This document shows positions 1 through 64,000 of a stretch of DNA of 64,000 nt, one piece after another (position 1 is the stretch's first letter; each line of letters begins with the position of its first letter). The DNA is from Bacteroidales bacterium (GTDB taxonomy: Bacteria > Bacteroidota > Bacteroidia > Bacteroidales > UBA932). The stretch lies in assembly GCA_017548445.1 (NCBI GenBank), contig JAFYZZ010000083.1, positions 1 to 64,000 of the forward strand, read 5' to 3'. The notes below the pieces were generated by a model. That model was given only the letters and a program-made list of their open reading frames with translations. It was not told the DNA's origin and did no database searches. Position numbers and translations under genes: made by a program.

Positions 1-604
1 GGCCAAGGACAACAAGCAGATCGGCATCTTCCACCTGGACGGCATCGCCCCGGCGCCGCGCGGCATCCCGCAGATCGAGGTCTCGTTCGACATCGACACC
101 AACGGCATCCTGAGCGTGTCCGCGAAGGACAAGTCCACCGGCAAGGAGCAGCACATCCGCATCGAGGCCTCCAGCGGCCTGTCCGACGCCGAGATCCAGC
201 GTATGCGTGACGAGGCCAAGGCCAACGAGGCGGCCGACCGCGCCGAGAAGGAGCGCGCCGACAAGATCAACAACGGCGACGCGATGGTCTTCCAGACCGA
301 GCGCAACCTCAAGGAATACGGCGACAAGATTCCGTCCGACAAGCGCTCCGCCATCGAGGCCGCCTGCGCTGACCTGAAGAAGGCCGTGGACGAGAAGAAC
401 GTCGATGCGATCGACCGCGCCAACGCCGCCCTCGAGTCCGCCTGGCACGCCGCCTCCGAAGAGATGGCCCGCGCCGCCCAGGGAGGCCAGCCCGGCGCCG
501 GTCCGCAGGGACCTCAAGGCTTCCAGGGCGGTCCGCAGGGTGGCCCGCAGGACGGTCCGACCGGTCCTCAGCCGGACTACGGCAACGGCCCGGATGAGCA
601 GTAA
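1..604 (+). CDS. dnaK: Chaperone DnaK (Hsp70), C-terminal part, 5' truncated by window
   Basis: Reading from base 2, the frame opens inside the substrate-binding domain: [16 protein letters not shown], then [20 protein letters not shown], the conserved beta-sandwich of Hsp70. A charged helical lid follows, ending in a Gly/Pro/Gln-rich disordered tail (repeats of GPQGG type) and an acidic terminus. The ATPase domain lies outside the window. DnaK is the cytoplasmic ATP-dependent chaperone working with DnaJ and GrpE. The usual EEVD-like acidic end is here GPDEQ. An intrinsic terminator follows 15 bases after the stop. The family identity is secure; only about 200 residues are present. Confidence 0.97.
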
Positions 605-619
605 GCGCCTCCGATTTGT

Positions 620-657
620 AAAAAAAGACGGTCGAAAATCTCGACCGTCTTTTTTTT
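620..657. terminator. Bidirectional intrinsic terminator between dnaK and the nitroreductase gene
   Basis: An 11-bp perfect stem (625-635 with 641-651, loop of five bases) is preceded by an A-run and followed by a T-run, so it can end dnaK on the plus strand and the convergent nitroreductase transcript on the minus strand. The nitroreductase stop codon sits in the T-run. Confidence 0.9.
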
Positions 658-1183
658 ACTTGATGATGCGGTAATACCCCTCCTTGCGGGGCTTGACCGT
701 CGGGGGGAAGGCGGCGGGGTAGCCCAGGGCGAGGGCGCCGATGCCGATGAGCCCGTCCGGCAGGCCGAGTTCGGCCATCAGGGCCTTGCCTTCCGCCGTG
801 GCGAACATCTCCCGCTCGCGGTTGATCCAGCAGGAACCGAGCCCCACGGCGTGGGCTGCAAGCATCATATTGCCCAGCACGAGGGAACCGTCGGGGACGG
901 AGTTGGCCCAGGCGGCAGGGTCGCTGCCGAATACCAGGACGATGGTCGGTGCGCCGTAGAAGGGGTCGGGACGGCCCCAGACGGCGGCGTTCAGCGCGTC
1001 GATGCGCGCTACCAGGTCCGGCCGCTGCACAGCCACGATCCAGGGATCCTGCCGGCCCATTGCGGTGGGTGCCCAGGTGCCGGCCTCGAGCACGGCCTGC
1101 AGTTCTTCGTCCTTGATCTGTTCCGGCTTGTAGCGCCGGATGCTCCTGCGTTCGCGGAGCGCTTTGAGTATTTCGTTGTCCAT
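656..1183 (-). CDS. Nitroreductase family protein
   Basis: A 175-residue protein of the FMN-dependent nitroreductase fold. The N-terminus has the family signature RRSIRRYKPEQI, followed by the AGTWAPTAMGRQDPW segment that contacts FMN and the C-terminal GLGSCWI and ALGYPA motifs. Members reduce nitro-aromatics, quinones or flavins with NAD(P)H in the cytoplasm; the native substrate cannot be told from sequence. The length is typical of the short subfamily. It is convergent with dnaK and apparently monocistronic. A TATATTTG -7 box lies only five bases upstream of the ATG, so the message is predicted to be leaderless. Confidence 0.9.
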   Translation of the reverse strand: MDNEILKALRERRSIRRYKPEQIKDEELQAVLEAGTWAPTAMGRQDPWIVAVQRPDLVARIDALNAAVWGRPDPFYGAPTIVLVFGSDPAAWANSVPDGSLVLGNMMLAAHAVGLGSCWINREREMFATAEGKALMAELGLPDGLIGIGALALGYPAAFPPTVKPRKEGYYRIIK

Positions 1184-1188
1184 AATGA

Positions 1189-1196
1189 CAAATATA
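1189..1196 (-). promoter_or_regulatory. -7 promoter element (TATATTTG) abutting the nitroreductase start
   Basis: On the minus strand TATATTTG matches the Bacteroidota -7 consensus TAnnTTTG exactly and ends five bases before the ATG at 1183. No TTTG -33 box is seen at the usual 19-base spacing. Confidence 0.6.
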
Positions 1197-1197
1197 A

Positions 1198-1228
1198 AGA
1201 AAAAAAGCGGCTCGCTGTGCGGGCCGCT
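1198..1228 (-). terminator. Intrinsic terminator of rpsU
   Basis: On the minus strand AGCGGC (1223-1228) pairs with GCCGCT (1206-1211), followed by a run of seven U residues. It ends the rpsU transcript just before the nitroreductase promoter. Confidence 0.8.
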
Positions 1229-1255
1229 ATATAAACAAGGTGGAAAGGAAGGGGA

Positions 1256-1447
1256 TTACTCCTCCTCCAGGCGCAGGTGCTGGACGTAGATCGCCTTCTG
1301 CTTCGCGATGCGGCGGATCTCCGACGGCTTCTGGAAGTTCTTGCGGGCGCGCATCTCGCGGACGGCACCGGTCTTTTCGAACTTCCGCTTGAATTTCTTC
1401 AGCGCGCGCTCGATGTTTTCGCCTTCTTTGACGGGAACGATAATCAT
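1256..1447 (-). CDS. rpsU: 30S ribosomal protein bS21
   Basis: A 63-residue, Lys/Arg-rich protein beginning MIIVPVKEGENIERALKKFK with the FEKTGAVREMRARK segment, the standard bS21 sequence. It sits on the 30S platform near the anti-Shine-Dalgarno. An exceptionally strong Shine-Dalgarno (AAAGGAGGTG, 1456-1465 on the minus strand) lies eight bases before the ATG, unlike almost every other gene here. In Flavobacterium bS21 is known to help hide the anti-Shine-Dalgarno, so this site suggests autoregulation. It has its own promoter and terminator, and lies downstream of the sirtuin gene. Confidence 0.97.
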   Translation of the reverse strand: MIIVPVKEGENIERALKKFKRKFEKTGAVREMRARKNFQKPSEIRRIAKQKAIYVQHLRLEEE

Positions 1448-1455
1448 TGCTTTAC

Positions 1456-1465
1456 CACCTCCTTT
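1456..1465 (-). promoter_or_regulatory. Extended Shine-Dalgarno of rpsU
   Basis: AAAGGAGGTG on the minus strand gives a ten-base match to the complement of the canonical 16S 3' end, eight bases before the rpsU ATG. Neighbouring genes lack such sites, as expected for Bacteroidota. Confidence 0.85.
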
Positions 1466-1479
1466 TTCGTTTGGGGTTG

Positions 1480-1487
1480 CAAAGGTA
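1480..1487 (-). promoter_or_regulatory. -7 promoter element (TACCTTTG) of rpsU
   Basis: TACCTTTG on the minus strand fits TAnnTTTG. A TTTG occurs 22 bases further upstream (1510-1513), inside the end of the sirtuin gene, a looser spacing than the usual 19. Confidence 0.5.
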
Positions 1488-1492
1488 GTAAA

Positions 1493-2200
1493 TTATTTCA
1501 ACATTCCAACAAATTCTTTCATTCCTTCCGTCGCAACTTTCTTGATATGGTGCACGCGCTTGTCGAAAAGCGTCACGTCCGCCGGGTCGATGAGGTAGAT
1601 CGGCGCTTCCGGCCGGGCGTAGCGGTACAGCCCCGCGGCAGGATAGACCTGCAGGGAAGTGCCCACGATCAGCACGATGTCCGCGATGGAGACCAGCTCC
1701 ACGGCCCGCTCGATCTTCGGGACGGCTTCGCCGAAAAAAACGATGTGCGGGCGGTACTGGGCCCCGTTGGGGGCCTTGTCGCCCAGGTGCACGGCACCGT
1801 AGCCTACATCCACGACATATTTCTCGGAAAAACCGTCGTAGTCGTTGCAGGTGTTCTCGGGGCGGATCTTGGTAGCCTCGCCGTGCAGGTGCACCACGTG
1901 GGTGGAGCCGGCCCGCTCGTGGAGGTTGTCAACGTTCTGGGTGATCACGTCCACGGTATAGTCCTTCTCCAGTTCCGCGATGAGGCGGTGCGCCTCGTTG
2001 GGTTTCACCTCGCGCAGCTTCTCCCGCTGCATATTGTAGAAGTCCAGTACAAGCCCGGGATTGCGGGCCCAGCCTTCGGCGGAGGCGACCACCATCGGGT
2101 CATAGTTGTCCCAGAGCCCGCCGTTGTCGCGGTAAGTCCCCAGGCCGCTTTCGGCGCTCACGCCGGCGCCGGTCAGCACTGCGATTCTCTTTTTCGTCAT
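1493..2200 (-). CDS. SIR2-family NAD-dependent deacylase (sirtuin) without zinc cysteines
   Basis: 235 residues counted from the ATG at 2200, which overlaps the AAA+ gene stop by four bases (ATGA). Visible sirtuin motifs: GAGVSAESGLGTYRDNGGLW (NAD loop, residues 11-30), TQNVDNLHERAG (87-98), catalytic His in HLHGEA (about 106), FFGEAVP, GTSLQVYPAAGL and a C-terminal LIDP. The family removes acyl groups from lysine using NAD, releasing nicotinamide. Most sirtuins carry four zinc-binding cysteines; here the only cysteine in the protein is at about residue 118, so the zinc module is missing or replaced. Translational coupling to the ATPase implies a shared role. A deacylase role is likely; NADase or ADP-ribosyl activity is an alternative. 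Confidence 0.9.
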   Translation of the reverse strand: MTKKRIAVLTGAGVSAESGLGTYRDNGGLWDNYDPMVVASAEGWARNPGLVLDFYNMQREKLREVKPNEAHRLIAELEKDYTVDVITQNVDNLHERAGSTHVVHLHGEATKIRPENTCNDYDGFSEKYVVDVGYGAVHLGDKAPNGAQYRPHIVFFGEAVPKIERAVELVSIADIVLIVGTSLQVYPAAGLYRYARPEAPIYLIDPADVTLFDKRVHHIKKVATEGMKEFVGMLK

Positions 2201-3351
2201 AGGTCGATGTGGAAATAATACTTCTTCGCCCAGTACTCGAAGAGCGGGTCCAGGAGCACCGGGTTGTCGTTTTCGTCGAAGGTCACGATCTCTTTCTTGC
2301 GCAGGGCGTCTTTCAGGCGCCGGACGTTGGCCGAGGAGTTGAGACCGTATTTGCGGATCACTTCCGCGCTGCTGAAACGCGTGTGCCCCTCCAGGATGGC
2401 GCGCAGCAGGTTCAACTGGAAGGTGGTGAGGTCGTTCATCGCCGCGATGAAGCGGGGTTCGTGTACGGCGACCAGCGAGTTCAGCGACTCGGTGAGCGTC
2501 TGCTCCATAATGTAGCCCTTGGTGAGCGAGTCGCAGACGGCACACAGGTGGTTGATGTACCAGATATTGCCGCGGAAGAGCTTGCAGGCGCCCAGGAGCA
2601 GGTCGCGGTCCACCACCTTGCCCGTGGCGAGGAAGCCCTTCACGGCGTGGTCGATGACGTCCTTGTTGTCGATGGGAGAGAGCCGGATGCGTCCTGCCTG
2701 CCGCCAGAAAAGCTTCCGGATGCCGAAGATCTCGTCCATCGCGTTGTAGGCGGAGCCGAGGAAGACATAGCAGGCCGCGGTGGCGTATTCGCCCGGAAGG
2801 GTGCGGAAGACGTCCGACAGGATGGTGCAGGCGCGGTCGCCGTCCTCGGTGAGCATAATGTTCTGGAACTCGTCCAGGATGATGATGCGTTGGACGCCGG
2901 TGCGCAGACCCACCCGGTAGGGGAGCAGGAAGGCGGCGCGCAGGTCGCCGTCGTCCAGGGGACCGGTGGCGGTGAGCACCTCGCCAACGGTGTCGAATCG
3001 GACGGTGTCGAAGCAGAGGTGCGTGCCGGCGAGCATTTCCCGGGCCGCCCGGGCATATTCCTCGTGCCCGCTGCCCACGGTGCGGAACACGGCGGCGGCG
3101 AAACGCATCGCGAAGGTTTCCAGTGAACGGATGTCCAGCAGGGACACGGTCACCGGGACGAACTGCCGGTTCGTCATTTTCATATTGAAGAAACCCTGCT
3201 GCACGAGCGATTTCCGGCCGGTCTTGGGCGGCTCGTAGATGACGACGTTCTCCCCCTGGGAGAGCATATTCACGAAGATCCGGGTCTCGAGGGCCCGGCC
3301 GATGAAGTGCTTGCCCGTGACGGGTCTGTTGTATTGGAAAGCGCTGTCCAT
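2197..3351 (-). CDS. AAA+ ATPase of the ATP-binding 'archaeal ATPase' type
   Basis: 384 residues from the ATG at 3351, chosen because a TATTTTTG promoter element lies just upstream and would fall inside a longer frame. The protein starts with a short lead, then FIGRALETRIF, a P-loop region IYEPPKTGRKSLV (about 35-47), Walker B IIILDEFQN, and a C-terminal winged-helix-like region (SSAEVIRKYGLNSSANVRRLKDAL) as in STAND/archaeal-type ATPases with DNA-binding tails. The Walker A reads TGRKS rather than TGKTS, so nucleotide binding may be altered. The stop overlaps the sirtuin start. The function is unknown; similar stand-alone ATPases are widespread in Bacteroidota. Confidence 0.82.
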   Translation of the reverse strand: MDSAFQYNRPVTGKHFIGRALETRIFVNMLSQGENVVIYEPPKTGRKSLVQQGFFNMKMTNRQFVPVTVSLLDIRSLETFAMRFAAAVFRTVGSGHEEYARAAREMLAGTHLCFDTVRFDTVGEVLTATGPLDDGDLRAAFLLPYRVGLRTGVQRIIILDEFQNIMLTEDGDRACTILSDVFRTLPGEYATAACYVFLGSAYNAMDEIFGIRKLFWRQAGRIRLSPIDNKDVIDHAVKGFLATGKVVDRDLLLGACKLFRGNIWYINHLCAVCDSLTKGYIMEQTLTESLNSLVAVHEPRFIAAMNDLTTFQLNLLRAILEGHTRFSSAEVIRKYGLNSSANVRRLKDALRKKEIVTFDENDNPVLLDPLFEYWAKKYYFHIDL

Positions 3352-3375
3352 CGTATAACAAGAATGTTTCTTTTG

Positions 3376-3383
3376 CAAAAATA
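3376..3383 (-). promoter_or_regulatory. -7 promoter element (TATTTTTG) of the ATPase-sirtuin operon
   Basis: TATTTTTG on the minus strand matches TAnnTTTG, 24 bases before the ATPase ATG. No clear -33 box is seen. Confidence 0.5.
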
Positions 3384-3391
3384 GCAAATAA

Positions 3392-3423
3392 TTTGGCAGA
3401 ATTGGGAATTTTGTGTAAATTCG
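3392..3423 (+). promoter_or_regulatory. Probable promoter of rplU-rpmA
   Basis: TTTG (3392-3395), a 20-base spacer and TAAATTCG (3416-3423), one mismatch from TAnnTTTG. It lies back to back with the ATPase promoter and gives a leader of about 90 bases before rplU. In that leader are a CTGCC/GGCAG hairpin (3468-3481) and an AAACTT/AAGTTT hairpin (3495-3511) just before the start. Confidence 0.5.
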
Positions 3424-3517
3424 CAGCCCCAAAAGAATTAGATGACCGCTAAGCCATTGATAAAGAGCTGCCTTGCGGCAGACGCTTACGGCCGAAACTT
3501 TTTATAAGTTTTATTGT

Positions 3518-3829
3518 ATGTACGCAATCGTAGACATTGCAGGCCAGCAGTTTAAAGTGGAGGCTGGCAACGAGATCTTTGTGCAGCGGCTCGCCGATGC
3601 CAAAGGTGCTGACGTGGAGTTCAAGAAGGTCCTCCTCGTCGCGGACGACGCGGCGGTGAAGGTGGGCGCTCCCTATGTCGAGGGTGCCGTGGTGAAGGCC
3701 ACCGTTCTCGACGACGATGCAAAGGCTGACAAGGTGCTGGTCTTCAAGAAGATCCGCCGCAAGGGCTTCCAGAAGCTCAACGGTCACCGTCAGAAACTTA
3801 CCAAGATCAAGATCAACGAAATCGCTTAA
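3518..3829 (+). CDS. rplU: 50S ribosomal protein bL21
   Basis: 103 residues from ATG 3518: [20 protein letters not shown], then [18 protein letters not shown] and the C-terminal [22 protein letters not shown], all bL21 hallmarks, with standard family length. A longer in-frame extension upstream is rejected because it lacks homology to the family. It binds 23S rRNA in the large subunit. rpmA follows after five bases, the near-universal rplU-rpmA pair. The structured leader may provide feedback control. Confidence 0.98.
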
Positions 3830-3834
3830 GAGTT

Positions 3835-4095
3835 ATGGCACACAAGAAAGGTCAATCCAGTTCGAAGAACGGTCGTGAGTCGCAGAGCAAGCGCCTGGGT
3901 CTCAAGAAATTCGGCGGCGAAGTCGTGAAAGCCGGCAATATCATCGTCCGCCAGCGCGGCACCGTCCACAACCCCGACCGCAATGTCGGTATGGGCAAGG
4001 ACCACACGCTGTACGCCCTGGTCGACGGCACGGTGAAGTTCACCCGCAAGCGGGAGAACAAATCCTACGTGTCGGTGGTTCCCTTCGAGAACTAA
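3835..4095 (+). CDS. rpmA: 50S ribosomal protein bL27
   Basis: 86 residues starting [20 protein letters not shown], with [17 protein letters not shown] and the [16 protein letters not shown] segment, which is bL27. The N-terminus reaches the peptidyl-transferase centre. There is no Firmicutes-type cleavable prosequence. It is co-transcribed with rplU. A strong hairpin follows the stop. Confidence 0.98.
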
Positions 4096-4117
4096 TTCCG
4101 GGAACCGAAGTTGGATC

Positions 4118-4153
4118 GAAGGACTTGCACTCCCGCAAAAGTGTAGGTCCTTC
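4118..4153 (+). terminator. 14-bp hairpin between rpmA and serS (terminator or attenuator)
   Basis: GAAGGAC (4118-4124) pairs with GTCCTTC (4147-4153), extended by TTGCACT/AGTGTAG with two G-U pairs, and an eight-base loop. A T-rich but interrupted tract follows. It probably separates the ribosomal-protein genes from serS or attenuates readthrough. Confidence 0.65.
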
Positions 4154-4172
4154 ATTTATTTGATAAAAAGCT

Positions 4173-5444
4173 ATGTTGACGCTCAAGATGCTTCGCGATG
4201 ACCCGCAGGCGGTCGTCGAGAAATTGAAAATCAAGAATTTCGACGCACAGCCCTTCGTGGACAAGGTGCTGGAGTTGGACGCGCTGCGCCGCAGTCTCCA
4301 GACGGAGAGCGATGCGCTGCTGGCCCGGCAGAAGCAGAAGGCGGCCGAAATCGGCGGCCTGATGAAGCAGGGTCTGCGGGATGCGGCCGAGGCCGCGAAG
4401 GCCGAGGTGGCCGCGATGAAGGCCCGCAGCGGCGAACTGTTGTCCAGGATGGACGAGGCTTCCGCCGAGCTGGAGCGCCAGCTCGTCCTGATGCCGAACA
4501 TCCCCTGCGGCCTCGTCAAGCCCGGCAAGGGCGCCGAGGACAACGAGATCGTGAAGACGGGCGGTCCCGAAGTGCAGTTGCCCGAGGGGGCGCTGCCGCA
4601 TTGGGAGCTCGCCCGCAAGTACGACATCATCGACTTCGACCTGGGCGTGAAGATTACGGGCGCGGGCTTCCCGGTCTACAAGGGCAAGGGTGCCAAGTTG
4701 CAGCGCGCGCTGATCAACTTCTTCCTGGACTTCAACACGGCGGCCGGTTACAAGGAGGTGGAGCCTCCGGTGATGGTGAACGCCGCATCCGGCTTCGGCA
4801 CGGGCCAGCTCCCCGACAAGGAGGGCCAGATGTATCACGCCAACCTGGACGACTTCTATATGGTCCCGACGGCCGAGGTGCCCGTGACGAACATCTTCCG
4901 CGACGTCATCCTCGCCGCCGACGAGATCCCGCAGCGCCTGACGGCCTACACCCCGTGCTTCCGCCGCGAAGCCGGCTCCTACGGCAAGGACGTCCGCGGC
5001 CTGAACCGCCTGCACCAGTTCGACAAGGTCGAGATCGTGCGCGTGGAGAAGCCTGAGGATTCCTACCGTGCCCTCGACGAGATGGTGGCCCACGTGGAGG
5101 CCCTAGTCAACAAGCTCGGGCTGAAATACCGCATCCTGCGCCTCTGCGGCGGGGATCTGAGTTTCACTTCCGCCATTACCTACGACTTCGAACTGTGGTC
5201 CGCCGCCCAGGGCCGCTGGCTGGAAATCTCCTCCGTTTCCAACTTCGAGACCTACCAGGCGAACCGCCTGCACCTGCGCTACCGCGACGAAGCCGGCAGG
5301 ACCCAGCTCGCGCATACGCTCAACGGCAGTTCGCTCGCCCTTCCGCGCGTCGTGGCCGCTCTTCTCGAGGACAACCAGACGCCGGACGGCATCGTGATTC
5401 CTAAGGTCCTCCGTCCCTACACCGGCTTCGACCGAATTGACTAG
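4173..5444 (+). CDS. serS: Seryl-tRNA synthetase
   Basis: 423 residues, the usual length. An N-terminal coiled-coil arm (about 30-100, rich in Lys, Glu and Ala) binds the long variable arm of tRNA-Ser. The class II core has motif 2 CFRREAGSYGKDVRGLNRLHQFDKVE-like residues (about 268-293) and motif 3 with LNGSSLALPRVVAALLEDNQ. It charges tRNA-Ser (and tRNA-Sec) with serine in the cytoplasm. The ruvC start codon lies inside its last codons, so the two genes are translationally linked. Confidence 0.97.
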   Translation: MLTLKMLRDDPQAVVEKLKIKNFDAQPFVDKVLELDALRRSLQTESDALLARQKQKAAEIGGLMKQGLRDAAEAAKAEVAAMKARSGELLSRMDEASAELERQLVLMPNIPCGLVKPGKGAEDNEIVKTGGPEVQLPEGALPHWELARKYDIIDFDLGVKITGAGFPVYKGKGAKLQRALINFFLDFNTAAGYKEVEPPVMVNAASGFGTGQLPDKEGQMYHANLDDFYMVPTAEVPVTNIFRDVILAADEIPQRLTAYTPCFRREAGSYGKDVRGLNRLHQFDKVEIVRVEKPEDSYRALDEMVAHVEALVNKLGLKYRILRLCGGDLSFTSAITYDFELWSAAQGRWLEISSVSNFETYQANRLHLRYRDEAGRTQLAHTLNGSSLALPRVVAALLEDNQTPDGIVIPKVLRPYTGFDRID

Positions 5445-6000
5445 CAGGGAAAGGACCATACTCGGCATCGATCCCGGAACCAACATCCTTGGTTTCGGGA
5501 TCATCCGTGTGGATGCCTCCGGCAAGCCCCATTTCGTGGATATGGGCGTGGTGGACCTGCGCAAGGTGGCGTCGGCCTACGACAAGCTGGAGATCATCCG
5601 TGAAAAGGTGGGAGCGCTGTGCGAGCTCCACCATCCCGACGACCTGGCCATCGAGTCCCCGTTCTACGGAAAGAACGCCCAGGTCATCCTCAAATTGGGC
5701 CGGGCCCAGGGTGCCGCGATGGTGGCCGGGCTCGAGCACGGGGTGCAGATCTGCGAATATGCCCCCCGAAAGGCCAAGATGGCGATCTGCGGCAACGGCG
5801 CCGCGTCGAAAGAACAGGTTTCTTTGATCGTCCAGCGCACTCTCGGCATAGAAATTGCAAACAAATACCTTGATGCTACAGATGCACTTGCTCTCGCGAT
5901 GTGCCACTTCTACCAGCTCACCAGTCCGCTTGCGGCCGTGCAGGCAACAGGTTCTTGGGAGAAATTTGTAGCGTCCAATCCGGAGCGAATTAAAAAGTGA
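5437..6000 (+). CDS. ruvC: Crossover junction endodeoxyribonuclease RuvC
   Basis: 187 residues from a TTG at 5437 that overlaps serS by eight bases; no ATG exists before the conserved core, so the TTG is favoured. Core motifs: ILGIDPGTNILGFG with the first catalytic Asp, LAIESPFYGKNAQ with the Glu, the DNA-binding ARKAKMAICGNGAASKEQV-like helix, and the LDATDALALAMCH pair of Asp residues. It resolves Holliday junctions with RuvAB. The family is 160-190 residues long. Confidence 0.95.
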   Translation: MTSRERTILGIDPGTNILGFGIIRVDASGKPHFVDMGVVDLRKVASAYDKLEIIREKVGALCELHHPDDLAIESPFYGKNAQVILKLGRAQGAAMVAGLEHGVQICEYAPRKAKMAICGNGAASKEQVSLIVQRTLGIEIANKYLDATDALALAMCHFYQLTSPLAAVQATGSWEKFVASNPERIKK

Positions 6001-6004
6001 TTGT

Positions 6005-9000
6005 ATGAAAAAAGCGAGAATCTTTCTGATGGCCGGGCTTATGCTGCTGGGTCTCAACAGCTATGCCCAAAGCCAGAACGCCGTGACGGGTGTCTTGATT
6101 GACGACTCCACCGGCGATCCCGTCGGCTTCGCAACTGTCTCGCTCACCCGTGACGGGCAGAGCAAGCCGAACAAGTACACCCTTACCGACGACAAGGGCG
6201 CTTTCTCGATGACCGGCGTGCGCAACGGCACGTATGCCCTCGTGGCAGAGCTGCTGGGTTACGAGACCTATTCGGCCCAGGTCAAGATCGAGAACAACAA
6301 GGGCGTGGACCTTGGCGAGATCCGTATGAAGATCGACCGCGAGCAGCTCGAGGCGGCGGAAGTGTCCGCCATCGGCAACCCGGTGATCATCAAGAAGGAC
6401 ACCATCGAGTACAACGCCGGAGCGTTCCTGTCCACCGACAACGACAACCTCGTGGACCTGCTCAAGAAGATGCCGGGCATCGAGGTCGCCGACAACGGTA
6501 CCATCACGGTCAACGGCCAGTCCGTCAGCAAGATCACGGTGCAGGGCAAGACCTTCTTCCTGGACGACCCGCAGGTCGCCTCGCAGAACATCCCCGCCAA
6601 GCTCGTGAAAAAGCTGAAGGTCATCCGCAAGAAATCCGAGCAGGCTGAGTTCACCGGCATCGACGACGGCCAGGAAGAGACGGTCATCGACCTGACTGTG
6701 ACGGACGGCGCCAACCTGAGCGGTATCGTCGGCCGCGTGACCGCGGGCGTGGGCCACGACCTCCCGACGGAGAACAACCCGCTGAACGACTGGCGATTCT
6801 CCGGAAACGCCTTCCTCGGCAACTTCTCCGACAAGACGCAGATCTCCCTCATCCTCAATGCCAACAACGCCAACGTACAGGGCTCCACCAATTTCTCCGG
6901 AAATATGATGAGCGGTATGATGGGCGGCGGTGGCGGCGGTATGGGAGGCGGAATGGGCGCAGGCTTTGGCGGCGGCGGTGGCATCAACACCTCCTATATG
7001 GCCGGCCTGAACGCGGGCGCTGACGCCTTTGACGGCAGGATGGAAGTGAGCGGCAACTACAATTACAACAACAACAACTCCATTTCCGGCTCCCAGTCCT
7101 CCACCATCAGCTACCTCACGAAGATGAACCAGATGGTGAACAGCGAAAGCCAGAATACCAACAGCTCCAACGGCCACAATTTCGGCCTCCGTCTGGAGCA
7201 CAAGTTCTCGGACAACACCTCCATCGTGTTCGAGCCGCGCGTCCGTTTCGGCGGCGGCAACACCTCTCAGGTCAGCCAGAGCCATACCTTCCAGGATATG
7301 ACCCTGAACGGAAATTACGATGAGGTGAACTACGCGCAGACCAACAATACCGGCGTCAACAAGAACGTCAGCACCAGCGGTTTCTTCCTGTTCCGCCAGC
7401 GTCTCGGCCTGCCGGGCCGTACCCTTACGGTGAACACGAACTTCAACCTGTCCGACAACAAGATGGACGGCAACAACTGGAACAAGACGGATTATTACCA
7501 GACGGCCACCAGCAAGGAGGTTAACCAGAATTACAACCAGGACCAGCAGAGCTACTCGATCAGCACGCGTGCGACCTATACCGAGCCGCTCGGCAACTAC
7601 TTCTACCTGGAGGCCGAGTACTCCTTCAACTGGAGCAAGTCCCTCTCCGAGAAGAACACCTATGACCTGCTGAACGGCGGCGTCCTCGATCCGATGTACT
7701 CCAACGCCATCACCAACCTGAACCGGCGTCACGAGATCGGCGGCAACGTCCTTTACCAGGACGACCGGATGCACCTCCAGGCCGGCTTCACCGCGATGCC
7801 GCAGTACACCTACAACGGAACCACGGTGTATGATTCCAGCACCAATTCCAACAAGTTGCAGGAGTATGAGGACAACCGCTGGAACTTCTCCCCGACGGTG
7901 ATGATGATGTTCGACCTGAACGACAACGACAACCTGCGTTTCAACTACCGGGGCACGTCCAGCCAGCCGTCCACCCAGCAGTTGATGCCGGTGCCGGACG
8001 TCACCGACCCGTTGCGCGTCACCTTCGGTAACCCGACGCTGACCCCGTACTTCACCCACAACATCAGCACCGAGTTCCGCCACAGCAACCGTACGAACTT
8101 CTCGTCCTTCAACATCCGGGCGAACGGCGGCTTCACGCAGAACCAGATCTCCAACGTGGTGATCACCCGCGCGGGCGGCGGTCAGTATACGATCCCGTTC
8201 AACTCCCCGACCACGGGCAACGCCGGAATGAACTTCTTCAACAACTTCCCGCTGGGCCGGAATTCCGCCTTCTCCATCAACAACAACACGGGCGTGAACT
8301 GGCGTCAGTCCTTCGCCTATGAAGGCGTGAACGTGGATACGAGCAAGTATGATACGGACGGCTTCTATGCCTTTATGAACTGGTTCATCGACCAGTTCAA
8401 CGATCCGGCCTACTACAAGGCCCACATCGTGGAGAACTACACCGACAACCTCAGTGTCAATGAGCGGCTCCGCCTGACCTACCGCGGCGTCACGCTGCAG
8501 GCCACCCTCGGCGCCAGCACCAATATGAACCAGACCTGGTACACCCAGAAGGGCGATGCGGCCGCCAGCTCCACCCAGGTTGCCCGCAACACCCAGACCT
8601 GGAGCAACGCCCTCACCGGCGAACTCACCTGGAACTGGCTGATCACCGGCATCTCCCTGACAGCGAACGCCAACTACCGCTGGTACAACGGCTACACCAC
8701 GCCGGTGGATCCGCAGATGATCATCAACTTCACCCTGGCCAAGTCCTTCGGCCCCGTGAATATGTCCGTCTATGTGGCAGACCTCCTGGGCCAGTCCCGC
8801 GCCCTCTCGGTCACGGACCAGGCTTCGCGTCACGCGGAGACCCTGAGCACCACGCAGCTGGGCCGTTACTTCATCGTGTCCCTGTCCTACAACTTCGGCA
8901 CCATCGGCGGACGCCGTGGCGGCGGCTTCGGCGGCGGACGCGGACGTGGCGGCCGCGGTGGCGGCGGAATGCCTCCGATGGGTGGCGGCGGAATGCCCCC

Positions 9001-9049
9001 GATGGGCGGTGGCGGAATGATGGGCGGCGGACGTCCCCCGATGATGTAG
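6005..9049 (+). CDS. Outer-membrane beta-barrel protein with carboxypeptidase-like regulatory domain and Gly/Met/Pro tail
   Basis: 1014 residues. A Sec signal peptide ending SYAQS is followed by a CarboxypepD-regulatory-like Ig domain (about 27-100: GVLIDDSTGDPVGFATVSL), a plug-like region (about 120-215: LLKKMPGIEVADNGTITVNG) and a long barrel with many aromatic-ended strands (outer membrane protein family 3 type, related to TonB-dependent transporters). No TonB box is obvious. Two glycine runs stand out: MMSGMMGGGGGGMGGGM at about 300-320 and a C-terminal tail of RGG, then PPMGGGGM repeats after the last strand RYFIVSLSYNF. Such an extension past the final strand is unusual. Substrate unknown. 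A terminator follows. Confidence 0.85.
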   Translation: MKKARIFLMAGLMLLGLNSYAQSQNAVTGVLIDDSTGDPVGFATVSLTRDGQSKPNKYTLTDDKGAFSMTGVRNGTYALVAELLGYETYSAQVKIENNKGVDLGEIRMKIDREQLEAAEVSAIGNPVIIKKDTIEYNAGAFLSTDNDNLVDLLKKMPGIEVADNGTITVNGQSVSKITVQGKTFFLDDPQVASQNIPAKLVKKLKVIRKKSEQAEFTGIDDGQEETVIDLTVTDGANLSGIVGRVTAGVGHDLPTENNPLNDWRFSGNAFLGNFSDKTQISLILNANNANVQGSTNFSGNMMSGMMGGGGGGMGGGMGAGFGGGGGINTSYMAGLNAGADAFDGRMEVSGNYNYNNNNSISGSQSSTISYLTKMNQMVNSESQNTNSSNGHNFGLRLEHKFSDNTSIVFEPRVRFGGGNTSQVSQSHTFQDMTLNGNYDEVNYAQTNNTGVNKNVSTSGFFLFRQRLGLPGRTLTVNTNFNLSDNKMDGNNWNKTDYYQTATSKEVNQNYNQDQQSYSISTRATYTEPLGNYFYLEAEYSFNWSKSLSEKNTYDLLNGGVLDPMYSNAITNLNRRHEIGGNVLYQDDRMHLQAGFTAMPQYTYNGTTVYDSSTNSNKLQEYEDNRWNFSPTVMMMFDLNDNDNLRFNYRGTSSQPSTQQLMPVPDVTDPLRVTFGNPTLTPYFTHNISTEFRHSNRTNFSSFNIRANGGFTQNQISNVVITRAGGGQYTIPFNSPTTGNAGMNFFNNFPLGRNSAFSINNNTGVNWRQSFAYEGVNVDTSKYDTDGFYAFMNWFIDQFNDPAYYKAHIVENYTDNLSVNERLRLTYRGVTLQATLGASTNMNQTWYTQKGDAAASSTQVARNTQTWSNALTGELTWNWLITGISLTANANYRWYNGYTTPVDPQMIINFTLAKSFGPVNMSVYVADLLGQSRALSVTDQASRHAETLSTTQLGRYFIVSLSYNFGTIGGRRGGGFGGGRGRGGRGGGGMPPMGGGGMPPMGGGGMMGGGRPPMM

Positions 9050-9064
9050 TATTCCGCATAATGG

Positions 9065-9099
9065 AAAAGCGGCCTGCGAGAGCGGGCCGCTTTTCTTTT
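9065..9099 (+). terminator. Intrinsic terminator of the outer-membrane protein gene
   Basis: AAAAGCGGCC (9065-9074) pairs with GGCCGCTTTT (9085-9094), followed by CTTTT. Confidence 0.9.
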
Positions 9100-9127
9100 G
9101 CAAAGATTTCACAAATGCGTATCTTTG
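9097..9127 (+). promoter_or_regulatory. Promoter of the lysE-like/PASTA/rluD/lnt operon
   Basis: TTTG (9097-9100), a 19-base spacer and TATCTTTG (9120-9127) form a perfect Bacteroidota promoter. The -33 box uses the T-tract of the preceding terminator. The GTG start lies 20 bases downstream. Confidence 0.85.
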
Positions 9128-9147
9128 TAAGATTGGAATCCTGATAA

Positions 9148-9783
9148 GTGGTAGCGGCAGAGATCATCAAAGCGGTGCTGGCGGGGGTTATCGTGGCCCT
9201 GCCGGTCGGTCCCATCCTCCTGATGGTGGTGCAGCGGACGCTGGTCGACGGCCGCTTCGCAGGGGCGATGACCGGCCTGGGCTCGGCGCTGGGCGATATG
9301 GCTTACGCCACGGTGGGCCTGCTGACACTGACGATGGTGCAGCAGATGATCGAGGACTACCGGGGGGAGATTATGATGGCAGGCGGTGTCCTGCTGGCCC
9401 TGGTGGGTGTGCTGATGTTCCGCCGCAAGGTACCGATGACCGCGATGGAGATCGAACAGAAGCGCCCGTATTCCCCGTGGGCCTGCGTGTTGCAGGCTTT
9501 CGGGTCCGTGCTTTCCAACCCGGGAGCCCTGGCGATGATGCTGGCCGTGCTGACCGTGGTGGGCCTGGGTGCGGATTCGGTGCAGACACCCATCCCCGTG
9601 CTGGTTGCGGCCGTGGGGGCGGGGGAGATGCTGTACTGGCTGCTGATTGTTTACGTGCTGGGGCGCTTCCTGCACATTACCGGCAGGACGCTCCGCCGCT
9701 CGAGCCGCCTCGCGGCGCTGGCGGTATGCCTTTTTGCCGCCGTGGTCTTCGGCCGCGGCCTGTGGTTGATAATTGGAAACTGA
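9148..9783 (+). CDS. LysE/ArgO/RhtB-family translocator
   Basis: 211 residues from a GTG at 9148, placed 20 bases after a perfect promoter. About six membrane segments; the N-terminal GVIVALPVGPILLMVVQRTL and GSALGDMAYATVGLL motifs are those of the LysE superfamily, which exports amino acids or related small molecules through the inner membrane. The substrate cannot be predicted. It is first gene of an operon with the PASTA protein, rluD and lnt; the next ATG follows directly after its stop. Confidence 0.85.
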   Translation: MVAAEIIKAVLAGVIVALPVGPILLMVVQRTLVDGRFAGAMTGLGSALGDMAYATVGLLTLTMVQQMIEDYRGEIMMAGGVLLALVGVLMFRRKVPMTAMEIEQKRPYSPWACVLQAFGSVLSNPGALAMMLAVLTVVGLGADSVQTPIPVLVAAVGAGEMLYWLLIVYVLGRFLHITGRTLRRSSRLAALAVCLFAAVVFGRGLWLIIGN

Positions 9784-9784
9784 A

Positions 9785-10582
9785 ATGGATATCAAGAAGA
9801 GCTTTCTCAACAACTGGATCGTGCGGAACGTTCTGCTGGCGCTCGTGCTCGTGGCCGCGCTCGTGCTGCTCACCAACGTGCTGCTGTCCGTGATCACCCA
9901 GCACAACCGGGAGATTTCGGTGCCGGACTTTACGAATATGACCCTTGCCGAGGCCCGTCAGGCCGCGTCGAAGGCGGGCGTGAAGGTCGTGATGACGGAT
10001 TCCGTCTATGTCAAGCGCCTCAAGCCTGGGGTGGTGTACCTGCAGACCCCGAATCCCGGCGACCACGTGAAGCGGGGACGCCGCATCCGTGTGACCATCA
10101 ACACCACCGTGCCCAAGGAGGTGGCGATGCCCTCGCTGGTAGGTTATTCGATGCGGCAGGCCAAGGCGGAACTGGTCCGCAGCGGACTGGTCCTGGGCCG
10201 GCTCATCTACGTGCGCGACATAGCCACCAACAACGTGTTGCGCCAGCAGCGTGGCGGCGTGGACATCAAGGCCGGCACGCGCCTGGCGAGCGGCACCACC
10301 ATCAACCTGGTGGTCGGCCTCAGCCCCAACGACAATATGACCTACGTGCCGAAGCTGATCGGCAAGCAGTACCTGCACGCCACGGACCTTACGCAGGAAA
10401 GTTCGCTCAACGTCGGTAACCTGCATTTCGACGAGACGGTCAAGACCTATGCCGACTCCGTGAGCGCCTTCGTGTACCAGCAGCGTCCTTCCGGCTCCGA
10501 GAAGGTGCGGATGGGTTCCGAGGTTACGATGTCGCTCAGCCTCGACCCCGCCAAACTCCCTGCGAACAACACCAAGAAGTAG
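9785..10582 (+). CDS. Membrane-anchored PASTA-domain protein
   Basis: 265 residues from ATG 9785. One N-terminal membrane helix (about 17-38, VLLALVLVAALVLLTNVLL) is followed by three PASTA repeats facing the periplasm: VPDFTNMTLAEARQAASKAGVK (first), MPSLVGYSMRQAKAELVRSGL (second) and VPKLIGKQYLHATDL (third), each ending in a GxxV/T strand. PASTA domains bind peptidoglycan or muropeptides in other bacteria. There is no kinase or transpeptidase domain. The gene lies next to rluD, an arrangement I recall from other Bacteroidales. Role in the cell wall is inferred. Confidence 0.85.
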   Translation: MDIKKSFLNNWIVRNVLLALVLVAALVLLTNVLLSVITQHNREISVPDFTNMTLAEARQAASKAGVKVVMTDSVYVKRLKPGVVYLQTPNPGDHVKRGRRIRVTINTTVPKEVAMPSLVGYSMRQAKAELVRSGLVLGRLIYVRDIATNNVLRQQRGGVDIKAGTRLASGTTINLVVGLSPNDNMTYVPKLIGKQYLHATDLTQESSLNVGNLHFDETVKTYADSVSAFVYQQRPSGSEKVRMGSEVTMSLSLDPAKLPANNTKK

Positions 10583-10585
10583 CGG

Positions 10586-11605
10586 ATGCAGGAGTCGGGC
10601 GAAATGTTCGAACACTTCCGCCTGGAAGTGGATCCGGGGCAGGCGCCGCTGCGGATTGACAAGTATATGTCCGCCCACCTCGAGGACACTTCCCGCAACC
10701 GCATCCAGCAGGCCTTCAAGGAAGGTTATGTCCGGGTGGGGGACACCCCGGTCAAGGCCAATTACATCGTCCGTCCGGGCGACGTGATCCGTTTCGTAAT
10801 GCCTTACCGGCGGCGCGGGCTGGAGGTCATCCCGCAGGAGATCCCGCTGGACATCGTTTTTGAAGACGACGACGTGCTCGTGGTGAACAAGCCGGCGGGG
10901 ATGGTGGTCCATCCCGGACACGGACACTATGAGGGGACGCTCGTGAACGCCCTGGCGCACCACCTCGGCCTGAGCCAGGACGCCGACGCCCTGGACGAGC
11001 GGATGGGCATCCTGGTGCACCGCATCGACAAGGACACGTCCGGACTGCTGGCCGTGGCGAAAAACGACGAAGCGCAGCTGCGCCTCGCAAAGCAGTTCTT
11101 CGACCACAGCATCGAGCGCCGCTACAACGCCATCGTGTGGGGCGACCTCCGCGAGGACGAAGGGACGGTGGAGAGCTTCATCGGCCGCGACCCTTCCGAC
11201 CGCCTGCGCTTCCGTTCCGTAGAGGACGAGGAGAAGGGCAAACGCGCCGTCACGCACTGGCGCGTGCTGGAGCGGTTCGGCTTCGTGACCCTGGTGGAAT
11301 GCCGGCTGGAAACGGGGCGGACGCACCAGATCCGCGTGCATATGTCCCAGTTGGGGCATCCCATCTTCAACGACGAACGTTATGGCGGCAGCGAGATCCG
11401 CAAGGGAACCATCTACGCCAAATACCGTCAGTTCATCCGAAACTGTTTCGAGATATGCCCGCGCCAGGCGCTCCACGCCCGCACGCTGGGCTTCGAGCAC
11501 CCGCGTACGCGGGAGTGGCTCCAGTTTGAATCCGCCCTCCCGGAGGATATGACCGCCCTTCTGGACAAATGGCGCAAATACTGCGGTCAGATGCCTGAAG
11601 AATGA
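10586..11605 (+). CDS. rluD: RluA-family 23S rRNA pseudouridine synthase (RluD-like)
   Basis: 339 residues: an N-terminal S4 RNA-binding domain (about 20-85, RIDKYMSAHLEDTSRNRIQQ) then the catalytic domain with the VVNKPAGMVVHPG motif, catalytic Asp in VHRIDKDTSG (about 145) and ETGRTHQIRVH. RluD makes pseudouridines in helix 69 of 23S rRNA; paralogues RluA and RluC share these motifs, so the exact target is inferred. Its last four bases overlap the lnt start (ATGA). Confidence 0.92.
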   Translation: MQESGEMFEHFRLEVDPGQAPLRIDKYMSAHLEDTSRNRIQQAFKEGYVRVGDTPVKANYIVRPGDVIRFVMPYRRRGLEVIPQEIPLDIVFEDDDVLVVNKPAGMVVHPGHGHYEGTLVNALAHHLGLSQDADALDERMGILVHRIDKDTSGLLAVAKNDEAQLRLAKQFFDHSIERRYNAIVWGDLREDEGTVESFIGRDPSDRLRFRSVEDEEKGKRAVTHWRVLERFGFVTLVECRLETGRTHQIRVHMSQLGHPIFNDERYGGSEIRKGTIYAKYRQFIRNCFEICPRQALHARTLGFEHPRTREWLQFESALPEDMTALLDKWRKYCGQMPEE

Positions 11606-13227
11606 AAAGATCGCTGATTCTTCCCTGGCTCCTGTGCGCCCTGTCGGCGCTGCTGCTGAGCCTTCCCTGGCTGGTGCCTCATACCGGTGCGCTCGCGCTG
11701 GTCGCCTTCGTGCCGCTCCTGTGCGCGGAAACCATCGTACAGCAGTGCAAGGTCCGTGCTTCCTGGGTTTTCCCGGCTTCCGTTTTCCTGGCCTGGAACG
11801 CCGCCACCACTTTCTGGGTGTGCAACGCCACCATAGGCGGAGGCATCTTCGCCATCGTGGCCAACGCTGCCCAGATGCTGCTCGTGTGGCTGCTGTTCCG
11901 CCTGGCGAAAAAGCGCCTGCGCGGCGTCCTCCCCTATATTTTCCTTGCCGTGATGTGGATCGCCTGGGAGCGTCATTATTTCTCCGTGCAGGTGTCCTGG
12001 CCCTGGCTGACGCTCGGCGGCGCTTTCGCGCAGAGCACACGTACCGTGCAGTGGTACGAGCATACCGGAATGATGGGCGGTTCGCTGTGGGTATGGGCGT
12101 CCAACCTGGGCGTCTTCGGCCTGCTGGTGGCCGTTTCGGACGGCTTATGGCAGCGTTGGAACAAACTGGCGCGTGCCTGCGCCGCCGTAGGCATCATCCT
12201 GGTCGTGGCCGGGCCGGTGGTATGGTCCAAGCTGATCTGGGATTCCTATGAAGAACGCTCGGAAGGAACGGTGGACGTACTGATCCTTCAACCGGATTTC
12301 GACCCCTACCAGAAATTCGAATCCCTTTCCCAGGCCACGCAGACGGCGATTCTCATCGACCAGTTCAACGAGGCGCTCGCTGAGCGTCCCACAGGCCCGG
12401 TGCTTCTGCTGGCGCCGGAGACCTTTACGGGCGACGTGATGCTGAACCGTCCGGAGGACGGCCAGACCGTGCAGATGCTCCGCAAGTACATCGCACCGCA
12501 CGCCGGTGCGGAAATGCTGCTCGGAGCGGGCACCTATGAGGTGTTCAACACGCGTTCGGCGCCGAGCCTGCTGGCCAGGCCCTATGGCGAAGTCTGGGCC
12601 GTCTCGCACAACAGCGCCCTGATGCTCGCCCCGGACCGCCCGCTGGAAATCTATCACAAGAGCAAGCTGGTGGTGGGAACGGAGATGACGCCTTGGCCGA
12701 AGCTGATGGTGCCGTTGGACAACTGGCTGTCGAAGAAGATGGGCGTGGATGGCCTGATGGGTCGCTGCGTGGGGCAGGACGAAGTGTCGCTGCTGCATTT
12801 CGGCGAGAACCGGGTTCCCTTGGGCTGCGCCGTCTGCTATGAATCGGTTTACGGGGAGTATTGCACGGAATACGTGAAGGCCGGGGCGCAGGCGATGACC
12901 ATCATCACCAACGACGCCTGGTGGGGGAACACGCCGGGTTACAAGCAGCATCTTGCCTTCGCCCGCCTGCGCGCCATAGAACTGCGGCGCGACATCGCCC
13001 GCTGCGGCAACACGGGCATCTCCTGTTTCATCGACCAGCGGGGCGAAGTCCTGGACGAGACCGAATGGTGGGCCCGCTGCACCCTGTACGGATCCGTGAA
13101 CCTGAGTTCGGAACAGACCGCCTTCGTGCGTCACGGCGACCTCGTGGGCCGCGTGTGCACGCTGCTTTTCTTGATCCTGGCAGCGGTCCTTTTCGTCAGC
13201 CTTTGGCTTCCGAAAAGAACCCGCTGA
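11602..13227 (+). CDS. lnt: Apolipoprotein N-acyltransferase
   Basis: 541 residues. The first about 220 residues hold six to seven membrane helices; then comes the periplasmic nitrilase-like domain with the triad Glu (LLAPETFTG), Lys (YHKSKLVVGTEMTPW) and Cys (AVCYESVYGEYC), and a closing helix near the C-terminus. Lnt adds the third acyl chain to lipoproteins at the outer face of the inner membrane. It overlaps rluD by four bases and ends the operon. A short hairpin follows. Confidence 0.95.
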   Translation: MKRSLILPWLLCALSALLLSLPWLVPHTGALALVAFVPLLCAETIVQQCKVRASWVFPASVFLAWNAATTFWVCNATIGGGIFAIVANAAQMLLVWLLFRLAKKRLRGVLPYIFLAVMWIAWERHYFSVQVSWPWLTLGGAFAQSTRTVQWYEHTGMMGGSLWVWASNLGVFGLLVAVSDGLWQRWNKLARACAAVGIILVVAGPVVWSKLIWDSYEERSEGTVDVLILQPDFDPYQKFESLSQATQTAILIDQFNEALAERPTGPVLLLAPETFTGDVMLNRPEDGQTVQMLRKYIAPHAGAEMLLGAGTYEVFNTRSAPSLLARPYGEVWAVSHNSALMLAPDRPLEIYHKSKLVVGTEMTPWPKLMVPLDNWLSKKMGVDGLMGRCVGQDEVSLLHFGENRVPLGCAVCYESVYGEYCTEYVKAGAQAMTIITNDAWWGNTPGYKQHLAFARLRAIELRRDIARCGNTGISCFIDQRGEVLDETEWWARCTLYGSVNLSSEQTAFVRHGDLVGRVCTLLFLILAAVLFVSLWLPKRTR

Positions 13228-13237
13228 CGCTTAATGA

Positions 13238-13257
13238 TTGAGGGGTGTTCCCCTCAA
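13238..13257. terminator. Short GC-rich hairpin between convergent lnt and the RHH gene
   Basis: TTGAGGGG and CCCCTCAA form a perfect 8-bp stem with a TGTT loop. No T-run follows, so terminator activity is uncertain. The adjacent TCGCTTCGCTCC string is the complement of a GGAGCGAAGCGA-like motif that recurs in the repeats at 30.6 and 32.5 kb. Confidence 0.5.
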
Positions 13258-13295
13258 ACTCCCCCGGTCGCTTCGCTCCGAACCACGCGGGAAGG

Positions 13296-13538
13296 TTAGA
13301 AGAGTTTCGGGTGGCTTTCCTCCAGGCCGGAAAGGACACGCTCCATCACCGCCTGGCGGATCAGGGCCGAGCGCGAGGAGACCTTGAAGCGTTTGCAATA
13401 CGTGTCGATCGCCGCAAGTTCCTGTGCATTGAACAGCACGGACTTGCGGTGAATCCGTCTCAGCGAGGCCCGCTGCTTGTCGAGGTAGGCGGGATCGACG
13501 CCGGAGAACTTCCTGTTACTCTTCTTTCTCTTGGCCAT
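13296..13538 (-). CDS. Small ribbon-helix-helix-like conserved protein
   Basis: 80 residues: a basic start MAKRKKSNRKFSGVDPAYLDKQR, then VLFNAQELAAIDTYCKRFKVSSRSALIRQAVMERVL, which has the strand-helix-helix pattern of MetJ/Arc-type (RHH) DNA-binding proteins. Such short proteins are conserved in Bacteroidales next to coaD/thioredoxin-like genes as far as I recall. The start overlaps the end of the thioredoxin-like gene by 23 bases. The target is unknown; RNA binding is an alternative given the basic tail. Confidence 0.75.
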   Translation of the reverse strand: MAKRKKSNRKFSGVDPAYLDKQRASLRRIHRKSVLFNAQELAAIDTYCKRFKVSSRSALIRQAVMERVLSGLEESHPKLF

Positions 13539-14331
13539 AGAGTATATTGATGTATTGGATGATTTGCTGCAGGTTCTCCATTTCGAGGCGCCGCCCGATA
13601 ATCTCTCCGTCTTCCATCGCGACGAATACCTTGGGGGTGGAGAATATCCCGTATTCGACCAGCAGGCCCGACTCCAGATCCGGATCCCAGAGGTGGATCA
13701 TCCGGACGTTGCGGTTCGACGTGCCCAGCGCCTTGCGGAAGGCCTTCCAGGCGCGGCGGTCGGTGTCCACGTTCACGGCGTAGAAGTTCATCGGGAACTG
13801 CACGTCGGCGAGCACGGCGGGCAGCGCGTGCGTCTCCAGGCGGCATTTGGCACAGCCCGGGGAGTAGAAAAACAGCACGCTGATGCGCCCGTCTTCGGGG
13901 ATGGTCTTCTTCCCGCCGCAGACCTTCTTCAGCGTAACTTTCGGCGCGGTCATCCCCAGCAGGGTGTTGCGGTTCTCCAGCGCGAAGCGCTCCGCCTCGA
14001 AGAGCTCGAATTCGCTTCGGGTCTGCACCTTTTCCGTCTTGATCCATTCGTCAAAGATGTGCACGGCCACGGCTTCCTCGCCCATAATGCGGCTGAAGCG
14101 GTAATGGTCGAATATGGAAAGCGCGACGTGCTGGCGCGTAAGCGAATCGCGGCAGCTGCCGATCAGGGTGTCGAATTCGGCGTTTTTTACCGGAACCTCC
14201 TCCAGCTCCAACGCACCGTAGAACTGCGTCAGGAGGCTGTCCAGGCCGGCGTAGCGGCCCGTGGTGTCCGGCTGGGCGGCGGCGCCCAGCGACAGCATCA
14301 GCGTGAGGAATATGACCAGGCCCTGCTTCAT
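13516..14331 (-). CDS. Secreted thioredoxin-like protein (TlpA/DUF5106 type)
   Basis: 271 residues. Signal peptide MKQGLVIFLTLMLSLGAAAQ, an all-helical middle (about 25-125) as in the DUF5106-type N-terminal domain, then a thioredoxin fold with the active site CAKC (Cys160 and Cys163) in FFYSPGCAKCRLE and the cis-Pro region FSTPKVFV. A periplasmic disulfide reductase or isomerase is likely. It overlaps coaD by four bases and the RHH gene by 23, so the three form one minus-strand operon. Confidence 0.85.
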   Translation of the reverse strand: MKQGLVIFLTLMLSLGAAAQPDTTGRYAGLDSLLTQFYGALELEEVPVKNAEFDTLIGSCRDSLTRQHVALSIFDHYRFSRIMGEEAVAVHIFDEWIKTEKVQTRSEFELFEAERFALENRNTLLGMTAPKVTLKKVCGGKKTIPEDGRISVLFFYSPGCAKCRLETHALPAVLADVQFPMNFYAVNVDTDRRAWKAFRKALGTSNRNVRMIHLWDPDLESGLLVEYGIFSTPKVFVAMEDGEIIGRRLEMENLQQIIQYINILYGQEKEE

Positions 14332-14801
14332 TCGACCGAGGGCAGGACGACCCCTTCGGGCAGGAACAGGGAAGTGTCGCCGTGGTGGCGGAGCAGGTCG
14401 CGCACGGCGGAGGAAGAGATGTGGGCGAACTCCTGCGCCGTCGGGATGATGATGGTCTCAATCTCGGGGGCGAGGCGCCGGTTGGCATCCGCGATGGCCC
14501 GTTCGTTGTCGAAGTCCATCATATTGCGCACGCCCCGTACGATGTGCCGGATGCCCAGCGACCGGCAGACGTCGATGGTGAGCCCGTCGTACTCGATCAC
14601 GCGGACCCGGGCGCCCAGCCGGGCCGTGGCCTGGCGGATGATGTCGATCTTCTGTTCGTTGGTGAAGAACCCTCGCTTGTCCTGGTTGATACCGATGGCG
14701 ACGACCACTTCATCGAACATCGTCAGGGCGCGGCCGAGGATATTGAGGTGACCCGCGGTGAAGGGGTCGAAAGAGCCGGGAAACAGAGCTATTGTGTTCA
14801 T
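14328..14801 (-). CDS. coaD: Pantetheine-phosphate adenylyltransferase
   Basis: 157 residues, standard length. The nucleotidyltransferase motif GSFDPFTAGHLNIL (T/HxGH) is at 9-22, the substrate loop RGVRNMMDFDNERAIADANR in the middle, and the C-terminal ISSSAVRDL. It catalyses step four of coenzyme A synthesis, ATP plus 4'-phosphopantetheine to dephospho-CoA. A TATATTTG -7 element lies five bases upstream of the ATG, divergent from ung. Confidence 0.97.
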   Translation of the reverse strand: MNTIALFPGSFDPFTAGHLNILGRALTMFDEVVVAIGINQDKRGFFTNEQKIDIIRQATARLGARVRVIEYDGLTIDVCRSLGIRHIVRGVRNMMDFDNERAIADANRRLAPEIETIIIPTAQEFAHISSSAVRDLLRHHGDTSLFLPEGVVLPSVE

Positions 14802-14806
14802 AAAGA

Positions 14807-14834
14807 CAAATATAGGAAAAAATGCGTATATTTG
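14807..14834. promoter_or_regulatory. Divergent, near-symmetrical promoters of coaD and ung
   Basis: TATATTTG occurs on the minus strand at 14807-14814 (five bases from the coaD ATG) and on the plus strand at 14827-14834 (four bases from the ung ATG). The whole intergenic region is 37 bases, so both messages should be leaderless and the two -33 regions lie within the opposite gene. Confidence 0.65.
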
Positions 14835-14838
14835 GACT

Positions 14839-15507
14839 ATGACAGTGAAAATAGAACCTTCCTGGCGGGAAGCCCTCCAGGGCGAATTCGACAGTCCCTA
14901 TTTCGCGGAACTTGCGCGGCAGCTGCACGCCGAAAAGGCGGCCGGGCGGACGATCTACCCTCCGGGCAGCCAGATATTCCGGGCCTTCGACCTCTGCCCG
15001 CTGGATGAGGTGAAGGCGGTCATCCTCGGCCAGGACCCCTATCACGGCTACGGCCAGGCGATGGGCCTGTGTTTCAGCGTGCCGCAGGGCATTCCGGCGC
15101 CCCCTTCCCTGAAAAACATCTTCCGTGAGATCGAGACCGACCTGGGCGTGCGGATGTCCGGCAGCCCCGACCTCACCCCCTGGGCGCGACAGGGAGTGCT
15201 GCTGCTGAACGCGGTGCTGACCGTCCGTGCCGGGGAGCCCACCTCGCACGGCGCCCTGGGCTGGCAGACCTTCACCGACGCCGTCATCCGCACCGTCAGC
15301 GAGCGCCGCGACGGCGTGGTATTTATGCTCTGGGGCAGCTATGCCCGCAGCAAGGCGCCGCTCGTCGACGCCTCCCGCCACCTCGTCCTGGAGGCGGCGC
15401 ATCCTTCGCCGCTGGCCCGCGGCGCCTTCTTCGGCTGCAGACATTTTTCCCGCTGCAACGATTACCTCGCCGCAACGGGAAAAACACCCATCGACTGGAA
15501 ATTGTAG
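14839..15507 (+). CDS. ung: Uracil-DNA glycosylase
   Basis: 222 residues from ATG 14839, chosen because a -7 box sits just upstream and the family N-terminus begins here. Catalytic motif GQDPYHGYGQAMGLCFSV with the water-activating Asp, the PPSLKNIF proline loop, LLLNAVLTVRAG, and the Leu-loop HPSPLARGAFFGCRHFS. It removes uracil from DNA in base excision repair. Followed by two convergent-gene hairpins. Confidence 0.97.
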   Translation: MTVKIEPSWREALQGEFDSPYFAELARQLHAEKAAGRTIYPPGSQIFRAFDLCPLDEVKAVILGQDPYHGYGQAMGLCFSVPQGIPAPPSLKNIFREIETDLGVRMSGSPDLTPWARQGVLLLNAVLTVRAGEPTSHGALGWQTFTDAVIRTVSERRDGVVFMLWGSYARSKAPLVDASRHLVLEAAHPSPLARGAFFGCRHFSRCNDYLAATGKTPIDWKL

Positions 15508-15511
15508 GCGG

Positions 15512-15615
15512 ACGGCAACACGCCCCTTAGACGGGCTTGCCGTGCGGGAGCGTTGCGGAGGGCGGAGCGGAAATTGGTTTTCGAGCAACTGCACGAAAAA
15601 TAATTTCCGTCCGCC
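15512..15615. repeat. Two adjacent hairpins between convergent ung and lon
   Basis: The first pairs ACGGCAA (15512-15518) with TTGCCGT (15537-15543) and contains an inner GCCC/GGGC. The second is long: arm 15561-15583 pairs with 15594-15615 over about 21 positions, with one bulge and one mismatched step, around a ten-base loop. They may act as bidirectional terminators or be a palindromic repeat. Confidence 0.7.
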
Positions 15616-15636
15616 CGCTGGGGAAGGCCGGCCCGG

Positions 15637-18039
15637 CTAGAAGATGAAGGAGATGACGTCCTGGATGTTCTTCACGTAGTGGAACTCCAGGCCGCGGATG
15701 TAGATTTCCTTGATGTCCTCGATATCCTTGCGGTTGTCCTCGGAGATGACGATCGTATGTGCCCCGGCACGCTTGGCCGCGAGGATCTTCTCCTTGATGC
15801 CGCCCACCGGCAAAACGCGCCCGCGCAAAGTCATCTCGCCCGTCATCGCAATGCCCTTGCGGATGGCTTCGCCGCGCAGGGCCGAGACCATCGAACTCAC
15901 CATCGTGATGCCCGCCGAGGGGCCGTCCTTCGGCGTGGCGCCCTCCGGCACGTGCACGTGGAGGTCCTTGGCGGCGAACTGCTCGGAAGTCATCTTCGCA
16001 AGCTCGGGATGCGCCTTGATGTACTGGTAGGCGATGGTCGCCGACTCCTTCATCACGTCGCCCAGGTTGCCGGTCATCGTCATCACGCCCTTGCCGTTCG
16101 AGACGGAACTCTCCACGAAAAGGATCTCGCCGCCCATCTGGGTCCAGGCCAGGCCCGTCACCACGCCGGGGGCTTCGTTGCCCTTCTGCAGGTCGTGGAA
16201 GTTGGTGGGCAGGCCGAGGTACTCCTTGAGGTGCTCCTTCTTGATGGTCTGGGGATACTCCTGGCCCAGGGCGATCTTCTTCGCCGTCACGCGCGCGATC
16301 TTGGCGATCTGCTTCTCGAGGCCGCGCACGCCCGACTCGTGGGTGTACTCGTCGATGATGGCGGCGAGGGCCGCCTTGTCGATCTTGAGCCCGCTCTTGG
16401 GGATTCCGTGCTCGGCGAGCTGCTTGGGCACGAGGAACTTCTTGGCGATCTCCATCTTCTCCTCGGCCAGGTAGCCGGTCACGTTGATCAGCTCCATACG
16501 GTCCAGCAGGGCCGCCTGGATGGGGGCGGTGCTGTTGGCCGTGGTGATGAACAGGACGTTGCTGAGATCGTAATCCTGGTCCAGGTAGTTGTCGTGGAAG
16601 GTGGAGTTCTGCTCCGGGTCCAGCGCCTCCAGCAGGGCGGACGACGGGTCTCCCTTGAAATCGGCGCTGAGTTTGTCCACCTCGTCCAGCACGATCACCG
16701 GGTTGGAGGTGCCGGCCCGGGCGATGCCGTTCAGGATCCGGCCGGGAAGGGCGCCCACGTAGGTCTTGCGGTGGCCGCGCAGCTCCGCCTCGTCGTGCAT
16801 ACCGCCCAGGGCGATGCGCACGTACTTGCGGCCGAGAGCCCGGGCGACGGACTTGCCCAGGGAGGTCTTGCCCACGCCCGGAGGCCCGTAGAGGCAGAGG
16901 ATGGGGGACTTCATATTACCCTTCAGTTTCAGGACGGCCAGGTACTCGATGATGCGGTCCTTGACCGAGTCGAGTCCGTAGTGGTCCTGGTCCAGCACCT
17001 TCTGCGCGTGCGCCAGGTCGAGGTTGTCCTCGCTCATCTCGCCCCAGGGCAGGTCGAGCATAAACTCCAGGTAGTTGTACTGGACGCTGTAATCCGGCGA
17101 GGACGGATTGTATTTCTCGAGCTTGGCGAGCTCCTTGGCGAAGGCGTCGCCGATTTCCTTGGGCCACTTCTTCTTCGCGGCGCGCTCGCGGAACTTCTCG
17201 AATTCCTCGGCGTCGTCCATACCGAGCTCTTCCTGGATGGTGCGCAACTGGTTGTTGAGGTAGTACTCGCGCTGCTGCTGGTCGATCTCGCTCTTGACCT
17301 TCTGGTTGATCTCCTGCTTGATCTTCATCAGCTCCACCTGGGAATCCAGCACGGCGAGCAGCTTGAGACCGCGCACCTTCACGTCGTCGTACTCGAGCAG
17401 CTTGATCTTCGACTCGAAGTTCTCCACCTCGATGGTGGTGGCGATGAAGTTCACCAGGAAGCGGAAATCGTCGATGGCCTTCAGGGCGCCGATGGTCTCC
17501 CGCGTGCCGACGTTGCTGGCGCGCAGGATGTGCACCGCCTTGTCCTTGAGCGAGTCGGCGATGGCCTTGATGTCCGTGCTGCGGCTGTCGTCGGTCAGAA
17601 TGTCGGGCAGATAGTGCACGCGTGCGGTGATATAAGGCTCGTAGCCGAGCACGGCGTCCAGCGACAGGCGCTTGAACGCCTGCAGGATGGCGGTGATGGT
17701 GCCGTCCGGCATCTCCAGGGTCTTCAGGACCTTGCAGACGGAGCCGTAGTGGCAGAGGTCTTCTTCCTGGGGCTCCTCGACCATCACGTCGTTCTGGGGC
17801 ACCGCACCGATGAAGAAGCCTTCCTTCTCGGCGTCCTGGATGAGGCGGACGGATTTCTCGCGCCCGATCGTGATCGGGAACACGGCGCCCGGGAAGAGCA
17901 CGGCGTTGCGGAGCGCCAGGACGGGCAGGATGTCAGGGAGCTCGGATTCGTCGAACTTGAGCAGGCCTTCGCCCTGAACGACGGGAATGATGCTGACTTC
18001 GGCGCCAGCGGGGAGGGAAAACTCTTTATCTTGTTTCAT
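15637..18039 (-). CDS. lon: ATP-dependent Lon protease
   Basis: 800 residues. N-terminal LON substrate-binding domain (about 35-235, [21 protein letters not shown]), a coiled region, AAA+ module with Walker [13 protein letters not shown] and Walker B IVLDEVDK, and a C-terminal serine protease domain with the Ser-Lys dyad: Ser in [10 protein letters not shown] and Lys in PVGGIKEK. It degrades damaged and regulatory proteins in the cytoplasm. Monocistronic, divergent from the HU gene. Confidence 0.97.
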
Positions 18040-18131
18040 ATTATTGTCAAAATGTCAGTAAATGCGGGCACAATGGCCCGGCTGCGAATATAGTCAATCT
18101 CCGTGCCACTGCCAAAAACTGCAAATAACAT

Positions 18132-18162
18132 TTTGAATAATAAAAAAATAAGTCTATTTTTG
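18132..18162 (+). promoter_or_regulatory. Promoter of the HU gene
   Basis: TTTG (18132-18135), exactly 19 bases, then TATTTTTG (18155-18162): a perfect match to the Bacteroidota housekeeping promoter, in an AT-rich stretch between lon and the HU gene. The leader is about 38 bases. Confidence 0.85.
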
Positions 18163-18205
18163 CACTCCCAAACTGCGAACTGATTATAACTAAAAATATA
18201 AAACA

Positions 18206-18484
18206 ATGACTAAAGCAGAAATCGTGAACGAAGTGGCCAAGGCCACCGGTATCGAGAAAGTGGCCGTCCAGACCGTGGTCGAGGCTGCTATGGAAAGTAT
18301 CAAGGGCTCTCTGATCAAGGGCAATCCCGTGTATCTCCGCGGATTCGGCAGCTTTATCATCAAGCACCGCGCCCAGAAGGCCGCCCGCAACATCACCAAG
18401 CAGACGACGATGACCATCCCTGCCCACGACATTCCGGCCTTCAAGCCCGCCAAGTCCTTCGTCGCGGCCGTCAAGACCAAATAA
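18206..18484 (+). CDS. HU/IHF-family DNA-binding protein
   Basis: 92 residues: MTKAEIVNEVAKATGIEKVAVQ, helical dimer body, then VYLRGFGSFIIKHRAQKAARN and the beta-arm with IPAHDIPAFKPAKSF. This is the standard nucleoid protein fold that bends DNA. Strong promoter upstream. The next gene, a 29-codon ribosomal-type protein, follows after 11 bases. Confidence 0.96.
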   Translation: MTKAEIVNEVAKATGIEKVAVQTVVEAAMESIKGSLIKGNPVYLRGFGSFIIKHRAQKAARNITKQTTMTIPAHDIPAFKPAKSFVAAVKTK

Positions 18485-18495
18485 ATCCTACCATT

Positions 18496-18585
18496 ATGCC
18501 CAACGGAAAGAAGCATAAAAGACACAAGATGGCCACGCACAAGCGCAAGAAGCGCTTGCGTCTGAACCGGCACAAGAAGAAGTAA
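18496..18585 (+). CDS. 29-residue basic bS22/mS38-like (AURKAIP1/COX24 domain) protein
   Basis: A 29-codon gene (ATG 18496 to TAA 18585) of the form MPNGKKHKRHKMATHKRKKR then LRLNRHKKK, over half Lys, Arg and His. It matches the short COX24/AURKAIP1-type proteins annotated in Bacteroidota, related to mitochondrial mS38 and mycobacterial bS22, which sit on the small ribosomal subunit. It lies 11 bases after the HU gene and is followed by an intrinsic terminator, so it is probably co-transcribed with HU. The ribosomal role is inferred from the family. Confidence 0.85.
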   Translation: MPNGKKHKRHKMATHKRKKRLRLNRHKKK

Positions 18586-18593
18586 GAGTCGAG

Positions 18594-18626
18594 AAAAGCC
18601 TGACGGGAGATCCGGCGGGCTTTTTC
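18594..18626 (+). terminator. Intrinsic terminator after the bS22-like gene
   Basis: AAAAGCC (18594-18600) pairs with GGCTTTT (18618-18624), leading into a T-rich tract. It separates the HU transcript from the RNase G gene. Confidence 0.75.
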
Positions 18627-18635
18627 TTCATATTG

Positions 18636-20201
18636 ATGACAATGGAAACCGCGAAAACAGAAAAAGACCTGGTGGTGGACGTCTCGTCCGCCGAGGTCCG
18701 GATCGCTCTGCTGGAAAACCACCGGCTGATCGAGCTGAACCGGGAATCGAACCAGGGTCAGGGCTTCACGGTGGGGGACGTCTACCTGGGAAAGGTCAAG
18801 AAACTCCTCCCCGCCCTGAATGCCGCTTTCGTGGACATCGGAGACAGCAAGGAGGCTTTCATCCACTACCTTGACCTGGGCTTGTATTTCAAGGCGTTCG
18901 ACACGTTCGTGCGCGAGAGCAACCCCAACCGGGACCTCGGCAAGCTCTACTCCGGGATGAAGATCGGCCCGGCCCTCGCCAAGGAAGGACGGATCGAAGA
19001 CCATCTCAAGGTCGGGCAGATGCTGATCGCCCAGATCACCAAGGAACCGATTTCCACGAAGGGATCCAGGTTGACTGCGGAGATTTCATTGGCAGGACGC
19101 AACATTGTACTGCTCCCCTTCGCCGAGAAGGTGAGCGTTTCCCAGAAAATCTCCTCCAAAGAGGAGAAAAAGAGGCTCGAGACCCTCGTCCGCAGCATCC
19201 TCCCGAAGAATTACGGCGCGATCATCCGCACCGCCGCCGAAGGCAAGACGGCTTCCGTCCTGGTGGCCGAACTCCGACTGCTCATCGAGAAATGGGAAGG
19301 ATCGTGGAAGAAGGTGGCGGCATCCAAGGGGGTAAAACTCCTCTTCACCGAGTACTCCAAGACCACCACGGTACTGCGTGATCTGCTGAACGACTCGTTT
19401 ACCAACATCCACGTCAACGACAGGAAGGTATACGAAGAGACGCGCAGGTACATTTCCCTCATCTCTCCCGAGCAGGAGAAGATCGTGAAGCTCTACGAAG
19501 GCAAGGAACCGATTTTCGACCATTTCGAGGTCACGCGCCAGATCAAGAGCTCGTTCGGGAAGGTGGTGCCGATGAAGCAGGGTGCCTATCTCGTGATCGA
19601 GACCACAGAAGCGCTGGGCGTGATAGACGTCAACAGCGGCATCCGGGCGAAGACCAGCGACCAGGAGGAGAACACCTTCGAGGTCAACAAGATCGCCGCC
19701 GAGGAGATTGCCCGCCAGCTGCGCCTGCGCGATATGGGCGGCATCGTCATCGTCGACTTCATCGATATGGCGAACGCCGAGCACCGCAACGACTTGTACA
19801 AGTATATGCGGGACCTGATGGCGCCCGACCGCGCCAAGCACAACGTGCTGCCTCTTACGAAATTCGGCCTGATGCAGATCACCCGCCAGCGGATCCGTCC
19901 GGTGACGGAGATCAACACGACCGAGAAATGTCCGCTCTGCCACGGCACCGGGAGGATCACCTCCACCGTGGTCATCGACGAGGAGATCGAGCGCAAGATC
20001 GCCGACCTCGCCGAGAAGGGACACAAGACGATGACCGTCAAGGTGAGTCCGATCCTCGGAGCCTACCTGACGCGCGGCTGGAACTCCTTCCTCCGCAGAT
20101 GGAAACACAGGTACAAATGCAGGCTGGACCTGGTCGAAGAGACCGAACACGGCATCCTGCAGTATGAAATCTTGGATGAAAAAGGAAAGGCGCTCGACTA
20201 G
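18636..20201 (+). CDS. rng: Ribonuclease E/G family endoribonuclease
   Basis: 521 residues from ATG 18636 (an ATG at 18642 is also possible). S1 domain near the N-terminus (about 35-130, FTVGDVYLGKVKKLLPALNAAFVDIG, with the inserted YLDLGLYFKAF), then the catalytic core with two metal-binding Asp (GVIDVNSG and IVIVDFIDM) and the zinc-link CPLCHGTG near residue 430. It lacks the long RNase E scaffold, so RNase G is the better name. It processes rRNA and degrades mRNA in the cytoplasm. A terminator overlaps its stop codon. Confidence 0.94.
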   Translation: MTMETAKTEKDLVVDVSSAEVRIALLENHRLIELNRESNQGQGFTVGDVYLGKVKKLLPALNAAFVDIGDSKEAFIHYLDLGLYFKAFDTFVRESNPNRDLGKLYSGMKIGPALAKEGRIEDHLKVGQMLIAQITKEPISTKGSRLTAEISLAGRNIVLLPFAEKVSVSQKISSKEEKKRLETLVRSILPKNYGAIIRTAAEGKTASVLVAELRLLIEKWEGSWKKVAASKGVKLLFTEYSKTTTVLRDLLNDSFTNIHVNDRKVYEETRRYISLISPEQEKIVKLYEGKEPIFDHFEVTRQIKSSFGKVVPMKQGAYLVIETTEALGVIDVNSGIRAKTSDQEENTFEVNKIAAEEIARQLRLRDMGGIVIVDFIDMANAEHRNDLYKYMRDLMAPDRAKHNVLPLTKFGLMQITRQRIRPVTEINTTEKCPLCHGTGRITSTVVIDEEIERKIADLAEKGHKTMTVKVSPILGAYLTRGWNSFLRRWKHRYKCRLDLVEETEHGILQYEILDEKGKALD

Positions 20202-20214
20202 GGCGCCTTTCTTG
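20186..20214 (+). terminator. Intrinsic terminator overlapping the rng stop codon
   Basis: AAAGGCGC (20186-20193) and GCGCCTTT (20203-20210) form a perfect 8-bp stem; the TAG stop lies in the loop region. A CTT tail follows. Confidence 0.8.
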
Positions 20215-20234
20215 CGGATTAGGAGAATATTGCT

Positions 20235-20242
20235 TATCTTTC
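20235..20242 (+). promoter_or_regulatory. Possible -7 element (TATCTTTC) of the rubrerythrin gene
   Basis: One mismatch from TAnnTTTG, 25 bases before the ATG, with no clear -33 box. Confidence 0.35.
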
Positions 20243-20267
20243 GGAAAATCTAAAACTGATATCCGAT

Positions 20268-20816
20268 ATGAAAAAGAAATTCAGATGTATGGTATGCGGC
20301 TATGTATATGAGGGAGAGAACCCGCCCGAGGCTTGCCCCCAGTGCCGCGCCAAGAGCGACAAGTTCGTCGAGGTGAAGTCCGAAGGCCTGGAGTGGGCCT
20401 GCGAGCACCATCTGGGCGACGGCGTGGTGGAAGACGCCGAGATTATGCAGGGTCTGCACGACCACTTCAACGGCGAGTGCTCCGAAGTGGGAATGTACCT
20501 CGCGATGAGCCGCCAGGCGGAGCGCGAGGGCTATCCGGAAGTGGCCGACGCCTTCAGGCGTTATGCCTTCGAGGAGGCGGAGCACGCCGCCAAGTTCGCC
20601 GAGCTTCTGGGCGAGGTGGTCTGGGACACCAAGACCAACCTGAAGAAGCGCGCCGAGGCCGAATGCGGCGCCTGCGAGGGCAAGCTCGCCATCGCCACCC
20701 GCGCCAAGAAGCTGGGCTACGACGCCATCCACGATACTGTGCACGAGATGGCCAAGGACGAGGCCCGTCACGGCGCCGGATTCCAGGGACTGTACAAGAG
20801 ATTCTTCGAGAAATAG
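20268..20816 (+). CDS. Rubrerythrin with N-terminal rubredoxin domain
   Basis: 182 residues. Residues 1-36 form a rubredoxin-like iron site with [10 protein letters not shown] and CPQCRAK; from about 50 on is the ferritin-like di-iron domain with Glu/His ligands in [39 protein letters not shown] and [15 protein letters not shown]. The reversed domain order (rubredoxin first) marks the reverse-rubrerythrin group. These proteins reduce hydrogen peroxide in anaerobes. This fits an anaerobic gut-type lifestyle. It is first in a run with the zinc peptidase and S4 genes. Confidence 0.93.
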
Positions 20817-20826
20817 CGCCCGGCAA

Positions 20827-21498
20827 GTGATCTGGTTCGTGATCATCGCTGTGATGCTGGCTTCGTTCATCATCCAGCGCGTACTGAACAGGCGGTTCGA
20901 GAAGTATTCCCAGGTGCCCTCTCCGCGCGGGCTGACCGGCGCGGATACGGCCCGGCTGATGCTGGCGCAGAACGGCCTGACGGACGTGGACGTACAGTGC
21001 GTATCCGGCAGGCTGACGGACCATTACGACCCCAGGACGAAGACCGTGAACCTCAGCGAGGACGTGTACGGCAGCGACTCGGTCGCCGCTTGTGCGGTGG
21101 CAGCCCACGAGACGGGACACGCCATCCAGGATGCCACCGGCTATTCTCCGCTGCGGCTGCGCAGCGCGTTGGTGCCAGTGGTAACCTTCGCTAACAATAC
21201 GGTGCAGTGGGTCCTGCTCGCGGGCGTGGCCACGCTCGACGTCTTTCCGTCGCTGTTCTGGATCGGCATCGCCCTGTTCGCGATGACGGTGTTCTTCAGC
21301 GTCGTGACCCTGCCGGTCGAGATCAACGCCAGTCAGCGGGCCGTGGAGTGGCTGGACCGCAGCGGCGTCGTGGACGCCTCTACGAAGCCGATGGCGGTGG
21401 ACGCCCTCAAGTGGGCGGCCTACACCTACATCATTGCCGCCGTGGGTTCGCTGGCCACCCTCTTCTATTACATCTCCATAGGCAACAGCCGCCGCTAG
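20827..21498 (+). CDS. Membrane zinc metallopeptidase (YugP family)
   Basis: 223 residues from a GTG. An N-terminal membrane helix, the zinc motif AAHETGHAIQ (HExxH, about residue 97-101), then two to three membrane helices (about 115-165) and one near the C-terminus. The NLSEDVYGSDSVAA segment before HETGH is typical of the PF04298 family. Function in the cell is not established; membrane protein quality control is suspected. It lies ten bases after the rubrerythrin gene and six before the S4 gene. Confidence 0.88.
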   Translation: MIWFVIIAVMLASFIIQRVLNRRFEKYSQVPSPRGLTGADTARLMLAQNGLTDVDVQCVSGRLTDHYDPRTKTVNLSEDVYGSDSVAACAVAAHETGHAIQDATGYSPLRLRSALVPVVTFANNTVQWVLLAGVATLDVFPSLFWIGIALFAMTVFFSVVTLPVEINASQRAVEWLDRSGVVDASTKPMAVDALKWAAYTYIIAAVGSLATLFYYISIGNSRR

Positions 21499-21504
21499 GG
21501 GCCG

Positions 21505-21891
21505 ATGGACAGCGTCAGGATCGACAAGTACCTGTGGGCGATCCGGGTGTTCAAGACCCGGAGCGACGCCACCGAGGCCTGCAATGGAAACAAGGTCAAG
21601 ATCGCAGGCGTGAACGCCAAGCCGTCCAAGGCCGTCAAGGCGGGCGACGTGCTGGAAATCCGCAAGGGTCCCGCCCTCTTTACCTATAAGGTGCTGAAGG
21701 TCACGGAAAGCCGGATGGGAGCGCAGCTGGTTCCCGAGTACGCCGAGGACCTGACGCCGGAATCCGAACGCGCCAGGCTGCACGCACCGCGCGAGACGGT
21801 GGTGCTGAGCCGCGACCGCGGGGCGGGACGCCCCACCAAGCGCGACCGGCGCCAGTTGGAAGAGGTGATGGATTTCCTGGACTTCGAATAA
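21505..21891 (+). CDS. hslR: S4-domain RNA-binding protein (Hsp15-like)
   Basis: 128 residues with an N-terminal S4 domain: VRIDKYLWAIRVFKTRSDATEACNGNKVKIAG, then a basic C-terminal tail RETVVLSRDRGAGRPTKRDRRQ. Hsp15 binds stalled 50S subunits carrying peptidyl-tRNA and helps recycle them. The stop codon directly abuts the stop of the convergent DJ-1 gene with no spacer, so any terminator must lie inside coding sequence. Confidence 0.88.
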   Translation: MDSVRIDKYLWAIRVFKTRSDATEACNGNKVKIAGVNAKPSKAVKAGDVLEIRKGPALFTYKVLKVTESRMGAQLVPEYAEDLTPESERARLHAPRETVVLSRDRGAGRPTKRDRRQLEEVMDFLDFE

Positions 21892-22464
21892 CTATTCCAG
21901 ATACATCGCGTGACGCACCTGGCCGGCCACGGCGTCACCCTTGATGCCGCGCAGGATCTCCAGTGCGAAAGAGATCGCGTGCCCGGCAGAGCGGCCCGTG
22001 ACGATGCGTCCGGCACGTACGGCGGGCTCCGGCTTGTACACGGCACCCTTGGCGGTCAGTGCGTCCTGGAAGCCGTCGAAACAGGTGAACTCCACTCCCT
22101 CGAGGCCGTCCAGCTGGCTCAAAACCAGCCCGGGAGCGGCACAGATGGCGGCCACGGTGCCGCCGGCGGCATAGTGCTCCCTCATCAACTTGATGAGCGG
22201 CGTGCAGGCGGCCAGGCTCCTGGAACCCGGCATTCCGCCCGGGAAGATCATCACATCTTCCGCTTTCGTGCCTGCGTGGTCCGTTTCCAGTTCGGGCAGG
22301 AAGGCGTCGGCGCCCAGGGTGATGCCGTGCGAAGATTCCACGAAGGGATCGTCCGTCAGGGCGACCAGGGTGGTGTCTACGCCGCCGCGGCGGAGGACGT
22401 CGTTGGTGGCCAGGGCCTCGACATCTTCGAAGCCGTCGGCGAGGAAAATATACACTCCTTTCAT
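21892..22464 (-). CDS. DJ-1/PfpI family protein
   Basis: 190 residues. The DJ-1 fold is shown by VYIFLADGFEDVEALATNDVLRRGG with the conserved acidic residue, the nucleophile-elbow Cys in AICAAPG (about 106) and GRSAGHAISFALEI at the end. The relation is closest to YajL/ThiJ-type proteins, implicated in oxidative stress and glyoxal repair. It follows manA by 13 bases on the same strand. Confidence 0.9.
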   Translation of the reverse strand: MKGVYIFLADGFEDVEALATNDVLRRGGVDTTLVALTDDPFVESSHGITLGADAFLPELETDHAGTKAEDVMIFPGGMPGSRSLAACTPLIKLMREHYAAGGTVAAICAAPGLVLSQLDGLEGVEFTCFDGFQDALTAKGAVYKPEPAVRAGRIVTGRSAGHAISFALEILRGIKGDAVAGQVRHAMYLE

Positions 22465-22477
22465 ATCGTTCCGTTTT

Positions 22478-23473
22478 TTATTCGTCTTCGGGAAGGGCCG
22501 GTTCGGCGGCCGGGTCGATGTAGGGGTCCCGCGTGTCCGGCGCGACGGTGATTTCCAGCAGGACCGTATTGCGCTCCGTGGGCAGCAGGCGGTATTCCGT
22601 GCATTCGGAGGGGACGAGCAGGGTCTCCGCCTCGCGCAGCGGGAAACCGGCGGGGATGCCGCCGGGCAGGGAAATCTGCACCGAAGCTCCGCCCCGCACG
22701 CAGCAGTAGACGGTGAAGGGCGCGCCGTCCGGGTTCGTGACGGCGAGGGGGGCGTCGAGCCTGACCCGCGTCACCTGCAGCTGCGGCAGGTCGCAGAGCC
22801 GCTCGCCGGCAGGGGCGGGTGCATCGAACCGGCGGTAGCCGATGAAATCCAGCGCGTCCGTCAGCGTGAGGGCAGGGTCGAACTCGTCCGGATGCACCTC
22901 TTCCCCCCAGCCGCACAGGCAGAAGTCCATCGGGGAGGATTCAGCGATCTCCAGGATGACCAGGTCTCCCGCCGCGGCGTGGGGCGTGCCGGCCGGGATG
23001 CGCAGGCACTGTCCGGGGTAGGGGGCCACGACGCCCAGCAGGTCCTCTACGTTGCCGTCCAGGCATCTGGCGTAGAAACTGCCCGCGTCGGTGTCGCGGC
23101 GAAAACCCGCGAGGATGCGGGCGTCCTTGCCGGCGCGCAGGACGTACCAGACCTTTTCCTTGCCCAGGAAGTCGTAGCGCTGGGCGGCGGTTTCGTCGTC
23201 GGGGTGCACGCGCAGCGGCATCCGTCCGCGGACGTGCAACAAGCGCACGCACACCGGGAACTGGCGGCCGTAGAAGTCGTAGACCTCCTCGCCGACCACG
23301 CGGTCGAGGTAGGTGTCCATCACCTCGCCGATGCTGTTGCCGGCCAGCCAGCCTTCCCGCACCAGGGAATCCCGGTAACCCAGGTCGGCAAGTTTGAACT
23401 CCTCGCTGCCCCAGGGATAGTCGTCCTGCAAGGCGCAGAACTTGAAGGGATACAGTTTCTTCTCTTCTTCCAT
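22478..23473 (-). CDS. manA: Mannose-6-phosphate isomerase, class I
   Basis: 331 residues from ATG 23473; a -7 box ends five bases before it. Type I PMI motifs are present: YPWGSEEF, GNSIGEVMD, LHVRGRMPLRVHPDDE with zinc ligands, RIPAGTPHAAAG, and a C-terminal cupin half. It interconverts mannose-6-phosphate and fructose-6-phosphate, feeding glycan and capsule precursors. The YxWGG-type motif near the start is slightly divergent. Operon with the DJ-1 gene. Confidence 0.88.
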   Translation of the reverse strand: MEEEKKLYPFKFCALQDDYPWGSEEFKLADLGYRDSLVREGWLAGNSIGEVMDTYLDRVVGEEVYDFYGRQFPVCVRLLHVRGRMPLRVHPDDETAAQRYDFLGKEKVWYVLRAGKDARILAGFRRDTDAGSFYARCLDGNVEDLLGVVAPYPGQCLRIPAGTPHAAAGDLVILEIAESSPMDFCLCGWGEEVHPDEFDPALTLTDALDFIGYRRFDAPAPAGERLCDLPQLQVTRVRLDAPLAVTNPDGAPFTVYCCVRGGASVQISLPGGIPAGFPLREAETLLVPSECTEYRLLPTERNTVLLEITVAPDTRDPYIDPAAEPALPEDE

Positions 23474-23478
23474 ATGCG

Positions 23479-23506
23479 CAAAATTAATCAAAAATCTTTA
23501 TCTTTG
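23479..23506. promoter_or_regulatory. Divergent -7 elements of manA and metY
   Basis: TAATTTTG on the minus strand (23479-23486) ends five bases before the manA ATG, predicting a leaderless message. TATCTTTG on the plus strand (23499-23506) serves metY, 25 bases before its ATG. No good -33 boxes are visible. Confidence 0.55.
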
Positions 23507-23531
23507 CCTTCACGGTTAGAACGATAGTGAA

Positions 23532-24812
23532 ATGAAACTTCATCCAGGCACCCTTTGCGTCCAGGCCGGCTATGAGCCCGCCAACGGCGAACCCCGGCAG
23601 ATGCCCGTCATCCAGAGCACGACCTTCAAATACACCACCAGCGACGAGATGGGCCGGCTGTTCGACCTCGAGGCCTCCGGTTATTTCTATACCCGGCTGC
23701 AGAATCCCACCAACGACCGCGTGGCCGCGCGCATCGCGGCCCTGGAGGGCGGCGTGGCGGCGATGCTCACCTCGTCGGGCCAGGCGGCCAACTTCTTCGC
23801 CTGCTTCAACATCTGCGAGGCGGGAAGCCATATGATCAGCACGGCGGCCATCTACGGCGGCACCTTCAACCTCTTCGGCGTCACCTTCCCGAAGATGGGG
23901 ATCGAGGTCACGTTCATTGACCAGAACGCTTCCGAAGAAGAGATCGAGGCGGCTTTCCGTCCCAATACCAAGCTCCTTTTCGGCGAGACGCTCACCAATC
24001 CGGGCGTGCGGGTGCTCGATATCGAAAAACTCGCGCGCATCGCGCACCGGCACGGCGTCCCCCTCATCGTGGACAACACGTTCCCCACGCCGGTGAACTG
24101 CCGTCCCATCGAATTCGGGGCCGACATCGTCACGCATTCCACCACCAAGTATATGGACGGTCACGGCACCACGGTGGGCGGGGTGATCGTGGACAGCGGC
24201 AACTTCGACTGGGAGGCGCACGCTGAGAAGTTCCCCGGCCTGACGACCCCGGATCCGTCCTACCACGGTCTTACCTATACGAAGAAATTCGGCAAGCTGG
24301 CCTACATCACCAAGGCCACCAGCCAGCTGATGCGCGACTTCGGCGCCATCCAGAGCCCCCAGAACGCCTTCTATCTGAACCTGGGCCTGCAGACCCTGGG
24401 CGTGCGGATGAAGCACGTGTGCGAGTCGGCCCGGCAGGTGGCGGAATACCTGCACGACCATCCGGCGGTGAAGTGGATCCGTTATCCGGGCCTGTCCGAC
24501 GATCCCGACTACGCCCTGGCGCAGAAATACCTTCCGGACGGCTCCTGCGGCGTGATGGCTTTCGCCGTCAAGGGCGGCCGCGAGCGGGCCAAGCGCTTTA
24601 TGGACAGCCTGAAACTTGTCACCATCGAGACCCACGTGGCCGACTGCTACTCGTGTATCCTGCACCCCGCCTCGCACACGCACCGGCAGCTCAGCGACGA
24701 GCAGCTGCGGGAAGCGGGCGTGGATCCGGACCTGATGCGCCTGAGCATCGGGCTGGAGGATGTGCGAGATATTATCGCCGACCTAGACCAGGCGCTGCAA
24801 GCAGCGAAATAA
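23532..24812 (+). CDS. metY: O-acetylhomoserine sulfhydrylase (Cys/Met metabolism PLP enzyme)
   Basis: 426 residues, typical for the MetY branch. Motifs: SGYFYTRLQNPTNDRVAARIAALEGG, TSSGQAANF, VDNTFPTPVNCRPIEFGADIV and the PLP lysine in HSTTKYMDGHGT (about 209). It makes homocysteine or methionine precursors from O-acetylhomoserine and sulfide. Own promoter. The last 41 bases overlap the convergent permease gene. Confidence 0.94.
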   Translation: MKLHPGTLCVQAGYEPANGEPRQMPVIQSTTFKYTTSDEMGRLFDLEASGYFYTRLQNPTNDRVAARIAALEGGVAAMLTSSGQAANFFACFNICEAGSHMISTAAIYGGTFNLFGVTFPKMGIEVTFIDQNASEEEIEAAFRPNTKLLFGETLTNPGVRVLDIEKLARIAHRHGVPLIVDNTFPTPVNCRPIEFGADIVTHSTTKYMDGHGTTVGGVIVDSGNFDWEAHAEKFPGLTTPDPSYHGLTYTKKFGKLAYITKATSQLMRDFGAIQSPQNAFYLNLGLQTLGVRMKHVCESARQVAEYLHDHPAVKWIRYPGLSDDPDYALAQKYLPDGSCGVMAFAVKGGRERAKRFMDSLKLVTIETHVADCYSCILHPASHTHRQLSDEQLREAGVDPDLMRLSIGLEDVRDIIADLDQALQAAK

Positions 24813-25971
24813 GCAGGCCGATGGCGCCGACGCCGAGGATGGTCCACAGGACGTCGGAGGCCTGAAGCACGACGGGATATGCCTGGAGGAGGAATCCTCC
24901 GGGCATTTTTATGAGGCCGAAATGCTGTTGGAGCAGCGCCAGGCCGATGCCGACGGCGAGCCCGGCGAGCAGGCCGCAGAGGCTGACCAGCCAGCCTTCC
25001 CAGATGAAGATCCGGCGGACCAGCCGGTCGTCCGCGCCGAGCGCGCGCAGGGTCTGCATATCCTCCTGCTTCTCGATGGAGAGCATCGACAGCGAACCGA
25101 AGATGTTGGTGGCGATGATGATGACCACGAAGAGCAGGATCAGGTAGACGGCAAGCTTTTCATATCGCATCATCTTGAAGAGGGCGGGGTTCTGCTGATA
25201 GCGGTCCCGCACCAGATAGTCCGGTCCCAGCAGGTCCTGCAGGCGGTGGACGAGCCGGCGGTCGGCTTTCCCGGCAAGCCGGAGCTCGACGCCGCTGACC
25301 TCGTCGCCCAGTCCGAGCAGGGTGCGCATCTGTGCGATGGGGAGCATCACCAGTTCCTCATCTACGGAAGCGCCCAGACTCAGCAGGCAGGAGGGGGAGA
25401 GCTTCACGCTGCCCAGCGCCGCCGTGGGGCCGGCCAGGGGGATGCGGGCGCCGCGCCGGGGGTAGTACAGAACGAGCGGGTCGGTGAAGTGAGGGCGGAC
25501 ACCCAGCTTGTAGGCGAGCCCTGACCCGAGCGCGGCCTGCGGAACGTCGCCCATATGCAGGGAAAACACCCCTTCGATCGAATGTTCGGCCACGCGGGAC
25601 TCTTCCTCGTACACCTCGTCCACGCCCTTGGCACGCGCCAGGGCCTCCCGGCCCGCGTAAGAAACGAAGACCTGCTCCTCGAGCACGCTGCAGACCTGGA
25701 GGATGTCCGGGTCGTCGAGCAGGGCGTCAAAGGCTGGCCCCTCGGGCGTGAAATACTTGCCGTGCGCGGCCGTGATGAGAATGTCGGGCGCGAGGTCGGA
25801 GAGATTCTCCTCGATCACGCGGTCGAAACCGTTGAACACCGACAGGATTAGGATGAGCGCGGCGGTGCCGACGGCCATTCCGATGGCGCTGATGGCCGAA
25901 ATGGTGTGGATGACCCCCAGCGACTTCCGGGCGGAGAGGTACCTTCGTGCGATATAAAGGTCCGGCTTCAA
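24772..25971 (-). CDS. FtsX-family ABC transporter permease (LolE/LolC-like)
   Basis: 399 residues. The N-terminus IARRYLSARKSLGVIHTISAISAIGMAVGTAALILILSVFNGFD is characteristic of lipoprotein-releasing permeases; a periplasmic domain of about 220 residues and three further membrane helices (about 270-390) follow, with SIEKQEDMQTLRALGAD in the coupling region. It probably extracts lipoproteins for transport to the outer membrane. The partner ATPase is not adjacent. Four bases separate it from rbfA, with which it shares a transcript. Confidence 0.87.
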   Translation of the reverse strand: MKPDLYIARRYLSARKSLGVIHTISAISAIGMAVGTAALILILSVFNGFDRVIEENLSDLAPDILITAAHGKYFTPEGPAFDALLDDPDILQVCSVLEEQVFVSYAGREALARAKGVDEVYEEESRVAEHSIEGVFSLHMGDVPQAALGSGLAYKLGVRPHFTDPLVLYYPRRGARIPLAGPTAALGSVKLSPSCLLSLGASVDEELVMLPIAQMRTLLGLGDEVSGVELRLAGKADRRLVHRLQDLLGPDYLVRDRYQQNPALFKMMRYEKLAVYLILLFVVIIIATNIFGSLSMLSIEKQEDMQTLRALGADDRLVRRIFIWEGWLVSLCGLLAGLAVGIGLALLQQHFGLIKMPGGFLLQAYPVVLQASDVLWTILGVGAIGLLISLLAAPGLGRR

Positions 25972-25974
25972 GGG

Positions 25975-26322
25975 CTATTTCTTGAGAAGCTCCTCGATGT
26001 GTTCGGCGTAATCCAGGGTCGTGTCCAGGAAGAAATCGATCTCCGGGACGATGCGCAGCTGGGAAGCGACCTTCCGACCGAGTTCTCCGCGCAGCGCGCG
26101 CTTGTTCTCTTCCAGGACCTGCATCACCTGGGGGGCTCGGTCGGAGGGGAAGATGCTCACGAAGACCTTGGCCACGCTCAGGTCGGGGCTGATGCGGACT
26201 TCGCTCACGGTGACCATCGCACCGTTGAAGACCGCCATCCCCTTGCTGCGGATGATCTCGGCCAGGTCGCGCTGCAGTTCGCGCGCGACCTTCAGCTGTC
26301 TGGTAGAAGCAGGTTTGTCCAT
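25975..26322 (-). CDS. rbfA: Ribosome-binding factor A
   Basis: 115 residues with a KH-like fold: RQLKVARELQRDLAEIIRSKG, VTVSEVRISPDLSVAKVFVSIFP, LRGELGRKVASQLRIVPEIDFFLDTTLDYAEHIEELL. RbfA assists 16S rRNA 5'-end maturation on the 30S subunit. It follows tyrS directly with no gap and precedes the permease gene by two bases. Confidence 0.95.
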   Translation of the reverse strand: MDKPASTRQLKVARELQRDLAEIIRSKGMAVFNGAMVTVSEVRISPDLSVAKVFVSIFPSDRAPQVMQVLEENKRALRGELGRKVASQLRIVPEIDFFLDTTLDYAEHIEELLKK

Positions 26323-27621
26323 CTAAACCACTTTAATGATGAAATAGTCCTTTTTGCCCTTTTGAGCCAGGATGTACTTGCCGTCGACGATGTCCGCCTC
26401 GGACAGCTGGTAATTGATGTCCGTGAGCTTGTCCTTGTTGAGGCTGAAGCCGTTCTGCTGGATCATCTTGCGGGCCTCGCCCTTGGAAGGGAAGATCTGC
26501 GTGCGGACGGCCAGCGCGTCCAGGATGCCCAGCGGGAGGTCTTCGCGGCCCACCTCGAAGGTGGGCACGCCGTCGAACACGGCCAGGAAGGTGCGTTCGT
26601 CGAGCTTGCGCAGGTCGTCGGAGGTGGACTTGCCGAAGAGCATCTGAGAGGCCCGGACGGCATTGTCGTATTCCTCCTGCCCGTGGACCATCACGGTCAC
26701 CTCGCGGGCCAGCAGGCGCTGGAGTTCGCGGCGTTCAGGGGCCTGGCGGTGCGCCTCGATGGCGTCCTCGATGGTCTTGCGGTCCAGCATCGTGAAGATC
26801 TTGATGAAGCGCTCGGCGTCTTCGTCGCTCACGTTCAGCCAGAACTGGTAGAACTGGTAGGGCGAGGTGCGCTCGGGATCCAGCCACACGTTGCCTTTCT
26901 CGGTCTTGCCGAACTTGGAGCCGTCGGCTTTCTTGATCAGCGGGCAGGTGAGGGCGAAGGCCTCGCCCCCGTCCATCCGGCGGATCAGTTCGCTGCCGGT
27001 GGTGATGTTGCCCCACTGGTCGGAGCCGCCGAACTGCAGGATGCAGCCCCGGTTCTTCCACAGCCAGTAGAAGTCGTAGCCCTGCATCAGCTGGTAGCTG
27101 AACTCGGTGAAGGACATTCCTTCGCGCGACTCGGTGGAAAGGCGCTTCTTCACGGAGTCCTTGGCCATCATATAATTGACGGTGATGTGCTTGCCGATGT
27201 CGCGGATGAAGTTGATGAAGGTGTAGTCCTTCATCCAGTCGTAGTTGTTCACGAGCTCCGCCTTGTTGGGGGCGTCGGAGTTGAAATCGAGGAAGCGGCC
27301 CAGCTGGGCCTTGATGCCCGCGACGTTATGGGCGAGGGTTTCCTCGTCCAGGAGGTTGCGCTCCTGCGACTTCATCGACGGGTCGCCGATCATTCCGGTC
27401 GCTCCGCCCACCAGGGCGAAGGGCTTGTGCCCGCAGTTCTGGAAATGCCTGAGGATCATCACGCTCACGAGATGCCCGATATGCAGCGAATCCGCCGTGG
27501 GGTCGATGCCCACGTAGGCGGCCTGCGGTCCTTCCATCAGTTTTTCTTCCGTTCCGGGCATAATATCCTGTATCATACCCCGCCATTTCAGCTCTTCAAC
27601 AAAATTCTTCATCGATTCCAT
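26323..27621 (-). CDS. tyrS: Tyrosyl-tRNA synthetase
   Basis: 432 residues. Class I motifs SLHIGHLVS (HIGH) at about 45-52 and SKFGKTEKG (KMSKS-equivalent) at about 230, plus the [11 protein letters not shown] motif; a C-terminal S4 domain (from about 360, [18 protein letters not shown]) binds tRNA. It charges tRNA-Tyr. A second ATG nine bases in is possible. TAAATTTG promoter element at 27635-27642 on the minus strand. Confidence 0.96.
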
Positions 27622-27634
27622 ACTAAAAAGTCTG

Positions 27635-27651
27635 CAAATTTAGTAAATTTG
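27635..27651. promoter_or_regulatory. Adjacent divergent -7 elements of tyrS and tpiA
   Basis: TAAATTTG lies on the minus strand at 27635-27642 and on the plus strand at 27644-27651, one base apart, so the two polymerase sites must exclude each other. Start codons are 13 and 30 bases away. Confidence 0.55.
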
Positions 27652-27681
27652 TGAGTTGAAACAATTTATTACAGATATTAT

Positions 27682-28437
27682 ATGAGAAAGAAAATCGTTG
27701 CAGGCAACTGGAAGATGAACACCACCAGACCTGATGGCATCGAACTGGCGAAAGCCGTTGCGGCCCGTGCCGCGGAAGTCCCCGAAGGCGTCGGCCTTAT
27801 CATCGCCCCGCCTTTCACCCACCTGTGCGGTTGCGGCAAGCAGCTGGAAGGCACTAAGGTAGAACTCTCCGCCCAGAATTGCGCGGACCACGTCAAGGGT
27901 GCCTACACGGGCGAGGTGTCCGCGGATATGCTCAAGGCCGTCGGCTGCCAGTGGACCATCCTCGGCCACTCCGAGCGCCGTCAGTACTACGGCGAGACCG
28001 ACGAGAAGCTGGTCGAGAAGGTCAAGCTCGCCCTTGCCGCGGGTCTCGGCGTCATCCTCTGCGTGGGCGAGAACCTCGACGAGCGCGAGGCCGGCAAGCA
28101 CTTCGACGTGTGCGCCACCCAGGTCAAGAACGTCCTCTACCAGTTCTCTGCCGAAGATATGGCGAAGATCGTCATCGCCTATGAGCCCGTATGGGCCATC
28201 GGCACCGGCAAGACCGCGACCGCGGAGCAGGCCGAGGAAATCCACTCTTTCATCCGCAACGTGCTGGCCGAGAAGTTCGGCGCCGCGCTGGCCGAGGAAG
28301 TGACCATCCTCTACGGCGGCTCCTGCAAGCCGTCCAACGCGAAGGAACTTTTTGCCCAGAAGGATATCGACGGAGGTCTGATCGGCGGCGCCTCGCTCAA
28401 GGCGGACGACTTCATCCAGATCGCCCTGTCATTCTAA
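27682..28437 (+). CDS. tpiA: Triosephosphate isomerase
   Basis: 251 residues: AGNWKMNTT (catalytic Lys), ILGHSERRQYYGETD (catalytic His), AYEPVWAIGTGKTATAEQA (catalytic Glu) and the phosphate-binding YGGSCKPSNAKEL and GGLIGGASLKADDF. It interconverts dihydroxyacetone phosphate and glyceraldehyde-3-phosphate. Own promoter; the last nine bases overlap the convergent lipoprotein gene. Confidence 0.98.
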   Translation: MRKKIVAGNWKMNTTRPDGIELAKAVAARAAEVPEGVGLIIAPPFTHLCGCGKQLEGTKVELSAQNCADHVKGAYTGEVSADMLKAVGCQWTILGHSERRQYYGETDEKLVEKVKLALAAGLGVILCVGENLDEREAGKHFDVCATQVKNVLYQFSAEDMAKIVIAYEPVWAIGTGKTATAEQAEEIHSFIRNVLAEKFGAALAEEVTILYGGSCKPSNAKELFAQKDIDGGLIGGASLKADDFIQIALSF

Positions 28438-28839
28438 CACGCGGATGCTCAGGCCGATACGGCCCGAGTTGCTCCATAGCCAGAATTGATCACCCTCGAT
28501 GCGTACGACTTCGAGGGTGAGATTTTTACGTGTCAGCACGTCCCGCTCCGTCGTCCAGGTCAGGTCCGCCGTGACGGTCTGCCCCAGGGTGGAGGGAATC
28601 TCCGTGAAGCGGACGGCGTAGAAGTCGGACATATTGTCGGTATGCGCGCGGAACTCCTTGCGGTCGCGGCTGAAGGCGAGCTGGCAGGTGTTGGGATCGA
28701 AGGTGAACGGGACGGTGCCGCCTACCATCAGACGGATCTCTTCGCTTTCACTGAACGCGACGCGCATCCGTTTGTCGGAGCAGCCGCACAGGAGTACCAG
28801 GGCGGAGAGTGCCAGGAGAATATGCCGGATATGGATCAT
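28429..28839 (-). CDS. Small putative lipoprotein
   Basis: 136 residues. Signal MIHIRHILLALSALVLLCGC with lipobox LCGC (Cys at about 20), then a short beta-rich region with no family I recognise. The gene overlaps the M6 peptidase gene by four bases, so it is the second cistron of that operon and probably a partner at the outer membrane or periplasm. Confidence 0.7.
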   Translation of the reverse strand: MIHIRHILLALSALVLLCGCSDKRMRVAFSESEEIRLMVGGTVPFTFDPNTCQLAFSRDRKEFRAHTDNMSDFYAVRFTEIPSTLGQTVTADLTWTTERDVLTRKNLTLEVVRIEGDQFWLWSNSGRIGLSIRVLE

Positions 28840-30467
28840 AGGACGGTGATGGACTTGATGATGACTTCCGAGCTGCCGTCCTCGTACAGGATTTCCGCCT
28901 TCAGCAGGCCGGAGCGGCGCAGCGTGTAGCCGCCGTCCGCGTCCGTGCCGATGGGGGCGCCGTCAAAGAACCACCGTACCGTCGCGACGCCGGTGGCGTT
29001 GAAGACGCGCAGCGGAATCCGGGCGCCGTGGGGGAAGCTGCCGTCGGTATTGCGCGTGGTGTTGCTGAGGTAAATGTAGGGGAAGGAGCCCGCCCGGTAC
29101 ATCTTGGTGACGAAGCGGTCACTCACGGAGTAGCGCTGCTGTCCTTCCAGCCGGACCGTCACGCGGAAGCTGTAGCCCGTCTGCGGCTGAAGGTGCTCCA
29201 GGGTGAAACTGACGGCATCCGGACCTGCCTGCGCGCTGAACTCCTCCTTGCCGTCGGTCCAGAAAATGTCGTAGCCCCGGATGCCGGACAGGAGGGACGG
29301 GTCGCATTCCCAGCGGATGAGGGCGGCGTCCTGGTAGATGGTCACGTCGGAAAGCAGGATGGGTTCGATGACGTCGAAACTCACGCCGCCGTCGCCGTCA
29401 GGCCGGATGCCGGTGAGGGCCATCCCGTTCGAGCGGCCGCTCCACGAGCGGAACCGGGCGGGGGTGTCGGAGCCGAAGCAGTCCAGGCCGGGCTGGGGGA
29501 AGGGGACCGAGGAGAAGTCCTCCGCGTCCGGATCCGCCGGCACCAGGGCCGCACAGAGGTGGCCGGGGTTGTTGTTGATGAGACCGTAGTCCCAACGCTC
29601 CCGGGCCGAGATTTCAGCGCTGTGTTGCGGGGAGAATCCCGCCGGGTTGTCCGAGCGGTCCACGTGCCAGACCAGCAGGCCCCCGTCGCGGGCCTCGAAC
29701 AGGAAGAACTCGTCTTTCGTGTCGGTGGGCGCGTAGAGGTATCGGCGGGAGGTTGCCAGCGGTGCCAGGTCGTAATGGCCGGTGGCGAGTGTGTCGCACT
29801 TGCCCAGGCCCAGCAGGTTGAATTCCAGGGCGCCCAATGCGGGCGGCTCGTCCTTCCGGCAGCCTTCATCCATCAGGGACGTGCTCCAGAGCCCCCGGGA
29901 CTCTCCGCCGCTTTCCTCTCCGTCCGTGTCGTAGAAATCCGGCAGGCCCAGGATATGGCCGACCTCGTGGCAGAAGATGCCCGGGCGGCCTTCCGGACAC
30001 AGGGCGAAGCGGTCGATGCGCTTGCCGTCCAGGGTCAGGGTCTTGCCCAGCGAGGACAGTTCGTCCTTGCGGGACCACAGGTCTCCGGCATTGCCGCTGT
30101 CTTCCTCGCCGGGGCCGGGAGTGAGCAGCAGGACACCGTCCACGGCGCCGTTGCCTCCGTTGTCGTAAAGCGCGAAGTCCACACTTGCATCTGCGCGCTG
30201 GCAGGCCTCCCGGACGGCTTCTTCCAGATGGATGTCCCGCTGTCCGGAACGGTTCTCGCCATAGTATGCGACGTTTCGCGGAAGGGTGACGGCGGGGGCG
30301 AGGTCGAAGCGGAAGGTTTCCTGTCCTCCGAACTGCCGGTTGAAGTACTCCTGCGCCGCGGCGGTCTGCGCCTCCAGTTCCTGGCGCGTCGCACTGAACT
30401 CCCTGTCCTGGAACTGGACAGGCAGCACCACCATCCGGAACACGGCTAACAGCAGGAGTCCTTTCAT
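28836..30467 (-). CDS. M6-family zinc metalloprotease with fibronectin-like C-terminus
   Basis: 543 residues. A short hydrophobic start (MKGLLLLAVF) runs into the peptidase domain (VVLPVQFQDREFS) with zinc motif FCHEVGHILGLPDFYD (HExxH, about 177) and a downstream GLWSTSLMD. Immune-inhibitor-A-type members normally have a propeptide that seems absent here. A fibronectin III-like segment (about 390-460, RGYDIFWTDGKEEFSAQ to YSFRVTV) and a final Ig-like region follow. A secreted or surface protease is inferred. The 345-base upstream gap contains a structured repeat and a long palindrome. Confidence 0.85.
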   Translation of the reverse strand: MKGLLLLAVFRMVVLPVQFQDREFSATRQELEAQTAAAQEYFNRQFGGQETFRFDLAPAVTLPRNVAYYGENRSGQRDIHLEEAVREACQRADASVDFALYDNGGNGAVDGVLLLTPGPGEEDSGNAGDLWSRKDELSSLGKTLTLDGKRIDRFALCPEGRPGIFCHEVGHILGLPDFYDTDGEESGGESRGLWSTSLMDEGCRKDEPPALGALEFNLLGLGKCDTLATGHYDLAPLATSRRYLYAPTDTKDEFFLFEARDGGLLVWHVDRSDNPAGFSPQHSAEISARERWDYGLINNNPGHLCAALVPADPDAEDFSSVPFPQPGLDCFGSDTPARFRSWSGRSNGMALTGIRPDGDGGVSFDVIEPILLSDVTIYQDAALIRWECDPSLLSGIRGYDIFWTDGKEEFSAQAGPDAVSFTLEHLQPQTGYSFRVTVRLEGQQRYSVSDRFVTKMYRAGSFPYIYLSNTTRNTDGSFPHGARIPLRVFNATGVATVRWFFDGAPIGTDADGGYTLRRSGLLKAEILYEDGSSEVIIKSITVL

Positions 30468-30528
30468 AAGAGATTATTAGCAGATACTAAGGTACGCACA
30501 ATCCCGGAGAAAAGCAACTTTGAACGGG

Positions 30529-30647
30529 TGCCGGCAGGTCGCCCCGGCAAACCGTGGCCGCCCGTGGCCTATGAACGGGGGGACCGCAAGCGGAGCGCAG
30601 CGGTGGGGCGAGCGAAGCGAGGGTTTGTGGGGGCGAGCCTGCTGGCA
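30529..30647. repeat. Structured dispersed repeat, copy 1
   Basis: Outer arms 30529-30553 and 30622-30647 are nearly complementary. Inside are a CCCGT/ACGGG hairpin, an ACCGC/GCGGT hairpin and the string GGGGCGAGCGAAGCGAGGG. A second copy with compensatory changes is at 32416-32537. It lies upstream of the M6 peptidase gene, in a 345-base gap that otherwise holds only a palindrome. Confidence 0.8.
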
Positions 30648-30678
30648 CCGGGCCAGATAATCTGAAAAAGTGGCCGAA

Positions 30679-30712
30679 GGCCTTTTGCTTTTGGACACAA
30701 AAGCAAAAGGCC
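30679..30712. repeat. Perfect 15-bp palindrome
   Basis: GGCCTTTTGCTTTTG (30679-30693) and CAAAAGCAAAAGGCC (30698-30712) flank a GACA loop. It lies between the M6 peptidase and histone-like genes, both transcribed leftward. It may terminate the histone-like transcript on the minus strand although the T-tract is inside the stem. Confidence 0.8.
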
Positions 30713-30812
30713 AGCGACCTCGCGGCTGCTGACCTTTAGACGTGTACTAAAACCTAAACCTACAACATAGATGCGGGCGGTTTCAGAAACGTTGCAAGAA
30801 AAATTAAAAAAA

Positions 30813-30986
30813 TTACTTCGCCTCAGCGACGGAAGCCTTGCGGAACTCCTTGAGGTCCTTCATCAGCTCGAGGGCGGCCTTGCGGGCGCGGGCGCCGGCG
30901 GCTTTGTTGCCCTTAACTACCTGTGCTTCAGCGTTGACCTTGAAGAGATCCATCTCCGCTTCGATTTTCTTTACAAGCTCTTTCAT
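30813..30986 (-). CDS. Histone H1-like (Hc1-type) small basic protein
   Basis: 57 residues, MKELVKKIEAEMDLFKVNAE then a Lys/Ala-rich helix with GNKAAGARARKAALELMKDLKEFRK. It matches the short histone H1/Hc1-like proteins of Bacteroidota, presumed nucleoid proteins. An upstream in-frame extension is rejected as it has no family resemblance. It stands alone with about 100 AT-rich bases ahead of it, which hold no clear consensus promoter. Confidence 0.85.
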   Translation of the reverse strand: MKELVKKIEAEMDLFKVNAEAQVVKGNKAAGARARKAALELMKDLKEFRKASVAEAK

Positions 30987-31087
30987 AATAGTGTTATGTT
31001 TAAATGTTGTTAAAGGATAACTATTTAATCTTCGGCAAGATAAAAAAGAAAAGAATAAAAAACAATGATTTCGAAAAAAAACCGGCC

Positions 31088-31726
31088 TTATTCCGCCGTT
31101 TTTTCCACTTTTTGCTTGGAATTCAACTGTGACATCGCCTTTTCGATGCCCAGGAAGGCCCAGGTGCGGATTCCGCCGGTGATTTTCGCGGCGATTTCCG
31201 GGATTGCCTGCCGCTGTTCTACGGAAAAATCCCCCAGCACGTAATCGATCTGCCGGCCCTGGGCGAAGTCGTGTCCCACGCCGACGCGCAGCCGCGCCCA
31301 CTCCCGGCTTTCGAGCATCTCCCCGATGTTGGCGAGACCGTTGTGACCCCCGTCGCTGCCGGAGGCCCGCAGGCGGATCATCCCGAAGGGAAGGTTGATG
31401 TCGTCGCAGATGATCAGCAGCCGCTCCAGGGGGAGTTCCAGTTTCTGGAGCCAGTAGCGCACGGCGTTGCCGCTGAGGTTCATATAGGTCGACGGCTTCA
31501 GCAGGTGGAACTCGCGTCCCTTGTCGCGCACGAGTGCCGTTTCCCCATAGCGGCCGGGCTCGAAAACGACATTGGATGCCTGGGCCCAGGCATCCAATAT
31601 CATAAAGCCGATGTTGTGTCTCGTGGCGGCGTACTCGGCACCGATGTTGCCGAGCCCGACCACCAGATAAGACTTGTCAGCCACGGCGGGAGCGGGTTTA
31701 TTCCTCCGCAGCAGCCGCAGTAACAT
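31088..31726 (-). CDS. pth: Peptidyl-tRNA hydrolase
   Basis: 212 residues. Motifs: YLVVGLGNIGAEYAATRHNIGF with the catalytic His, KPSTYMNLSGNAV, ICDDINLPFG and GSDGGHNGLANI. It frees tRNA from prematurely released peptidyl-tRNA. A C-terminal Lys/Glu tail extends slightly beyond the usual length. It overlaps the end of rplY by 29 bases, the common rplY-pth operon. Confidence 0.95.
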   Translation of the reverse strand: MLLRLLRRNKPAPAVADKSYLVVGLGNIGAEYAATRHNIGFMILDAWAQASNVVFEPGRYGETALVRDKGREFHLLKPSTYMNLSGNAVRYWLQKLELPLERLLIICDDINLPFGMIRLRASGSDGGHNGLANIGEMLESREWARLRVGVGHDFAQGRQIDYVLGDFSVEQRQAIPEIAAKITGGIRTWAFLGIEKAMSQLNSKQKVEKTAE

Positions 31727-32273
31727 TGCGCGTGGTCTTGACGCCGCAGATGATGGTGTCCTTGTCGGAGACGACGTTGACGTTCTTCAGCTGGATGTCG
31801 GCGGCCTTGATGCGCTTGTCCAGACCGAGGGGAGTGATGTCCACGGTAATCTCGTCGGGAAGGTCCTTCATCAGGGCGCTGATGCGCAGGCTGCGGACGT
31901 TCTGGTAGAACTTGCCACCCTGCTGCACACCCTTGGCGTGGCCGCTGATCACGAGCGGAACGCTGATGGCGATGGGCTTCTTCTCATCCACGGCGAGGAA
32001 GTCGACGTGAAGGCAGGTGTCGGTGACGGGGTGCCACTGCAGTTCGTGCAGGATGGCGGTCTGCGGGGCGGCGCCGTCCAGGACGAGGTCCACGATGTAG
32101 GACTTCGGCGTGTCGGTGAGGGCCTTGAGTTCTTTGGCGTTGACGGTGAAGAGGACGTTCTCCATTCCGAGGCCGTACAGGTTGCACGGCACGAGGCCTT
32201 CGCGGCGGAAGGCCTTGATGACGGCCTTGTTGCCGACCTTGCGGGTCTGGCCTTTCAGTTCAAAATGCTGCAT
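31698..32273 (-). CDS. rplY: 50S ribosomal protein bL25 (CTC form)
   Basis: 191 residues: the N-terminal bL25 domain binding 5S rRNA (LKGQTRKVGNKAVIKAFRREGLVPCNLYG) followed by the CTC beta-domain (about 95-175), and a short Ala/Glu tail. First gene of the rplY-pth operon. The 267 bases upstream contain copy 2 of the structured repeat. Confidence 0.95.
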   Translation of the reverse strand: MQHFELKGQTRKVGNKAVIKAFRREGLVPCNLYGLGMENVLFTVNAKELKALTDTPKSYIVDLVLDGAAPQTAILHELQWHPVTDTCLHVDFLAVDEKKPIAISVPLVISGHAKGVQQGGKFYQNVRSLRISALMKDLPDEITVDITPLGLDKRIKAADIQLKNVNVVSDKDTIICGVKTTRNVTAAAAEE

Positions 32274-32415
32274 TGTTCTGTTTGTTAAAATGTGTTACTC
32301 AATTTGGGGCGAGCCCAAATCCCATTGCACCAAAACCTTATCGGTTTTCAAAATGCGCGCAAAGATACTGAAATTTTCTGGTTTTCCAATACTTCCGTTC
32401 TTTGGTGTCCGGCAG

Positions 32416-32537
32416 GACAGGCAGTTGCCCCGGCAAACCGTAGCCGCCCGTGGCTTATGAACGGGAGGGGCCCGCGCCGTCAGGCGTGGGAGGGGCGAGC
32501 GAAGCGAGGGTTTGCAGGGGCAAACTGCCTGCCTGTC
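32416..32537. repeat. Structured dispersed repeat, copy 2
   Basis: Outer arms 32416-32439 and 32509-32537; inner CCCGT/ACGGG hairpin identical in sequence to copy 1; a third arm CCCGCGCC/GGCGTGGG that differs completely in sequence from copy 1 yet still pairs; then the shared GGGGCGAGCGAAGCGAGGG. It ends four bases from the clostripain stop codon. Confidence 0.8.
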
Positions 32538-32540
32538 GGA

Positions 32541-33773
32541 TTATTCGACCAAGTGAACGCGGTCGTTCCAGGAGAGGGTGCGGTAGAAGGTGTTGAGGCG
32601 GGGGCGGTTGGGGTCGGGGATGTAGACCGACAGGCCGCAGCAGCGCTCGAGTTTCAGGTCGAAGAAAGTGGGCGTTTCGGCGTGGTAGGGGATGGCCGCG
32701 TCCAGGGCGGCGTCCAGCCGGTCCATCTCGGCGGCCGAGGCGCCCAGCTGGCCGGCGAGGTCGCGCAGGTCATAGAAGAAACGCAGCTTGCTCGAACCGT
32801 AGTAGTACTTCTGGACGGTGTTCGTCAGGGCGGTCGTCAGGCGGTCGCGGTGGGCGTCAACAATGGCGCCGAAAGCGTCTGCCAGGGCGTCAAGTCTGTC
32901 GCATTCCACCAGGGTGACGGTCGCGGAACGGTAGCTGCCGCTCTGCGCGTCGTAGTAGTCGTAATACTTCTTGCAGTAGGTTTCCAGCGCAGGCTGCGCA
33001 CCGCTGAACATATCCCACGAAAGCGTGTTGTAGATCATTCCCGCGGCGAGGATTTCGGTCGGCGAGACCACCAGGCGGTCGCACACGTCCTTGAGTTCCC
33101 AGGCGGTCTCCACCGTGCCCATCAGGCAGGCGTCCAGAATCAGGTAGTCCAGTTTCATCGGCAGGGCGTCCGCGAAGTCCGGCATCTCGATCCAGTGGAT
33201 ATCGGGGTTCCGGTTGCTGCCGGTATACTGGTTCCCGACGGCCTTGGTCAACGGCCAGGCCGATTCGGATTCCGGCTGGACGCTCCGAAGTCCGGTGCGT
33301 TCGGTATCACTATTGTAATTGCTTGGAAGCCAGCCGGTTCCGTGGGAGGAGAATATCATTCCGTAATGGTGGGCGGGAAAGCGTTCGCAGATGTCCTCCA
33401 TCGCCTGCCGGAGACTCTCCTTCGATGCGCTGACCATCCCGGAATCGTAAGTCTTGATGGTGTCGGCCGCCGCCTGTCCGTCGCGGTTCCGGTAGAGTCG
33501 GACGAGCACCGGTGCGTTGGGGGTGGAATAGCCGCCGCCTTCGGCCGTGTTGTGGCAGAAGGCCACGAGCGCCCTGCCGTCGGACAGGCCGGGCAGGACG
33601 TCGGTGAGGATATCGTCGAAATTGCGGACAAGGTCTCCGCTGAGGTTGTTGTAGCCGAGGGCGCAATACACGAGCACGTGGTCGTAGGGCCCCTCGTGGG
33701 GGCGTTCAATCCCGTTGCAGCCCGCCAGCAGGGCGGCTGCGAAGACGATCAGCAATGTCTTGATCCTGCGCAT
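32541..33773 (-). CDS. Clostripain-family (C11) cysteine peptidase lipoprotein
   Basis: 410 residues from ATG 33773. Lipoprotein signal MRRIKTLLIVFAAALLAGC with Cys at about 19, then the C11 domain: LVYCALGYNNLS, catalytic His in MIFSSHGTGW and catalytic Cys in YLILDACLMGTVE. Members cleave after basic residues (Arg or Lys) and mature by self-cleavage. A surface or periplasmic location is expected. The start is fixed by the lipobox; the -7 box TATCTTTG lies six bases upstream. Monocistronic. Confidence 0.9.
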   Translation of the reverse strand: MRRIKTLLIVFAAALLAGCNGIERPHEGPYDHVLVYCALGYNNLSGDLVRNFDDILTDVLPGLSDGRALVAFCHNTAEGGGYSTPNAPVLVRLYRNRDGQAAADTIKTYDSGMVSASKESLRQAMEDICERFPAHHYGMIFSSHGTGWLPSNYNSDTERTGLRSVQPESESAWPLTKAVGNQYTGSNRNPDIHWIEMPDFADALPMKLDYLILDACLMGTVETAWELKDVCDRLVVSPTEILAAGMIYNTLSWDMFSGAQPALETYCKKYYDYYDAQSGSYRSATVTLVECDRLDALADAFGAIVDAHRDRLTTALTNTVQKYYYGSSKLRFFYDLRDLAGQLGASAAEMDRLDAALDAAIPYHAETPTFFDLKLERCCGLSVYIPDPNRPRLNTFYRTLSWNDRVHLVE

Positions 33774-33779
33774 AGATTG

Positions 33780-33787
33780 CAAAGATA
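33780..33787 (-). promoter_or_regulatory. -7 element (TATCTTTG) of the clostripain gene
   Basis: Exact TAnnTTTG on the minus strand, six bases from the ATG at 33773; near-leaderless message predicted. Confidence 0.6.
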
Positions 33788-34007
33788 GGGAATGCGCGGG
33801 AAATACACAATGATTCCGTGTTGTAACGAAAATGATCACAATTTAGGATGTGCAATAAAAATGAGAATAAAGTGTCCTTTCGGATTGAAATCCGTTTTCG
33901 AATCCGTGAAACGGGATGGTGTTTCAAGTCTTTGTCGCTCAGTGTATAAAACTGCTTACAGATTGTTAGGAAAACGCTTTTTACATTTTTCTTATTTAGC
34001 CTGGTCG
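33788..34007. other. AT-rich intergenic region upstream of the capsule locus
   Basis: About 220 bases with no gene I can support. A short open frame at 33792-34043 resembles nothing and would cross the capsule promoter. I see no long inverted repeats flanking the downstream promoter. Confidence 0.6.
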
Positions 34008-34038
34008 TTTGGTAAGTCAAAAGAATTGGTTATATTTG
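34008..34038 (+). promoter_or_regulatory. Promoter of the capsule operon
   Basis: TTTG (34008-34011), 19-base spacer, TATATTTG (34031-34038): a perfect Bacteroidota promoter. The start of transcription should be near 34043, immediately before the first hairpin of the leader, giving a leader of about 150 bases. Confidence 0.85.
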
Positions 34039-34047
34039 TATAATTTT

Positions 34048-34190
34048 AGGTGCCTCTGGACAGAGGACCTGAACCAAGGATTTGCAGAGCCGGCTCTTGG
34101 ATAGGAGCGCGTCTGCCGAACGGGCCCGATTCCCGTCAAATCCGACTTTTACCCGGCATTCCGCCTCCGGAAGGCCGGGGAGTAGGAAAA
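34048..34190 (+). ncRNA. Structured leader RNA of upxY with a tRNA-like domain
   Basis: Three folds follow in order. First, CCTCT/AGAGG (34053-34066, extended by AGGT/ACCT) at the very 5' end. Second, a tRNA-like set: GGATTTG (34078-34084) pairs perfectly with CAAATCC (34137-34143); inside are a D-arm-like GCTC-TTGGATAG-GAGC (34093-34108) and a T-arm-like ACGGG-CCCGATT-CCCGT (34120-34136) that directly abuts the acceptor-like strand. The anticodon arm is short and competes with the T-arm. Third, CCCGGC/GCCGGG enclosing TTCCG/CGGAA (34152-34179) just before the start codon. UpxY proteins antiterminate in such leaders in Bacteroides. It is not a functional tRNA. Confidence 0.65.
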
Positions 34191-34754
34191 ATGTCCTGCA
34201 ACGTGTCTTCCCATCTTATTGAACCATCGCCTGAAGGCCAGCACTGGTACGCGCTGAAAGTGTTTTACAACCGGGTAGTGTACTTGAAGTCCCTCCTCGA
34301 ACCCGAGGGAGTGGAGACGTATGTACCACTCCAGACCGTGGAACAGTTCGAAGGCGGACGGCTGGTCTATGTCGAGAAGCAACTCATCCCCTCGCTGCTC
34401 TTCGTGCGCTGCACGGAGGACTGGCTCGTGAAGTTCAAGGACAGACACAACGCGGTCTTTATGTTCTATGCGGAGGCCGGAAGCCGCAAGCCCGGTCCCA
34501 TCCGTGACGATGAGATGCAATCCTTCATCCTGGTCACCTCCGCCGGGGCGGGCCGGAACGTGAAGTATTTCGGGGCCGACGCTCCGGAATACCGGACGGG
34601 CGACCGCGTGCGTGTAATCGACGGCATCTACAAGGGGGCCGAAGGCTACATCAAGCGCATCAAGAAGGACCGCAAGCTCGTCGTCTCCGTGACAGGCGTC
34701 GCCGTGGTCGCGGTCAGTTACATCCATCCCAGTTATCTGGAAAAAATCGATTAA
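34191..34754 (+). CDS. UpxY-type transcription antiterminator (NusG paralogue)
   Basis: 187 residues from ATG 34191; the longer upstream frame runs through the structured leader and is rejected. An N-terminal NGN domain (about 23-125, [20 protein letters not shown], with [15 protein letters not shown]) and a C-terminal KOW-like domain ([31 protein letters not shown]). UpxY proteins let RNA polymerase pass terminators in the leader of their own capsule operon. No upxZ follows; ugd comes next after 23 bases. Composition is that of the core chromosome and no CATG is present. Confidence 0.9.
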
Positions 34755-34777
34755 CCCATAATTTAAAGACAAACCGT

Positions 34778-35971
34778 ATGAAAATCACCGTTGCCGGAGT
34801 CGGCTATGTAGGCCTGAGCCTCGCCGTGCTGCTCGCCCAGCACCATAAAGTCACCGCCATCACCACCACCCCCAGGAAAGCAGATAAGCTGAACAAGTTC
34901 ATCAGTCCCATCCAGGACGACGAGATTGAGCGCTTTTTCCGTGAGGCACGCGAGGGCAAGCGCAAGCTGGACCTCTTCACCACCGTCGACAAGGACGCGG
35001 CCTACGCTTCGGCCGAACTGGTCATCATCGCCACGCCTACCAACTACGACGACGAGCACCATTTCTTCGACACCAGCGCGGTAGAGGATGCCATCGAGCA
35101 CGTGCTGAAGGTGAATCCGAAAGTGCTGATGGTCATCAAGAGCACCGTTCCGGTGGGCTACACTGACAGCGTCCGTGAGAAATACGGCATCGACAACATT
35201 ATTTTCTCACCGGAATTTCTCCGCGAAAGCAAGGCCCTTTACGATAACCTTCACCCCAGCCGCATCGTGGTTGGGGCCTATGAACACCAGCAGAAAGAAG
35301 CGCAGATGTTCGCCGAGATTCTCGCCGAGGGTGCCGAGGACAAGGACGTGAAGATTCTGATTGCCCATCCTACGGAGGCCGAGGCAATCAAGCTCTTCGC
35401 CAATACCTACCTGGCCGTCCGCGTCAGTTATTTCAACGAGCTGGATACCTACGCCCAGGTCAAGGGCCTGAACACGAAGCAGATCATCGAGGGCGTGTGT
35501 ATGGACCCGCGCATTGGCGGCCATTACAACAACCCGAGCTTCGGCTACGGCGGCTACTGCCTTCCGAAGGACACCAAGCAGCTGCTGGCCAATTATAAGG
35601 ACGTCCCCCAGACGATGATCGAGGCCGTCGTGAAGAGCAACGCGGTAAGGAAAGAGTTCATCGCCGACACCATCCTGAAGAGGAAGCCCAAAACCGTGGG
35701 CGTATACCGCCTCACGATGAAGAGCAACAGCGACAATTTCCGCGCCTCCGCCATTCAGGATATCATCAAGCATTTGAAAGCCAATTCTGTCAGTATCATC
35801 ATTTACGAACCGACGCTGGAAGACGGCAGCGAATTCCTCGCCAACAGGGTGGTGAACGACATCTCCAAGTTCAAGGCCCAGAGCGACGTCATCCTGGCCA
35901 ACCGCTTCGACGACGTACTTGCGGACGTGGAGGACAAGGTGTATACCCGAGACCTTTTCAAGAGAGACTAG
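34778..35971 (+). CDS. ugd: UDP-glucose 6-dehydrogenase-like protein (first copy)
   Basis: 397 residues. Rossmann start [28 protein letters not shown], the [10 protein letters not shown] and [15 protein letters not shown] motifs, and the catalytic Cys in [20 protein letters not shown] residues (FGYGGYC at about 258). It oxidises UDP-glucose to UDP-glucuronate with two NAD. A second copy (37864-39156) is about 60-70% alike by eye and carries two insertions. Host-like base composition. First sugar gene of the capsule operon. Confidence 0.92.
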
Positions 35972-35975
35972 TTTT

Positions 35976-37145
35976 ATGCAAAGCGAAACGAGATTTCGCG
36001 AATACTTCGGGCGGGATCCGGAAGGGGTGGCTTTCTGCCCCTACCGGATCTGCCCCATCGGAGCCCATTCCGACCATAATCTGGGCAAGATCACCGGCCT
36101 GGCCATAGACAAGGGCATCCATCTCGCCTATGCCGCCAGGCAGGACGGTGCGGTGGAGATGTCGTCGCTGCAGTTCCCGGAACGGACTCAGTGGCATATC
36201 TCGTCGGTTCCGTCCAGGCAGGGCGACTGGGCCGATTACCTGCGCGGCGCCACCTGGGCGCTGGGCAGGAAGTATCCGTTGAATGCCGGCGTGTGCGGTA
36301 TCATCGAAGGATCCCTGCCCATCGGCGGACTTTCTTCCAGCGCCGCGGTGATCATCGCCTTCCTGCAGGCCCTTTCCCGGGTCAACGGCGTCCGGCTAGG
36401 GCAGCAGGAGCTCATAGACATCGCCTACGACGCCGAGTTGAACTATGTGGGCGTCAGTGTGGGCAAACTGGACCAGAGCTGCGAGGTGCTCGGCAGGAAG
36501 AACCACCTGCTCTATCTGGACACGAAGGACGGGCGGTACGAACTGATTCCCCAGTCGCCGTCGATGAAACCCTACCGGATCGCCATCTTCTTCTCCGGAC
36601 TGGAGCACAGCCTGGCCGGGTCGAAATTCAATATGCGGGTGGACGAACTCCGCGCCGGGGTGTATGCCCTCCAGGCTTTCGCCGGGATGGAGTACGGCAA
36701 GTTCGGCGAGGCGATGGCCCGCAACGTGCCGAGGGCGGTGTACGACCAGTACAAGGACCGTCTCCCGGCCCCCTGGGCCAGGCGCTGCGAGCACTGGTAT
36801 ACGGAATTCGAACGCGTGGAAAAGGGTGCCGAGGCCTGGCGCCGGGGCGACATCGAGACCTATGGACGGCTCTCGTTCGAATCCGGCTGGAGCAGCATCC
36901 ACAACTGGGAGTCGGGCGCGCCCGAACAGATCCGGCTCTACGAGATAATGACGCAGACCGAAGGCATCTACGGCGGCCGTTTCAGCGGCGCGGGCTTCAA
37001 GGGCTGCTGTATGGCGCTCATCGACCCCGCTTTCGAGGAAAGTGTCAGCCGCAGTGTGAGCGAAGCCTATCTGAAGAGTTTCCCGCACCTGACGGGCAAG
37101 TATGGCGTGTATATCTGCGACAGCGCAGACGGAGTCAGCCTATGA
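35976..37145 (+). CDS. GHMP sugar kinase, galacturonokinase-like
   Basis: 389 residues from ATG 35976. Galactokinase-superfamily motifs: CPYRICPIGAHSDHNLG (motif 1), PIGGLSSSAAVIIAF (ATP loop, about 113-127), catalytic Asp in GKLDQSCEVLG and FSGAGFKGCCMAL (motif 3). Galactokinases have GEHTDYN where this has GAHSDHN; plant galacturonokinase has, as I recall, GAHIDHQ and the same PYRICP lead. So phosphorylation of a hexuronate at C1 is favoured over galactose. Overlaps the nucleotidyltransferase gene by four bases (ATGA), implying a coupled salvage step. The substrate is an inference. Confidence 0.78.
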   Translation: MQSETRFREYFGRDPEGVAFCPYRICPIGAHSDHNLGKITGLAIDKGIHLAYAARQDGAVEMSSLQFPERTQWHISSVPSRQGDWADYLRGATWALGRKYPLNAGVCGIIEGSLPIGGLSSSAAVIIAFLQALSRVNGVRLGQQELIDIAYDAELNYVGVSVGKLDQSCEVLGRKNHLLYLDTKDGRYELIPQSPSMKPYRIAIFFSGLEHSLAGSKFNMRVDELRAGVYALQAFAGMEYGKFGEAMARNVPRAVYDQYKDRLPAPWARRCEHWYTEFERVEKGAEAWRRGDIETYGRLSFESGWSSIHNWESGAPEQIRLYEIMTQTEGIYGGRFSGAGFKGCCMALIDPAFEESVSRSVSEAYLKSFPHLTGKYGVYICDSADGVSL

Positions 37146-37867
37146 AATGCATCATCCTGGCTGCGGGCTATGCCACCCGCCTGTATCCCCTGACGGAGAA
37201 CTTCCCCAAGCCGCTGCTTGAGGTGGCGGGCAAGCCGATCCTGGACTGGCTGATCGACGATATGGAGCGTGACGGCCGCGTGGATGAATACATCGTGGTG
37301 TCGAACCGGAAATTCTCCTCCATCTTCAGGACCTGGGCGGAGCACAGGGCGGTGACCGTCCTGGACGACGGCACCACCAGCAACGAAGGACGCCTCGGCG
37401 CCGTGAAGGACATCCAGTTCGCCATAGAGCACTGCGGTAGCGATGACGACCTTCTGGTGATGGCCGGCGACAACCTGCTGGACTTCAGCCTGTCGGGCTT
37501 CATCCAGTATGCAACCGACAGGAAAGCTTCCTGCGTGATGCGATACTACGAGGCGGAAACGGCCCGGCTCAGCCGGAGCGGCGTCATCGAGATAGATGAC
37601 GATGACCGTATCCTGTCGATGGAAGAGAAACCGGCTGCGCCGAAAACGCATTGGTGCATCCCCGCCTTCTACCATTTCACGGCGGCCGACGCCCGTCGGG
37701 TCCCCGAGGCCATCGCCGGCGGCTGCGGCACCGATGCCCCCGGGAGTTTCATCGCCTGGCTTTGCCGCCGGACGAAGATGTACGCCTGGGAAATGCCCGG
37801 CCACCGGTACGACATCGGTACCCTGGCGGGGTACGAAGAAAACAAGAAAACCTACAGACCCTTATGA
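37142..37867 (+). CDS. Sugar-phosphate nucleotidyltransferase
   Basis: 241 residues. N-terminal [31 protein letters not shown] is the NTP-transferase signature; [12 protein letters not shown] holds the metal-binding Asp, and [17 protein letters not shown] follows. Shorter than RmlA. It is sandwiched between the GHMP kinase and the second dehydrogenase with four-base overlaps on both sides, so it probably activates the kinase product to an NDP-sugar. Confidence 0.85.
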
Positions 37868-39156
37868 AGATAGCCGTTGCCGGCACAGGATATGTCGGCC
37901 TTAGCATAGCGACGTTGCTGGCCCAGCGCAACAAGGTCACGGCGGTGGACGTGATTCCGGAGAAGGTGGACCTGATTAACCGGCGCCTGAGTCCCATCAA
38001 GGACGAGGTGATTGAAGAATACCTGGCCACGAAGGACCTGGACTTGACCGCGACCCTCGACGGCGCCGCGGCGTACCGGGACGCCGAGTTCGTGGTAATT
38101 GCCGCTCCGACCAATTACGACCCGCAGAAGAATTTCTTCGACACCTCCCACGTGGAGGAAGTGATAGACCTCGTGCTTTCGGTCAATCCCGACGCGACGA
38201 TGGTCATCAAATCCACCATCCCGGTGGGCTACTCGCGCAGCCTCTATGTGCGGTATGCCGCCAGGGGGGTGAAGAAGTTCAACCTGCTTTTCTCCCCGGA
38301 GTTCCTCCGCGAGAGCAAGGCGCTTTACGACAATCTCTATCCCAGCCGTATCATCGTGGGCGTCCCCAAGATGATGCCCGGCTTCGAACAGGAGAACGAG
38401 GCCATCCGGAAGCTGGTCAGCAACGACCTGCAGGAACGTGCCCATACTTTCGCCCGCCTGCTTCAGGAAGGGGCTCTCAAGGAGGACATCCCGACGCTGT
38501 TTATGGGGATGAAGGAGGCCGAGGCCGTGAAACTCTTCGCCAACACCTACCTGGCCCTGCGCGTGAGCTATTTCAACGAACTCGACACCTACGCCGAGGT
38601 CAAGGGCCTCGACACGCGCAACATCATCGACGGCATCTGTCTGGACCCCCGCATCGGGGCGCATTACAACAACCCGTCTTTCGGCTACGGCGGATACTGC
38701 CTCCCGAAGGACACCAAACAGCTGCTGGCCAACTATGAAGACGTGCCCGAGAACCTCATCCAGGCCATCGTCGAGAGCAACCGCACGCGCAAGGACTACA
38801 TCGCCGACCGCGTGCTGCAGAAGGCCGGCTACTATACCGCCTCCAGCGCCTACGACACGAGGAAGGAACACGACGTGGTCATCGGCGTGTACCGGCTCAC
38901 GATGAAGAGCAATTCCGACAACTTCCGCCAGAGCGCCATCCAGGGCATTATGAAACGTATCAAGGCCAAAGGGGCCAGGGTAATCGTTTATGAACCGACG
39001 CTGGAAGATGGAGCCACCTTCTTCGGCTCCGAGGTCGTCAATGACCTCGCCGCCTTCAAGGCCCGCAGCCAGGCCATCATCGCCAACCGTTTCGATGCCG
39101 ACCTGGAGGATGTGGGCGACAAGGTTTATACAAGAGACATTTTCAAACGCGATTAG
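37864..39156 (+). CDS. ugd: UDP-glucose 6-dehydrogenase-like protein (second copy)
   Basis: 430 residues from ATG 37864. The same motifs as the first copy: [66 protein letters not shown] and the catalytic [14 protein letters not shown]. It has two insertions relative to the first copy, [19 protein letters not shown] around 160 and [16 protein letters not shown] around 320. The two paralogues may use different hexose substrates or arose by duplication. Last gene of the core-like, CATG-free head of the locus. Confidence 0.9.
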
Positions 39157-39161
39157 AGAAT

Positions 39162-40049
39162 ATGAAAGGGATCGTTCTCGCCGGAGGTTCTGGCACACGG
39201 CTGTATCCGATAACGAAGGGCGTCAGCAAGCAGTTGCTTCCCATTTATGACAAGCCGATGGTCTATTACCCGATCAGCGTGCTGATGTTGGCGGGGATCC
39301 GGGATATCCTCATCATATCCACGCCTCAGGACCTGCCGGGTTTCCAGCGCTTGCTAGGCGACGGCTCCGACTATGGTGTGCGTTTCGAATATGCCGAGCA
39401 GCCCAGTCCGGACGGCCTTGCGCAAGCGTTCATCATTGGTGAAGAATTCATTGGTGATGACTGCGCTTGCCTGGTATTGGGGGACAACATTTTCTATGGA
39501 AACGGGTTGACTTCTTTACTGAAAGAGTCAGTTCGAGCTGCTGAAGAAGACAATAGGGCAACAGTCTTCGGATACTGGGTGGATGATCCGGAACGCTATG
39601 GAGTCGCCGAAATAGATGAGAAAGGAAACTGTGTAAGTCTCGAAGAGAAACCGAAAAATCCAAAGAGTAATTATGCCGTGGTGGGGCTCTATTTTTACCC
39701 CAACAAGGTCGTTGATGTCGCGAAGCATATCAAACCCTCTGCTCGGGGAGAATTGGAAATTACGACAGTAAATCAAGAGTTCCTCAAGAAAGGCGAATTA
39801 AAGGTCCAGACTTTCGGTCGTGGCTTCGCCTGGCTGGATACCGGCACGCATGATTCCCTCGCGGATGCCTCCATATTTGTGGAAGTCATCGAAAAGCGAC
39901 AGGGGCTCAAGATCGCTTGCCTTGAAGGGATTTCTTATCGTCGGGGTTGGATTAGTGAAGAAAAGATGCGCGAGTTGGCACAACCGATGCTAAAGAATCA
40001 GTACGGGCAGTATTTACTGAAGGTTATCGAAGACGAAAAACGGAAATGA
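39162..40049 (+). CDS. rfbA: Glucose-1-phosphate thymidylyltransferase
   Basis: 295 residues, full length: [40 protein letters not shown] and the C-terminal [11 protein letters not shown] region. It makes dTDP-glucose from dTTP and glucose-1-phosphate. The first about 270 bases are GC-rich with C-ending codons; from about 39440 the composition drops to that of the downstream cassette, and the first CATG I found in the window is at 39849. It looks like the crossover gene between the resident and exchanged parts. It overlaps rfbC by four bases. Confidence 0.95.
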
Positions 40050-40615
40050 TTGTCAGGCAGACCGCTTTTGAAGGCGTCTTGATTGTTGAACCTCGCGTTT
40101 TCAGCGATGCACGGGGATACTTTTTCGAAAGTTTCTCCCAGCGGGACTTTGATGAACAGGTCGTGCCGTTGCTGGGCCATTCTGTCGACTTCGTTCAGGA
40201 CAACGAATCCAAATCCTACTATGGCGTTGTCCGTGGGCTCCATTTCCAGCGTCCTCCGTTTGCCCAGCGAAAACTTGTCCGCTGCGTGCAGGGGAGGGTG
40301 CTCGACGTGGTTGTGGATATCCGTCCGGGCTCTCCCACATATGGTCAGCACGAGAGTATCGAGATCAGTGCGGATAACAAACGACAAGTTTTTATTGACC
40401 GTGGTTTCGCGCACGGTTTTGCCGTGCTCAGTGAGATGGCAGTCTTCCAATACAAATGTGACGAGTTCTACCATCCGGAGGCTGACAGCGGCATTCAGTT
40501 GATGGATCCTGCTTTGGGTATCGACTGGTGTATCCCTGCAGGTAAGATGATTCTTAGCGACAAAGACCATCGCCATCCCTGCCTGGCTGATATAGATTTT
40601 CCTTTTGAGTTATGA
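40046..40615 (+). CDS. rfbC: dTDP-4-dehydrorhamnose 3,5-epimerase
   Basis: 189 residues with the RmlC cupin: [35 protein letters not shown] (catalytic His), [17 protein letters not shown] and [15 protein letters not shown]. It epimerises dTDP-4-keto-6-deoxyglucose for rhamnose. Overlaps of four bases with rfbA and rfbD. Intermediate composition. Confidence 0.95.
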
Positions 40616-41526
40616 AGGTTTTAGTGACAGGTGCTAATGGTCAGTTGGGGATGTCGCTCCGTAAACGGGTCCAGAATAATAACTGGATCTTCTCGGATGT
40701 CGTCGAGGCCCTCGGTGTGGAAACTGAGATGTTGGACATTACGGACATCGAGGCCATTCGCACCACCGTCGCGAAAGAGAAAGTAGATTCCATTGTCAAC
40801 TGTGCCGCCTATACTAACGTGGACGCAGCTGAGGACAACTATGAACTTGCGGAAATTCTTAACGCCAAGGCAGTCGAGAACTTGGCTATCGCGATGAAGG
40901 AGGTTAATGGCTTACTGATTCACATCAGCACGGACTATGTGTTTGGCGGCGAGCTTTGGAATACTCCGTATCGAGAAGACCATAAACCTTCGCCAACCGG
41001 CGTCTACGGACTGACCAAACTTCACGGCGAACAGGCCATTGAAAGAGTCGGATGCAAGCACGTGATTCTCCGTACCGCCTGGCTTTATAGCGAATTTGGT
41101 AAGAATTTCGTCAAGACGATGCTGAAACTGACGGCCGAGAAGCCGACCTTGAAGGTCGTCTTTGACCAGGTGGGTACTCCGACTTATGCCGGTGATCTAG
41201 CGGAAGCCATTGTCAAGATATTGGATGTATTTGACCATTCCGTCCGGTGTGGTCAACGTCATTCCGGGCTTGACCCGGAATCTCTTACCGGCATCTACCA
41301 TTTCTCCAACGAAGGTGTCTGCTCCTGGTACGACTTTGCCAAGATGATTGCCGAATATGCTGGCCACACCACCTGCGACATCCATCCCTGCCACAGCGAC
41401 GAATTCCCTTCCAAGGTCCGTCGACCGGCCTATTCTGTGCTGGATAAGACCAAGGTCAAGGAAACCTTCGGACTGTGGATACCATATTGGACGGAGTCGT
41501 TAAGAAGGTGTATAGCTGTACTGTAG
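40612..41526 (+). CDS. rfbD: dTDP-4-dehydrorhamnose reductase with an in-frame palindromic insertion
   Basis: 304 residues. NAD(P)-binding start VLVTGANGQLGMSLRK, NCAAYTNVDAAEDN, STDYVFGG and YGLTKLHGEQAI (Tyr and Lys of the SDR pair). It makes dTDP-rhamnose. Between AIVKILD and GIYHFSNEGVCSWYDF there is an unusual segment, about 20 residues (VFDHSVRC..HSGLDPESLT), encoded by a palindromic element (41231-41281). RfbD normally has only a short loop here. The frame stays open. Confidence 0.92.
   Translation: MKVLVTGANGQLGMSLRKRVQNNNWIFSDVVEALGVETEMLDITDIEAIRTTVAKEKVDSIVNCAAYTNVDAAEDNYELAEILNAKAVENLAIAMKEVNGLLIHISTDYVFGGELWNTPYREDHKPSPTGVYGLTKLHGEQAIERVGCKHVILRTAWLYSEFGKNFVKTMLKLTAEKPTLKVVFDQVGTPTYAGDLAEAIVKILDVFDHSVRCGQRHSGLDPESLTGIYHFSNEGVCSWYDFAKMIAEYAGHTTCDIHPCHSDEFPSKVRRPAYSVLDKTKVKETFGLWIPYWTESLRRCIAVL
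41231..41281. repeat. Palindromic element inside rfbD
   Basis: ATTCCGGG (41261-41268) and CCCGGAAT (41274-41281) are perfect arms around CTTGA; before it TTGACC (41231-41236) can pair with GGTCAA (41251-41256). Its translation HSGLDPES (and FRVKPGMT on the other strand) is a phrase I recall from junk translations of dispersed palindromic repeats in many genomes. Confidence 0.7.
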
Positions 41527-41529
41527 AAT

Positions 41530-42171
41530 ATGGATAGAATCGCTATTATCGGAGCTGGGGATCTGGGGCGGCAGATAGCGTATTATGCCCGCCGGAACGG
41601 GCTGGAAGTGGTTGGCTTTTATGATGATTATTATGGGAGGGCATTGATAGAAGGTTGCCCGGTATTGGGCCCGGTCTCTCAAATTGAGGAGGATTTCAGA
41701 TTCGGTAATGCAAGGTGGTCAGCACTTGTTTGCGGGATAGGTTATAAGCATTTTGCTGAAAGGGCGAGATTATTCGAATACTTTTTTGCGGAAAAGGGTA
41801 TACCATTTGCGACGATTATTGATAAATCGTGTCTGGTGGACCCGACGGCGATCATTGGGGCAGGATGCGTGCTCTTCCCGGCATCGATTGTCGATAAAGG
41901 TGTTGTTTTGGGGAACAATGTGTTAATGAACGTTGGAGCAACTATAGCGCACGATAGCAGGGTCAAGTCACATTCATTCCTTTCTCCCCGCGTTGCCATT
42001 GCCGGTTTCTCCGAGATTGGCGAGAGATGTATGTGTGGAATTAACTCAACGGTGATAGACAATATCATTGTTGGTGATGATATCCGTCTTGGGGCCGGAA
42101 CCGTGGTCATTGATAGCTTAGATGAAGCGGGACTGTATGTTGGTGTTCCTGCAAAATTAAAAAAGAGATAG
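41530..42171 (+). CDS. NeuD/PglD-type sugar O- or N-acetyltransferase
   Basis: 213 residues. A Rossmann-like N-terminal domain (IAIIGAGDLGRQIAYYARRNG) and a left-handed beta-helix of hexapeptide repeats (from about 95: IIDKSCLVDPTAIIGAGCVLFPASIV ... GAGTVVIDS). The family acetylates amino sugars or sialic acid precursors using acetyl-CoA. A candidate for N-acetylating the 4-amino sugar made by the WecE-like aminotransferase downstream. It lies three bases after rfbD. Confidence 0.85.
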   Translation: MDRIAIIGAGDLGRQIAYYARRNGLEVVGFYDDYYGRALIEGCPVLGPVSQIEEDFRFGNARWSALVCGIGYKHFAERARLFEYFFAEKGIPFATIIDKSCLVDPTAIIGAGCVLFPASIVDKGVVLGNNVLMNVGATIAHDSRVKSHSFLSPRVAIAGFSEIGERCMCGINSTVIDNIIVGDDIRLGAGTVVIDSLDEAGLYVGVPAKLKKR

Positions 42172-42172
42172 A

Positions 42173-43210
42173 ATGAATGTTTTAGTGTTGGGAGCCGGGG
42201 GTAATGTCAGTCAGGGTATTATCACTGCGTTGAAATTGTCAGGTTTTCCATGTAGAATCATTGGTGCATGTGTCAGTTTTGATTCATTAGGCCTGTATTT
42301 TTGCGATGCTGCTTATATCTCGCCCTATGCAAATGATGCCGGATTTGTGGAATGGGTAATTAACTTGTGCAACAAAGAACAAGTTGATATTGTGATGACC
42401 GGAGTGGAAGAGAATATCCTTGTCTTGGAAAGAGAGAGAAGGAAATTCGAGACTGGAACAAAAGCAAAGTTTGTCTCCTGTGACGAAAAGCAGTTGTCAA
42501 TAGGAGCAAATAAACTTTTGACGGCACGGTGGCTTGAGCAGAATGGATGTCATTTCCCCTTATCTGCAGGCATTAATGATGAAGATGAACTGCGGCGTAT
42601 GATTCTGAAAGTGGGATTCCCTTTGATTGCGAAACCTAATTCTGGTAAAGGGTCGCACGGAATTGTACTTGCTCATTCGATGGCGGATCTGACCCCATTG
42701 ATGGGAAAGGATTATTGCGTTCAAGAGTATTTGGGAACGGAATCAGAAGAATATACCATTGGATGCTATGCCGATCATACAGGCAAGATGTGTGAGATGA
42801 TAATACTGCACCGAGAACTGAAACACGGAACGACTTTTATGGCTGAGGTGGTAGAGAATGATGATATTCGGAAAGAATGTATGAAAATATGTTCTGCTTT
42901 CAAACCTAAAGGGCCACTTAACATTCAATTGCGCTTACATAACGGAAAGCCGGTTTGTTTTGAACTGAATGTCCGTTTTTCGGGAACGACGCCGATTCGG
43001 GCCAGGTTTGGCTATAATGACGTAGCGGCGATGATTGAGGAATATGTTAATGGAGGGGATCCGGAAAAATATCTTCTTCCTCTTTGTCAAGGTAAGGTTT
43101 ATCGGTACTATAATGAGGCCTACATTGATGAGGCGATGCAAGAGGTACTGAAATCAAATAAGGAGGTTCAGGATTGCCATAGGTTTTATAGTTTTGTCGA
43201 AGGGAAATGA
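42173..43210 (+). CDS. ATP-grasp domain protein
   Basis: 345 residues. N-terminal VLVLGAGGNVSQGIITALKLSG, then an ATP-grasp fold with VGFPLIAKPNSGKGSHGIVLA (about 146-166), CVQEYLGTESEEYTIG and FELNVRFSGTTPIRARFG carrying the metal-binding Glu and Asn. Such carbamoyl-phosphate-synthase-like ATP-grasp enzymes ligate carboxylates to amines or thiols. In a polysaccharide locus it may attach an amino acid or other acid to a sugar. Overlaps the next gene by four bases. Confidence 0.82.
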   Translation: MNVLVLGAGGNVSQGIITALKLSGFPCRIIGACVSFDSLGLYFCDAAYISPYANDAGFVEWVINLCNKEQVDIVMTGVEENILVLERERRKFETGTKAKFVSCDEKQLSIGANKLLTARWLEQNGCHFPLSAGINDEDELRRMILKVGFPLIAKPNSGKGSHGIVLAHSMADLTPLMGKDYCVQEYLGTESEEYTIGCYADHTGKMCEMIILHRELKHGTTFMAEVVENDDIRKECMKICSAFKPKGPLNIQLRLHNGKPVCFELNVRFSGTTPIRARFGYNDVAAMIEEYVNGGDPEKYLLPLCQGKVYRYYNEAYIDEAMQEVLKSNKEVQDCHRFYSFVEGK

Positions 43211-44085
43211 AAACCATATTGATCACGGGCGTTAATGGCGTTATTGGAGAGGCTGTTGCAAAACGCCTTGCAGAGAAGGCCGTTGTCTTTGGCGTATCGA
43301 TAGAGGAGAAGAATATGACGGGGCTTCCCATCAGGTATGTTCAGTGCGATATTTCAGATCCGGAGATGGCCAGGCTTCTCCCTGAGAAGGTTGACGTGAT
43401 TATTCATTGTGCTGCAGTTATCAGCTATGCTCCTTTTTCGTCAGTTTTACTTGATGTCAATTGTAAGGGCCTTCAAAATATCGCGGAATATGCCAATGCG
43501 TCTGGTTGCCGCCAATTTGTATTCTTTTCCAGTATCCCTATTATTGGCCGACCAAAATACCTTCCAATCGATGAGGCACACCCAATCAATCCCCCGACTG
43601 TTTATCATTTGACGAAGGCTTTTGGGGAGAGTTTCCTTTCAATCGCCTTAAAGAAAGAGTGTTGTCTTTGTGTGTTTAGGATTCCTTCCCCGATTGGGCC
43701 GCGAACCCCACATGGCAAAATTGTCCCTACACTGATAAACAATGCTCTGGAAGGAAAGGATATCGTTCTGCTGGGAAGAGGAGGCCGGGTGCAGAATTAT
43801 ATTGATATTGATGATATAGCTGAAGCGGTCGCTTTGGTACTGGAAAAGCCTGTGGCCGGTCTTTTCAATATTGCTTCCGGAAAGTCATACTCGAATCTGG
43901 TACTTGCCCGCAAATGTATAGATTTATTTGATTCTCAATCCAGGATAATCTTTTCCGGAGAGGATCCTGATGAGAATGTTATGTGGGAAATCTCAACCGC
44001 GAAGGCGAAAGAAGCATTTGGTTTTTCGGCGAAAACAACTTTGGAAGAATCTTTGTTGCGGATGGCAGAGTATTATCAAAGGTAA
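43207..44085 (+). CDS. NAD-dependent epimerase/dehydratase (extended SDR)
   Basis: 292 residues. Nucleotide-binding ILITGVNGVIGEAVAKRL, HCAAVISYAPFSS, FFSSIPIIG and YHLTKAFGESF (Tyr and Lys of YxxxK). A sugar-nucleotide 4-epimerase, reductase or dehydratase is possible; no RmlB-specific motif is evident and it is shorter than RmlB. Linked by one-base TAATG overlap to the metallophosphoesterase. Confidence 0.82.
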   Translation: MKTILITGVNGVIGEAVAKRLAEKAVVFGVSIEEKNMTGLPIRYVQCDISDPEMARLLPEKVDVIIHCAAVISYAPFSSVLLDVNCKGLQNIAEYANASGCRQFVFFSSIPIIGRPKYLPIDEAHPINPPTVYHLTKAFGESFLSIALKKECCLCVFRIPSPIGPRTPHGKIVPTLINNALEGKDIVLLGRGGRVQNYIDIDDIAEAVALVLEKPVAGLFNIASGKSYSNLVLARKCIDLFDSQSRIIFSGEDPDENVMWEISTAKAKEAFGFSAKTTLEESLLRMAEYYQR

Positions 44086-44783
44086 TGCGTATTCTTTTCA
44101 TCAGTGATATTCATGGTAATTTGCCGGCATTGATGTCTCTGGAAGAAGAGATAGCCAGTGCGCCCCGGGTGATTTGTCTCGGGGATATTACCGGGTATCA
44201 TTGTTACGTGAATGAAGTTATCGATTTCCTTCGTTCCCGTTCTGTGATATGTATTCAAGGGAATCACGACCGATATGTCATTGAAGGTCTGGAGTGCCAG
44301 ACGAAAATAATCAATGATTCAGTTCGGTTCGGGATAGAGCAGGCTAAAAAGCTGATTACTGCAGACAATCTAATTTGGTTATCGGGATTGCCGACATCGG
44401 TAAGTTTCAAAGATGGCTCTTGTTCTTTCCTGTGTTGTCACGGAAGTCCATGGAGTGTCACGGACCAGTATGTTTATCAGGACAGTGAATTGTTCGATAG
44501 GATGGGCGAATTCGCATACGATGTCATTGCCATGGGACACACCCACCGGGCGTTTGTCATACACCGTGGAGAAAGGGTATTTATGAATCCTGGGTCTGTA
44601 GGACAGGCGAGAGATTACGAAGGGGAAGCTTGTGCAATATGGCTGGACACGGATAGCTTGAATGTTGATTTTATCCGACGGCCCTATGATTTTCGCAAGA
44701 CAATACGGCACTCACTTATGTGTGGTGCCGGAAACTGGATATATAAGCATTTTAAAACAAAAATGGCAGATGATACCTTTTAA
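44085..44783 (+). CDS. Calcineurin-like metallophosphoesterase (YfcE/MJ0936-like)
   Basis: 232 residues from ATG 44085. Metal-binding motifs: FISDIHGNLPAL (DxH), CLGDITGYH (GD), IQGNHDRYV (GNHD), CCHGSPWS and AMGHTHRAF (GHTH), the full set for a binuclear phosphoesterase. Rare in capsule loci. It may hydrolyse a sugar phosphate or nucleotide intermediate. It overlaps the WecE-like gene by 14 bases. Confidence 0.85.
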   Translation: MRILFISDIHGNLPALMSLEEEIASAPRVICLGDITGYHCYVNEVIDFLRSRSVICIQGNHDRYVIEGLECQTKIINDSVRFGIEQAKKLITADNLIWLSGLPTSVSFKDGSCSFLCCHGSPWSVTDQYVYQDSELFDRMGEFAYDVIAMGHTHRAFVIHRGERVFMNPGSVGQARDYEGEACAIWLDTDSLNVDFIRRPYDFRKTIRHSLMCGAGNWIYKHFKTKMADDTF

Positions 44784-45885
44784 TAAACCTTTTTTGACGG
44801 GTAAAGAAGCTCATTATATGTATCAGGCTGTTCAGTCTGGTAAGATTTCAGGGAATGGCGTATTTACAAAAAAATGTCAACAATTCTTCGAGGAGAAATA
44901 TGGCTTTAAAAAAACCTTGCTAACTACGAGCTGCACAGATGCGCTGGAGATGTGTGCCATTTTATGCAACGTCGGGCCGGATGATGAAGTCATTGTTCCC
45001 AGTTATACCTTCGTGTCATCTGCTCTTGCGTTTGTGCGCCAAGGTGCCAAAATCATTTTTGCCGATAGCTATGCAGAGCAGCCGAATATTGATCCAGATA
45101 AACTGGAAGAATTGATAACCCCAAAGACCAAAGTAATCGTTCCTGTTCATTATGCCGGTGTGGCCTGTGATATGGACAGGATTATGGACATTGCGAACAA
45201 GCATAACATCTTGGTTGTCGAGGATGCTGCTCAGGCGATAGACTCGTATTATAAAGGGCGCCCTCTAGGCAGTATAGGCCATCTTGCGGCATTTTCCTTC
45301 CACGAGACGAAGAATGTCATTGCCGGAGAAGGAGGTTTACTCGCTGTCAATGACGAGCGCTTTATCCGACGCGCAGAGATTATATGGGAGAAAGGGACCA
45401 ATCGTGCGGAGTTTTTTCGGGGAGAGGTGAATAAATATGGCTGGGTTGATACCGGATCATCGTTCCTTCCTTCGGAAATTTTGGCTGCTTTTCTTTGGGC
45501 TCAGTTGGAGAATCTGGATTTGATCCAGACGAAGCGGAAAGCCTTGTGGGAAGAGTATTATCGTCTGCTTAAACCGTTGGCGGATTCCGGTCGGTTCAGG
45601 CTTCCTGTCATTCCTGACTATGCGACGAAAAACGGGCATATGTTTTATCTGGTATGCAACAACCTTGAAGAGCGGACGGCTTTGATTGCGAAGTTGAAGG
45701 AAAAGGGGATAGGTGCCGTATTCCATTATTTAAGTCTGCATTCCAGTCCGTATTATCTGGATAAACATGATGGACGCAGCCTGCCGAATTGTGACCGGTT
45801 TGCCGATTGCCTGGTGCGGTTGCCGATGTACTATGAATTGGGTTTGGATGATGTGTCGTTTATCTCTCAAGTTTTGTACCAATAG
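44770..45885 (+). CDS. wecE: dTDP-4-amino-4,6-dideoxygalactose transaminase (WecE/RffA)
   Basis: 371 residues. IPFNKPFLTGKEAHYMYQAVQSGKISGNG, TTSCTDALEMCAIL, VEDAAQAIDSYYKGRPLGSIGHLAAFSFHETKNVIAGEGG with the PLP lysine, and IWEKGTNRAEFFRGEVNKYGWVD-type residues that are the WecE hallmark. It transfers an amino group to dTDP-4-keto-6-deoxyglucose to give dTDP-Fuc4N. The keto substrate needs RfbB, which is not in the window. The GT56 gene follows directly. Confidence 0.9.
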   Translation: MIPFNKPFLTGKEAHYMYQAVQSGKISGNGVFTKKCQQFFEEKYGFKKTLLTTSCTDALEMCAILCNVGPDDEVIVPSYTFVSSALAFVRQGAKIIFADSYAEQPNIDPDKLEELITPKTKVIVPVHYAGVACDMDRIMDIANKHNILVVEDAAQAIDSYYKGRPLGSIGHLAAFSFHETKNVIAGEGGLLAVNDERFIRRAEIIWEKGTNRAEFFRGEVNKYGWVDTGSSFLPSEILAAFLWAQLENLDLIQTKRKALWEEYYRLLKPLADSGRFRLPVIPDYATKNGHMFYLVCNNLEERTALIAKLKEKGIGAVFHYLSLHSSPYYLDKHDGRSLPNCDRFADCLVRLPMYYELGLDDVSFISQVLYQ

Positions 45886-47055
45886 ATGAATCGACTCATA
45901 CTTATGGAGCCAGACCGGGATTCGCGTCCTTGCATCATCCACTTGTTTGAAGATCAAAAAGTAGTGGAGAGGGTCCTAAGTAATTTTGAAACAGCGTTTC
46001 CAAGTATTAAGCAGAAGGCGATAGTTGTTCTGAATGATGTTGGTCAAGAGAGATATATTATTAATAAAAAGCGGTTTGTTTTTATAGAGCATGGACAGTT
46101 AAAGCCACTCCTGAAAGAGTTGGATCCTAAAAATACGCTTCTCATTCTTATCCATTATCTTACATCGAATAAAGTATCTGCGTTATCTTTTGTTCCTGCT
46201 GGGATTAAAGTTGGTTGGACTATTTATGGCGGGGATTTGTATAACCGATATTTAAGGTTCTTGGGGTATGATGTCTTTTATGACAAAAAAAATATACAAG
46301 ATTCTTTGTTATTGTTTTTAAGACAGAGCTTTCTCAGACCTATAAAATACGTGTTGAAGCGGAGGGAATTATCGCGGGTGTTAAAAAGAATAAGTATGAC
46401 ATGTGCAATAGAGACCGATGTATACTTGCTCCATAAGGTTTTCCCCAAAATACATATTGTTAATCACGAGTTTTATGCATATTCTCTCGAAGATACGGTC
46501 GGTTCGCTAATTAATAGCGGTTTTGAAAACAAGGGTTCAATAATGGTAGGGAATTCGGCATCTTGTTCAAACAACCATTTATATGTTCTTCATTATTTGG
46601 AGAATCTTGTGAATCCGAAGAATAAAGTCTTTCTCCAATTGGCATATAGCGGGAATCCCGATTATCGTAATAGAGTAAAGAAGGAGTATAGCGAGAGATT
46701 AACATGTTCGATTTCTTTCATTGAGAATTTTGTTCCTCTAGAAGAGTATAATGCATTTATTAAAACGGTTTCTTTTTTCTTCTTTGGCCATTGGCGTCAA
46801 GAGGCGCTAGGAAACTTGATCGTTGCTTTTTACATAGGTGGTAAAGTGTTCCTGTCAAATAGGAATCCTCTGTTGGCGTATTTTCGAGATAAAGGAATAA
46901 AGGTATTTGAAATTGAGACGGTTGATGAGTCTTCTCTGCGTGAATTGACGGTTGAGGAGAAACAATGGAATCGTGATATTATTTATGGACTTTATAATAA
47001 GTCTCGGGCATTGGATGTTTTGAGGAACGGAATTGGATCTGAATTGGTTTATTAA
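45886..47055 (+). CDS. GT56-family Fuc4NAc transferase (WecF-like)
   Basis: 389 residues. A low-identity but recognisable match to WecF: GWTIYGGDLYN, IMVGNSASCSNNHLYVL (the nucleotide-site string GNSxxxSNNH), FLQLAYSG and FFFGHWRQEALGNL near the C-terminus. WecF adds Fuc4NAc from dTDP-Fuc4NAc to lipid-linked sugar in enterobacterial common antigen. Following the WecE-type gene strengthens the call. Strongly AT-rich compared with the core. Confidence 0.8.
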   Translation: MNRLILMEPDRDSRPCIIHLFEDQKVVERVLSNFETAFPSIKQKAIVVLNDVGQERYIINKKRFVFIEHGQLKPLLKELDPKNTLLILIHYLTSNKVSALSFVPAGIKVGWTIYGGDLYNRYLRFLGYDVFYDKKNIQDSLLLFLRQSFLRPIKYVLKRRELSRVLKRISMTCAIETDVYLLHKVFPKIHIVNHEFYAYSLEDTVGSLINSGFENKGSIMVGNSASCSNNHLYVLHYLENLVNPKNKVFLQLAYSGNPDYRNRVKKEYSERLTCSISFIENFVPLEEYNAFIKTVSFFFFGHWRQEALGNLIVAFYIGGKVFLSNRNPLLAYFRDKGIKVFEIETVDESSLRELTVEEKQWNRDIIYGLYNKSRALDVLRNGIGSELVY

Positions 47056-47057
47056 AA

Positions 47058-48530
47058 ATGGGGCTTGCAGGAAAGACAACATCAGGAATTGTGTGGACCA
47101 CAGTTTCGGCCATTGTACGCAGCGTCGTTGGACTTTTACAAGTTTCAATTTTGACGCGTTTGTTAACCAAAGCGGACTTCGGGATAGTCGCGATTGCAAA
47201 TATTTTCATTGGTTTTACCCATATCTTTTTGGATCTTGGACTTTCAAGTGGTATCCTTCACAAGCAGGGTATTACGTCTCGTGAGTACAGCTCTTTGTTC
47301 TGGCTTAATGTGATGATGGGGGCTTTATTAACCGCAATTCTTTGTGCCATAACCCCTCTAGTAGCCAGGGCATATAATGAACCCTCCTTGATTCGTATTT
47401 TGAGTTTGCTTAGTCTTACAATCTTTTTTTACTCATTTGGAAGCCAACATCGAACAGTGCAGCAGAAACAGATGCAGTTTAGGACGATGGCTTTAATAGA
47501 AATATTTGCTGCCCTGATTACGATTTCTTCAGCCGTCTTTCTTGCACTTAAAGGTTTTGGAGTCTATAGTTTGGTTTACTCCACTATGATTAACGCGTTT
47601 GTTACAAACATCGTTTATTTTATAGTGGGTATCACTCGAGATCATAATATCCGTTTCCATTTTTCTTTTCGGGAGACAGTTCCATTCTTGAAAATCGGTG
47701 TATTTTCTATTGGTACTCAAGTGCTGGATTACTTCTCCCGGGAGATAGATGTGATAATTATCAGTGCTACATTGGGTAAGGATAAACTTGGTGTATATTC
47801 CCTTTGTAAGAAGATAGTAACCTCTCTTTATTCGTTAATTAATCCCATTATAACCAGAATACTCACACCTTCTTTGGCAATAATACAAAAAAACGTAGAA
47901 AAGGTCAGAAGTGTTTATTATTCCATTGTTGAGTCATTGGCTCTGGTGAATTTTCCTATTTATTTCCTGGTTGCTATTTTTTCATACGCAATTCTGTTCT
48001 ATCTATATGGCGACCAGTATATCGATGAAAGTGTTACCTTATCATTATTGGCTGTTTATTATGGTTATCTTTCAACAGGCAATCCGGTTGGAAGCCTTCA
48101 AATCGCCATGGGACGCACAGATTCGGGTTTTTACTGGACCATTTGCAGGATAATCTTATTTGCTGCTGCGGTGTGGATAGGTTCTTTCTATCAAATAGAA
48201 GGAATTGTCGTTTGTTTGTTTGTAATCAGTTTGTTGTCATCCCCGCTTGCCTGGCAGATTACTATAAGACCATTGATTGGCGGTCATTTTCTTCCTTTTT
48301 TTAAACTATCAGTAAAACCTCTCTTTGTTATTTCTGTGATTGCTTGTCCGTTTTATTTGTTCTTCAAAAGGATTAATTCAATACCGATTGTATTTCTTTT
48401 GAGTTTCCTTTTCTTAAGTTGTTGTTTTGTACTTTTTATGGTATTGTTCAAGGAGAATAGATTCGTACAGATGCTAAAATCGAGATTGTTGACATTGCGG
48501 ACTGAAAAGAACCATGTGCCTCGTCAATAA
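47058..48530 (+). CDS. wzx: Polysaccharide flippase (Wzx, MOP superfamily)
   Basis: 490 residues with about 12-14 membrane helices. The start GIVWTTVSAIVRSVVGLLQVSILTRLLTKADFGIVAIA and the SYSLCKKIVTSL-type central region fit the PST family (WzxC-like). It flips undecaprenyl-linked repeat units across the inner membrane. AT-rich. About 66 bases then separate it from the acyltransferase. Confidence 0.9.
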   Translation: MGLAGKTTSGIVWTTVSAIVRSVVGLLQVSILTRLLTKADFGIVAIANIFIGFTHIFLDLGLSSGILHKQGITSREYSSLFWLNVMMGALLTAILCAITPLVARAYNEPSLIRILSLLSLTIFFYSFGSQHRTVQQKQMQFRTMALIEIFAALITISSAVFLALKGFGVYSLVYSTMINAFVTNIVYFIVGITRDHNIRFHFSFRETVPFLKIGVFSIGTQVLDYFSREIDVIIISATLGKDKLGVYSLCKKIVTSLYSLINPIITRILTPSLAIIQKNVEKVRSVYYSIVESLALVNFPIYFLVAIFSYAILFYLYGDQYIDESVTLSLLAVYYGYLSTGNPVGSLQIAMGRTDSGFYWTICRIILFAAAVWIGSFYQIEGIVVCLFVISLLSSPLAWQITIRPLIGGHFLPFFKLSVKPLFVISVIACPFYLFFKRINSIPIVFLLSFLFLSCCFVLFMVLFKENRFVQMLKSRLLTLRTEKNHVPRQ

Positions 48531-48596
48531 GGTGGAGAATGCTAAATGTTGCGCAAGCTGCGGGTTTTCTAATTAAAGGAATAGGAGATTGTTTTT

Positions 48597-49586
48597 ATGA
48601 AGGGCGTGAGCATAAAGTATAGTCTAAAAGTTTTAAGCACATACAGAACAGAATTAATGGGGCTCGCGACCCTGTTGATAATCATTTGTCATGCTCCTGC
48701 AAATGGTGTTGCCATGCCGGCGCTACTGGATAAGATACTTAGATGGGGTGGAATAGGGGTTGATATCTTTTTATTCTGTTCTGGGCTTGGAATGTATTTC
48801 TCAATACGGAAGAACAATAATTGGAAACGGTGGTATATACATAGATATCTAACATTATTTGTCCCTTTCCTTTTGTTTGCCATTCCGTATTATTTGTTCC
48901 GTATGGCTATTGATGGCGATGATATATGGCATTTTCTTGGCAATATCTCCACATTAAGTTTTTGGACAAGGCATGAAGGTGCTTGGTTTGTGGCGATGTT
49001 GCTACCATTGTATCTGGTAACTCCATTTATTGCAAGATTAATAGATTGGAAAGGCCCTAGGATTATTCCCACTATAGTGCTTTGTGCCTTTTTCCTTTGG
49101 AGATCATGCCAACCTACGTCCAATGAAATAATTAACAATATACAAATGTGTGAAGCACATCTTCCCCCCTTTTTCGTTGGTTATTGGATCGGGAAGTATG
49201 TTTATGAATCCTACGAGATAGAATGGAGGTGGATTATAGAAGGACTTGTTATTTCTTTCATCCTTTTTCTATGTCTTGGTTTTCTGCATTTCCCGAAATA
49301 TTGGTTGTTGGTTGCCCCAGGATCGATGGCTCTTTGTATCATTTTTTATCTGAATCCTAAAAGTCTCTTTAATTATGTTGCTTTTTTCTTGGGGACAATT
49401 TCGCTGGAATCATATTTAACCAATATCTTTATTCCGGTTGTTCTGAGAAAAATCGGGTACCTTGATTTAATGGGTGGATTTGATAAGGGATTGTACTTGT
49501 TCTATTTTATAGTAGTTGTGCTTGGCCTTTTATTGGCGTATTGGGGCCATCAATTAAGTTCGTACATTTTGAATAGATGGAAGTAG
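48597..49586 (+). CDS. Acyltransferase family 3 membrane protein
   Basis: 329 residues, about ten membrane helices. Near the N-terminus RTELMGLATLLIIICH carries the conserved His, and FWTRHEGAWFVAMLLPLYLVTP and LESYLTNIF are typical. OafA/WecH-type enzymes O-acetylate sugars of surface polysaccharides. Transcribed with the capsule genes. Confidence 0.85.
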   Translation: MKGVSIKYSLKVLSTYRTELMGLATLLIIICHAPANGVAMPALLDKILRWGGIGVDIFLFCSGLGMYFSIRKNNNWKRWYIHRYLTLFVPFLLFAIPYYLFRMAIDGDDIWHFLGNISTLSFWTRHEGAWFVAMLLPLYLVTPFIARLIDWKGPRIIPTIVLCAFFLWRSCQPTSNEIINNIQMCEAHLPPFFVGYWIGKYVYESYEIEWRWIIEGLVISFILFLCLGFLHFPKYWLLVAPGSMALCIIFYLNPKSLFNYVAFFLGTISLESYLTNIFIPVVLRKIGYLDLMGGFDKGLYLFYFIVVVLGLLLAYWGHQLSSYILNRWK

Positions 49587-49664
49587 TTCAGGTAGCTTCT
49601 TTCAGGTTTTTGTAAAATATTGTATGGCTATTTGTTGAATTCTGAAAACGTCTTTTTGTCAATA

Positions 49665-50588
49665 ATGATTAATTATTCTTTTATAATTCCGCATTATAAT
49701 ATTCCTGATCTATTAGGAAGGTGTATTAGGTCAATCCCTTCTCGTGAGGATATTCAGATAATAGTTGTGGATGATAATAGTCCCGGTCAGGAGATGTATT
49801 TGTCAACCATCCCAGAACTCCGTCGAAAAGAAGTGGAGTATTATGCTTCAAAAGAAGGGAAGGGGGCTGGGTATGCTAGGAATATTGGCTTGAGTTATGC
49901 CGTTGGAAAGTGGTTGATCTTTGCGGATGCTGACGACTTCTTCGTGGAGAATGTTATGCAAATACTTGATACTTATCGGGAAGACACTAGTGATATTATA
50001 TACTTTAACATCAAGTCTTGTGAGTGTTATAATACCGATATAATAATCCCTTCAAAAAAAGACAGATTGTTTAAAAAGTATAGTATTTGTGGTGATGAGC
50101 GCATTTTTCGTATAGGATCAACCGAACCTTGGGGGAAGATGATCAAAAGAGAACTTATATCTACAAATCGTATTGTATTTCAAGAGACCCGAGCACATAA
50201 TGATCTGCTTTTTTCTGTAATGTCAGGGACTTTGGCACATAGTATCAAGATAATTGATAAACCGTTTTATTGGTATGTGTATCGGGAAGGCTCATTAGGG
50301 CATCAAAAAGGTGCTGAACCCATAGACAAGTTGCGTGATAGAATCATAGCTTGGAAAAGCACACAGGCATTTTTAGATACGGCGGGAATTAAAACTAGTA
50401 TGTATCTTCCGGCGATACCCTGCATAAGAGTGTTAAAGAAATATCCAGCCCTCTATTCGCAATTGTTTGGTATTTTAAGGGAGACTAATTGTAACAGAGG
50501 TCGTGTTTTTTTTGAACTTTTACGTTATCCTTTTCGTAGATATTTATGTAAGAAAGGACTTGGCGTTGATGAACAGTTAGTTTATTAG
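49665..50588 (+). CDS. Family 2 glycosyltransferase
   Basis: 307 residues from ATG 49665; a TTG 45 bases earlier gives only a non-homologous lead. GT-A fold start YSFIIPHYNIPDLLGRCIRSI, VVDDNSPG, GAGYARNIGLSYAVGKWLIFADADDFF (DxD) and a metal-site partner ETRAHNDLLFS. It adds one sugar to the lipid-linked repeat on the cytoplasmic side; donor unknown. Confidence 0.88.
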   Translation: MINYSFIIPHYNIPDLLGRCIRSIPSREDIQIIVVDDNSPGQEMYLSTIPELRRKEVEYYASKEGKGAGYARNIGLSYAVGKWLIFADADDFFVENVMQILDTYREDTSDIIYFNIKSCECYNTDIIIPSKKDRLFKKYSICGDERIFRIGSTEPWGKMIKRELISTNRIVFQETRAHNDLLFSVMSGTLAHSIKIIDKPFYWYVYREGSLGHQKGAEPIDKLRDRIIAWKSTQAFLDTAGIKTSMYLPAIPCIRVLKKYPALYSQLFGILRETNCNRGRVFFELLRYPFRRYLCKKGLGVDEQLVY

Positions 50589-50686
50589 TACTTTTTAAAA
50601 CTAAGCTGGGGTATACAAGATTATGTTTTTATGCTTCCAGTTCATCTTATCCCCATTGTATTTCTTGCTGTATCTGTTTTTTGATA

Positions 50687-52066
50687 ATGAAAAGAAGAGT
50701 TAAGGAAGGTGAGGCGATCTCTCATTATCAGGCATACCAGCCAATGGACATCGCCATTGGAGATGCTAATAGTGGGCCCATACTCCACCGGTTGCCGCCT
50801 ACTACAGCAACCCGAGTTGCTAACCAAAAGGGGACTCACCAATGGATATCCTTTTTTCGCTCAGTTTTTCTGTTCCTTTTCCTTTATTTCTTTTTTTTTG
50901 ATCCGGACTTTTCTTTTATCAAATGGATATCAAGTGCGTATTTATTATATTTCTTTGCCTTTTTGTATTTCCTTCTTCATTCAAAAGAGCTAATCAAAAT
51001 TGCTTCCCGCTTTCAAAGAGAGCTTCTGGTCCTTTTGTCAATCTTCGTTTATTCTATTTTTAGGACTATCATTGGGGGTGAAGCGGGCTATGTGTTTGTG
51101 CATTTTCGAATGTTGTTGGATATCTTTGTTCTTCCTATTTGTTTTGTTTACTTGTGTCATTCATGGAAAATAACATCTAAGTGCGCGATTCGTTGGTTTT
51201 TAGTCGTGGGATCTGTTGCTGCGATTCTTTCGTGCCTTTGTTTTTTGATCCCCTCATTTAATATATATGTCCGCTACACATTACTAGCATTTGAAGAAGA
51301 TTCCTATCTTTTGACTAATCTTAATCGAGGTTTTGGTATTGCTAGTACTTTAACCAGTGCATATGCTAGCGCTCTTTCTGTTATTACATGTTTTGGCTTA
51401 GTTTATAGTGCAAATAATAAATGGTTCTTCTTGATGGTTCCATTTATGATTGTGGCAATGATGGTTTGTGCCAGGACATCATTTGTTCTCTTGATATTCG
51501 GGGTATTCGTTTATTTATTGGCACATGGCAATCGAGGTTCTCTTTTTATTGTTGCTGCGCTAGTCTTGTTGTTATACATTATTATTTGCATTGCGATTGA
51601 AAAAGAAACCGAGATGGGGGTAACGATAGCATGGGCTTTGGATTTTTTTAACCAGTTTTTTTCCGTGTTTGAAACCGGCTCCGTAGAAGGAACTACTGCA
51701 GAAAGATTGTTGGCCGAAGACTTGGTATGGCCAAATGGTTTATTTAATTGGATATTTGGTATAGGGAAAAATATTCTTCATAATGATACATCACAGATAA
51801 GATCTGACATCGGTTTTACTCGTCAATTGTTTTATGGCGGTATTATTTATCTTTATCTATTAATACAACTAGTAGTCACGATATGTAAACGAAGCCGAAA
51901 TAGGGTTTTTCGAGGTTTTGTTTTTTTGTTTTTAGTGGCATTTATCATTTTTAACTTTAAAGGTCAGTTCCTTCCAGATACAGCAGGCTTTAGAGTCTTT
52001 GTCCTTTTATACTTCATAACTCGATATGGCAATTTAAAGAAGGTAGTCTCAAATGCATATAGATAA
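50687..52066 (+). CDS. wzy: O-antigen/capsule polymerase (Wzy-like)
   Basis: 459 residues from ATG 50687 (the true start may be further in). Ten or more membrane helices, a loop after about 320 with TTAERLLAEDLVWPNGLFNW, and a hydrophobic end: the Wzy pattern with low sequence conservation. It polymerises flipped repeat units at the periplasmic face. The first about 55 residues are hydrophilic and encoded by a GC-richer, palindrome-containing patch (50741-50830), unlike a Wzy N-terminus. The next gene starts in its stop codon (TAATG). Confidence 0.78.
   Translation: MKRRVKEGEAISHYQAYQPMDIAIGDANSGPILHRLPPTTATRVANQKGTHQWISFFRSVFLFLFLYFFFFDPDFSFIKWISSAYLLYFFAFLYFLLHSKELIKIASRFQRELLVLLSIFVYSIFRTIIGGEAGYVFVHFRMLLDIFVLPICFVYLCHSWKITSKCAIRWFLVVGSVAAILSCLCFLIPSFNIYVRYTLLAFEEDSYLLTNLNRGFGIASTLTSAYASALSVITCFGLVYSANNKWFFLMVPFMIVAMMVCARTSFVLLIFGVFVYLLAHGNRGSLFIVAALVLLLYIIICIAIEKETEMGVTIAWALDFFNQFFSVFETGSVEGTTAERLLAEDLVWPNGLFNWIFGIGKNILHNDTSQIRSDIGFTRQLFYGGIIYLYLLIQLVVTICKRSRNRVFRGFVFLFLVAFIIFNFKGQFLPDTAGFRVFVLLYFITRYGNLKKVVSNAYR
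50741..50760. repeat. Perfect inverted repeat at the start of wzy
   Basis: CCAATGG (50741-50747) and CCATTGG (50754-50760) flank a six-base loop. Further pairs GGTTGC/GCAACC and AGCAAC/GTTGCT follow within 70 bases. The patch is GC-richer than its surroundings. Confidence 0.55.
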
Positions 52067-53193
52067 TGGCACGTTTTTATGTCCTTCATGAAGGATATTC
52101 TCCTTGTTCTGCTTCATCGGTACGCCTTTTGGGTTTGTTGAAAGAATTGTCAGCAAGGCAGATTGATACTAATGTAGTTTTTTTTCGAGTAGACGAAAAC
52201 CACAGTAAAGCACCGGATCTTCCCAAGATTAGTTATAGGTATTATGGAACGAAATTAGCAAAATGCCACTCAAGAGTGAAGAACCTTGCATATCTCTATT
52301 GGTATTCATATCGTTTTCGTAAGACCATAATTGAAGGTGATATTGTATATGCGTATGGTTGTGATAGATTAGTAACTCTATTGACAAAGAAAAGAATAAA
52401 TCTATTTCAAGAAAGAACGGAGCATCCTATGGTGCGCCATTTATTCGGAACAAATGTCCATAAGTATTTAATCGCATGTAAAAAACTATCCGGTCTTTTT
52501 GTGATATCTTCATCTTTAAAACAGTATTATGTGAGTAATGGTGTAGATGAAAATAAGATACATACTATTAATATGACAGTTGATCCTTCCCGCTTTATTG
52601 GATTGAAAAAAACTGTTATGGTCGATCGATATATAGCATACTGCGGGCAGCCTATGACAGAAAAAGATGGTGTTGATCAATTGATTAGAGCTTTTTCATT
52701 AGTTGTACGCGCAATTAAAGGCATCAAGCTTGTTATTATTGGGAAGATGCCATCAGACATTGAGTCATCTTATTTGTTTCAGTTAGGCAGAGAGCTTGGA
52801 ATAGAGAACAATATTCTTTTTACAGGAATTGTTCCATTTAATAACTTACCACAGACGTTAAAGGATTCTTGTCTGTTGGCATTGACTCGCCCCAACAACA
52901 TTCAGGCGAAATATGGTTTTCCGACAAAATTGGGAGAGTATCTTCTTACAGAGAATCCTGTGGTTGTAACCGCAGTCGGGGATATACCGTTGTTCCTTGA
53001 AGATAACAAATCAGCTTATTTGGTTGAGTCTGATGTACCAGAATTAATAGCAGATAAGATCATTTTCGCTTTGTCTCATCAAGAACTATCAAGGGAAATA
53101 GGTTTGAGGGGGAAAGAAGTTGCCTTAAAGTCCTTTAATTCACAGATAGAAGCAGAGAAGATTATCAATGTGATTTTTAATAATACATATTAG
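52066..53193 (+). CDS. Family 4 glycosyltransferase
   Basis: 375 residues with GT-B organisation: N-terminal acceptor domain, then ISSSLKQYYVSNGV, YIAYCGQPMTEKDGVDQLIRAF, GIVPFNNLPQTLKDSCLLALTRPN and GFPTKLGEYLLTENPVVVTAVGDIPLF, the usual donor-site region with Glu in the ExxLLT segment. A sugar transfer step on the lipid-linked unit is inferred. Confidence 0.86.
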   Translation: MARFYVLHEGYSPCSASSVRLLGLLKELSARQIDTNVVFFRVDENHSKAPDLPKISYRYYGTKLAKCHSRVKNLAYLYWYSYRFRKTIIEGDIVYAYGCDRLVTLLTKKRINLFQERTEHPMVRHLFGTNVHKYLIACKKLSGLFVISSSLKQYYVSNGVDENKIHTINMTVDPSRFIGLKKTVMVDRYIAYCGQPMTEKDGVDQLIRAFSLVVRAIKGIKLVIIGKMPSDIESSYLFQLGRELGIENNILFTGIVPFNNLPQTLKDSCLLALTRPNNIQAKYGFPTKLGEYLLTENPVVVTAVGDIPLFLEDNKSAYLVESDVPELIADKIIFALSHQELSREIGLRGKEVALKSFNSQIEAEKIINVIFNNTY

Positions 53194-53194
53194 T

Positions 53195-54409
53195 ATGACA
53201 ACAAAAGTGGTTCTCAACGTTGGAGTTCTAATATACCTATCATTATTTTGTGGTGTCTCGAAAGGGCAAGACATTGCGCTTTCTCCAAATTCCAGGGTAA
53301 ATGTAATCTCAGAATGGGATTTGCGGGGCCAGACTCTTGAGATTCCCCAAGGTGTAACCCTATATTTTAAAGAAGGCACGATTAAAAATGGAATCTTAAT
53401 AGGTAATGGGACACAAATTAAAGGCAGGAATACTGCCATTTTTGAAAATGTTGTGATTCAAGGTGATTGGATTGTCCCTAGGATTACAACAAAGATGTTT
53501 GTGGATTTATCTGAAGATAATTCTCTTCGAAATGTTTTTGCCTTAGCTAATCCTGACGTCAAGAATAGAATAGTTATAATAGGGGATTATAACTTTAATT
53601 TGACAAGTAATCGGGAAGTTGGCGTTTCTATTCCATCAAACACCAAAGTGTCTCTAAAGGGAAAGTTATTACTGCGGGCGAACTCCTTAATAAGTAATTC
53701 TATTGTCTTTATAGGAGGGAAAAACATCGTTTTATCGGGAGGTGGATCAATCGTTGGAGATAGTGAGACTCATTTGGGAACCGAGGGGGAATGGGGAATG
53801 GGTCTTGAAGTGTATGCTGGAGATAATGTAATTGTTAGAAATATAGAAATACGCAATTGCTGGGGGGATTGTGTTTATATTGGTCATCAGTCAAAAAATA
53901 TTTCTCTAATAGAATGCTCATTACGTGGGGGACGACGACAGGGGATCTCCATAACTTCAGCTGATAATGTTTTGATTGATAAATGTGAGATCAAGGATAT
54001 TCGCGGCACTCATCCTCAGAATGGAATCGCGATAGAACCCAATTCTGGTTTATTTGTGCAGGATATCACAATCTCGAATGTCGTTCTTAATTCTTGTGGC
54101 GGATGCGGCATCGCTGTTTATGGAAAGGCAAGTAACGCGCATATCGGTTTGGTTAATATTATAAACTGCCAAATAGGAGAATGTGGTAATGCGTTGGCAT
54201 TTCGAAGTGCAGATAGGGTCATCTTGAAAGGGTCGAGCATTTCTTCGGGAAAAGAGATACCTATTTTTGTTGAAGATGTCCAGGAAACAATAATAAAGAA
54301 TAATCATATTTTTACTTTTGCGCTGAAGTGTTTTGAAACGAAGAGAGATTCAGTAGTCTTTGAGAATAATACAGTAATTAAACCCATCATTCCTTCAAGT
54401 GACTTATAA
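53195..54409 (+). CDS. Secreted right-handed parallel beta-helix protein
   Basis: 404 residues. Signal peptide MTTKVVLNVGVLIYLSLFCG ending near SKGQD, then repeated beta-helix coils rich in Asn/Ile/Val (NVIVRNIEIRNC, NISLIECSLRGG, NVLIDKCEIKD, DITISNVVLNSC). Such folds are found in polysaccharide lyases, C5-epimerases (AlgG) and hydrolases. Lying just before an MBOAT and an SGNH gene, it may epimerise or trim the polymer in the periplasm. No catalytic residues can be assigned by eye. Its last 11 bases overlap the next gene. Confidence 0.8.
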   Translation: MTTKVVLNVGVLIYLSLFCGVSKGQDIALSPNSRVNVISEWDLRGQTLEIPQGVTLYFKEGTIKNGILIGNGTQIKGRNTAIFENVVIQGDWIVPRITTKMFVDLSEDNSLRNVFALANPDVKNRIVIIGDYNFNLTSNREVGVSIPSNTKVSLKGKLLLRANSLISNSIVFIGGKNIVLSGGGSIVGDSETHLGTEGEWGMGLEVYAGDNVIVRNIEIRNCWGDCVYIGHQSKNISLIECSLRGGRRQGISITSADNVLIDKCEIKDIRGTHPQNGIAIEPNSGLFVQDITISNVVLNSCGGCGIAVYGKASNAHIGLVNIINCQIGECGNALAFRSADRVILKGSSISSGKEIPIFVEDVQETIIKNNHIFTFALKCFETKRDSVVFENNTVIKPIIPSSDL

Positions 54410-54920
54410 AGAGTATAAAGAGTGTAGACTTCTTGATTCAGCACGTTTTAGTGTCGAAAAGAAGCAGCCTTTTTTTTTGAAGAGGGGATTGGCAACATAT
54501 TCTCTCATAAAAAGATTAAGACAGATTCAATTTTTGCAGGGGAAAAAATACCTTGTACCACTTTATTTCTTATTAAGAATATATTATCATCATTTGTGTC
54601 TGAAATATGGTTGTGATATCCCTAGTCATCTTAATGTTTCTGGGGGGTTAAAGATTTTACATAGTTGGGGAGTAGTAATCAATTCAAAAGCAATTATTGG
54701 TAAAAATTGCACTATTATTTCTGGAGTTTTGATTGGTTCGAAAGACAATGGTGTCCCTGTCATAGGAGATAATGTTTACATTGGTGCTCATGCTATTATT
54801 ATAGGCCGAATTCGGGTTGGGAACAACGTTACAATAGGGGCTGGAAGTGTTGTCGTCAAGGACATTCCGGATAATAGTGTTGTCGCGGGTAATCCTGCAC
54901 GAATTATAAATAAAAGATGA
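54399..54920 (+). CDS. CysE/LbH-type acetyltransferase
   Basis: 173 residues from a GTG overlapping the beta-helix gene. The C-terminal half shows left-handed beta-helix repeats: INSKAIIGKNCTIISGVLIGSK, GDNVYIGAHAIIIGRIRVGNNVTIGAGSVV and the ending VVAGNPARII common to serine acetyltransferase-like sugar acetyltransferases. Acetyl-CoA-dependent O-acetylation of a sugar in the cytoplasm is likely. Confidence 0.85.
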   Translation: MTYKEYKECRLLDSARFSVEKKQPFFLKRGLATYSLIKRLRQIQFLQGKKYLVPLYFLLRIYYHHLCLKYGCDIPSHLNVSGGLKILHSWGVVINSKAIIGKNCTIISGVLIGSKDNGVPVIGDNVYIGAHAIIIGRIRVGNNVTIGAGSVVVKDIPDNSVVAGNPARIINKR

Positions 54921-54981
54921 GTGGTATTGCGATTGTCAATATTACGGTGTCGAGGATAAGGATGAAATAATCGAGGCTTAT

Positions 54982-56424
54982 ATGACATTTAATTCATTTG
55001 TCTTTTGGTTGGCTTTCCCGTGTATCTTTTTGATTCACTGGCTTCTTCCTGATAAAATTTCGATAAGGAAGACAAAAACTGTTGATGAGCGTGTTATACG
55101 GCCAAGAAATGTTTTTCTCATTATTGTTAGTTATCTGCTCTATGCCAATTGGAAACCGTCATTTCTGTTTATTCTGGTATTCATAACTCTATCGACCTTT
55201 TGGGGAGCGAAATATGTTGCTTCCTTTGATCGAAATCGAAAAAGAGCATTTGTTTGTGTTTGGTCGCTGATTATACTTTCCCCTTTGTTGGTTTTCAAGT
55301 ATTACAATTTTATAAATGAAAGTGTATGGTCAATTCTTTCATCTCTAGGGGTACGATATGAATTGCATGGTCTCAATTGGGCTATTCCTATTGGGATATC
55401 GTTCTATTCATTCCAGGCGTTGGGCTATTTCCTTGATGTCTATTACGGACGAACAACCGTTGAACGATCTTTCATTGATTATGTTTTATTCATTTCTTTC
55501 TTTCCGCAGATTTTTTCCGGCCCTATTAGCAAGGCAAAAGAATTGCTGCCTCAAATAAAGCAAGAGAGAAAATTTTATTATCAAGAAGGTGTTCAGGGTC
55601 TCAAGTTTATCCTATGGGGTATGTTCTTGAAGTTGGTGCTGGCCGATCGGTTGGGATTATACGTAGATAAGGTCATTTCTGATTATGAAATGTATTCCGG
55701 GGGGACTTGCATTCTTGCTGCTGTTTTCTACTCCATACAGATATATGGCGATTTTGCTGGATATTCTTATATGGCTGTCGGTGTTTCTAAGACACTTGGT
55801 TTTAACTTGGTTAATAACTTTATGCGTCCATATTTCTCTGTGAGTATTACTGACTTTTGGAGAAGATGGCACATCTCCCTTTCCAGATGGCTCAAAGACT
55901 ATATCTACATCCCTTTGGGCGGAAGCCGATGTTCAAAATTGAAGAATTTCTGGAATATTTTTATAACTTTTTTGGTCAGCGGAATATGGCATGGTGCGAA
56001 TTGGACTTATATTGTTTGGGGAATCATCCACGGCGTTGCCCAGATTATTGAGAAAGCTTTAGGATTGAATAAGGTAGAATCTAAAGGAGTTATTCGACTG
56101 ATTCGAATTGTAGGAACCTTTATTGTGGTCACATCAGCGTGGGTTTTCTTCCGTATGCCAACGATTGGAGATGCATTTCATTTTATTAGGCATTCGTTTT
56201 CTGAATTGAGCCTCCCGTCTGTTTTATCTGTCACCAATTTCGCCATTTATTTAATAGCTATTGCTATTGTGGTGTTTAAGGAGACCCGGGAAGAATTCTT
56301 TTCGATGAGAGGAAGGTTTTTCAACCTTAAACTCGTTCGATGGATGGAATATGTAGTGGCTTTTTGCTTGATTCTTTTATGCGGAGCCTTAGATAGCGGT
56401 TCTTTCATTTACGGCAGTTTCTGA
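54982..56424 (+). CDS. MBOAT-family O-acyltransferase (AlgI-like)
   Basis: 480 residues, ten or more membrane helices. Motifs: LNWAIPIGISFYSFQALGYFLDVY, FFPQIFSGPISKAKELLPQI, GDFAGYSYMAVGVSKTLGFNLVNNF, FWRRWHISLSRWLKDYIYIPLGGSR and the invariant His in SGIWHGANWTYIVWGIIHG. It moves acetyl groups across the inner membrane for O-acetylation of exopolysaccharide. The SGNH partner gene follows two bases later. Confidence 0.93.
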   Translation: MTFNSFVFWLAFPCIFLIHWLLPDKISIRKTKTVDERVIRPRNVFLIIVSYLLYANWKPSFLFILVFITLSTFWGAKYVASFDRNRKRAFVCVWSLIILSPLLVFKYYNFINESVWSILSSLGVRYELHGLNWAIPIGISFYSFQALGYFLDVYYGRTTVERSFIDYVLFISFFPQIFSGPISKAKELLPQIKQERKFYYQEGVQGLKFILWGMFLKLVLADRLGLYVDKVISDYEMYSGGTCILAAVFYSIQIYGDFAGYSYMAVGVSKTLGFNLVNNFMRPYFSVSITDFWRRWHISLSRWLKDYIYIPLGGSRCSKLKNFWNIFITFLVSGIWHGANWTYIVWGIIHGVAQIIEKALGLNKVESKGVIRLIRIVGTFIVVTSAWVFFRMPTIGDAFHFIRHSFSELSLPSVLSVTNFAIYLIAIAIVVFKETREEFFSMRGRFFNLKLVRWMEYVVAFCLILLCGALDSGSFIYGSF

Positions 56425-56425
56425 T

Positions 56426-57337
56426 ATGAGAAAATTCATTGTTCATATTATATTTTTCTTTCTTCTCGTTTCGATAGTAGATATTGTTGCGGGACAAGTT
56501 TTTTGGTACTTGCAGTCTAAAGTAGCGAATGGACGCACTGGCGCAGAGTATCATCTTTGTAAGGAATCTTACGAAGATATTCTTGTAATGGGCTCTTCCC
56601 GGGCTTCACATCACTATGTTCCAAGTGTTTTTTCCGATAGTCTGGGTATGAGTTGTTTCATTGCAGGACAAGACGGAAATGGAATCATTCTTCAGTATGG
56701 TCGATGGAAGATGATTTCTGAACGCTATTCGCCTAAGTTGATTATCTATGATGTTTCTGTTGATTTTGATTTGCGGGAGAACGATAATTTCCGGTATATT
56801 GATAGATTAAAGCCATATTCTCGAGATGTTGCCGTATGGGACTATTTGCGCAAATTATTCCCATTGGAGGGAGTAAAATTATTCTCGCAGTTGTATCGTT
56901 ACAATTACAAATTTCTCGAAATAGTTTCTGATTGTCGGTTAAAAAATAAGAGTGATCAAAACGGATATATTCCTTTGTTCGGATCGATTCGAGACGAGAT
57001 TGTTCGACGAGACGTTCCAGCGGAAGCGGCTTCTTTTCCTATTGATTCAGTGAAACTCTCTTTCTTGGTTAAATTAGTTGAAGAAGTTCGAGATCAAGGC
57101 GGGAAGATGGTTTTTGTTGTTTCTCCGTATTGGAAATCGATTCGCTATGACTACTCTTCTCTCCAGGCTCTTGCTATGGGATTGGATGTCCCGCTATTCG
57201 ATTATTCATACACTTCGGGTTTTAGTGATAATCGGGATTTATTTGAGGATTCCTCTCATTTAAATGACTTAGGGGCGACGTTGTTTTCTCAAGATCTTGT
57301 CAAAAAAATCAAGGCGTTTCTTGAATGCGGCCTATAA
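56426..57337 (+). CDS. SGNH-type membrane-anchored acetyltransferase partner (AlgJ/DltD-like)
   Basis: 303 residues. An N-terminal membrane anchor (FIVHIIFFFLLVSIVDIVAG), then the nucleophile motif VMGSSRASHHY, and DSSHLNDLGA near the C-terminus with the Asp/His pair. SGNH-fold partners of MBOAT proteins transfer acyl groups to the polymer in the periplasm. Its pairing with the MBOAT gene matches the AlgI/AlgJ arrangement. The 160 bases after it contain no gene. Confidence 0.82.
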   Translation: MRKFIVHIIFFFLLVSIVDIVAGQVFWYLQSKVANGRTGAEYHLCKESYEDILVMGSSRASHHYVPSVFSDSLGMSCFIAGQDGNGIILQYGRWKMISERYSPKLIIYDVSVDFDLRENDNFRYIDRLKPYSRDVAVWDYLRKLFPLEGVKLFSQLYRYNYKFLEIVSDCRLKNKSDQNGYIPLFGSIRDEIVRRDVPAEAASFPIDSVKLSFLVKLVEEVRDQGGKMVFVVSPYWKSIRYDYSSLQALAMGLDVPLFDYSYTSGFSDNRDLFEDSSHLNDLGATLFSQDLVKKIKAFLECGL

Positions 57338-57501
57338 TCATTTTTATTCTGGTTTCTTGATGGGAACGTCGTTTCTTATTGTGTTGAGAGTTTTCTCCCT
57401 TTTCGGTTATTTTTCTTACTATGTAGAGCTTTAAAATGTATGGCGCGCGGGTTTTTTATGTTTTGAATACCCAACAGCCTTTGTGAAAGTAGTTTTAGGT
57501 G
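57338..57501. other. 164-base gap without a gene
   Basis: AT-rich, with no open frame longer than about 25 codons and no recognisable promoter. I see nothing functional. Confidence 0.5.
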
Positions 57502-58581
57502 ATGAAAAATGTAAAATTGTTCGTTTCTTGTTGCACCTTGAATCACGGAGGCGCAGAACGGGTTTTATCCATATTGTCTTCATCTCTTGCAGATTCTTTT
57601 GCTCAAGTCAGTTTTTTGATGTGGGTTGATGCGCCTGTTTTTTACCAAATTGATACGAGGGTTCGATTGATTAATATAACAAAACAGGCTGGGTCATCGC
57701 GCTTCTTGCCAAGGATGAGGTGGTTTCGACGTTTTATTATTCAAGAACGGCCGAATTTGATACTTTCTTTTCTCGCTCCCTTCAATATGCTGGTCTTGGC
57801 TTCTTTACTCGGAATCAGAACCAAAGTGATCGTGGCGGAACGGAATGACCCTCATTTTTTGAGAGGTGGTCGATTGATGGAAAAGGCCCGCGATGCATTA
57901 TATGGAAGAGCGGAGTGCATACTTGCCCAGACCGATAACATCAAATCGTATTTCAAAGGTAAGTTGAATGAGAAAACGGTTGTAATATATAATCCGGTTT
58001 TGATAAACCCCTCGCTAGTGGGAAGTGGTTTGCTCGTGCAAAAACAAAAACGGATTGTTTCCGTGGCAAGGTTGGAAAAACAGAAGAGGCACGATGTGCT
58101 CATTCGAGCATTTGCGCGTTTTTATTTACGACATCAGGATTATTCTTTGACTATTTATGGAGACGGACCTTTACGCGAGAATCTGGCGGCCTTGGTCCAC
58201 TCTTTGGGAATGGAAGGAAAAGTGTCCCTCCCCGGCGTGAGTAAGACTGTTATGGAAGAAATCCGGGATGCCGAATTATTTGTACTGGCCTCAACTCACG
58301 AGGGGATGTCTAATGCTATGCTTGAAGCTATGTGTATAGGCCTTCCTTGTTTGTGTACAAGAGTATCGGGGGCTGTCGACTTAATAGAAGACGGGAAGAA
58401 TGGTATGCTCGTTGACGTGAATGATGAAAATGGTTTGGTGGAGAAAATGACTTTTATTATCGAACACCCGGAGATAAGGCAGACCATAGGATTAGAGGCG
58501 GTTAAAGTATATGAAAAACTTAGAGCGGATATAATCTCGAAACAGTGGATAGATGTCCTTGATTCATTCATTGATGTTTAA
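57502..58581 (+). CDS. Family 4 glycosyltransferase
   Basis: 359 residues from ATG 57502 (a GTG three bases earlier is possible). NHGGAERVLSILSSSLAD, VAERNDP, IVSVARLEKQKRHDVLIRAFARF, GDGPLRENLAALVHSLGMEGKVSLPG and ASTHEGMSNAMLEAMCIGLPC with the Glu-rich donor motif mark the GT4 family. Typical of GalNAc- or amylovoran-type transferases; sugar unknown. Confidence 0.9.
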   Translation: MKNVKLFVSCCTLNHGGAERVLSILSSSLADSFAQVSFLMWVDAPVFYQIDTRVRLINITKQAGSSRFLPRMRWFRRFIIQERPNLILSFLAPFNMLVLASLLGIRTKVIVAERNDPHFLRGGRLMEKARDALYGRAECILAQTDNIKSYFKGKLNEKTVVIYNPVLINPSLVGSGLLVQKQKRIVSVARLEKQKRHDVLIRAFARFYLRHQDYSLTIYGDGPLRENLAALVHSLGMEGKVSLPGVSKTVMEEIRDAELFVLASTHEGMSNAMLEAMCIGLPCLCTRVSGAVDLIEDGKNGMLVDVNDENGLVEKMTFIIEHPEIRQTIGLEAVKVYEKLRADIISKQWIDVLDSFIDV

Positions 58582-58661
58582 GTTTCTCTTCAAAATAGTT
58601 CTCGCTATGCATATTAAATAGTTAATTAATCTGTTATTGTTAAACGAATCTATTCTTTTTT

Positions 58662-59636
58662 ATGATATACAAACAGTTATTATTCCCAACCGAATCGGTT
58701 TTCCTTGTTACAGGCGGAGCTGGTTTCATCGGTTCCAACTTATGTGAAGCGTTATTGAAACTAGGTCACAAGGTTCGTTGTCTTGATGATCTGAGTACTG
58801 GCAAGCAGGCTAATGTGGACCTTTTCATAGGCAGCCCAAACTATAAATTCATCAAAGGGGACATCAAAGACCAGGAAGTTTGTATAAAGGCTAGTAAAGG
58901 AGTTGACTATATCTTGCACCAGGCGGCGTGGGGTAGTGTCCCGCGCTCGATCGAGATGCCGCTTTTCTACTGCGCCAACAATATCCAAGGCACCGTGAAT
59001 ATGATGGAAGCAGCGCGGCAGAACAAAGTGAAGACCTTCGTGTATGCCTCTTCCAGTTCCGTCTACGGCGACGAAGAGCACCTCCCCAAGAAGGAAGGCA
59101 TCGAAGGCAACCTGCTCAGCCCATACGCCTTAACCAAACGGGCTGATGAAGAATGGGCAAAGCAATATTCAAAGCATTACGGCCTGAAAACAATCGGCCT
59201 AAGATATTTCAACGTCTTCGGCTGCCGCCAGGATCCGTATGGGGCATATGCCGCCGTCATCCCCAAGTTCATCAAGCAGCTACTGAACGACGAACGCCCG
59301 ACCATCAACGGCGACGGCCGGCAGAGCCGCGACTTCACTTACATCGAGAATGTGATCGAAGCCAACCTCAAAGCCTGCTTGGCCCCCGACGAGGCCAGTG
59401 GCGAGGCTTTCAACATAGCCTACGGTGGCCGCGAGTACCTGATCGACATCTACTATGCCCTCACCAAAGCCCTGGGCAAAGACATCGAACCGTACTTCGG
59501 CCCCGACCGCAAAGGCGACATCAAGCACAGCAATGCCGACATCAGCAAGGCGCGGCGACTGCTGGGTTACGACCCGCAGTACGATTTCGAGCGCGGACTG
59601 AATGAGGCAATCGAATGGTATAAATCCAATCTATAA
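58662..59636 (+). CDS. tviC: UDP-N-acetylglucosamine 4-epimerase (TviC/WbpP type)
   Basis: 324 residues. FLVTGGAGFIGSNLCEALLKLGHKVRCLDDLSTG, HQAAWGSVPRSIEMP, YASSSSVYGDEE and SPYALTKRADEEWA (Tyr/Lys pair); the SVPRSI motif marks group 3 epimerases (WbpP). Interconverts UDP-GlcNAc and UDP-GalNAc (or the acid forms). The first about 250 bases are AT-rich and the rest GC-rich with C-ending codons, so a recombination joint near 58.9 kb is likely. Paired with tviB. Confidence 0.93.
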   Translation: MIYKQLLFPTESVFLVTGGAGFIGSNLCEALLKLGHKVRCLDDLSTGKQANVDLFIGSPNYKFIKGDIKDQEVCIKASKGVDYILHQAAWGSVPRSIEMPLFYCANNIQGTVNMMEAARQNKVKTFVYASSSSVYGDEEHLPKKEGIEGNLLSPYALTKRADEEWAKQYSKHYGLKTIGLRYFNVFGCRQDPYGAYAAVIPKFIKQLLNDERPTINGDGRQSRDFTYIENVIEANLKACLAPDEASGEAFNIAYGGREYLIDIYYALTKALGKDIEPYFGPDRKGDIKHSNADISKARRLLGYDPQYDFERGLNEAIEWYKSNL

Positions 59637-59651
59637 ACAATTCCCCATCAT

Positions 59652-60920
59652 ATGAAAGCAACCAAAATTTGTGTCATTGGCTTAGGCTACGTTGGCCTAC
59701 CTTTGGCTCGACTGTTCTCCACCAAGTACCCGACCGTCGGTTTTGATATGAACCAAAAGCGCGTGGACGCCCTGATGGCTGGCCACGACGCGACATTAGA
59801 AGTGGCGGATGACCTCCTGCATGACGCTATCCATAATCACGGCTTTAAATGCACAACTGTGCTCAACGACATCAGGGACTGTAATTTTTACATCGTTGCG
59901 GTCCCTACGCCTGTGGACGCAGACAATAACCCTGACCTTCGGCCCCTTTACGGAGCCAGCACCACCGTGGGTAAGGTCATTAGCAAAGGCGATGTCGTCG
60001 TATATGAAAGCACAGTCTATCCTGGAGTCACCGAGGACGAATGCATCCCGGTCGTAGAGAGGGTTTCTGGTCTCAAGATGAACGTTGATTTCTACGGCGG
60101 CTATAGCCCAGAGCGCATCAACCCTGGCGACAAACTGCACACCGTCGAAAAAATCAAAAAAGTCACGTCTGGCTCTACCCCCGAGATAGGGAAATACATC
60201 AACGAAGTTTACGCCAGCGTTATTACCGCCGGCACCCACCTCGCCCCCTCTATCAAGGTCGCTGAAGCCGCCAAGGTCATTGAGAACTCCCAGCGCGACA
60301 TCAACATTGCCTTCGTGAACGAACTGAGCAAGATCTTCCACAAAATGGGTATTGATACGCTTGACGTCCTGGAGGCAGCTGGCACGAAGTGGAATTTCCT
60401 TCCTTTCCGACCGGGACTCGTGGGCGGCCACTGCATCGGCGTTGACCCTTACTATCTTGCCCAATGCGCCCAGCGCCACGGTTACAATCCGGAGATCATC
60501 CTTGCCGGAAGGCGGATGAATGATGGGATGGGGGAGTATGTCGCTACTGAAACCATCAAGTTGATGCTAAAAAAGGGTATCCAGGTTCTTCATTCGGATA
60601 TTCTCATTCTAGGTTTCACTTTTAAGGAGAATTGCCCGGATGTCCGCAACACTAAAGTTATTGACATATACAGAGCCCTTAAAGAGTACAATCTCAACAT
60701 TACGGTTTTTGATCCGTGGGCGAATCCTACCATCGTCGAGCACGAGTATGGTATTAAAGTCGTAAATGAGCTTCCTAGTGTGCAATATGATGCAGCCATT
60801 GCCGCTGTTGCGCACCAGAAATTTGATGGCCTGGATGTGCTTTCCTTATTGAAAGAAAAGCACGTAATCTTTGATGTCAAATGTACTTTGGACAGAACCT
60901 TGATCGATGGTAGATTGTAA
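59652..60920 (+). CDS. tviB: UDP-N-acetyl-hexosamine 6-dehydrogenase (TviB/WbpO type)
   Basis: 422 residues. [64 protein letters not shown] and the catalytic Cys in [15 protein letters not shown] (about 265). Oxidises UDP-GlcNAc or UDP-GalNAc to the uronic acid; with TviC it gives UDP-GalNAcA. The GC content falls again toward the 3' end. One CATG at 59820. It overlaps the next gene by 14 bases. Confidence 0.93.
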
Positions 60921-62028
60921 TAGCATATCAAAAACGGTCCTAGTTCTCACAAATAGCATAGGCGGTCTCTATAGTTTTCGGAAGGAGGTGATGAAGGCCA
61001 TCCTTGATGCCGGATATGGAGTGACTATATCTTGTCCGGAGATGATGCCTCAGGCTGAATATTTTAAGGAGATAGGGTGTCCGGTTGTTATTCTCGCTTA
61101 TGATCGAAGAGGTGTGAATCCTTTTGCTGACTTTAAACTGATGTTAGAATACAAAAGGATGATGAGACGGATGGAACCTACCGTTGTGCTTACGTATACG
61201 ATTAAACCCAATATTTATGGTGGTATAGCCGCCAGGCTCGCTGGTATACCTCAACTGGCAAATATCACCGGACTTGGTGATGCTGTTGAGAATGGGGGCC
61301 GGATGCAGAGATTGACAGTTGCTCTTTATAAATTGGGCTTGAGCAAAACGCGCAAAGTTTTTTTTCAGAATGCAAGCAATAGGGAGTTTTGCATCAGTCG
61401 TGGGATTGCTTCGCCCAATTCTACCCTCTTGCCTGGATCGGGGGTGAATCTACAGCACCATACCTATCAACCCTTCCCGATTGACGAAGGAATGGTTCGC
61501 TTCCTGTTCATTGGACGTTTATTGAAAGACAAAGGGATAGAGGAGTATTTTGAAACGGCAAAGGCAGTTAGGGACAAATATCCTAATACTGAATTCCAGA
61601 TTCTCGGCATGGTTGAAGGCCCGTATCAACAGAGTTTGGACGAAATGGTTCGCTCTGGATATATCAAGCATTTGGGCTCTACGACAGATGTGAGGCCTTT
61701 TATTGGAGCGGTTGAGTGTACTATTATGCCTTCCTATCATGAGGGAATGTCAAACGTTAATTTGGAGAGTGCTGCTAATGGTCGTCCTGTTATTACAACG
61801 GACGTGCCGGGATGCCGCGAAACGGTGGATGACGGAGTGACGGGTATTTTAGTGAATGCGCGCGATACACAGTCTCTTATTTCGGGCGTCGAACAGTTCT
61901 TGAGCCTGTCTTATGAGCAGAAGAGGCAGATGGGTATCGCGGCTAGAGAGAAAGTGGAACGAGAGTTTGACCGGCAAAAGGTTATTGATGCGTATCTTAA
62001 TGAGATTAATCTTTTATCTGATGTATAA
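60907..62028 (+). CDS. Family 4 glycosyltransferase (PglA-like)
   Basis: 373 residues. [114 protein letters not shown]. The [11 protein letters not shown] and TGLG strings recall PglA-type transferases adding GalNAc as the second sugar. Next to the PglC-type initiating transferase, with an eight-base overlap, it is likely to add the second sugar. Confidence 0.87.
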
Positions 62029-62629
62029 ACATTGTTTTAAAAGGATAATTGATTGGTCCGTTTCTCTGATTGCCTTGTTGCTGATAGGGTGGATTCTTGG
62101 CATAATAGCCATTTGGCTTCATTTTGCAAATAAAGGAGCTGGGGCTTTTTTCTTTCAAGAGCGCCCTGGTAAAGATGCCAAGATTTTCAAGGTTATTAAG
62201 TTCAAGACGATGACGGACGAGCATGATGCGTATGGTAAATTGTTGCCGGACGAACAGAGGCTGACAAAGGTGGGCCGGTTTATACGAAGCACTAGCATTG
62301 ACGAACTTCCACAGTTGATCAATGTGCTGAAAGGGGATATGGCTCTCGTTGGTCCCAGACCGCTCCTCCCCCAGTATTTACCGCTCTATAGCTCGGAGCA
62401 GATGCGCCGTCATGAGGTTCGTCCGGGGATTACAGGCTGGGCACAGTGCCATGGTCGCAACGCCATCAGTTGGACGGAAAAATTTAAACTGGATGTATGG
62501 TATGTGGACCACTGCACTATTTGGACGGATATTCAAGTTGTCTGGTTGACGGTTATCAAAGTGTTGAAACGTGCCGACATTAACGAAGTAGGATATGCTA
62601 CCATGGAAGCATTCAATGGATTTAATTAA
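62021..62629 (+). CDS. Initiating sugar-phosphate transferase (PglC/WcaJ type)
   Basis: 202 residues from ATG 62021, preferred over one 21 bases upstream because the family starts with this YKxxFKRxxD segment. One membrane helix (about 10-35), then FFQERPGKDAKIFKVIKFKTM, SIDELPQLINVLKGDMALVGPRPLL and RPGITGWAQCHGRNAISW, the phosphoglycosyltransferase core. It transfers the first sugar phosphate to undecaprenyl phosphate. Starting sugar unknown (bacillosamine or HexNAc in relatives). Confidence 0.93.
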   Translation: MYKHCFKRIIDWSVSLIALLLIGWILGIIAIWLHFANKGAGAFFFQERPGKDAKIFKVIKFKTMTDEHDAYGKLLPDEQRLTKVGRFIRSTSIDELPQLINVLKGDMALVGPRPLLPQYLPLYSSEQMRRHEVRPGITGWAQCHGRNAISWTEKFKLDVWYVDHCTIWTDIQVVWLTVIKVLKRADINEVGYATMEAFNGFN

Positions 62630-62640
62630 CTTATGTATTT

Positions 62641-63411
62641 ATGATAGGCTTTGCGAGAAAAGTGAAAAAGACCCCTATCGGGAAGTTGAATCTATTTTCA
62701 GTTGGGCAAGCAGGATTTATCATTAAGAGTAAGAGTGGTAAATTATTAGGGATAGATTTATATCTTTCTGATTTTTCAGAACGGGATGAAGGACATATCG
62801 GATTCAAGAGAATGCTCCCAAAGATTTTGGGTACAAAGGAAGTAGTTTTTGATTATCTTATTGCTACGCATGAGCATTCTGACCATTATGATTATGATTC
62901 TATGAAAGATCTGATGGAGAATGGTCATACGGAACTATTTGCAAGCGTGGATTGTGAACGGCTTTCGGTCTTATTGGGAATAGATTCAAATAGAGTTAGG
63001 TACGTTAAGCCTGGAGACAGTTTTTATAGAGATGGCTTTAGTTTTTTCTTTATCAATTGTGACCATGGTATTGGCGCTCCTGATGCGGTTGGTATTATTG
63101 TGGAGGTTGATGGTAAAAGAATTGTCGAAGTTGGCGACACTTGTTTGCGTTTAGATAGGAAAGAAGAATATCTCTCAAGAGGATCCATTGATGTATTAAT
63201 AGCTCCGATTAATGGGGCTTATGGTAACCTGAATGAGGATGATTGCGCTAAATTGAGCGAACTTTTGAGCCCAAAACTAACAATTCCTTGTCATTATGGT
63301 ATGTTCGCTTCTCACTTTGGACTTCCTGGTTTATTCATGAAGCATATGAAGTCTTATTGTCCCAATAATGCTTACTTGATTATGACTCAAGGAGAATCAA
63401 TAGAATTATGA
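62641..63411 (+). CDS. Metallo-beta-lactamase-fold hydrolase (UlaG-like)
   Basis: 256 residues. Metal-site motifs IATHEHSDHYDYD (HxHxDH), INCDHGIGAPD, VGDTCL and PCHYGMF place it in the UlaG-like branch of the MBL superfamily. Substrate unknown. Its position after the initiating transferase and before an ATP-grasp gene suggests a modification of a precursor of the repeat unit. Confidence 0.83.
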   Translation: MIGFARKVKKTPIGKLNLFSVGQAGFIIKSKSGKLLGIDLYLSDFSERDEGHIGFKRMLPKILGTKEVVFDYLIATHEHSDHYDYDSMKDLMENGHTELFASVDCERLSVLLGIDSNRVRYVKPGDSFYRDGFSFFFINCDHGIGAPDAVGIIVEVDGKRIVEVGDTCLRLDRKEEYLSRGSIDVLIAPINGAYGNLNEDDCAKLSELLSPKLTIPCHYGMFASHFGLPGLFMKHMKSYCPNNAYLIMTQGESIEL

Positions 63412-63430
63412 CAATACAAAATAAAACATT

Positions 63431-64000
63431 ATGACTAAAGAATTTGACGGCAAGAAATTGCTGATAATGGGAGGAAATCCGGAAACGACTCCGTTAGTGA
63501 TGTTGGCAAATGAGATGGGTATAAAGACAATCGTAACAAGTGCCCGGTCTACAGATGATGCAAAAAAGTATGCTTGGAAAAGCTTTGATGTCGACGGCAT
63601 GGATGTGCCGGGCGTTGTGGCATTGGCTAGAGAGCAGCAAGTAGATGGCGTACTTGTTGGAGTCGCGGATATCTTAGTGCCTTCATATTGTAAGGTATGT
63701 GATGCACTTGGATTCCCTTGTTATGCTTCTCAACAAGTTGTTGATGTCTTTTCGTTTAAAGATGTTTTTAAGTCAACTTGTGAAAGTTTTGGTATACACG
63801 GAATACCTGAGTACTATCTTGATGCGGACCTTAAGAAGAGTGATATGGCGAAGATCCAATATCCCGTAATGGTGAAACCGGTGGATAATGGAGGTGGAGT
63901 CGGTATGACTCTTTGTTATAATGAGAAGGAGTTAATACCGGCAGTAAAGAAGGCCCTGGATGCATCAAACAAAAAACGCTTTATTGTTGAACGCTATATG
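63431..64000 (+). CDS. ATP-grasp enzyme, 3' end beyond the window
   Basis: 190 codons are present from ATG 63431. The start KKLLIMGGNPETTPLVMLANEMG is a pre-ATP-grasp fold; later IQYPVMVKPVDNGGGVGMT is the ATP-binding region, then RFIVERYM. A carboxylate-amine ligase-like role is expected. The window ends before the metal-binding residues. Confidence 0.8.
   Translation, partial: MTKEFDGKKLLIMGGNPETTPLVMLANEMGIKTIVTSARSTDDAKKYAWKSFDVDGMDVPGVVALAREQQVDGVLVGVADILVPSYCKVCDALGFPCYASQQVVDVFSFKDVFKSTCESFGIHGIPEYYLDADLKKSDMAKIQYPVMVKPVDNGGGVGMTLCYNEKELIPAVKKALDASNKKRFIVERYM

Follow-up and report, generated by a model that had tools for sequence, protein, structure and literature searches.

Loss of CATG from a 40-kb chromosomal stretch of a Bacteroidales bacterium, with restriction–modification as its probable cause

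Hosts usually avoid restriction sites to a modest degree only, and one palindrome, CTAG, is generally scarce in bacteria. Two proteins associated with CATG, NlaIII and IceA1, presumably share the Pfam family ICEA (PF05315). Orthodox Type II restriction–modification (R-M) systems alone cause host site avoidance, and Rusinov et al. (2015) counted a site as avoided at a ratio <0.78 (PMC4687349). Helicobacter pylori, whose iceA1 recognises CATG according to a reference title in PMC10423294, shows no CATG avoidance, keeping 9,036 copies per Mb despite a universal CATG methyltransferase (PMC10423294). UpaP162 of Ureaplasma pairs a methyltransferase annotated as C5 with an endonuclease that cuts CATG to blunt ends (PMC6191088), and 50-kb stretches of two carriers of UpaP162-family genes hold 44 CATG of 85 expected (M. 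hyorhinis) and 77 of 128 (M. cynos). In the Bacteroides fragilis group, which belongs to the same order as our bacterium, motifs that are palindromic and methylated in a given lineage are depleted in that lineage (PMC10333322). The DNA studied here resembles the cases of Rusinov et al. and of the B. fragilis group in that a short palindrome is depleted in a host chromosome, a depletion that may outlast the R-M system itself (PMC4687349). It differs from the avoidance of Rusinov et al. in its CATG ratio of 0 over 40 kb, and from the B. fragilis group study in its word, CATG being missing from that text.

The window is a 64,000-nucleotide stretch of contig JAFYZZ010000083.1 from a Bacteroidales bacterium, a gut or rumen inhabitant. 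Its features are as follows.

1–39161, no strand assigned: CATG-free chromosomal stretch, ~61% GC, 0 CATG, with many housekeeping genes by profile annotation (HSP70 C-terminus, L21, L27, SerS, RuvC, RluA-type synthase, Lnt, Lon; further RNase E/G, TyrS-like, TIM, Pth and L25)
34050–39156, plus strand: CATG-free, GC-rich head of a polysaccharide locus (Pfam NusG and GHMP kinase; NCBIfam nucleotide sugar dehydrogenase)
34050–34754, plus strand: NusG-like antiterminator gene (Pfam NusG)
Up to 39156, plus strand: UDP-glucose dehydrogenases (NCBIfam nucleotide sugar dehydrogenase)
39162–64000, plus strand: polysaccharide cassette, ~42% GC, with all 37 CATG of the window and, by profile annotation, RmlA/C/D, WecE-like, flippase, glycosyltransferase, acyltransferase and TviB-like genes; the last listed ORF ends at 63411
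39849–39852, no strand assigned: first CATG of the window by count, within the gene annotated as rmlA (39162–40049)
57499–60920, plus strand: nearly CATG-free part of the cassette, GC 0.43–0.52, three genes with 0 of 4.1, 0 of 4.5 and 1 of 7.1 expected CATG

The absence of CATG from positions 1–39848 is real. We counted 0 copies against 134.4 expected from a maximal-order Markov model and 141.1 from base composition, and 100 order-2 Markov simulations of the same stretch gave a mean of 135.8 (range 111–159). This is what the original prediction had reported from a scan by eye, with about 140 copies expected, and it excludes the near-expected count that would have overturned it. CATG was also the sole 4-mer with zero copies in 1–39848; the next lowest palindrome, CTAG, occurred 9 times against 33 expected. 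Each of nine 4-kb blocks of 1–36000 had 0 CATG (10.9–16.2 expected per block), and the 4,240 bases outside predicted genes in the CATG-free part were equally empty. A palindromic word of 4–8 bp lying well under the expectation from its sub-words is the mark of Type II R-M site avoidance, and CATG is such a word here.

Downstream, CATG was present but still reduced. All 37 copies lie at 39849–63598, and 39849–64000 has an observed-to-expected ratio (o/e) of 0.41 (37 vs. 89.5). The positions listed in the original prediction from 39849 onward were right, although 44449 had been skipped. Depletion varied with GC content: cassette genes with GC of at least 0.47 had 2 CATG of 22.8 expected, those at 0.42–0.46 had 10 of 23.6, and those below 0.40 had 21 of 38.1. 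The capsule cassette has thus been purged in part, and the earlier view that it was unpurged and so recent is too simple: 37 copies are retained, but the overall ratio and the near-empty GC-rich genes do not fit a cassette left untouched. Nor does the CATG-free part equal the core chromosome, as had been proposed. Because it takes in the head of the polysaccharide locus, including a gene at 37651–39156 with GC 0.60 and 0 CATG of 7.7 expected, the border of the purge is not a plain one between core and capsule.

Codon choice in the CATG-free part is bent as had been predicted. None of the codons preceding 269 internal ATG codons ended in C (139.7 expected), and of the 13 example coordinates originally offered, 11 lie no more than three bases from an ATG, while 10671 and 15327 do not. 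Histidine ahead of a G-starting codon was CAC 74 times and never CAT (28.7 CAT expected), and in the third codon phase 0 CATG were seen against 2.8 expected. Four-fold codons before ATG in the window ended in G 74 times, A 17 times and T 8 times, where proportional redistribution predicts 63.9, 25.2 and 9.8. We also compared the window with five kin (L001–L005); these pooled counts cover 38 distinct window sites and are hence non-independent. Where kin have a C-ending four-fold codon before ATG, the window has G in 17, A in 7, T in 3 and C in none. At control four-fold codons before other A-starting codons, C was kept in 278 of 391, with changes to G (92), A (17) and T (4). Replacement by T accordingly made up 3 of 27 cases at CATG vs. 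4 of 113 control changes (Fisher p 0.13). At the remaining, non-four-fold codons with CATG in kin, C survives in the window at 0 of 31 positions, vs. 554 of 637 at controls, and histidine CAT before G was lost through T-to-C in 13 of 13 cases. Replacement bases (G, A and T) were therefore distributed largely as they were at the controls, as expected of selection rather than of a single mutational path. Because G or A mostly took the place of C wherever the code gave room for it, in contrast to C-to-T decay, we conclude that CATG was removed by selection. In other CATG-poor sets, T-ending four-fold codons before ATG exceeded the proportional expectation in 9 of 9 examined, most strongly in G402 (47 vs. 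31.9), G004 (39 vs. 22.0), G602 (19 vs. 9.6) and G010 (43 vs. 20.5), compared with 10 vs. 16.3 in a CATG-normal set.

The purge is recent relative to the window's kin. Its nearest sequenced kin have normal or intermediate CATG frequencies, including kin at ~80% DNA identity, whose counts are near-normal or intermediate. Not one aligned CATG of these kin was retained in the window (0/42 in L002, 0/21 in L003, 0/33 in L004, 0/34 in L001 and 0/13 in L005), whereas control 4-mers in the same alignments were retained at 0.31–0.49, and 45% of all 4-mers against L002. Among 80 kin loci, 74 of which had enough expected copies, 7 had a CATG o/e <0.1. The same threshold was passed by GGCC in 2 of 76, GATC in 1 of 76, ACGT in 1 of 70 and by none of 17,348 locus–word pairs of non-palindromic words, so that CATG was emptied more often than every palindrome but the generally rare CTAG. 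CTAG resembles CATG in falling far under expectation, yet low CTAG values are the rule among the loci (median o/e 0.10, 33 loci), whereas CATG is normal in most and empty in few (median 0.77, 74 loci). Elsewhere among the kin, different palindromes were emptied (GGCC 0/27 in L073, GATC 4/69 in L063). On a SerS tree of 46 rows, comprising the window and 45 of the 80 kin loci picked so as to take in CATG-poor ones, 15 changes of CATG state were needed. Fifteen loci were labelled CATG-poor (o/e up to 0.24), among them L010 with only 13 expected, and L039 (o/e 0.27) was kept without the label. By these locus counts and this tree, the purge has arisen repeatedly across Bacteroidales relatives.

The window yielded no R-M gene, either among 60 ORFs compared with NCBIfam or Pfam (a set leaving out some small and cassette ORFs) or with two nuclease profiles run on all six frames. 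Across relatives, an NlaIII-superfamily HNH profile matched 3 of 50 chosen CATG-poor genomes vs. 0 of 30 CATG-normal ones (Fisher p 0.29), and most CATG-poor relatives searched had no NlaIII-like match. Of 398 genomes, 14 have at most 25 GCATGC; they include G282, whose control was equally low (17 against 15) and whose stretch holds 22 of 39 expected CATG. In the low-GC genomes G054, G158, G206, G011, G234 and G255, controls were low as well (27–52). These 14 (one uninformative) and 4 picked by locus made up 18 nearly CATG-free genomes, 8 of which had no D12, N6/N4 or C5 methyltransferase over the cut-off, vs. 7 of 27 controls (p 0.22). The eight are G158, despite its 2.18-Mb contig, G004, G363, G391, G054, G270, G002 and G010. 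Some of their stretches were low in CATG (G158 0/42, 1/50, 2/49 and 2/52; G004 0/95 and 0/85; G054 0/52; G363 2/68 and 3/81; G010 3/81 and 3/83), and others held it (G158 15/41 and 10/54; G363 9/80; G391 8/69; G270 4/14; G002 21/41).

Two close, nearly CATG-free congeners, G522 and G402, carry two unrelated R-M systems in one IlvE/LptG-like slot. The G522 system includes an ICEA-family protein (L237:7183–7863; Pfam ICEA match, E 5.4e-117), a member of the NlaIII/IceA family, with an adenine-type methyltransferase adjoining. Its D12 methyltransferase is 69.7% identical to P0001 (PF02086 match), the neighbour of the ICEA gene in G008, and a third gene is 74% identical to an N6/N4-type methyltransferase of G337. 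The NlaIII-like match in G008, from a profile search taking in 50 of the 80 loci, covers the C-terminal half of the family only. The ICEA protein with its D12 neighbour recalls the NlaIII and IceA1–M.HpyI systems, and CATG is few in G522, G008 and G337; the window differs in that no ICEA-type system was found there, and H. pylori in lacking the avoidance. All five genomes with an ICEA gene over the cut-off are low in GCATGC: 12, 126, 85 and 81 vs. a median of 335.5 in a family draw of 398 (Mann–Whitney p 0.002), and 40 and 81 vs. 451 in a genus draw of 300 (p 0.016), with G337 counted in both draws and neither test corrected for base composition. By contrast, G402 and G206 have a UpaP162-type C5 methyltransferase, 44–50% identical to the M. 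hyorhinis and M. cynos methyltransferases that adjoin genes annotated as UpaP162 family (49–50% over 419–423 aligned positions for M. hyorhinis, with a common PCQ motif). Its neighbour is an unfamiliar putative nuclease, a 268–273-aa PD-(D/E)XK-like protein, and G206 also has an NlaIII-like HNH protein next to the C5 methyltransferase. Similarity of these partners to two UpaP162-family enzymes was undetectable, so we regard the arrangement as a UpaP162-type methyltransferase with other proteins rather than a UpaP162 system. The R-M systems of the congeners G522, G337 and G402 are probably CATG-specific.

We consider it likely that an orthodox Type II R-M system cutting unmethylated CATG resides in the window's lineage or did so until recently. 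Occasional under-methylation would make each chromosomal CATG slightly harmful, selection would swap it for whichever synonymous form was available, and, given a very large population, even a slight cost per site would be enough to clear the chromosome of the word. The cassette of polysaccharide genes would have been acquired later and piecewise, and cleaned in part only. We infer that such a system, resident now or formerly, was the cause in this genome, and the window is best read as an extreme case, with fast turnover, of the familiar avoidance of R-M sites. Counted against this reading are the negative search for R-M genes in the window, the few NlaIII-like matches, the half-length match in G008, the methyltransferase-negative CATG-poor genomes and a zero count far beyond ordinary avoidance as in M. 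hyorhinis and M. cynos, with H. pylori keeping its CATG. The restriction-enzyme footprint originally proposed is thus upheld in part, by selection on a palindrome and by the probable CATG systems of nearly CATG-free congeners, though not by a gene found in the window.

Other explanations fared worse. Mutational erosion, in which 5mC or 4mC within CATG quickly mutates to T and the site decays to TATG or CATA without selection, has a precedent in the H. pylori ACGT loss attributed to 5mC deamination (PMC10423294), and both the T excess in nine other sets and the window's slightly raised share of T would fit it. Yet most window replacements are not C-to-T, histidine CAT was lost in the opposite direction, and the T excess is present even in G004, without a methyltransferase of the three families searched; we regard this account as very improbable and, for the window, largely refuted. 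Selection unrelated to restriction, through an RNA nuclease cutting CAUG, a methylation mark disturbing regulation or start-codon interference (CATG contains ATG), would agree with the lead of CATG over GGCC, GATC and ACGT and with the many CATG-poor genomes without a detected CATG enzyme. It is unlikely, given that non-coding bases and the histidine phase, free of ATG codons, are emptied as well, that close kin with normal CATG rule out an order-wide need and that GGCC and GATC are emptied elsewhere, as restriction predicts. Somewhat less probable still is a CATG endonuclease kept by some CATG-free lineages without any methyltransferase, the empty chromosome needing none. The eight methyltransferase-negative genomes with nearly empty sampled stretches suggest it, but the endonuclease was likewise not found in them, five hold CATG elsewhere, and an unopposed enzyme would cut the window's 37 copies; moreover, the scan covered three families, and accessory genes drop out of draft assemblies. 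An origin by chance, biased composition or assembly error is refuted: apart from the freedom left by scanning many 4-mers and windows, we found no support for it, every simulation gave at least 111 copies, and CATG is nearly missing in assemblies of other species too.

Beyond the favoured R-M reading lies a more speculative extension, which we hold doubtful: CATG-free chromosomes could serve as landing pads, on which unrelated CATG enzymes succeed one another and the taboo outlives each gene, and in some lineages absence may replace methylation. An emptied chromosome would let any CATG enzyme settle without killing the cell, so that non-homologous systems could take turns, even within a single slot, as in G522 and G402. 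If so, the C5 methyltransferase of G402 and its PD-(D/E)XK-like partner would be a new CATG pairing. More broadly, a four-letter word is wholly gone from a long stretch and nearly gone in independent lineages of one order, and close relatives in opposite states offer a natural experiment on the strength and speed with which restriction moulds chromosomes. For uncultured bacteria, sequence alone might then predict the enzymes present now or formerly and the donor DNA that would be accepted, and CATG content could be a clock for the residence time of acquired islands. In G385, the short stretches L217, L245 and L246 consist of N only and were left out. In G402, short stretches are CATG-rich (L218 20/28, L248 8/18) and longer ones are not (2/76, 1/55); the short ones may be islands or foreign contigs.

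By counting 4-mers, we found that CATG was the sole one with zero copies in positions 1-39848 of the window, versus 134.4 expected from sub-words or 141.1 from base composition. This matches the original observation, by eye, of no CATG where about 140 would occur by chance. The lowest count in 100 order-2 Markov simulations of this stretch was 111, and the 4,240 bases outside predicted genes likewise contained none. None of the 269 codons before an internal Met ended in C (139.7 expected from codon use ahead of other A-starting codons), and His ahead of G was encoded by CAC 74 times and never by CAT (28.7 CAT expected). CTAG occurred 9 times vs. 33 expected. The lowest 6-base palindromes without CATG were CATATG (4 vs. 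10.3) and CGATCG (5 vs. 11.2).

The earlier observation that CATG appears from 39849 on and soon becomes frequent held in that all 37 copies lie there (first at 39849, last at 63598), but 89.5 were expected in 39849-64000. Loss in the polysaccharide cassette was graded by GC when we summed a per-gene table: genes below GC 0.40 kept 21 CATG of 38.1 expected, those at 0.42-0.46 kept 10 of 23.6, and those at 0.47 or more kept 2 of 22.8. The head of the polysaccharide locus, ahead of the cassette, was clean of CATG. AT-rich pieces in CATG-normal relatives, four pieces only, held 25 vs. 33.3 expected. The cassette therefore looks like a mosaic that has been partly cleaned, and the earlier view of it as unpurged and so recent oversimplifies.

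The five best matches to the SerS gene (4173-5444), at 86-93% identity, were all in Bacteroidales metagenome-assembled genomes, several of ruminant origin. The database genus of one relative (locus L002, genome G028) includes Candidatus Cryptobacteroides faecipullorum (G040), reached from locus L023. Observed/expected CATG counts in the nearest relatives' loci were 70/73 (L001), 49/57 (L002), 33/84 (L003), 102/89 (L004), and 51/67 (L005). The window aligned to L002 and L003 at 79-80% DNA identity, and 0 of 42 aligned CATG sites of L002 were still CATG in the window, compared to 45% conservation of all 4-mers. Between normal relatives, CATG was retained about as often as control words (e.g., 8/26 for L001-L002, controls 0.32). 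The SerS tree places L003 as sister to the window (support 82/87), and this locus was intermediate, with CATG present at 10 of 41 L002 sites (controls 0.43). The purge is thus recent and has proceeded site by site.

CATG was removed by selection rather than mutational decay. Decay of methylated C to T would add T to codons before ATG, and the window's four-fold codons there ended in G 74, A 17, and T 8 times, near the 63.9, 25.2, and 9.8 predicted by proportional redistribution. Where L001-L005 have NNC-ATG at a four-fold codon, the window has G17, A7, T3, and C0; at control four-fold codons, C was kept in 278 of 391, and the changes were G92, A17, and T4. The T share before ATG was above controls, though not significantly (p 0.13). 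Because all nine other CATG-poor sets showed some T excess, transitions may have been the quickest route to CATG loss in lineages other than the window's.

CATG depletion recurred across relatives. Of the 74 relatives' loci where the CATG expectation was 20 or more, 7 had an observed-to-expected ratio <0.1, as did none of 17,348 locus-word pairs for non-palindromic words. On a 46-row SerS tree, the CATG-poor label took 15 changes, at least 11 of them imposed by well-supported branches, and clustered no more than by chance. This fast turnover of CATG state between close relatives is new and worth testing. Genome-wide, 14 of 398 family genomes (median 335.5) had ≤25 copies of GCATGC, as did 7 of 300 genus genomes (median 451). 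Sampled stretches were consistent with this: four stretches of G158 held CATG at 0/42, 1/50, 2/49, and 2/52, and two more at 15/41 and 10/54; sampled stretches of G602, G522, and G402 held 0/67, 0/84, and 2/76. Some of these draft genomes contained CATG-rich short contigs. Other palindromes were also emptied in some loci: GGCC in L073 (0/27) and L068 (5/66), and GATC in L063 (4/69). In Tidjanibacter sp. G010 (L230, L034), several were nearly gone together, with L230 at CATG 3/81, GATC 5/67, ACGT 0/33, CTAG 0/47, and CCGG 27/86.

The proposed restriction-enzyme footprint was partly supported, by putatively CATG-specific systems in CATG-poor relatives but not by a gene in the window, where we found no restriction-modification gene among 60 scanned ORFs (some small and cassette ORFs left out) or with two nuclease profiles on all six frames. 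No D12, N6/N4, or C5 methyltransferase exceeded the cut-off in 8 of 18 nearly CATG-free genomes, and likewise in 7 of 27 controls. The missing enzymes can be explained by loss of the system, presence in only some strains, gaps in the draft assemblies, or enzymes that go unrecognized, and the data favor none of these over the others.

Five genomes carried an above-cut-off match to ICEA, the Pfam family of NlaIII/IceA-like endonucleases, and all had low GCATGC counts (G008, 12; G226, 126; G327, 85; G337, 81; G522, 40). The G008 match (L081) is confined to the C-terminal half. It adjoins a D12 methyltransferase gene whose reading frame is open, and may represent a decaying system. The NlaIII-type set of G522 comprises three genes that share 70-81% identity with their counterparts in other carriers. 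In its close relative G402 (two flanking genes 95.6% and 94.0% identical), the same slot holds a C5 methyltransferase and a 273-aa partner. The first flanking gene strongly matches branched-chain aminotransferases (IlvE), and the second weakly matches LptF/LptG permeases:

L235:3696-5880 and L237:5865-8653, slot with two unrelated restriction-modification systems in two close congeners, between IlvE and LptF/LptG-like genes

That two congeners almost devoid of CATG hold unrelated enzymes in one slot is likewise new and worth testing.

The C5 pair also occurs in G206, together with an NlaIII-superfamily HNH protein of 208 aa. Both carriers, few as they are (n = 2), are CATG-poor, with 9 GCATGC in 2.7 Mb for G402 (control 363) and 18 for G206 (control 33). 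In C5 enzymes, specificity is set by the stretch that separates the catalytic motifs, and this stretch is well conserved here. Searched by tblastn against a plasmid collection, the G206 methyltransferase gave its best matches in M. hyorhinis, at 57% across 73% of its length, and in M. cynos, at 44%; both adjoin a gene annotated as a UpaP162-family restriction enzyme. UpaP162, from Ureaplasma, was shown to cut CATG, and its C5-annotated partner methyltransferase prevents cutting (PMC6191088). The likeness to UpaP162 systems lies in the methyltransferase; the partner and HNH proteins differ, resembling neither of the two UpaP162-family enzymes compared. The partner has an invariant D...DxK pattern and a confidently predicted fold that only weakly resembles restriction enzymes, AvaII and Ecl18kI among them. 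We infer that the C5 system would be CATG-specific.

This kind of phenomenon is already known (PMC4687349). The degree of loss is unusual: mycoplasmas with UpaP162-family enzymes held CATG at 44/85 and 77/128, and H. pylori retains 9,036 per Mb (PMC10423294).

Viral contigs L255-L258 encode a G402-like C5 methyltransferase and an NlaIII-like HNH protein; GATC was wholly missing from them (0/47, 0/47, 0/23, and 0/43, L255 and L256 being identical), and CATG was at about half of expected. In L136 (G160), a 302-aa protein with weak, below-cut-off ICEA likeness (PADLOC REase_II, E 1.3e-26) lies directly upstream of a C5 methyltransferase-like gene.
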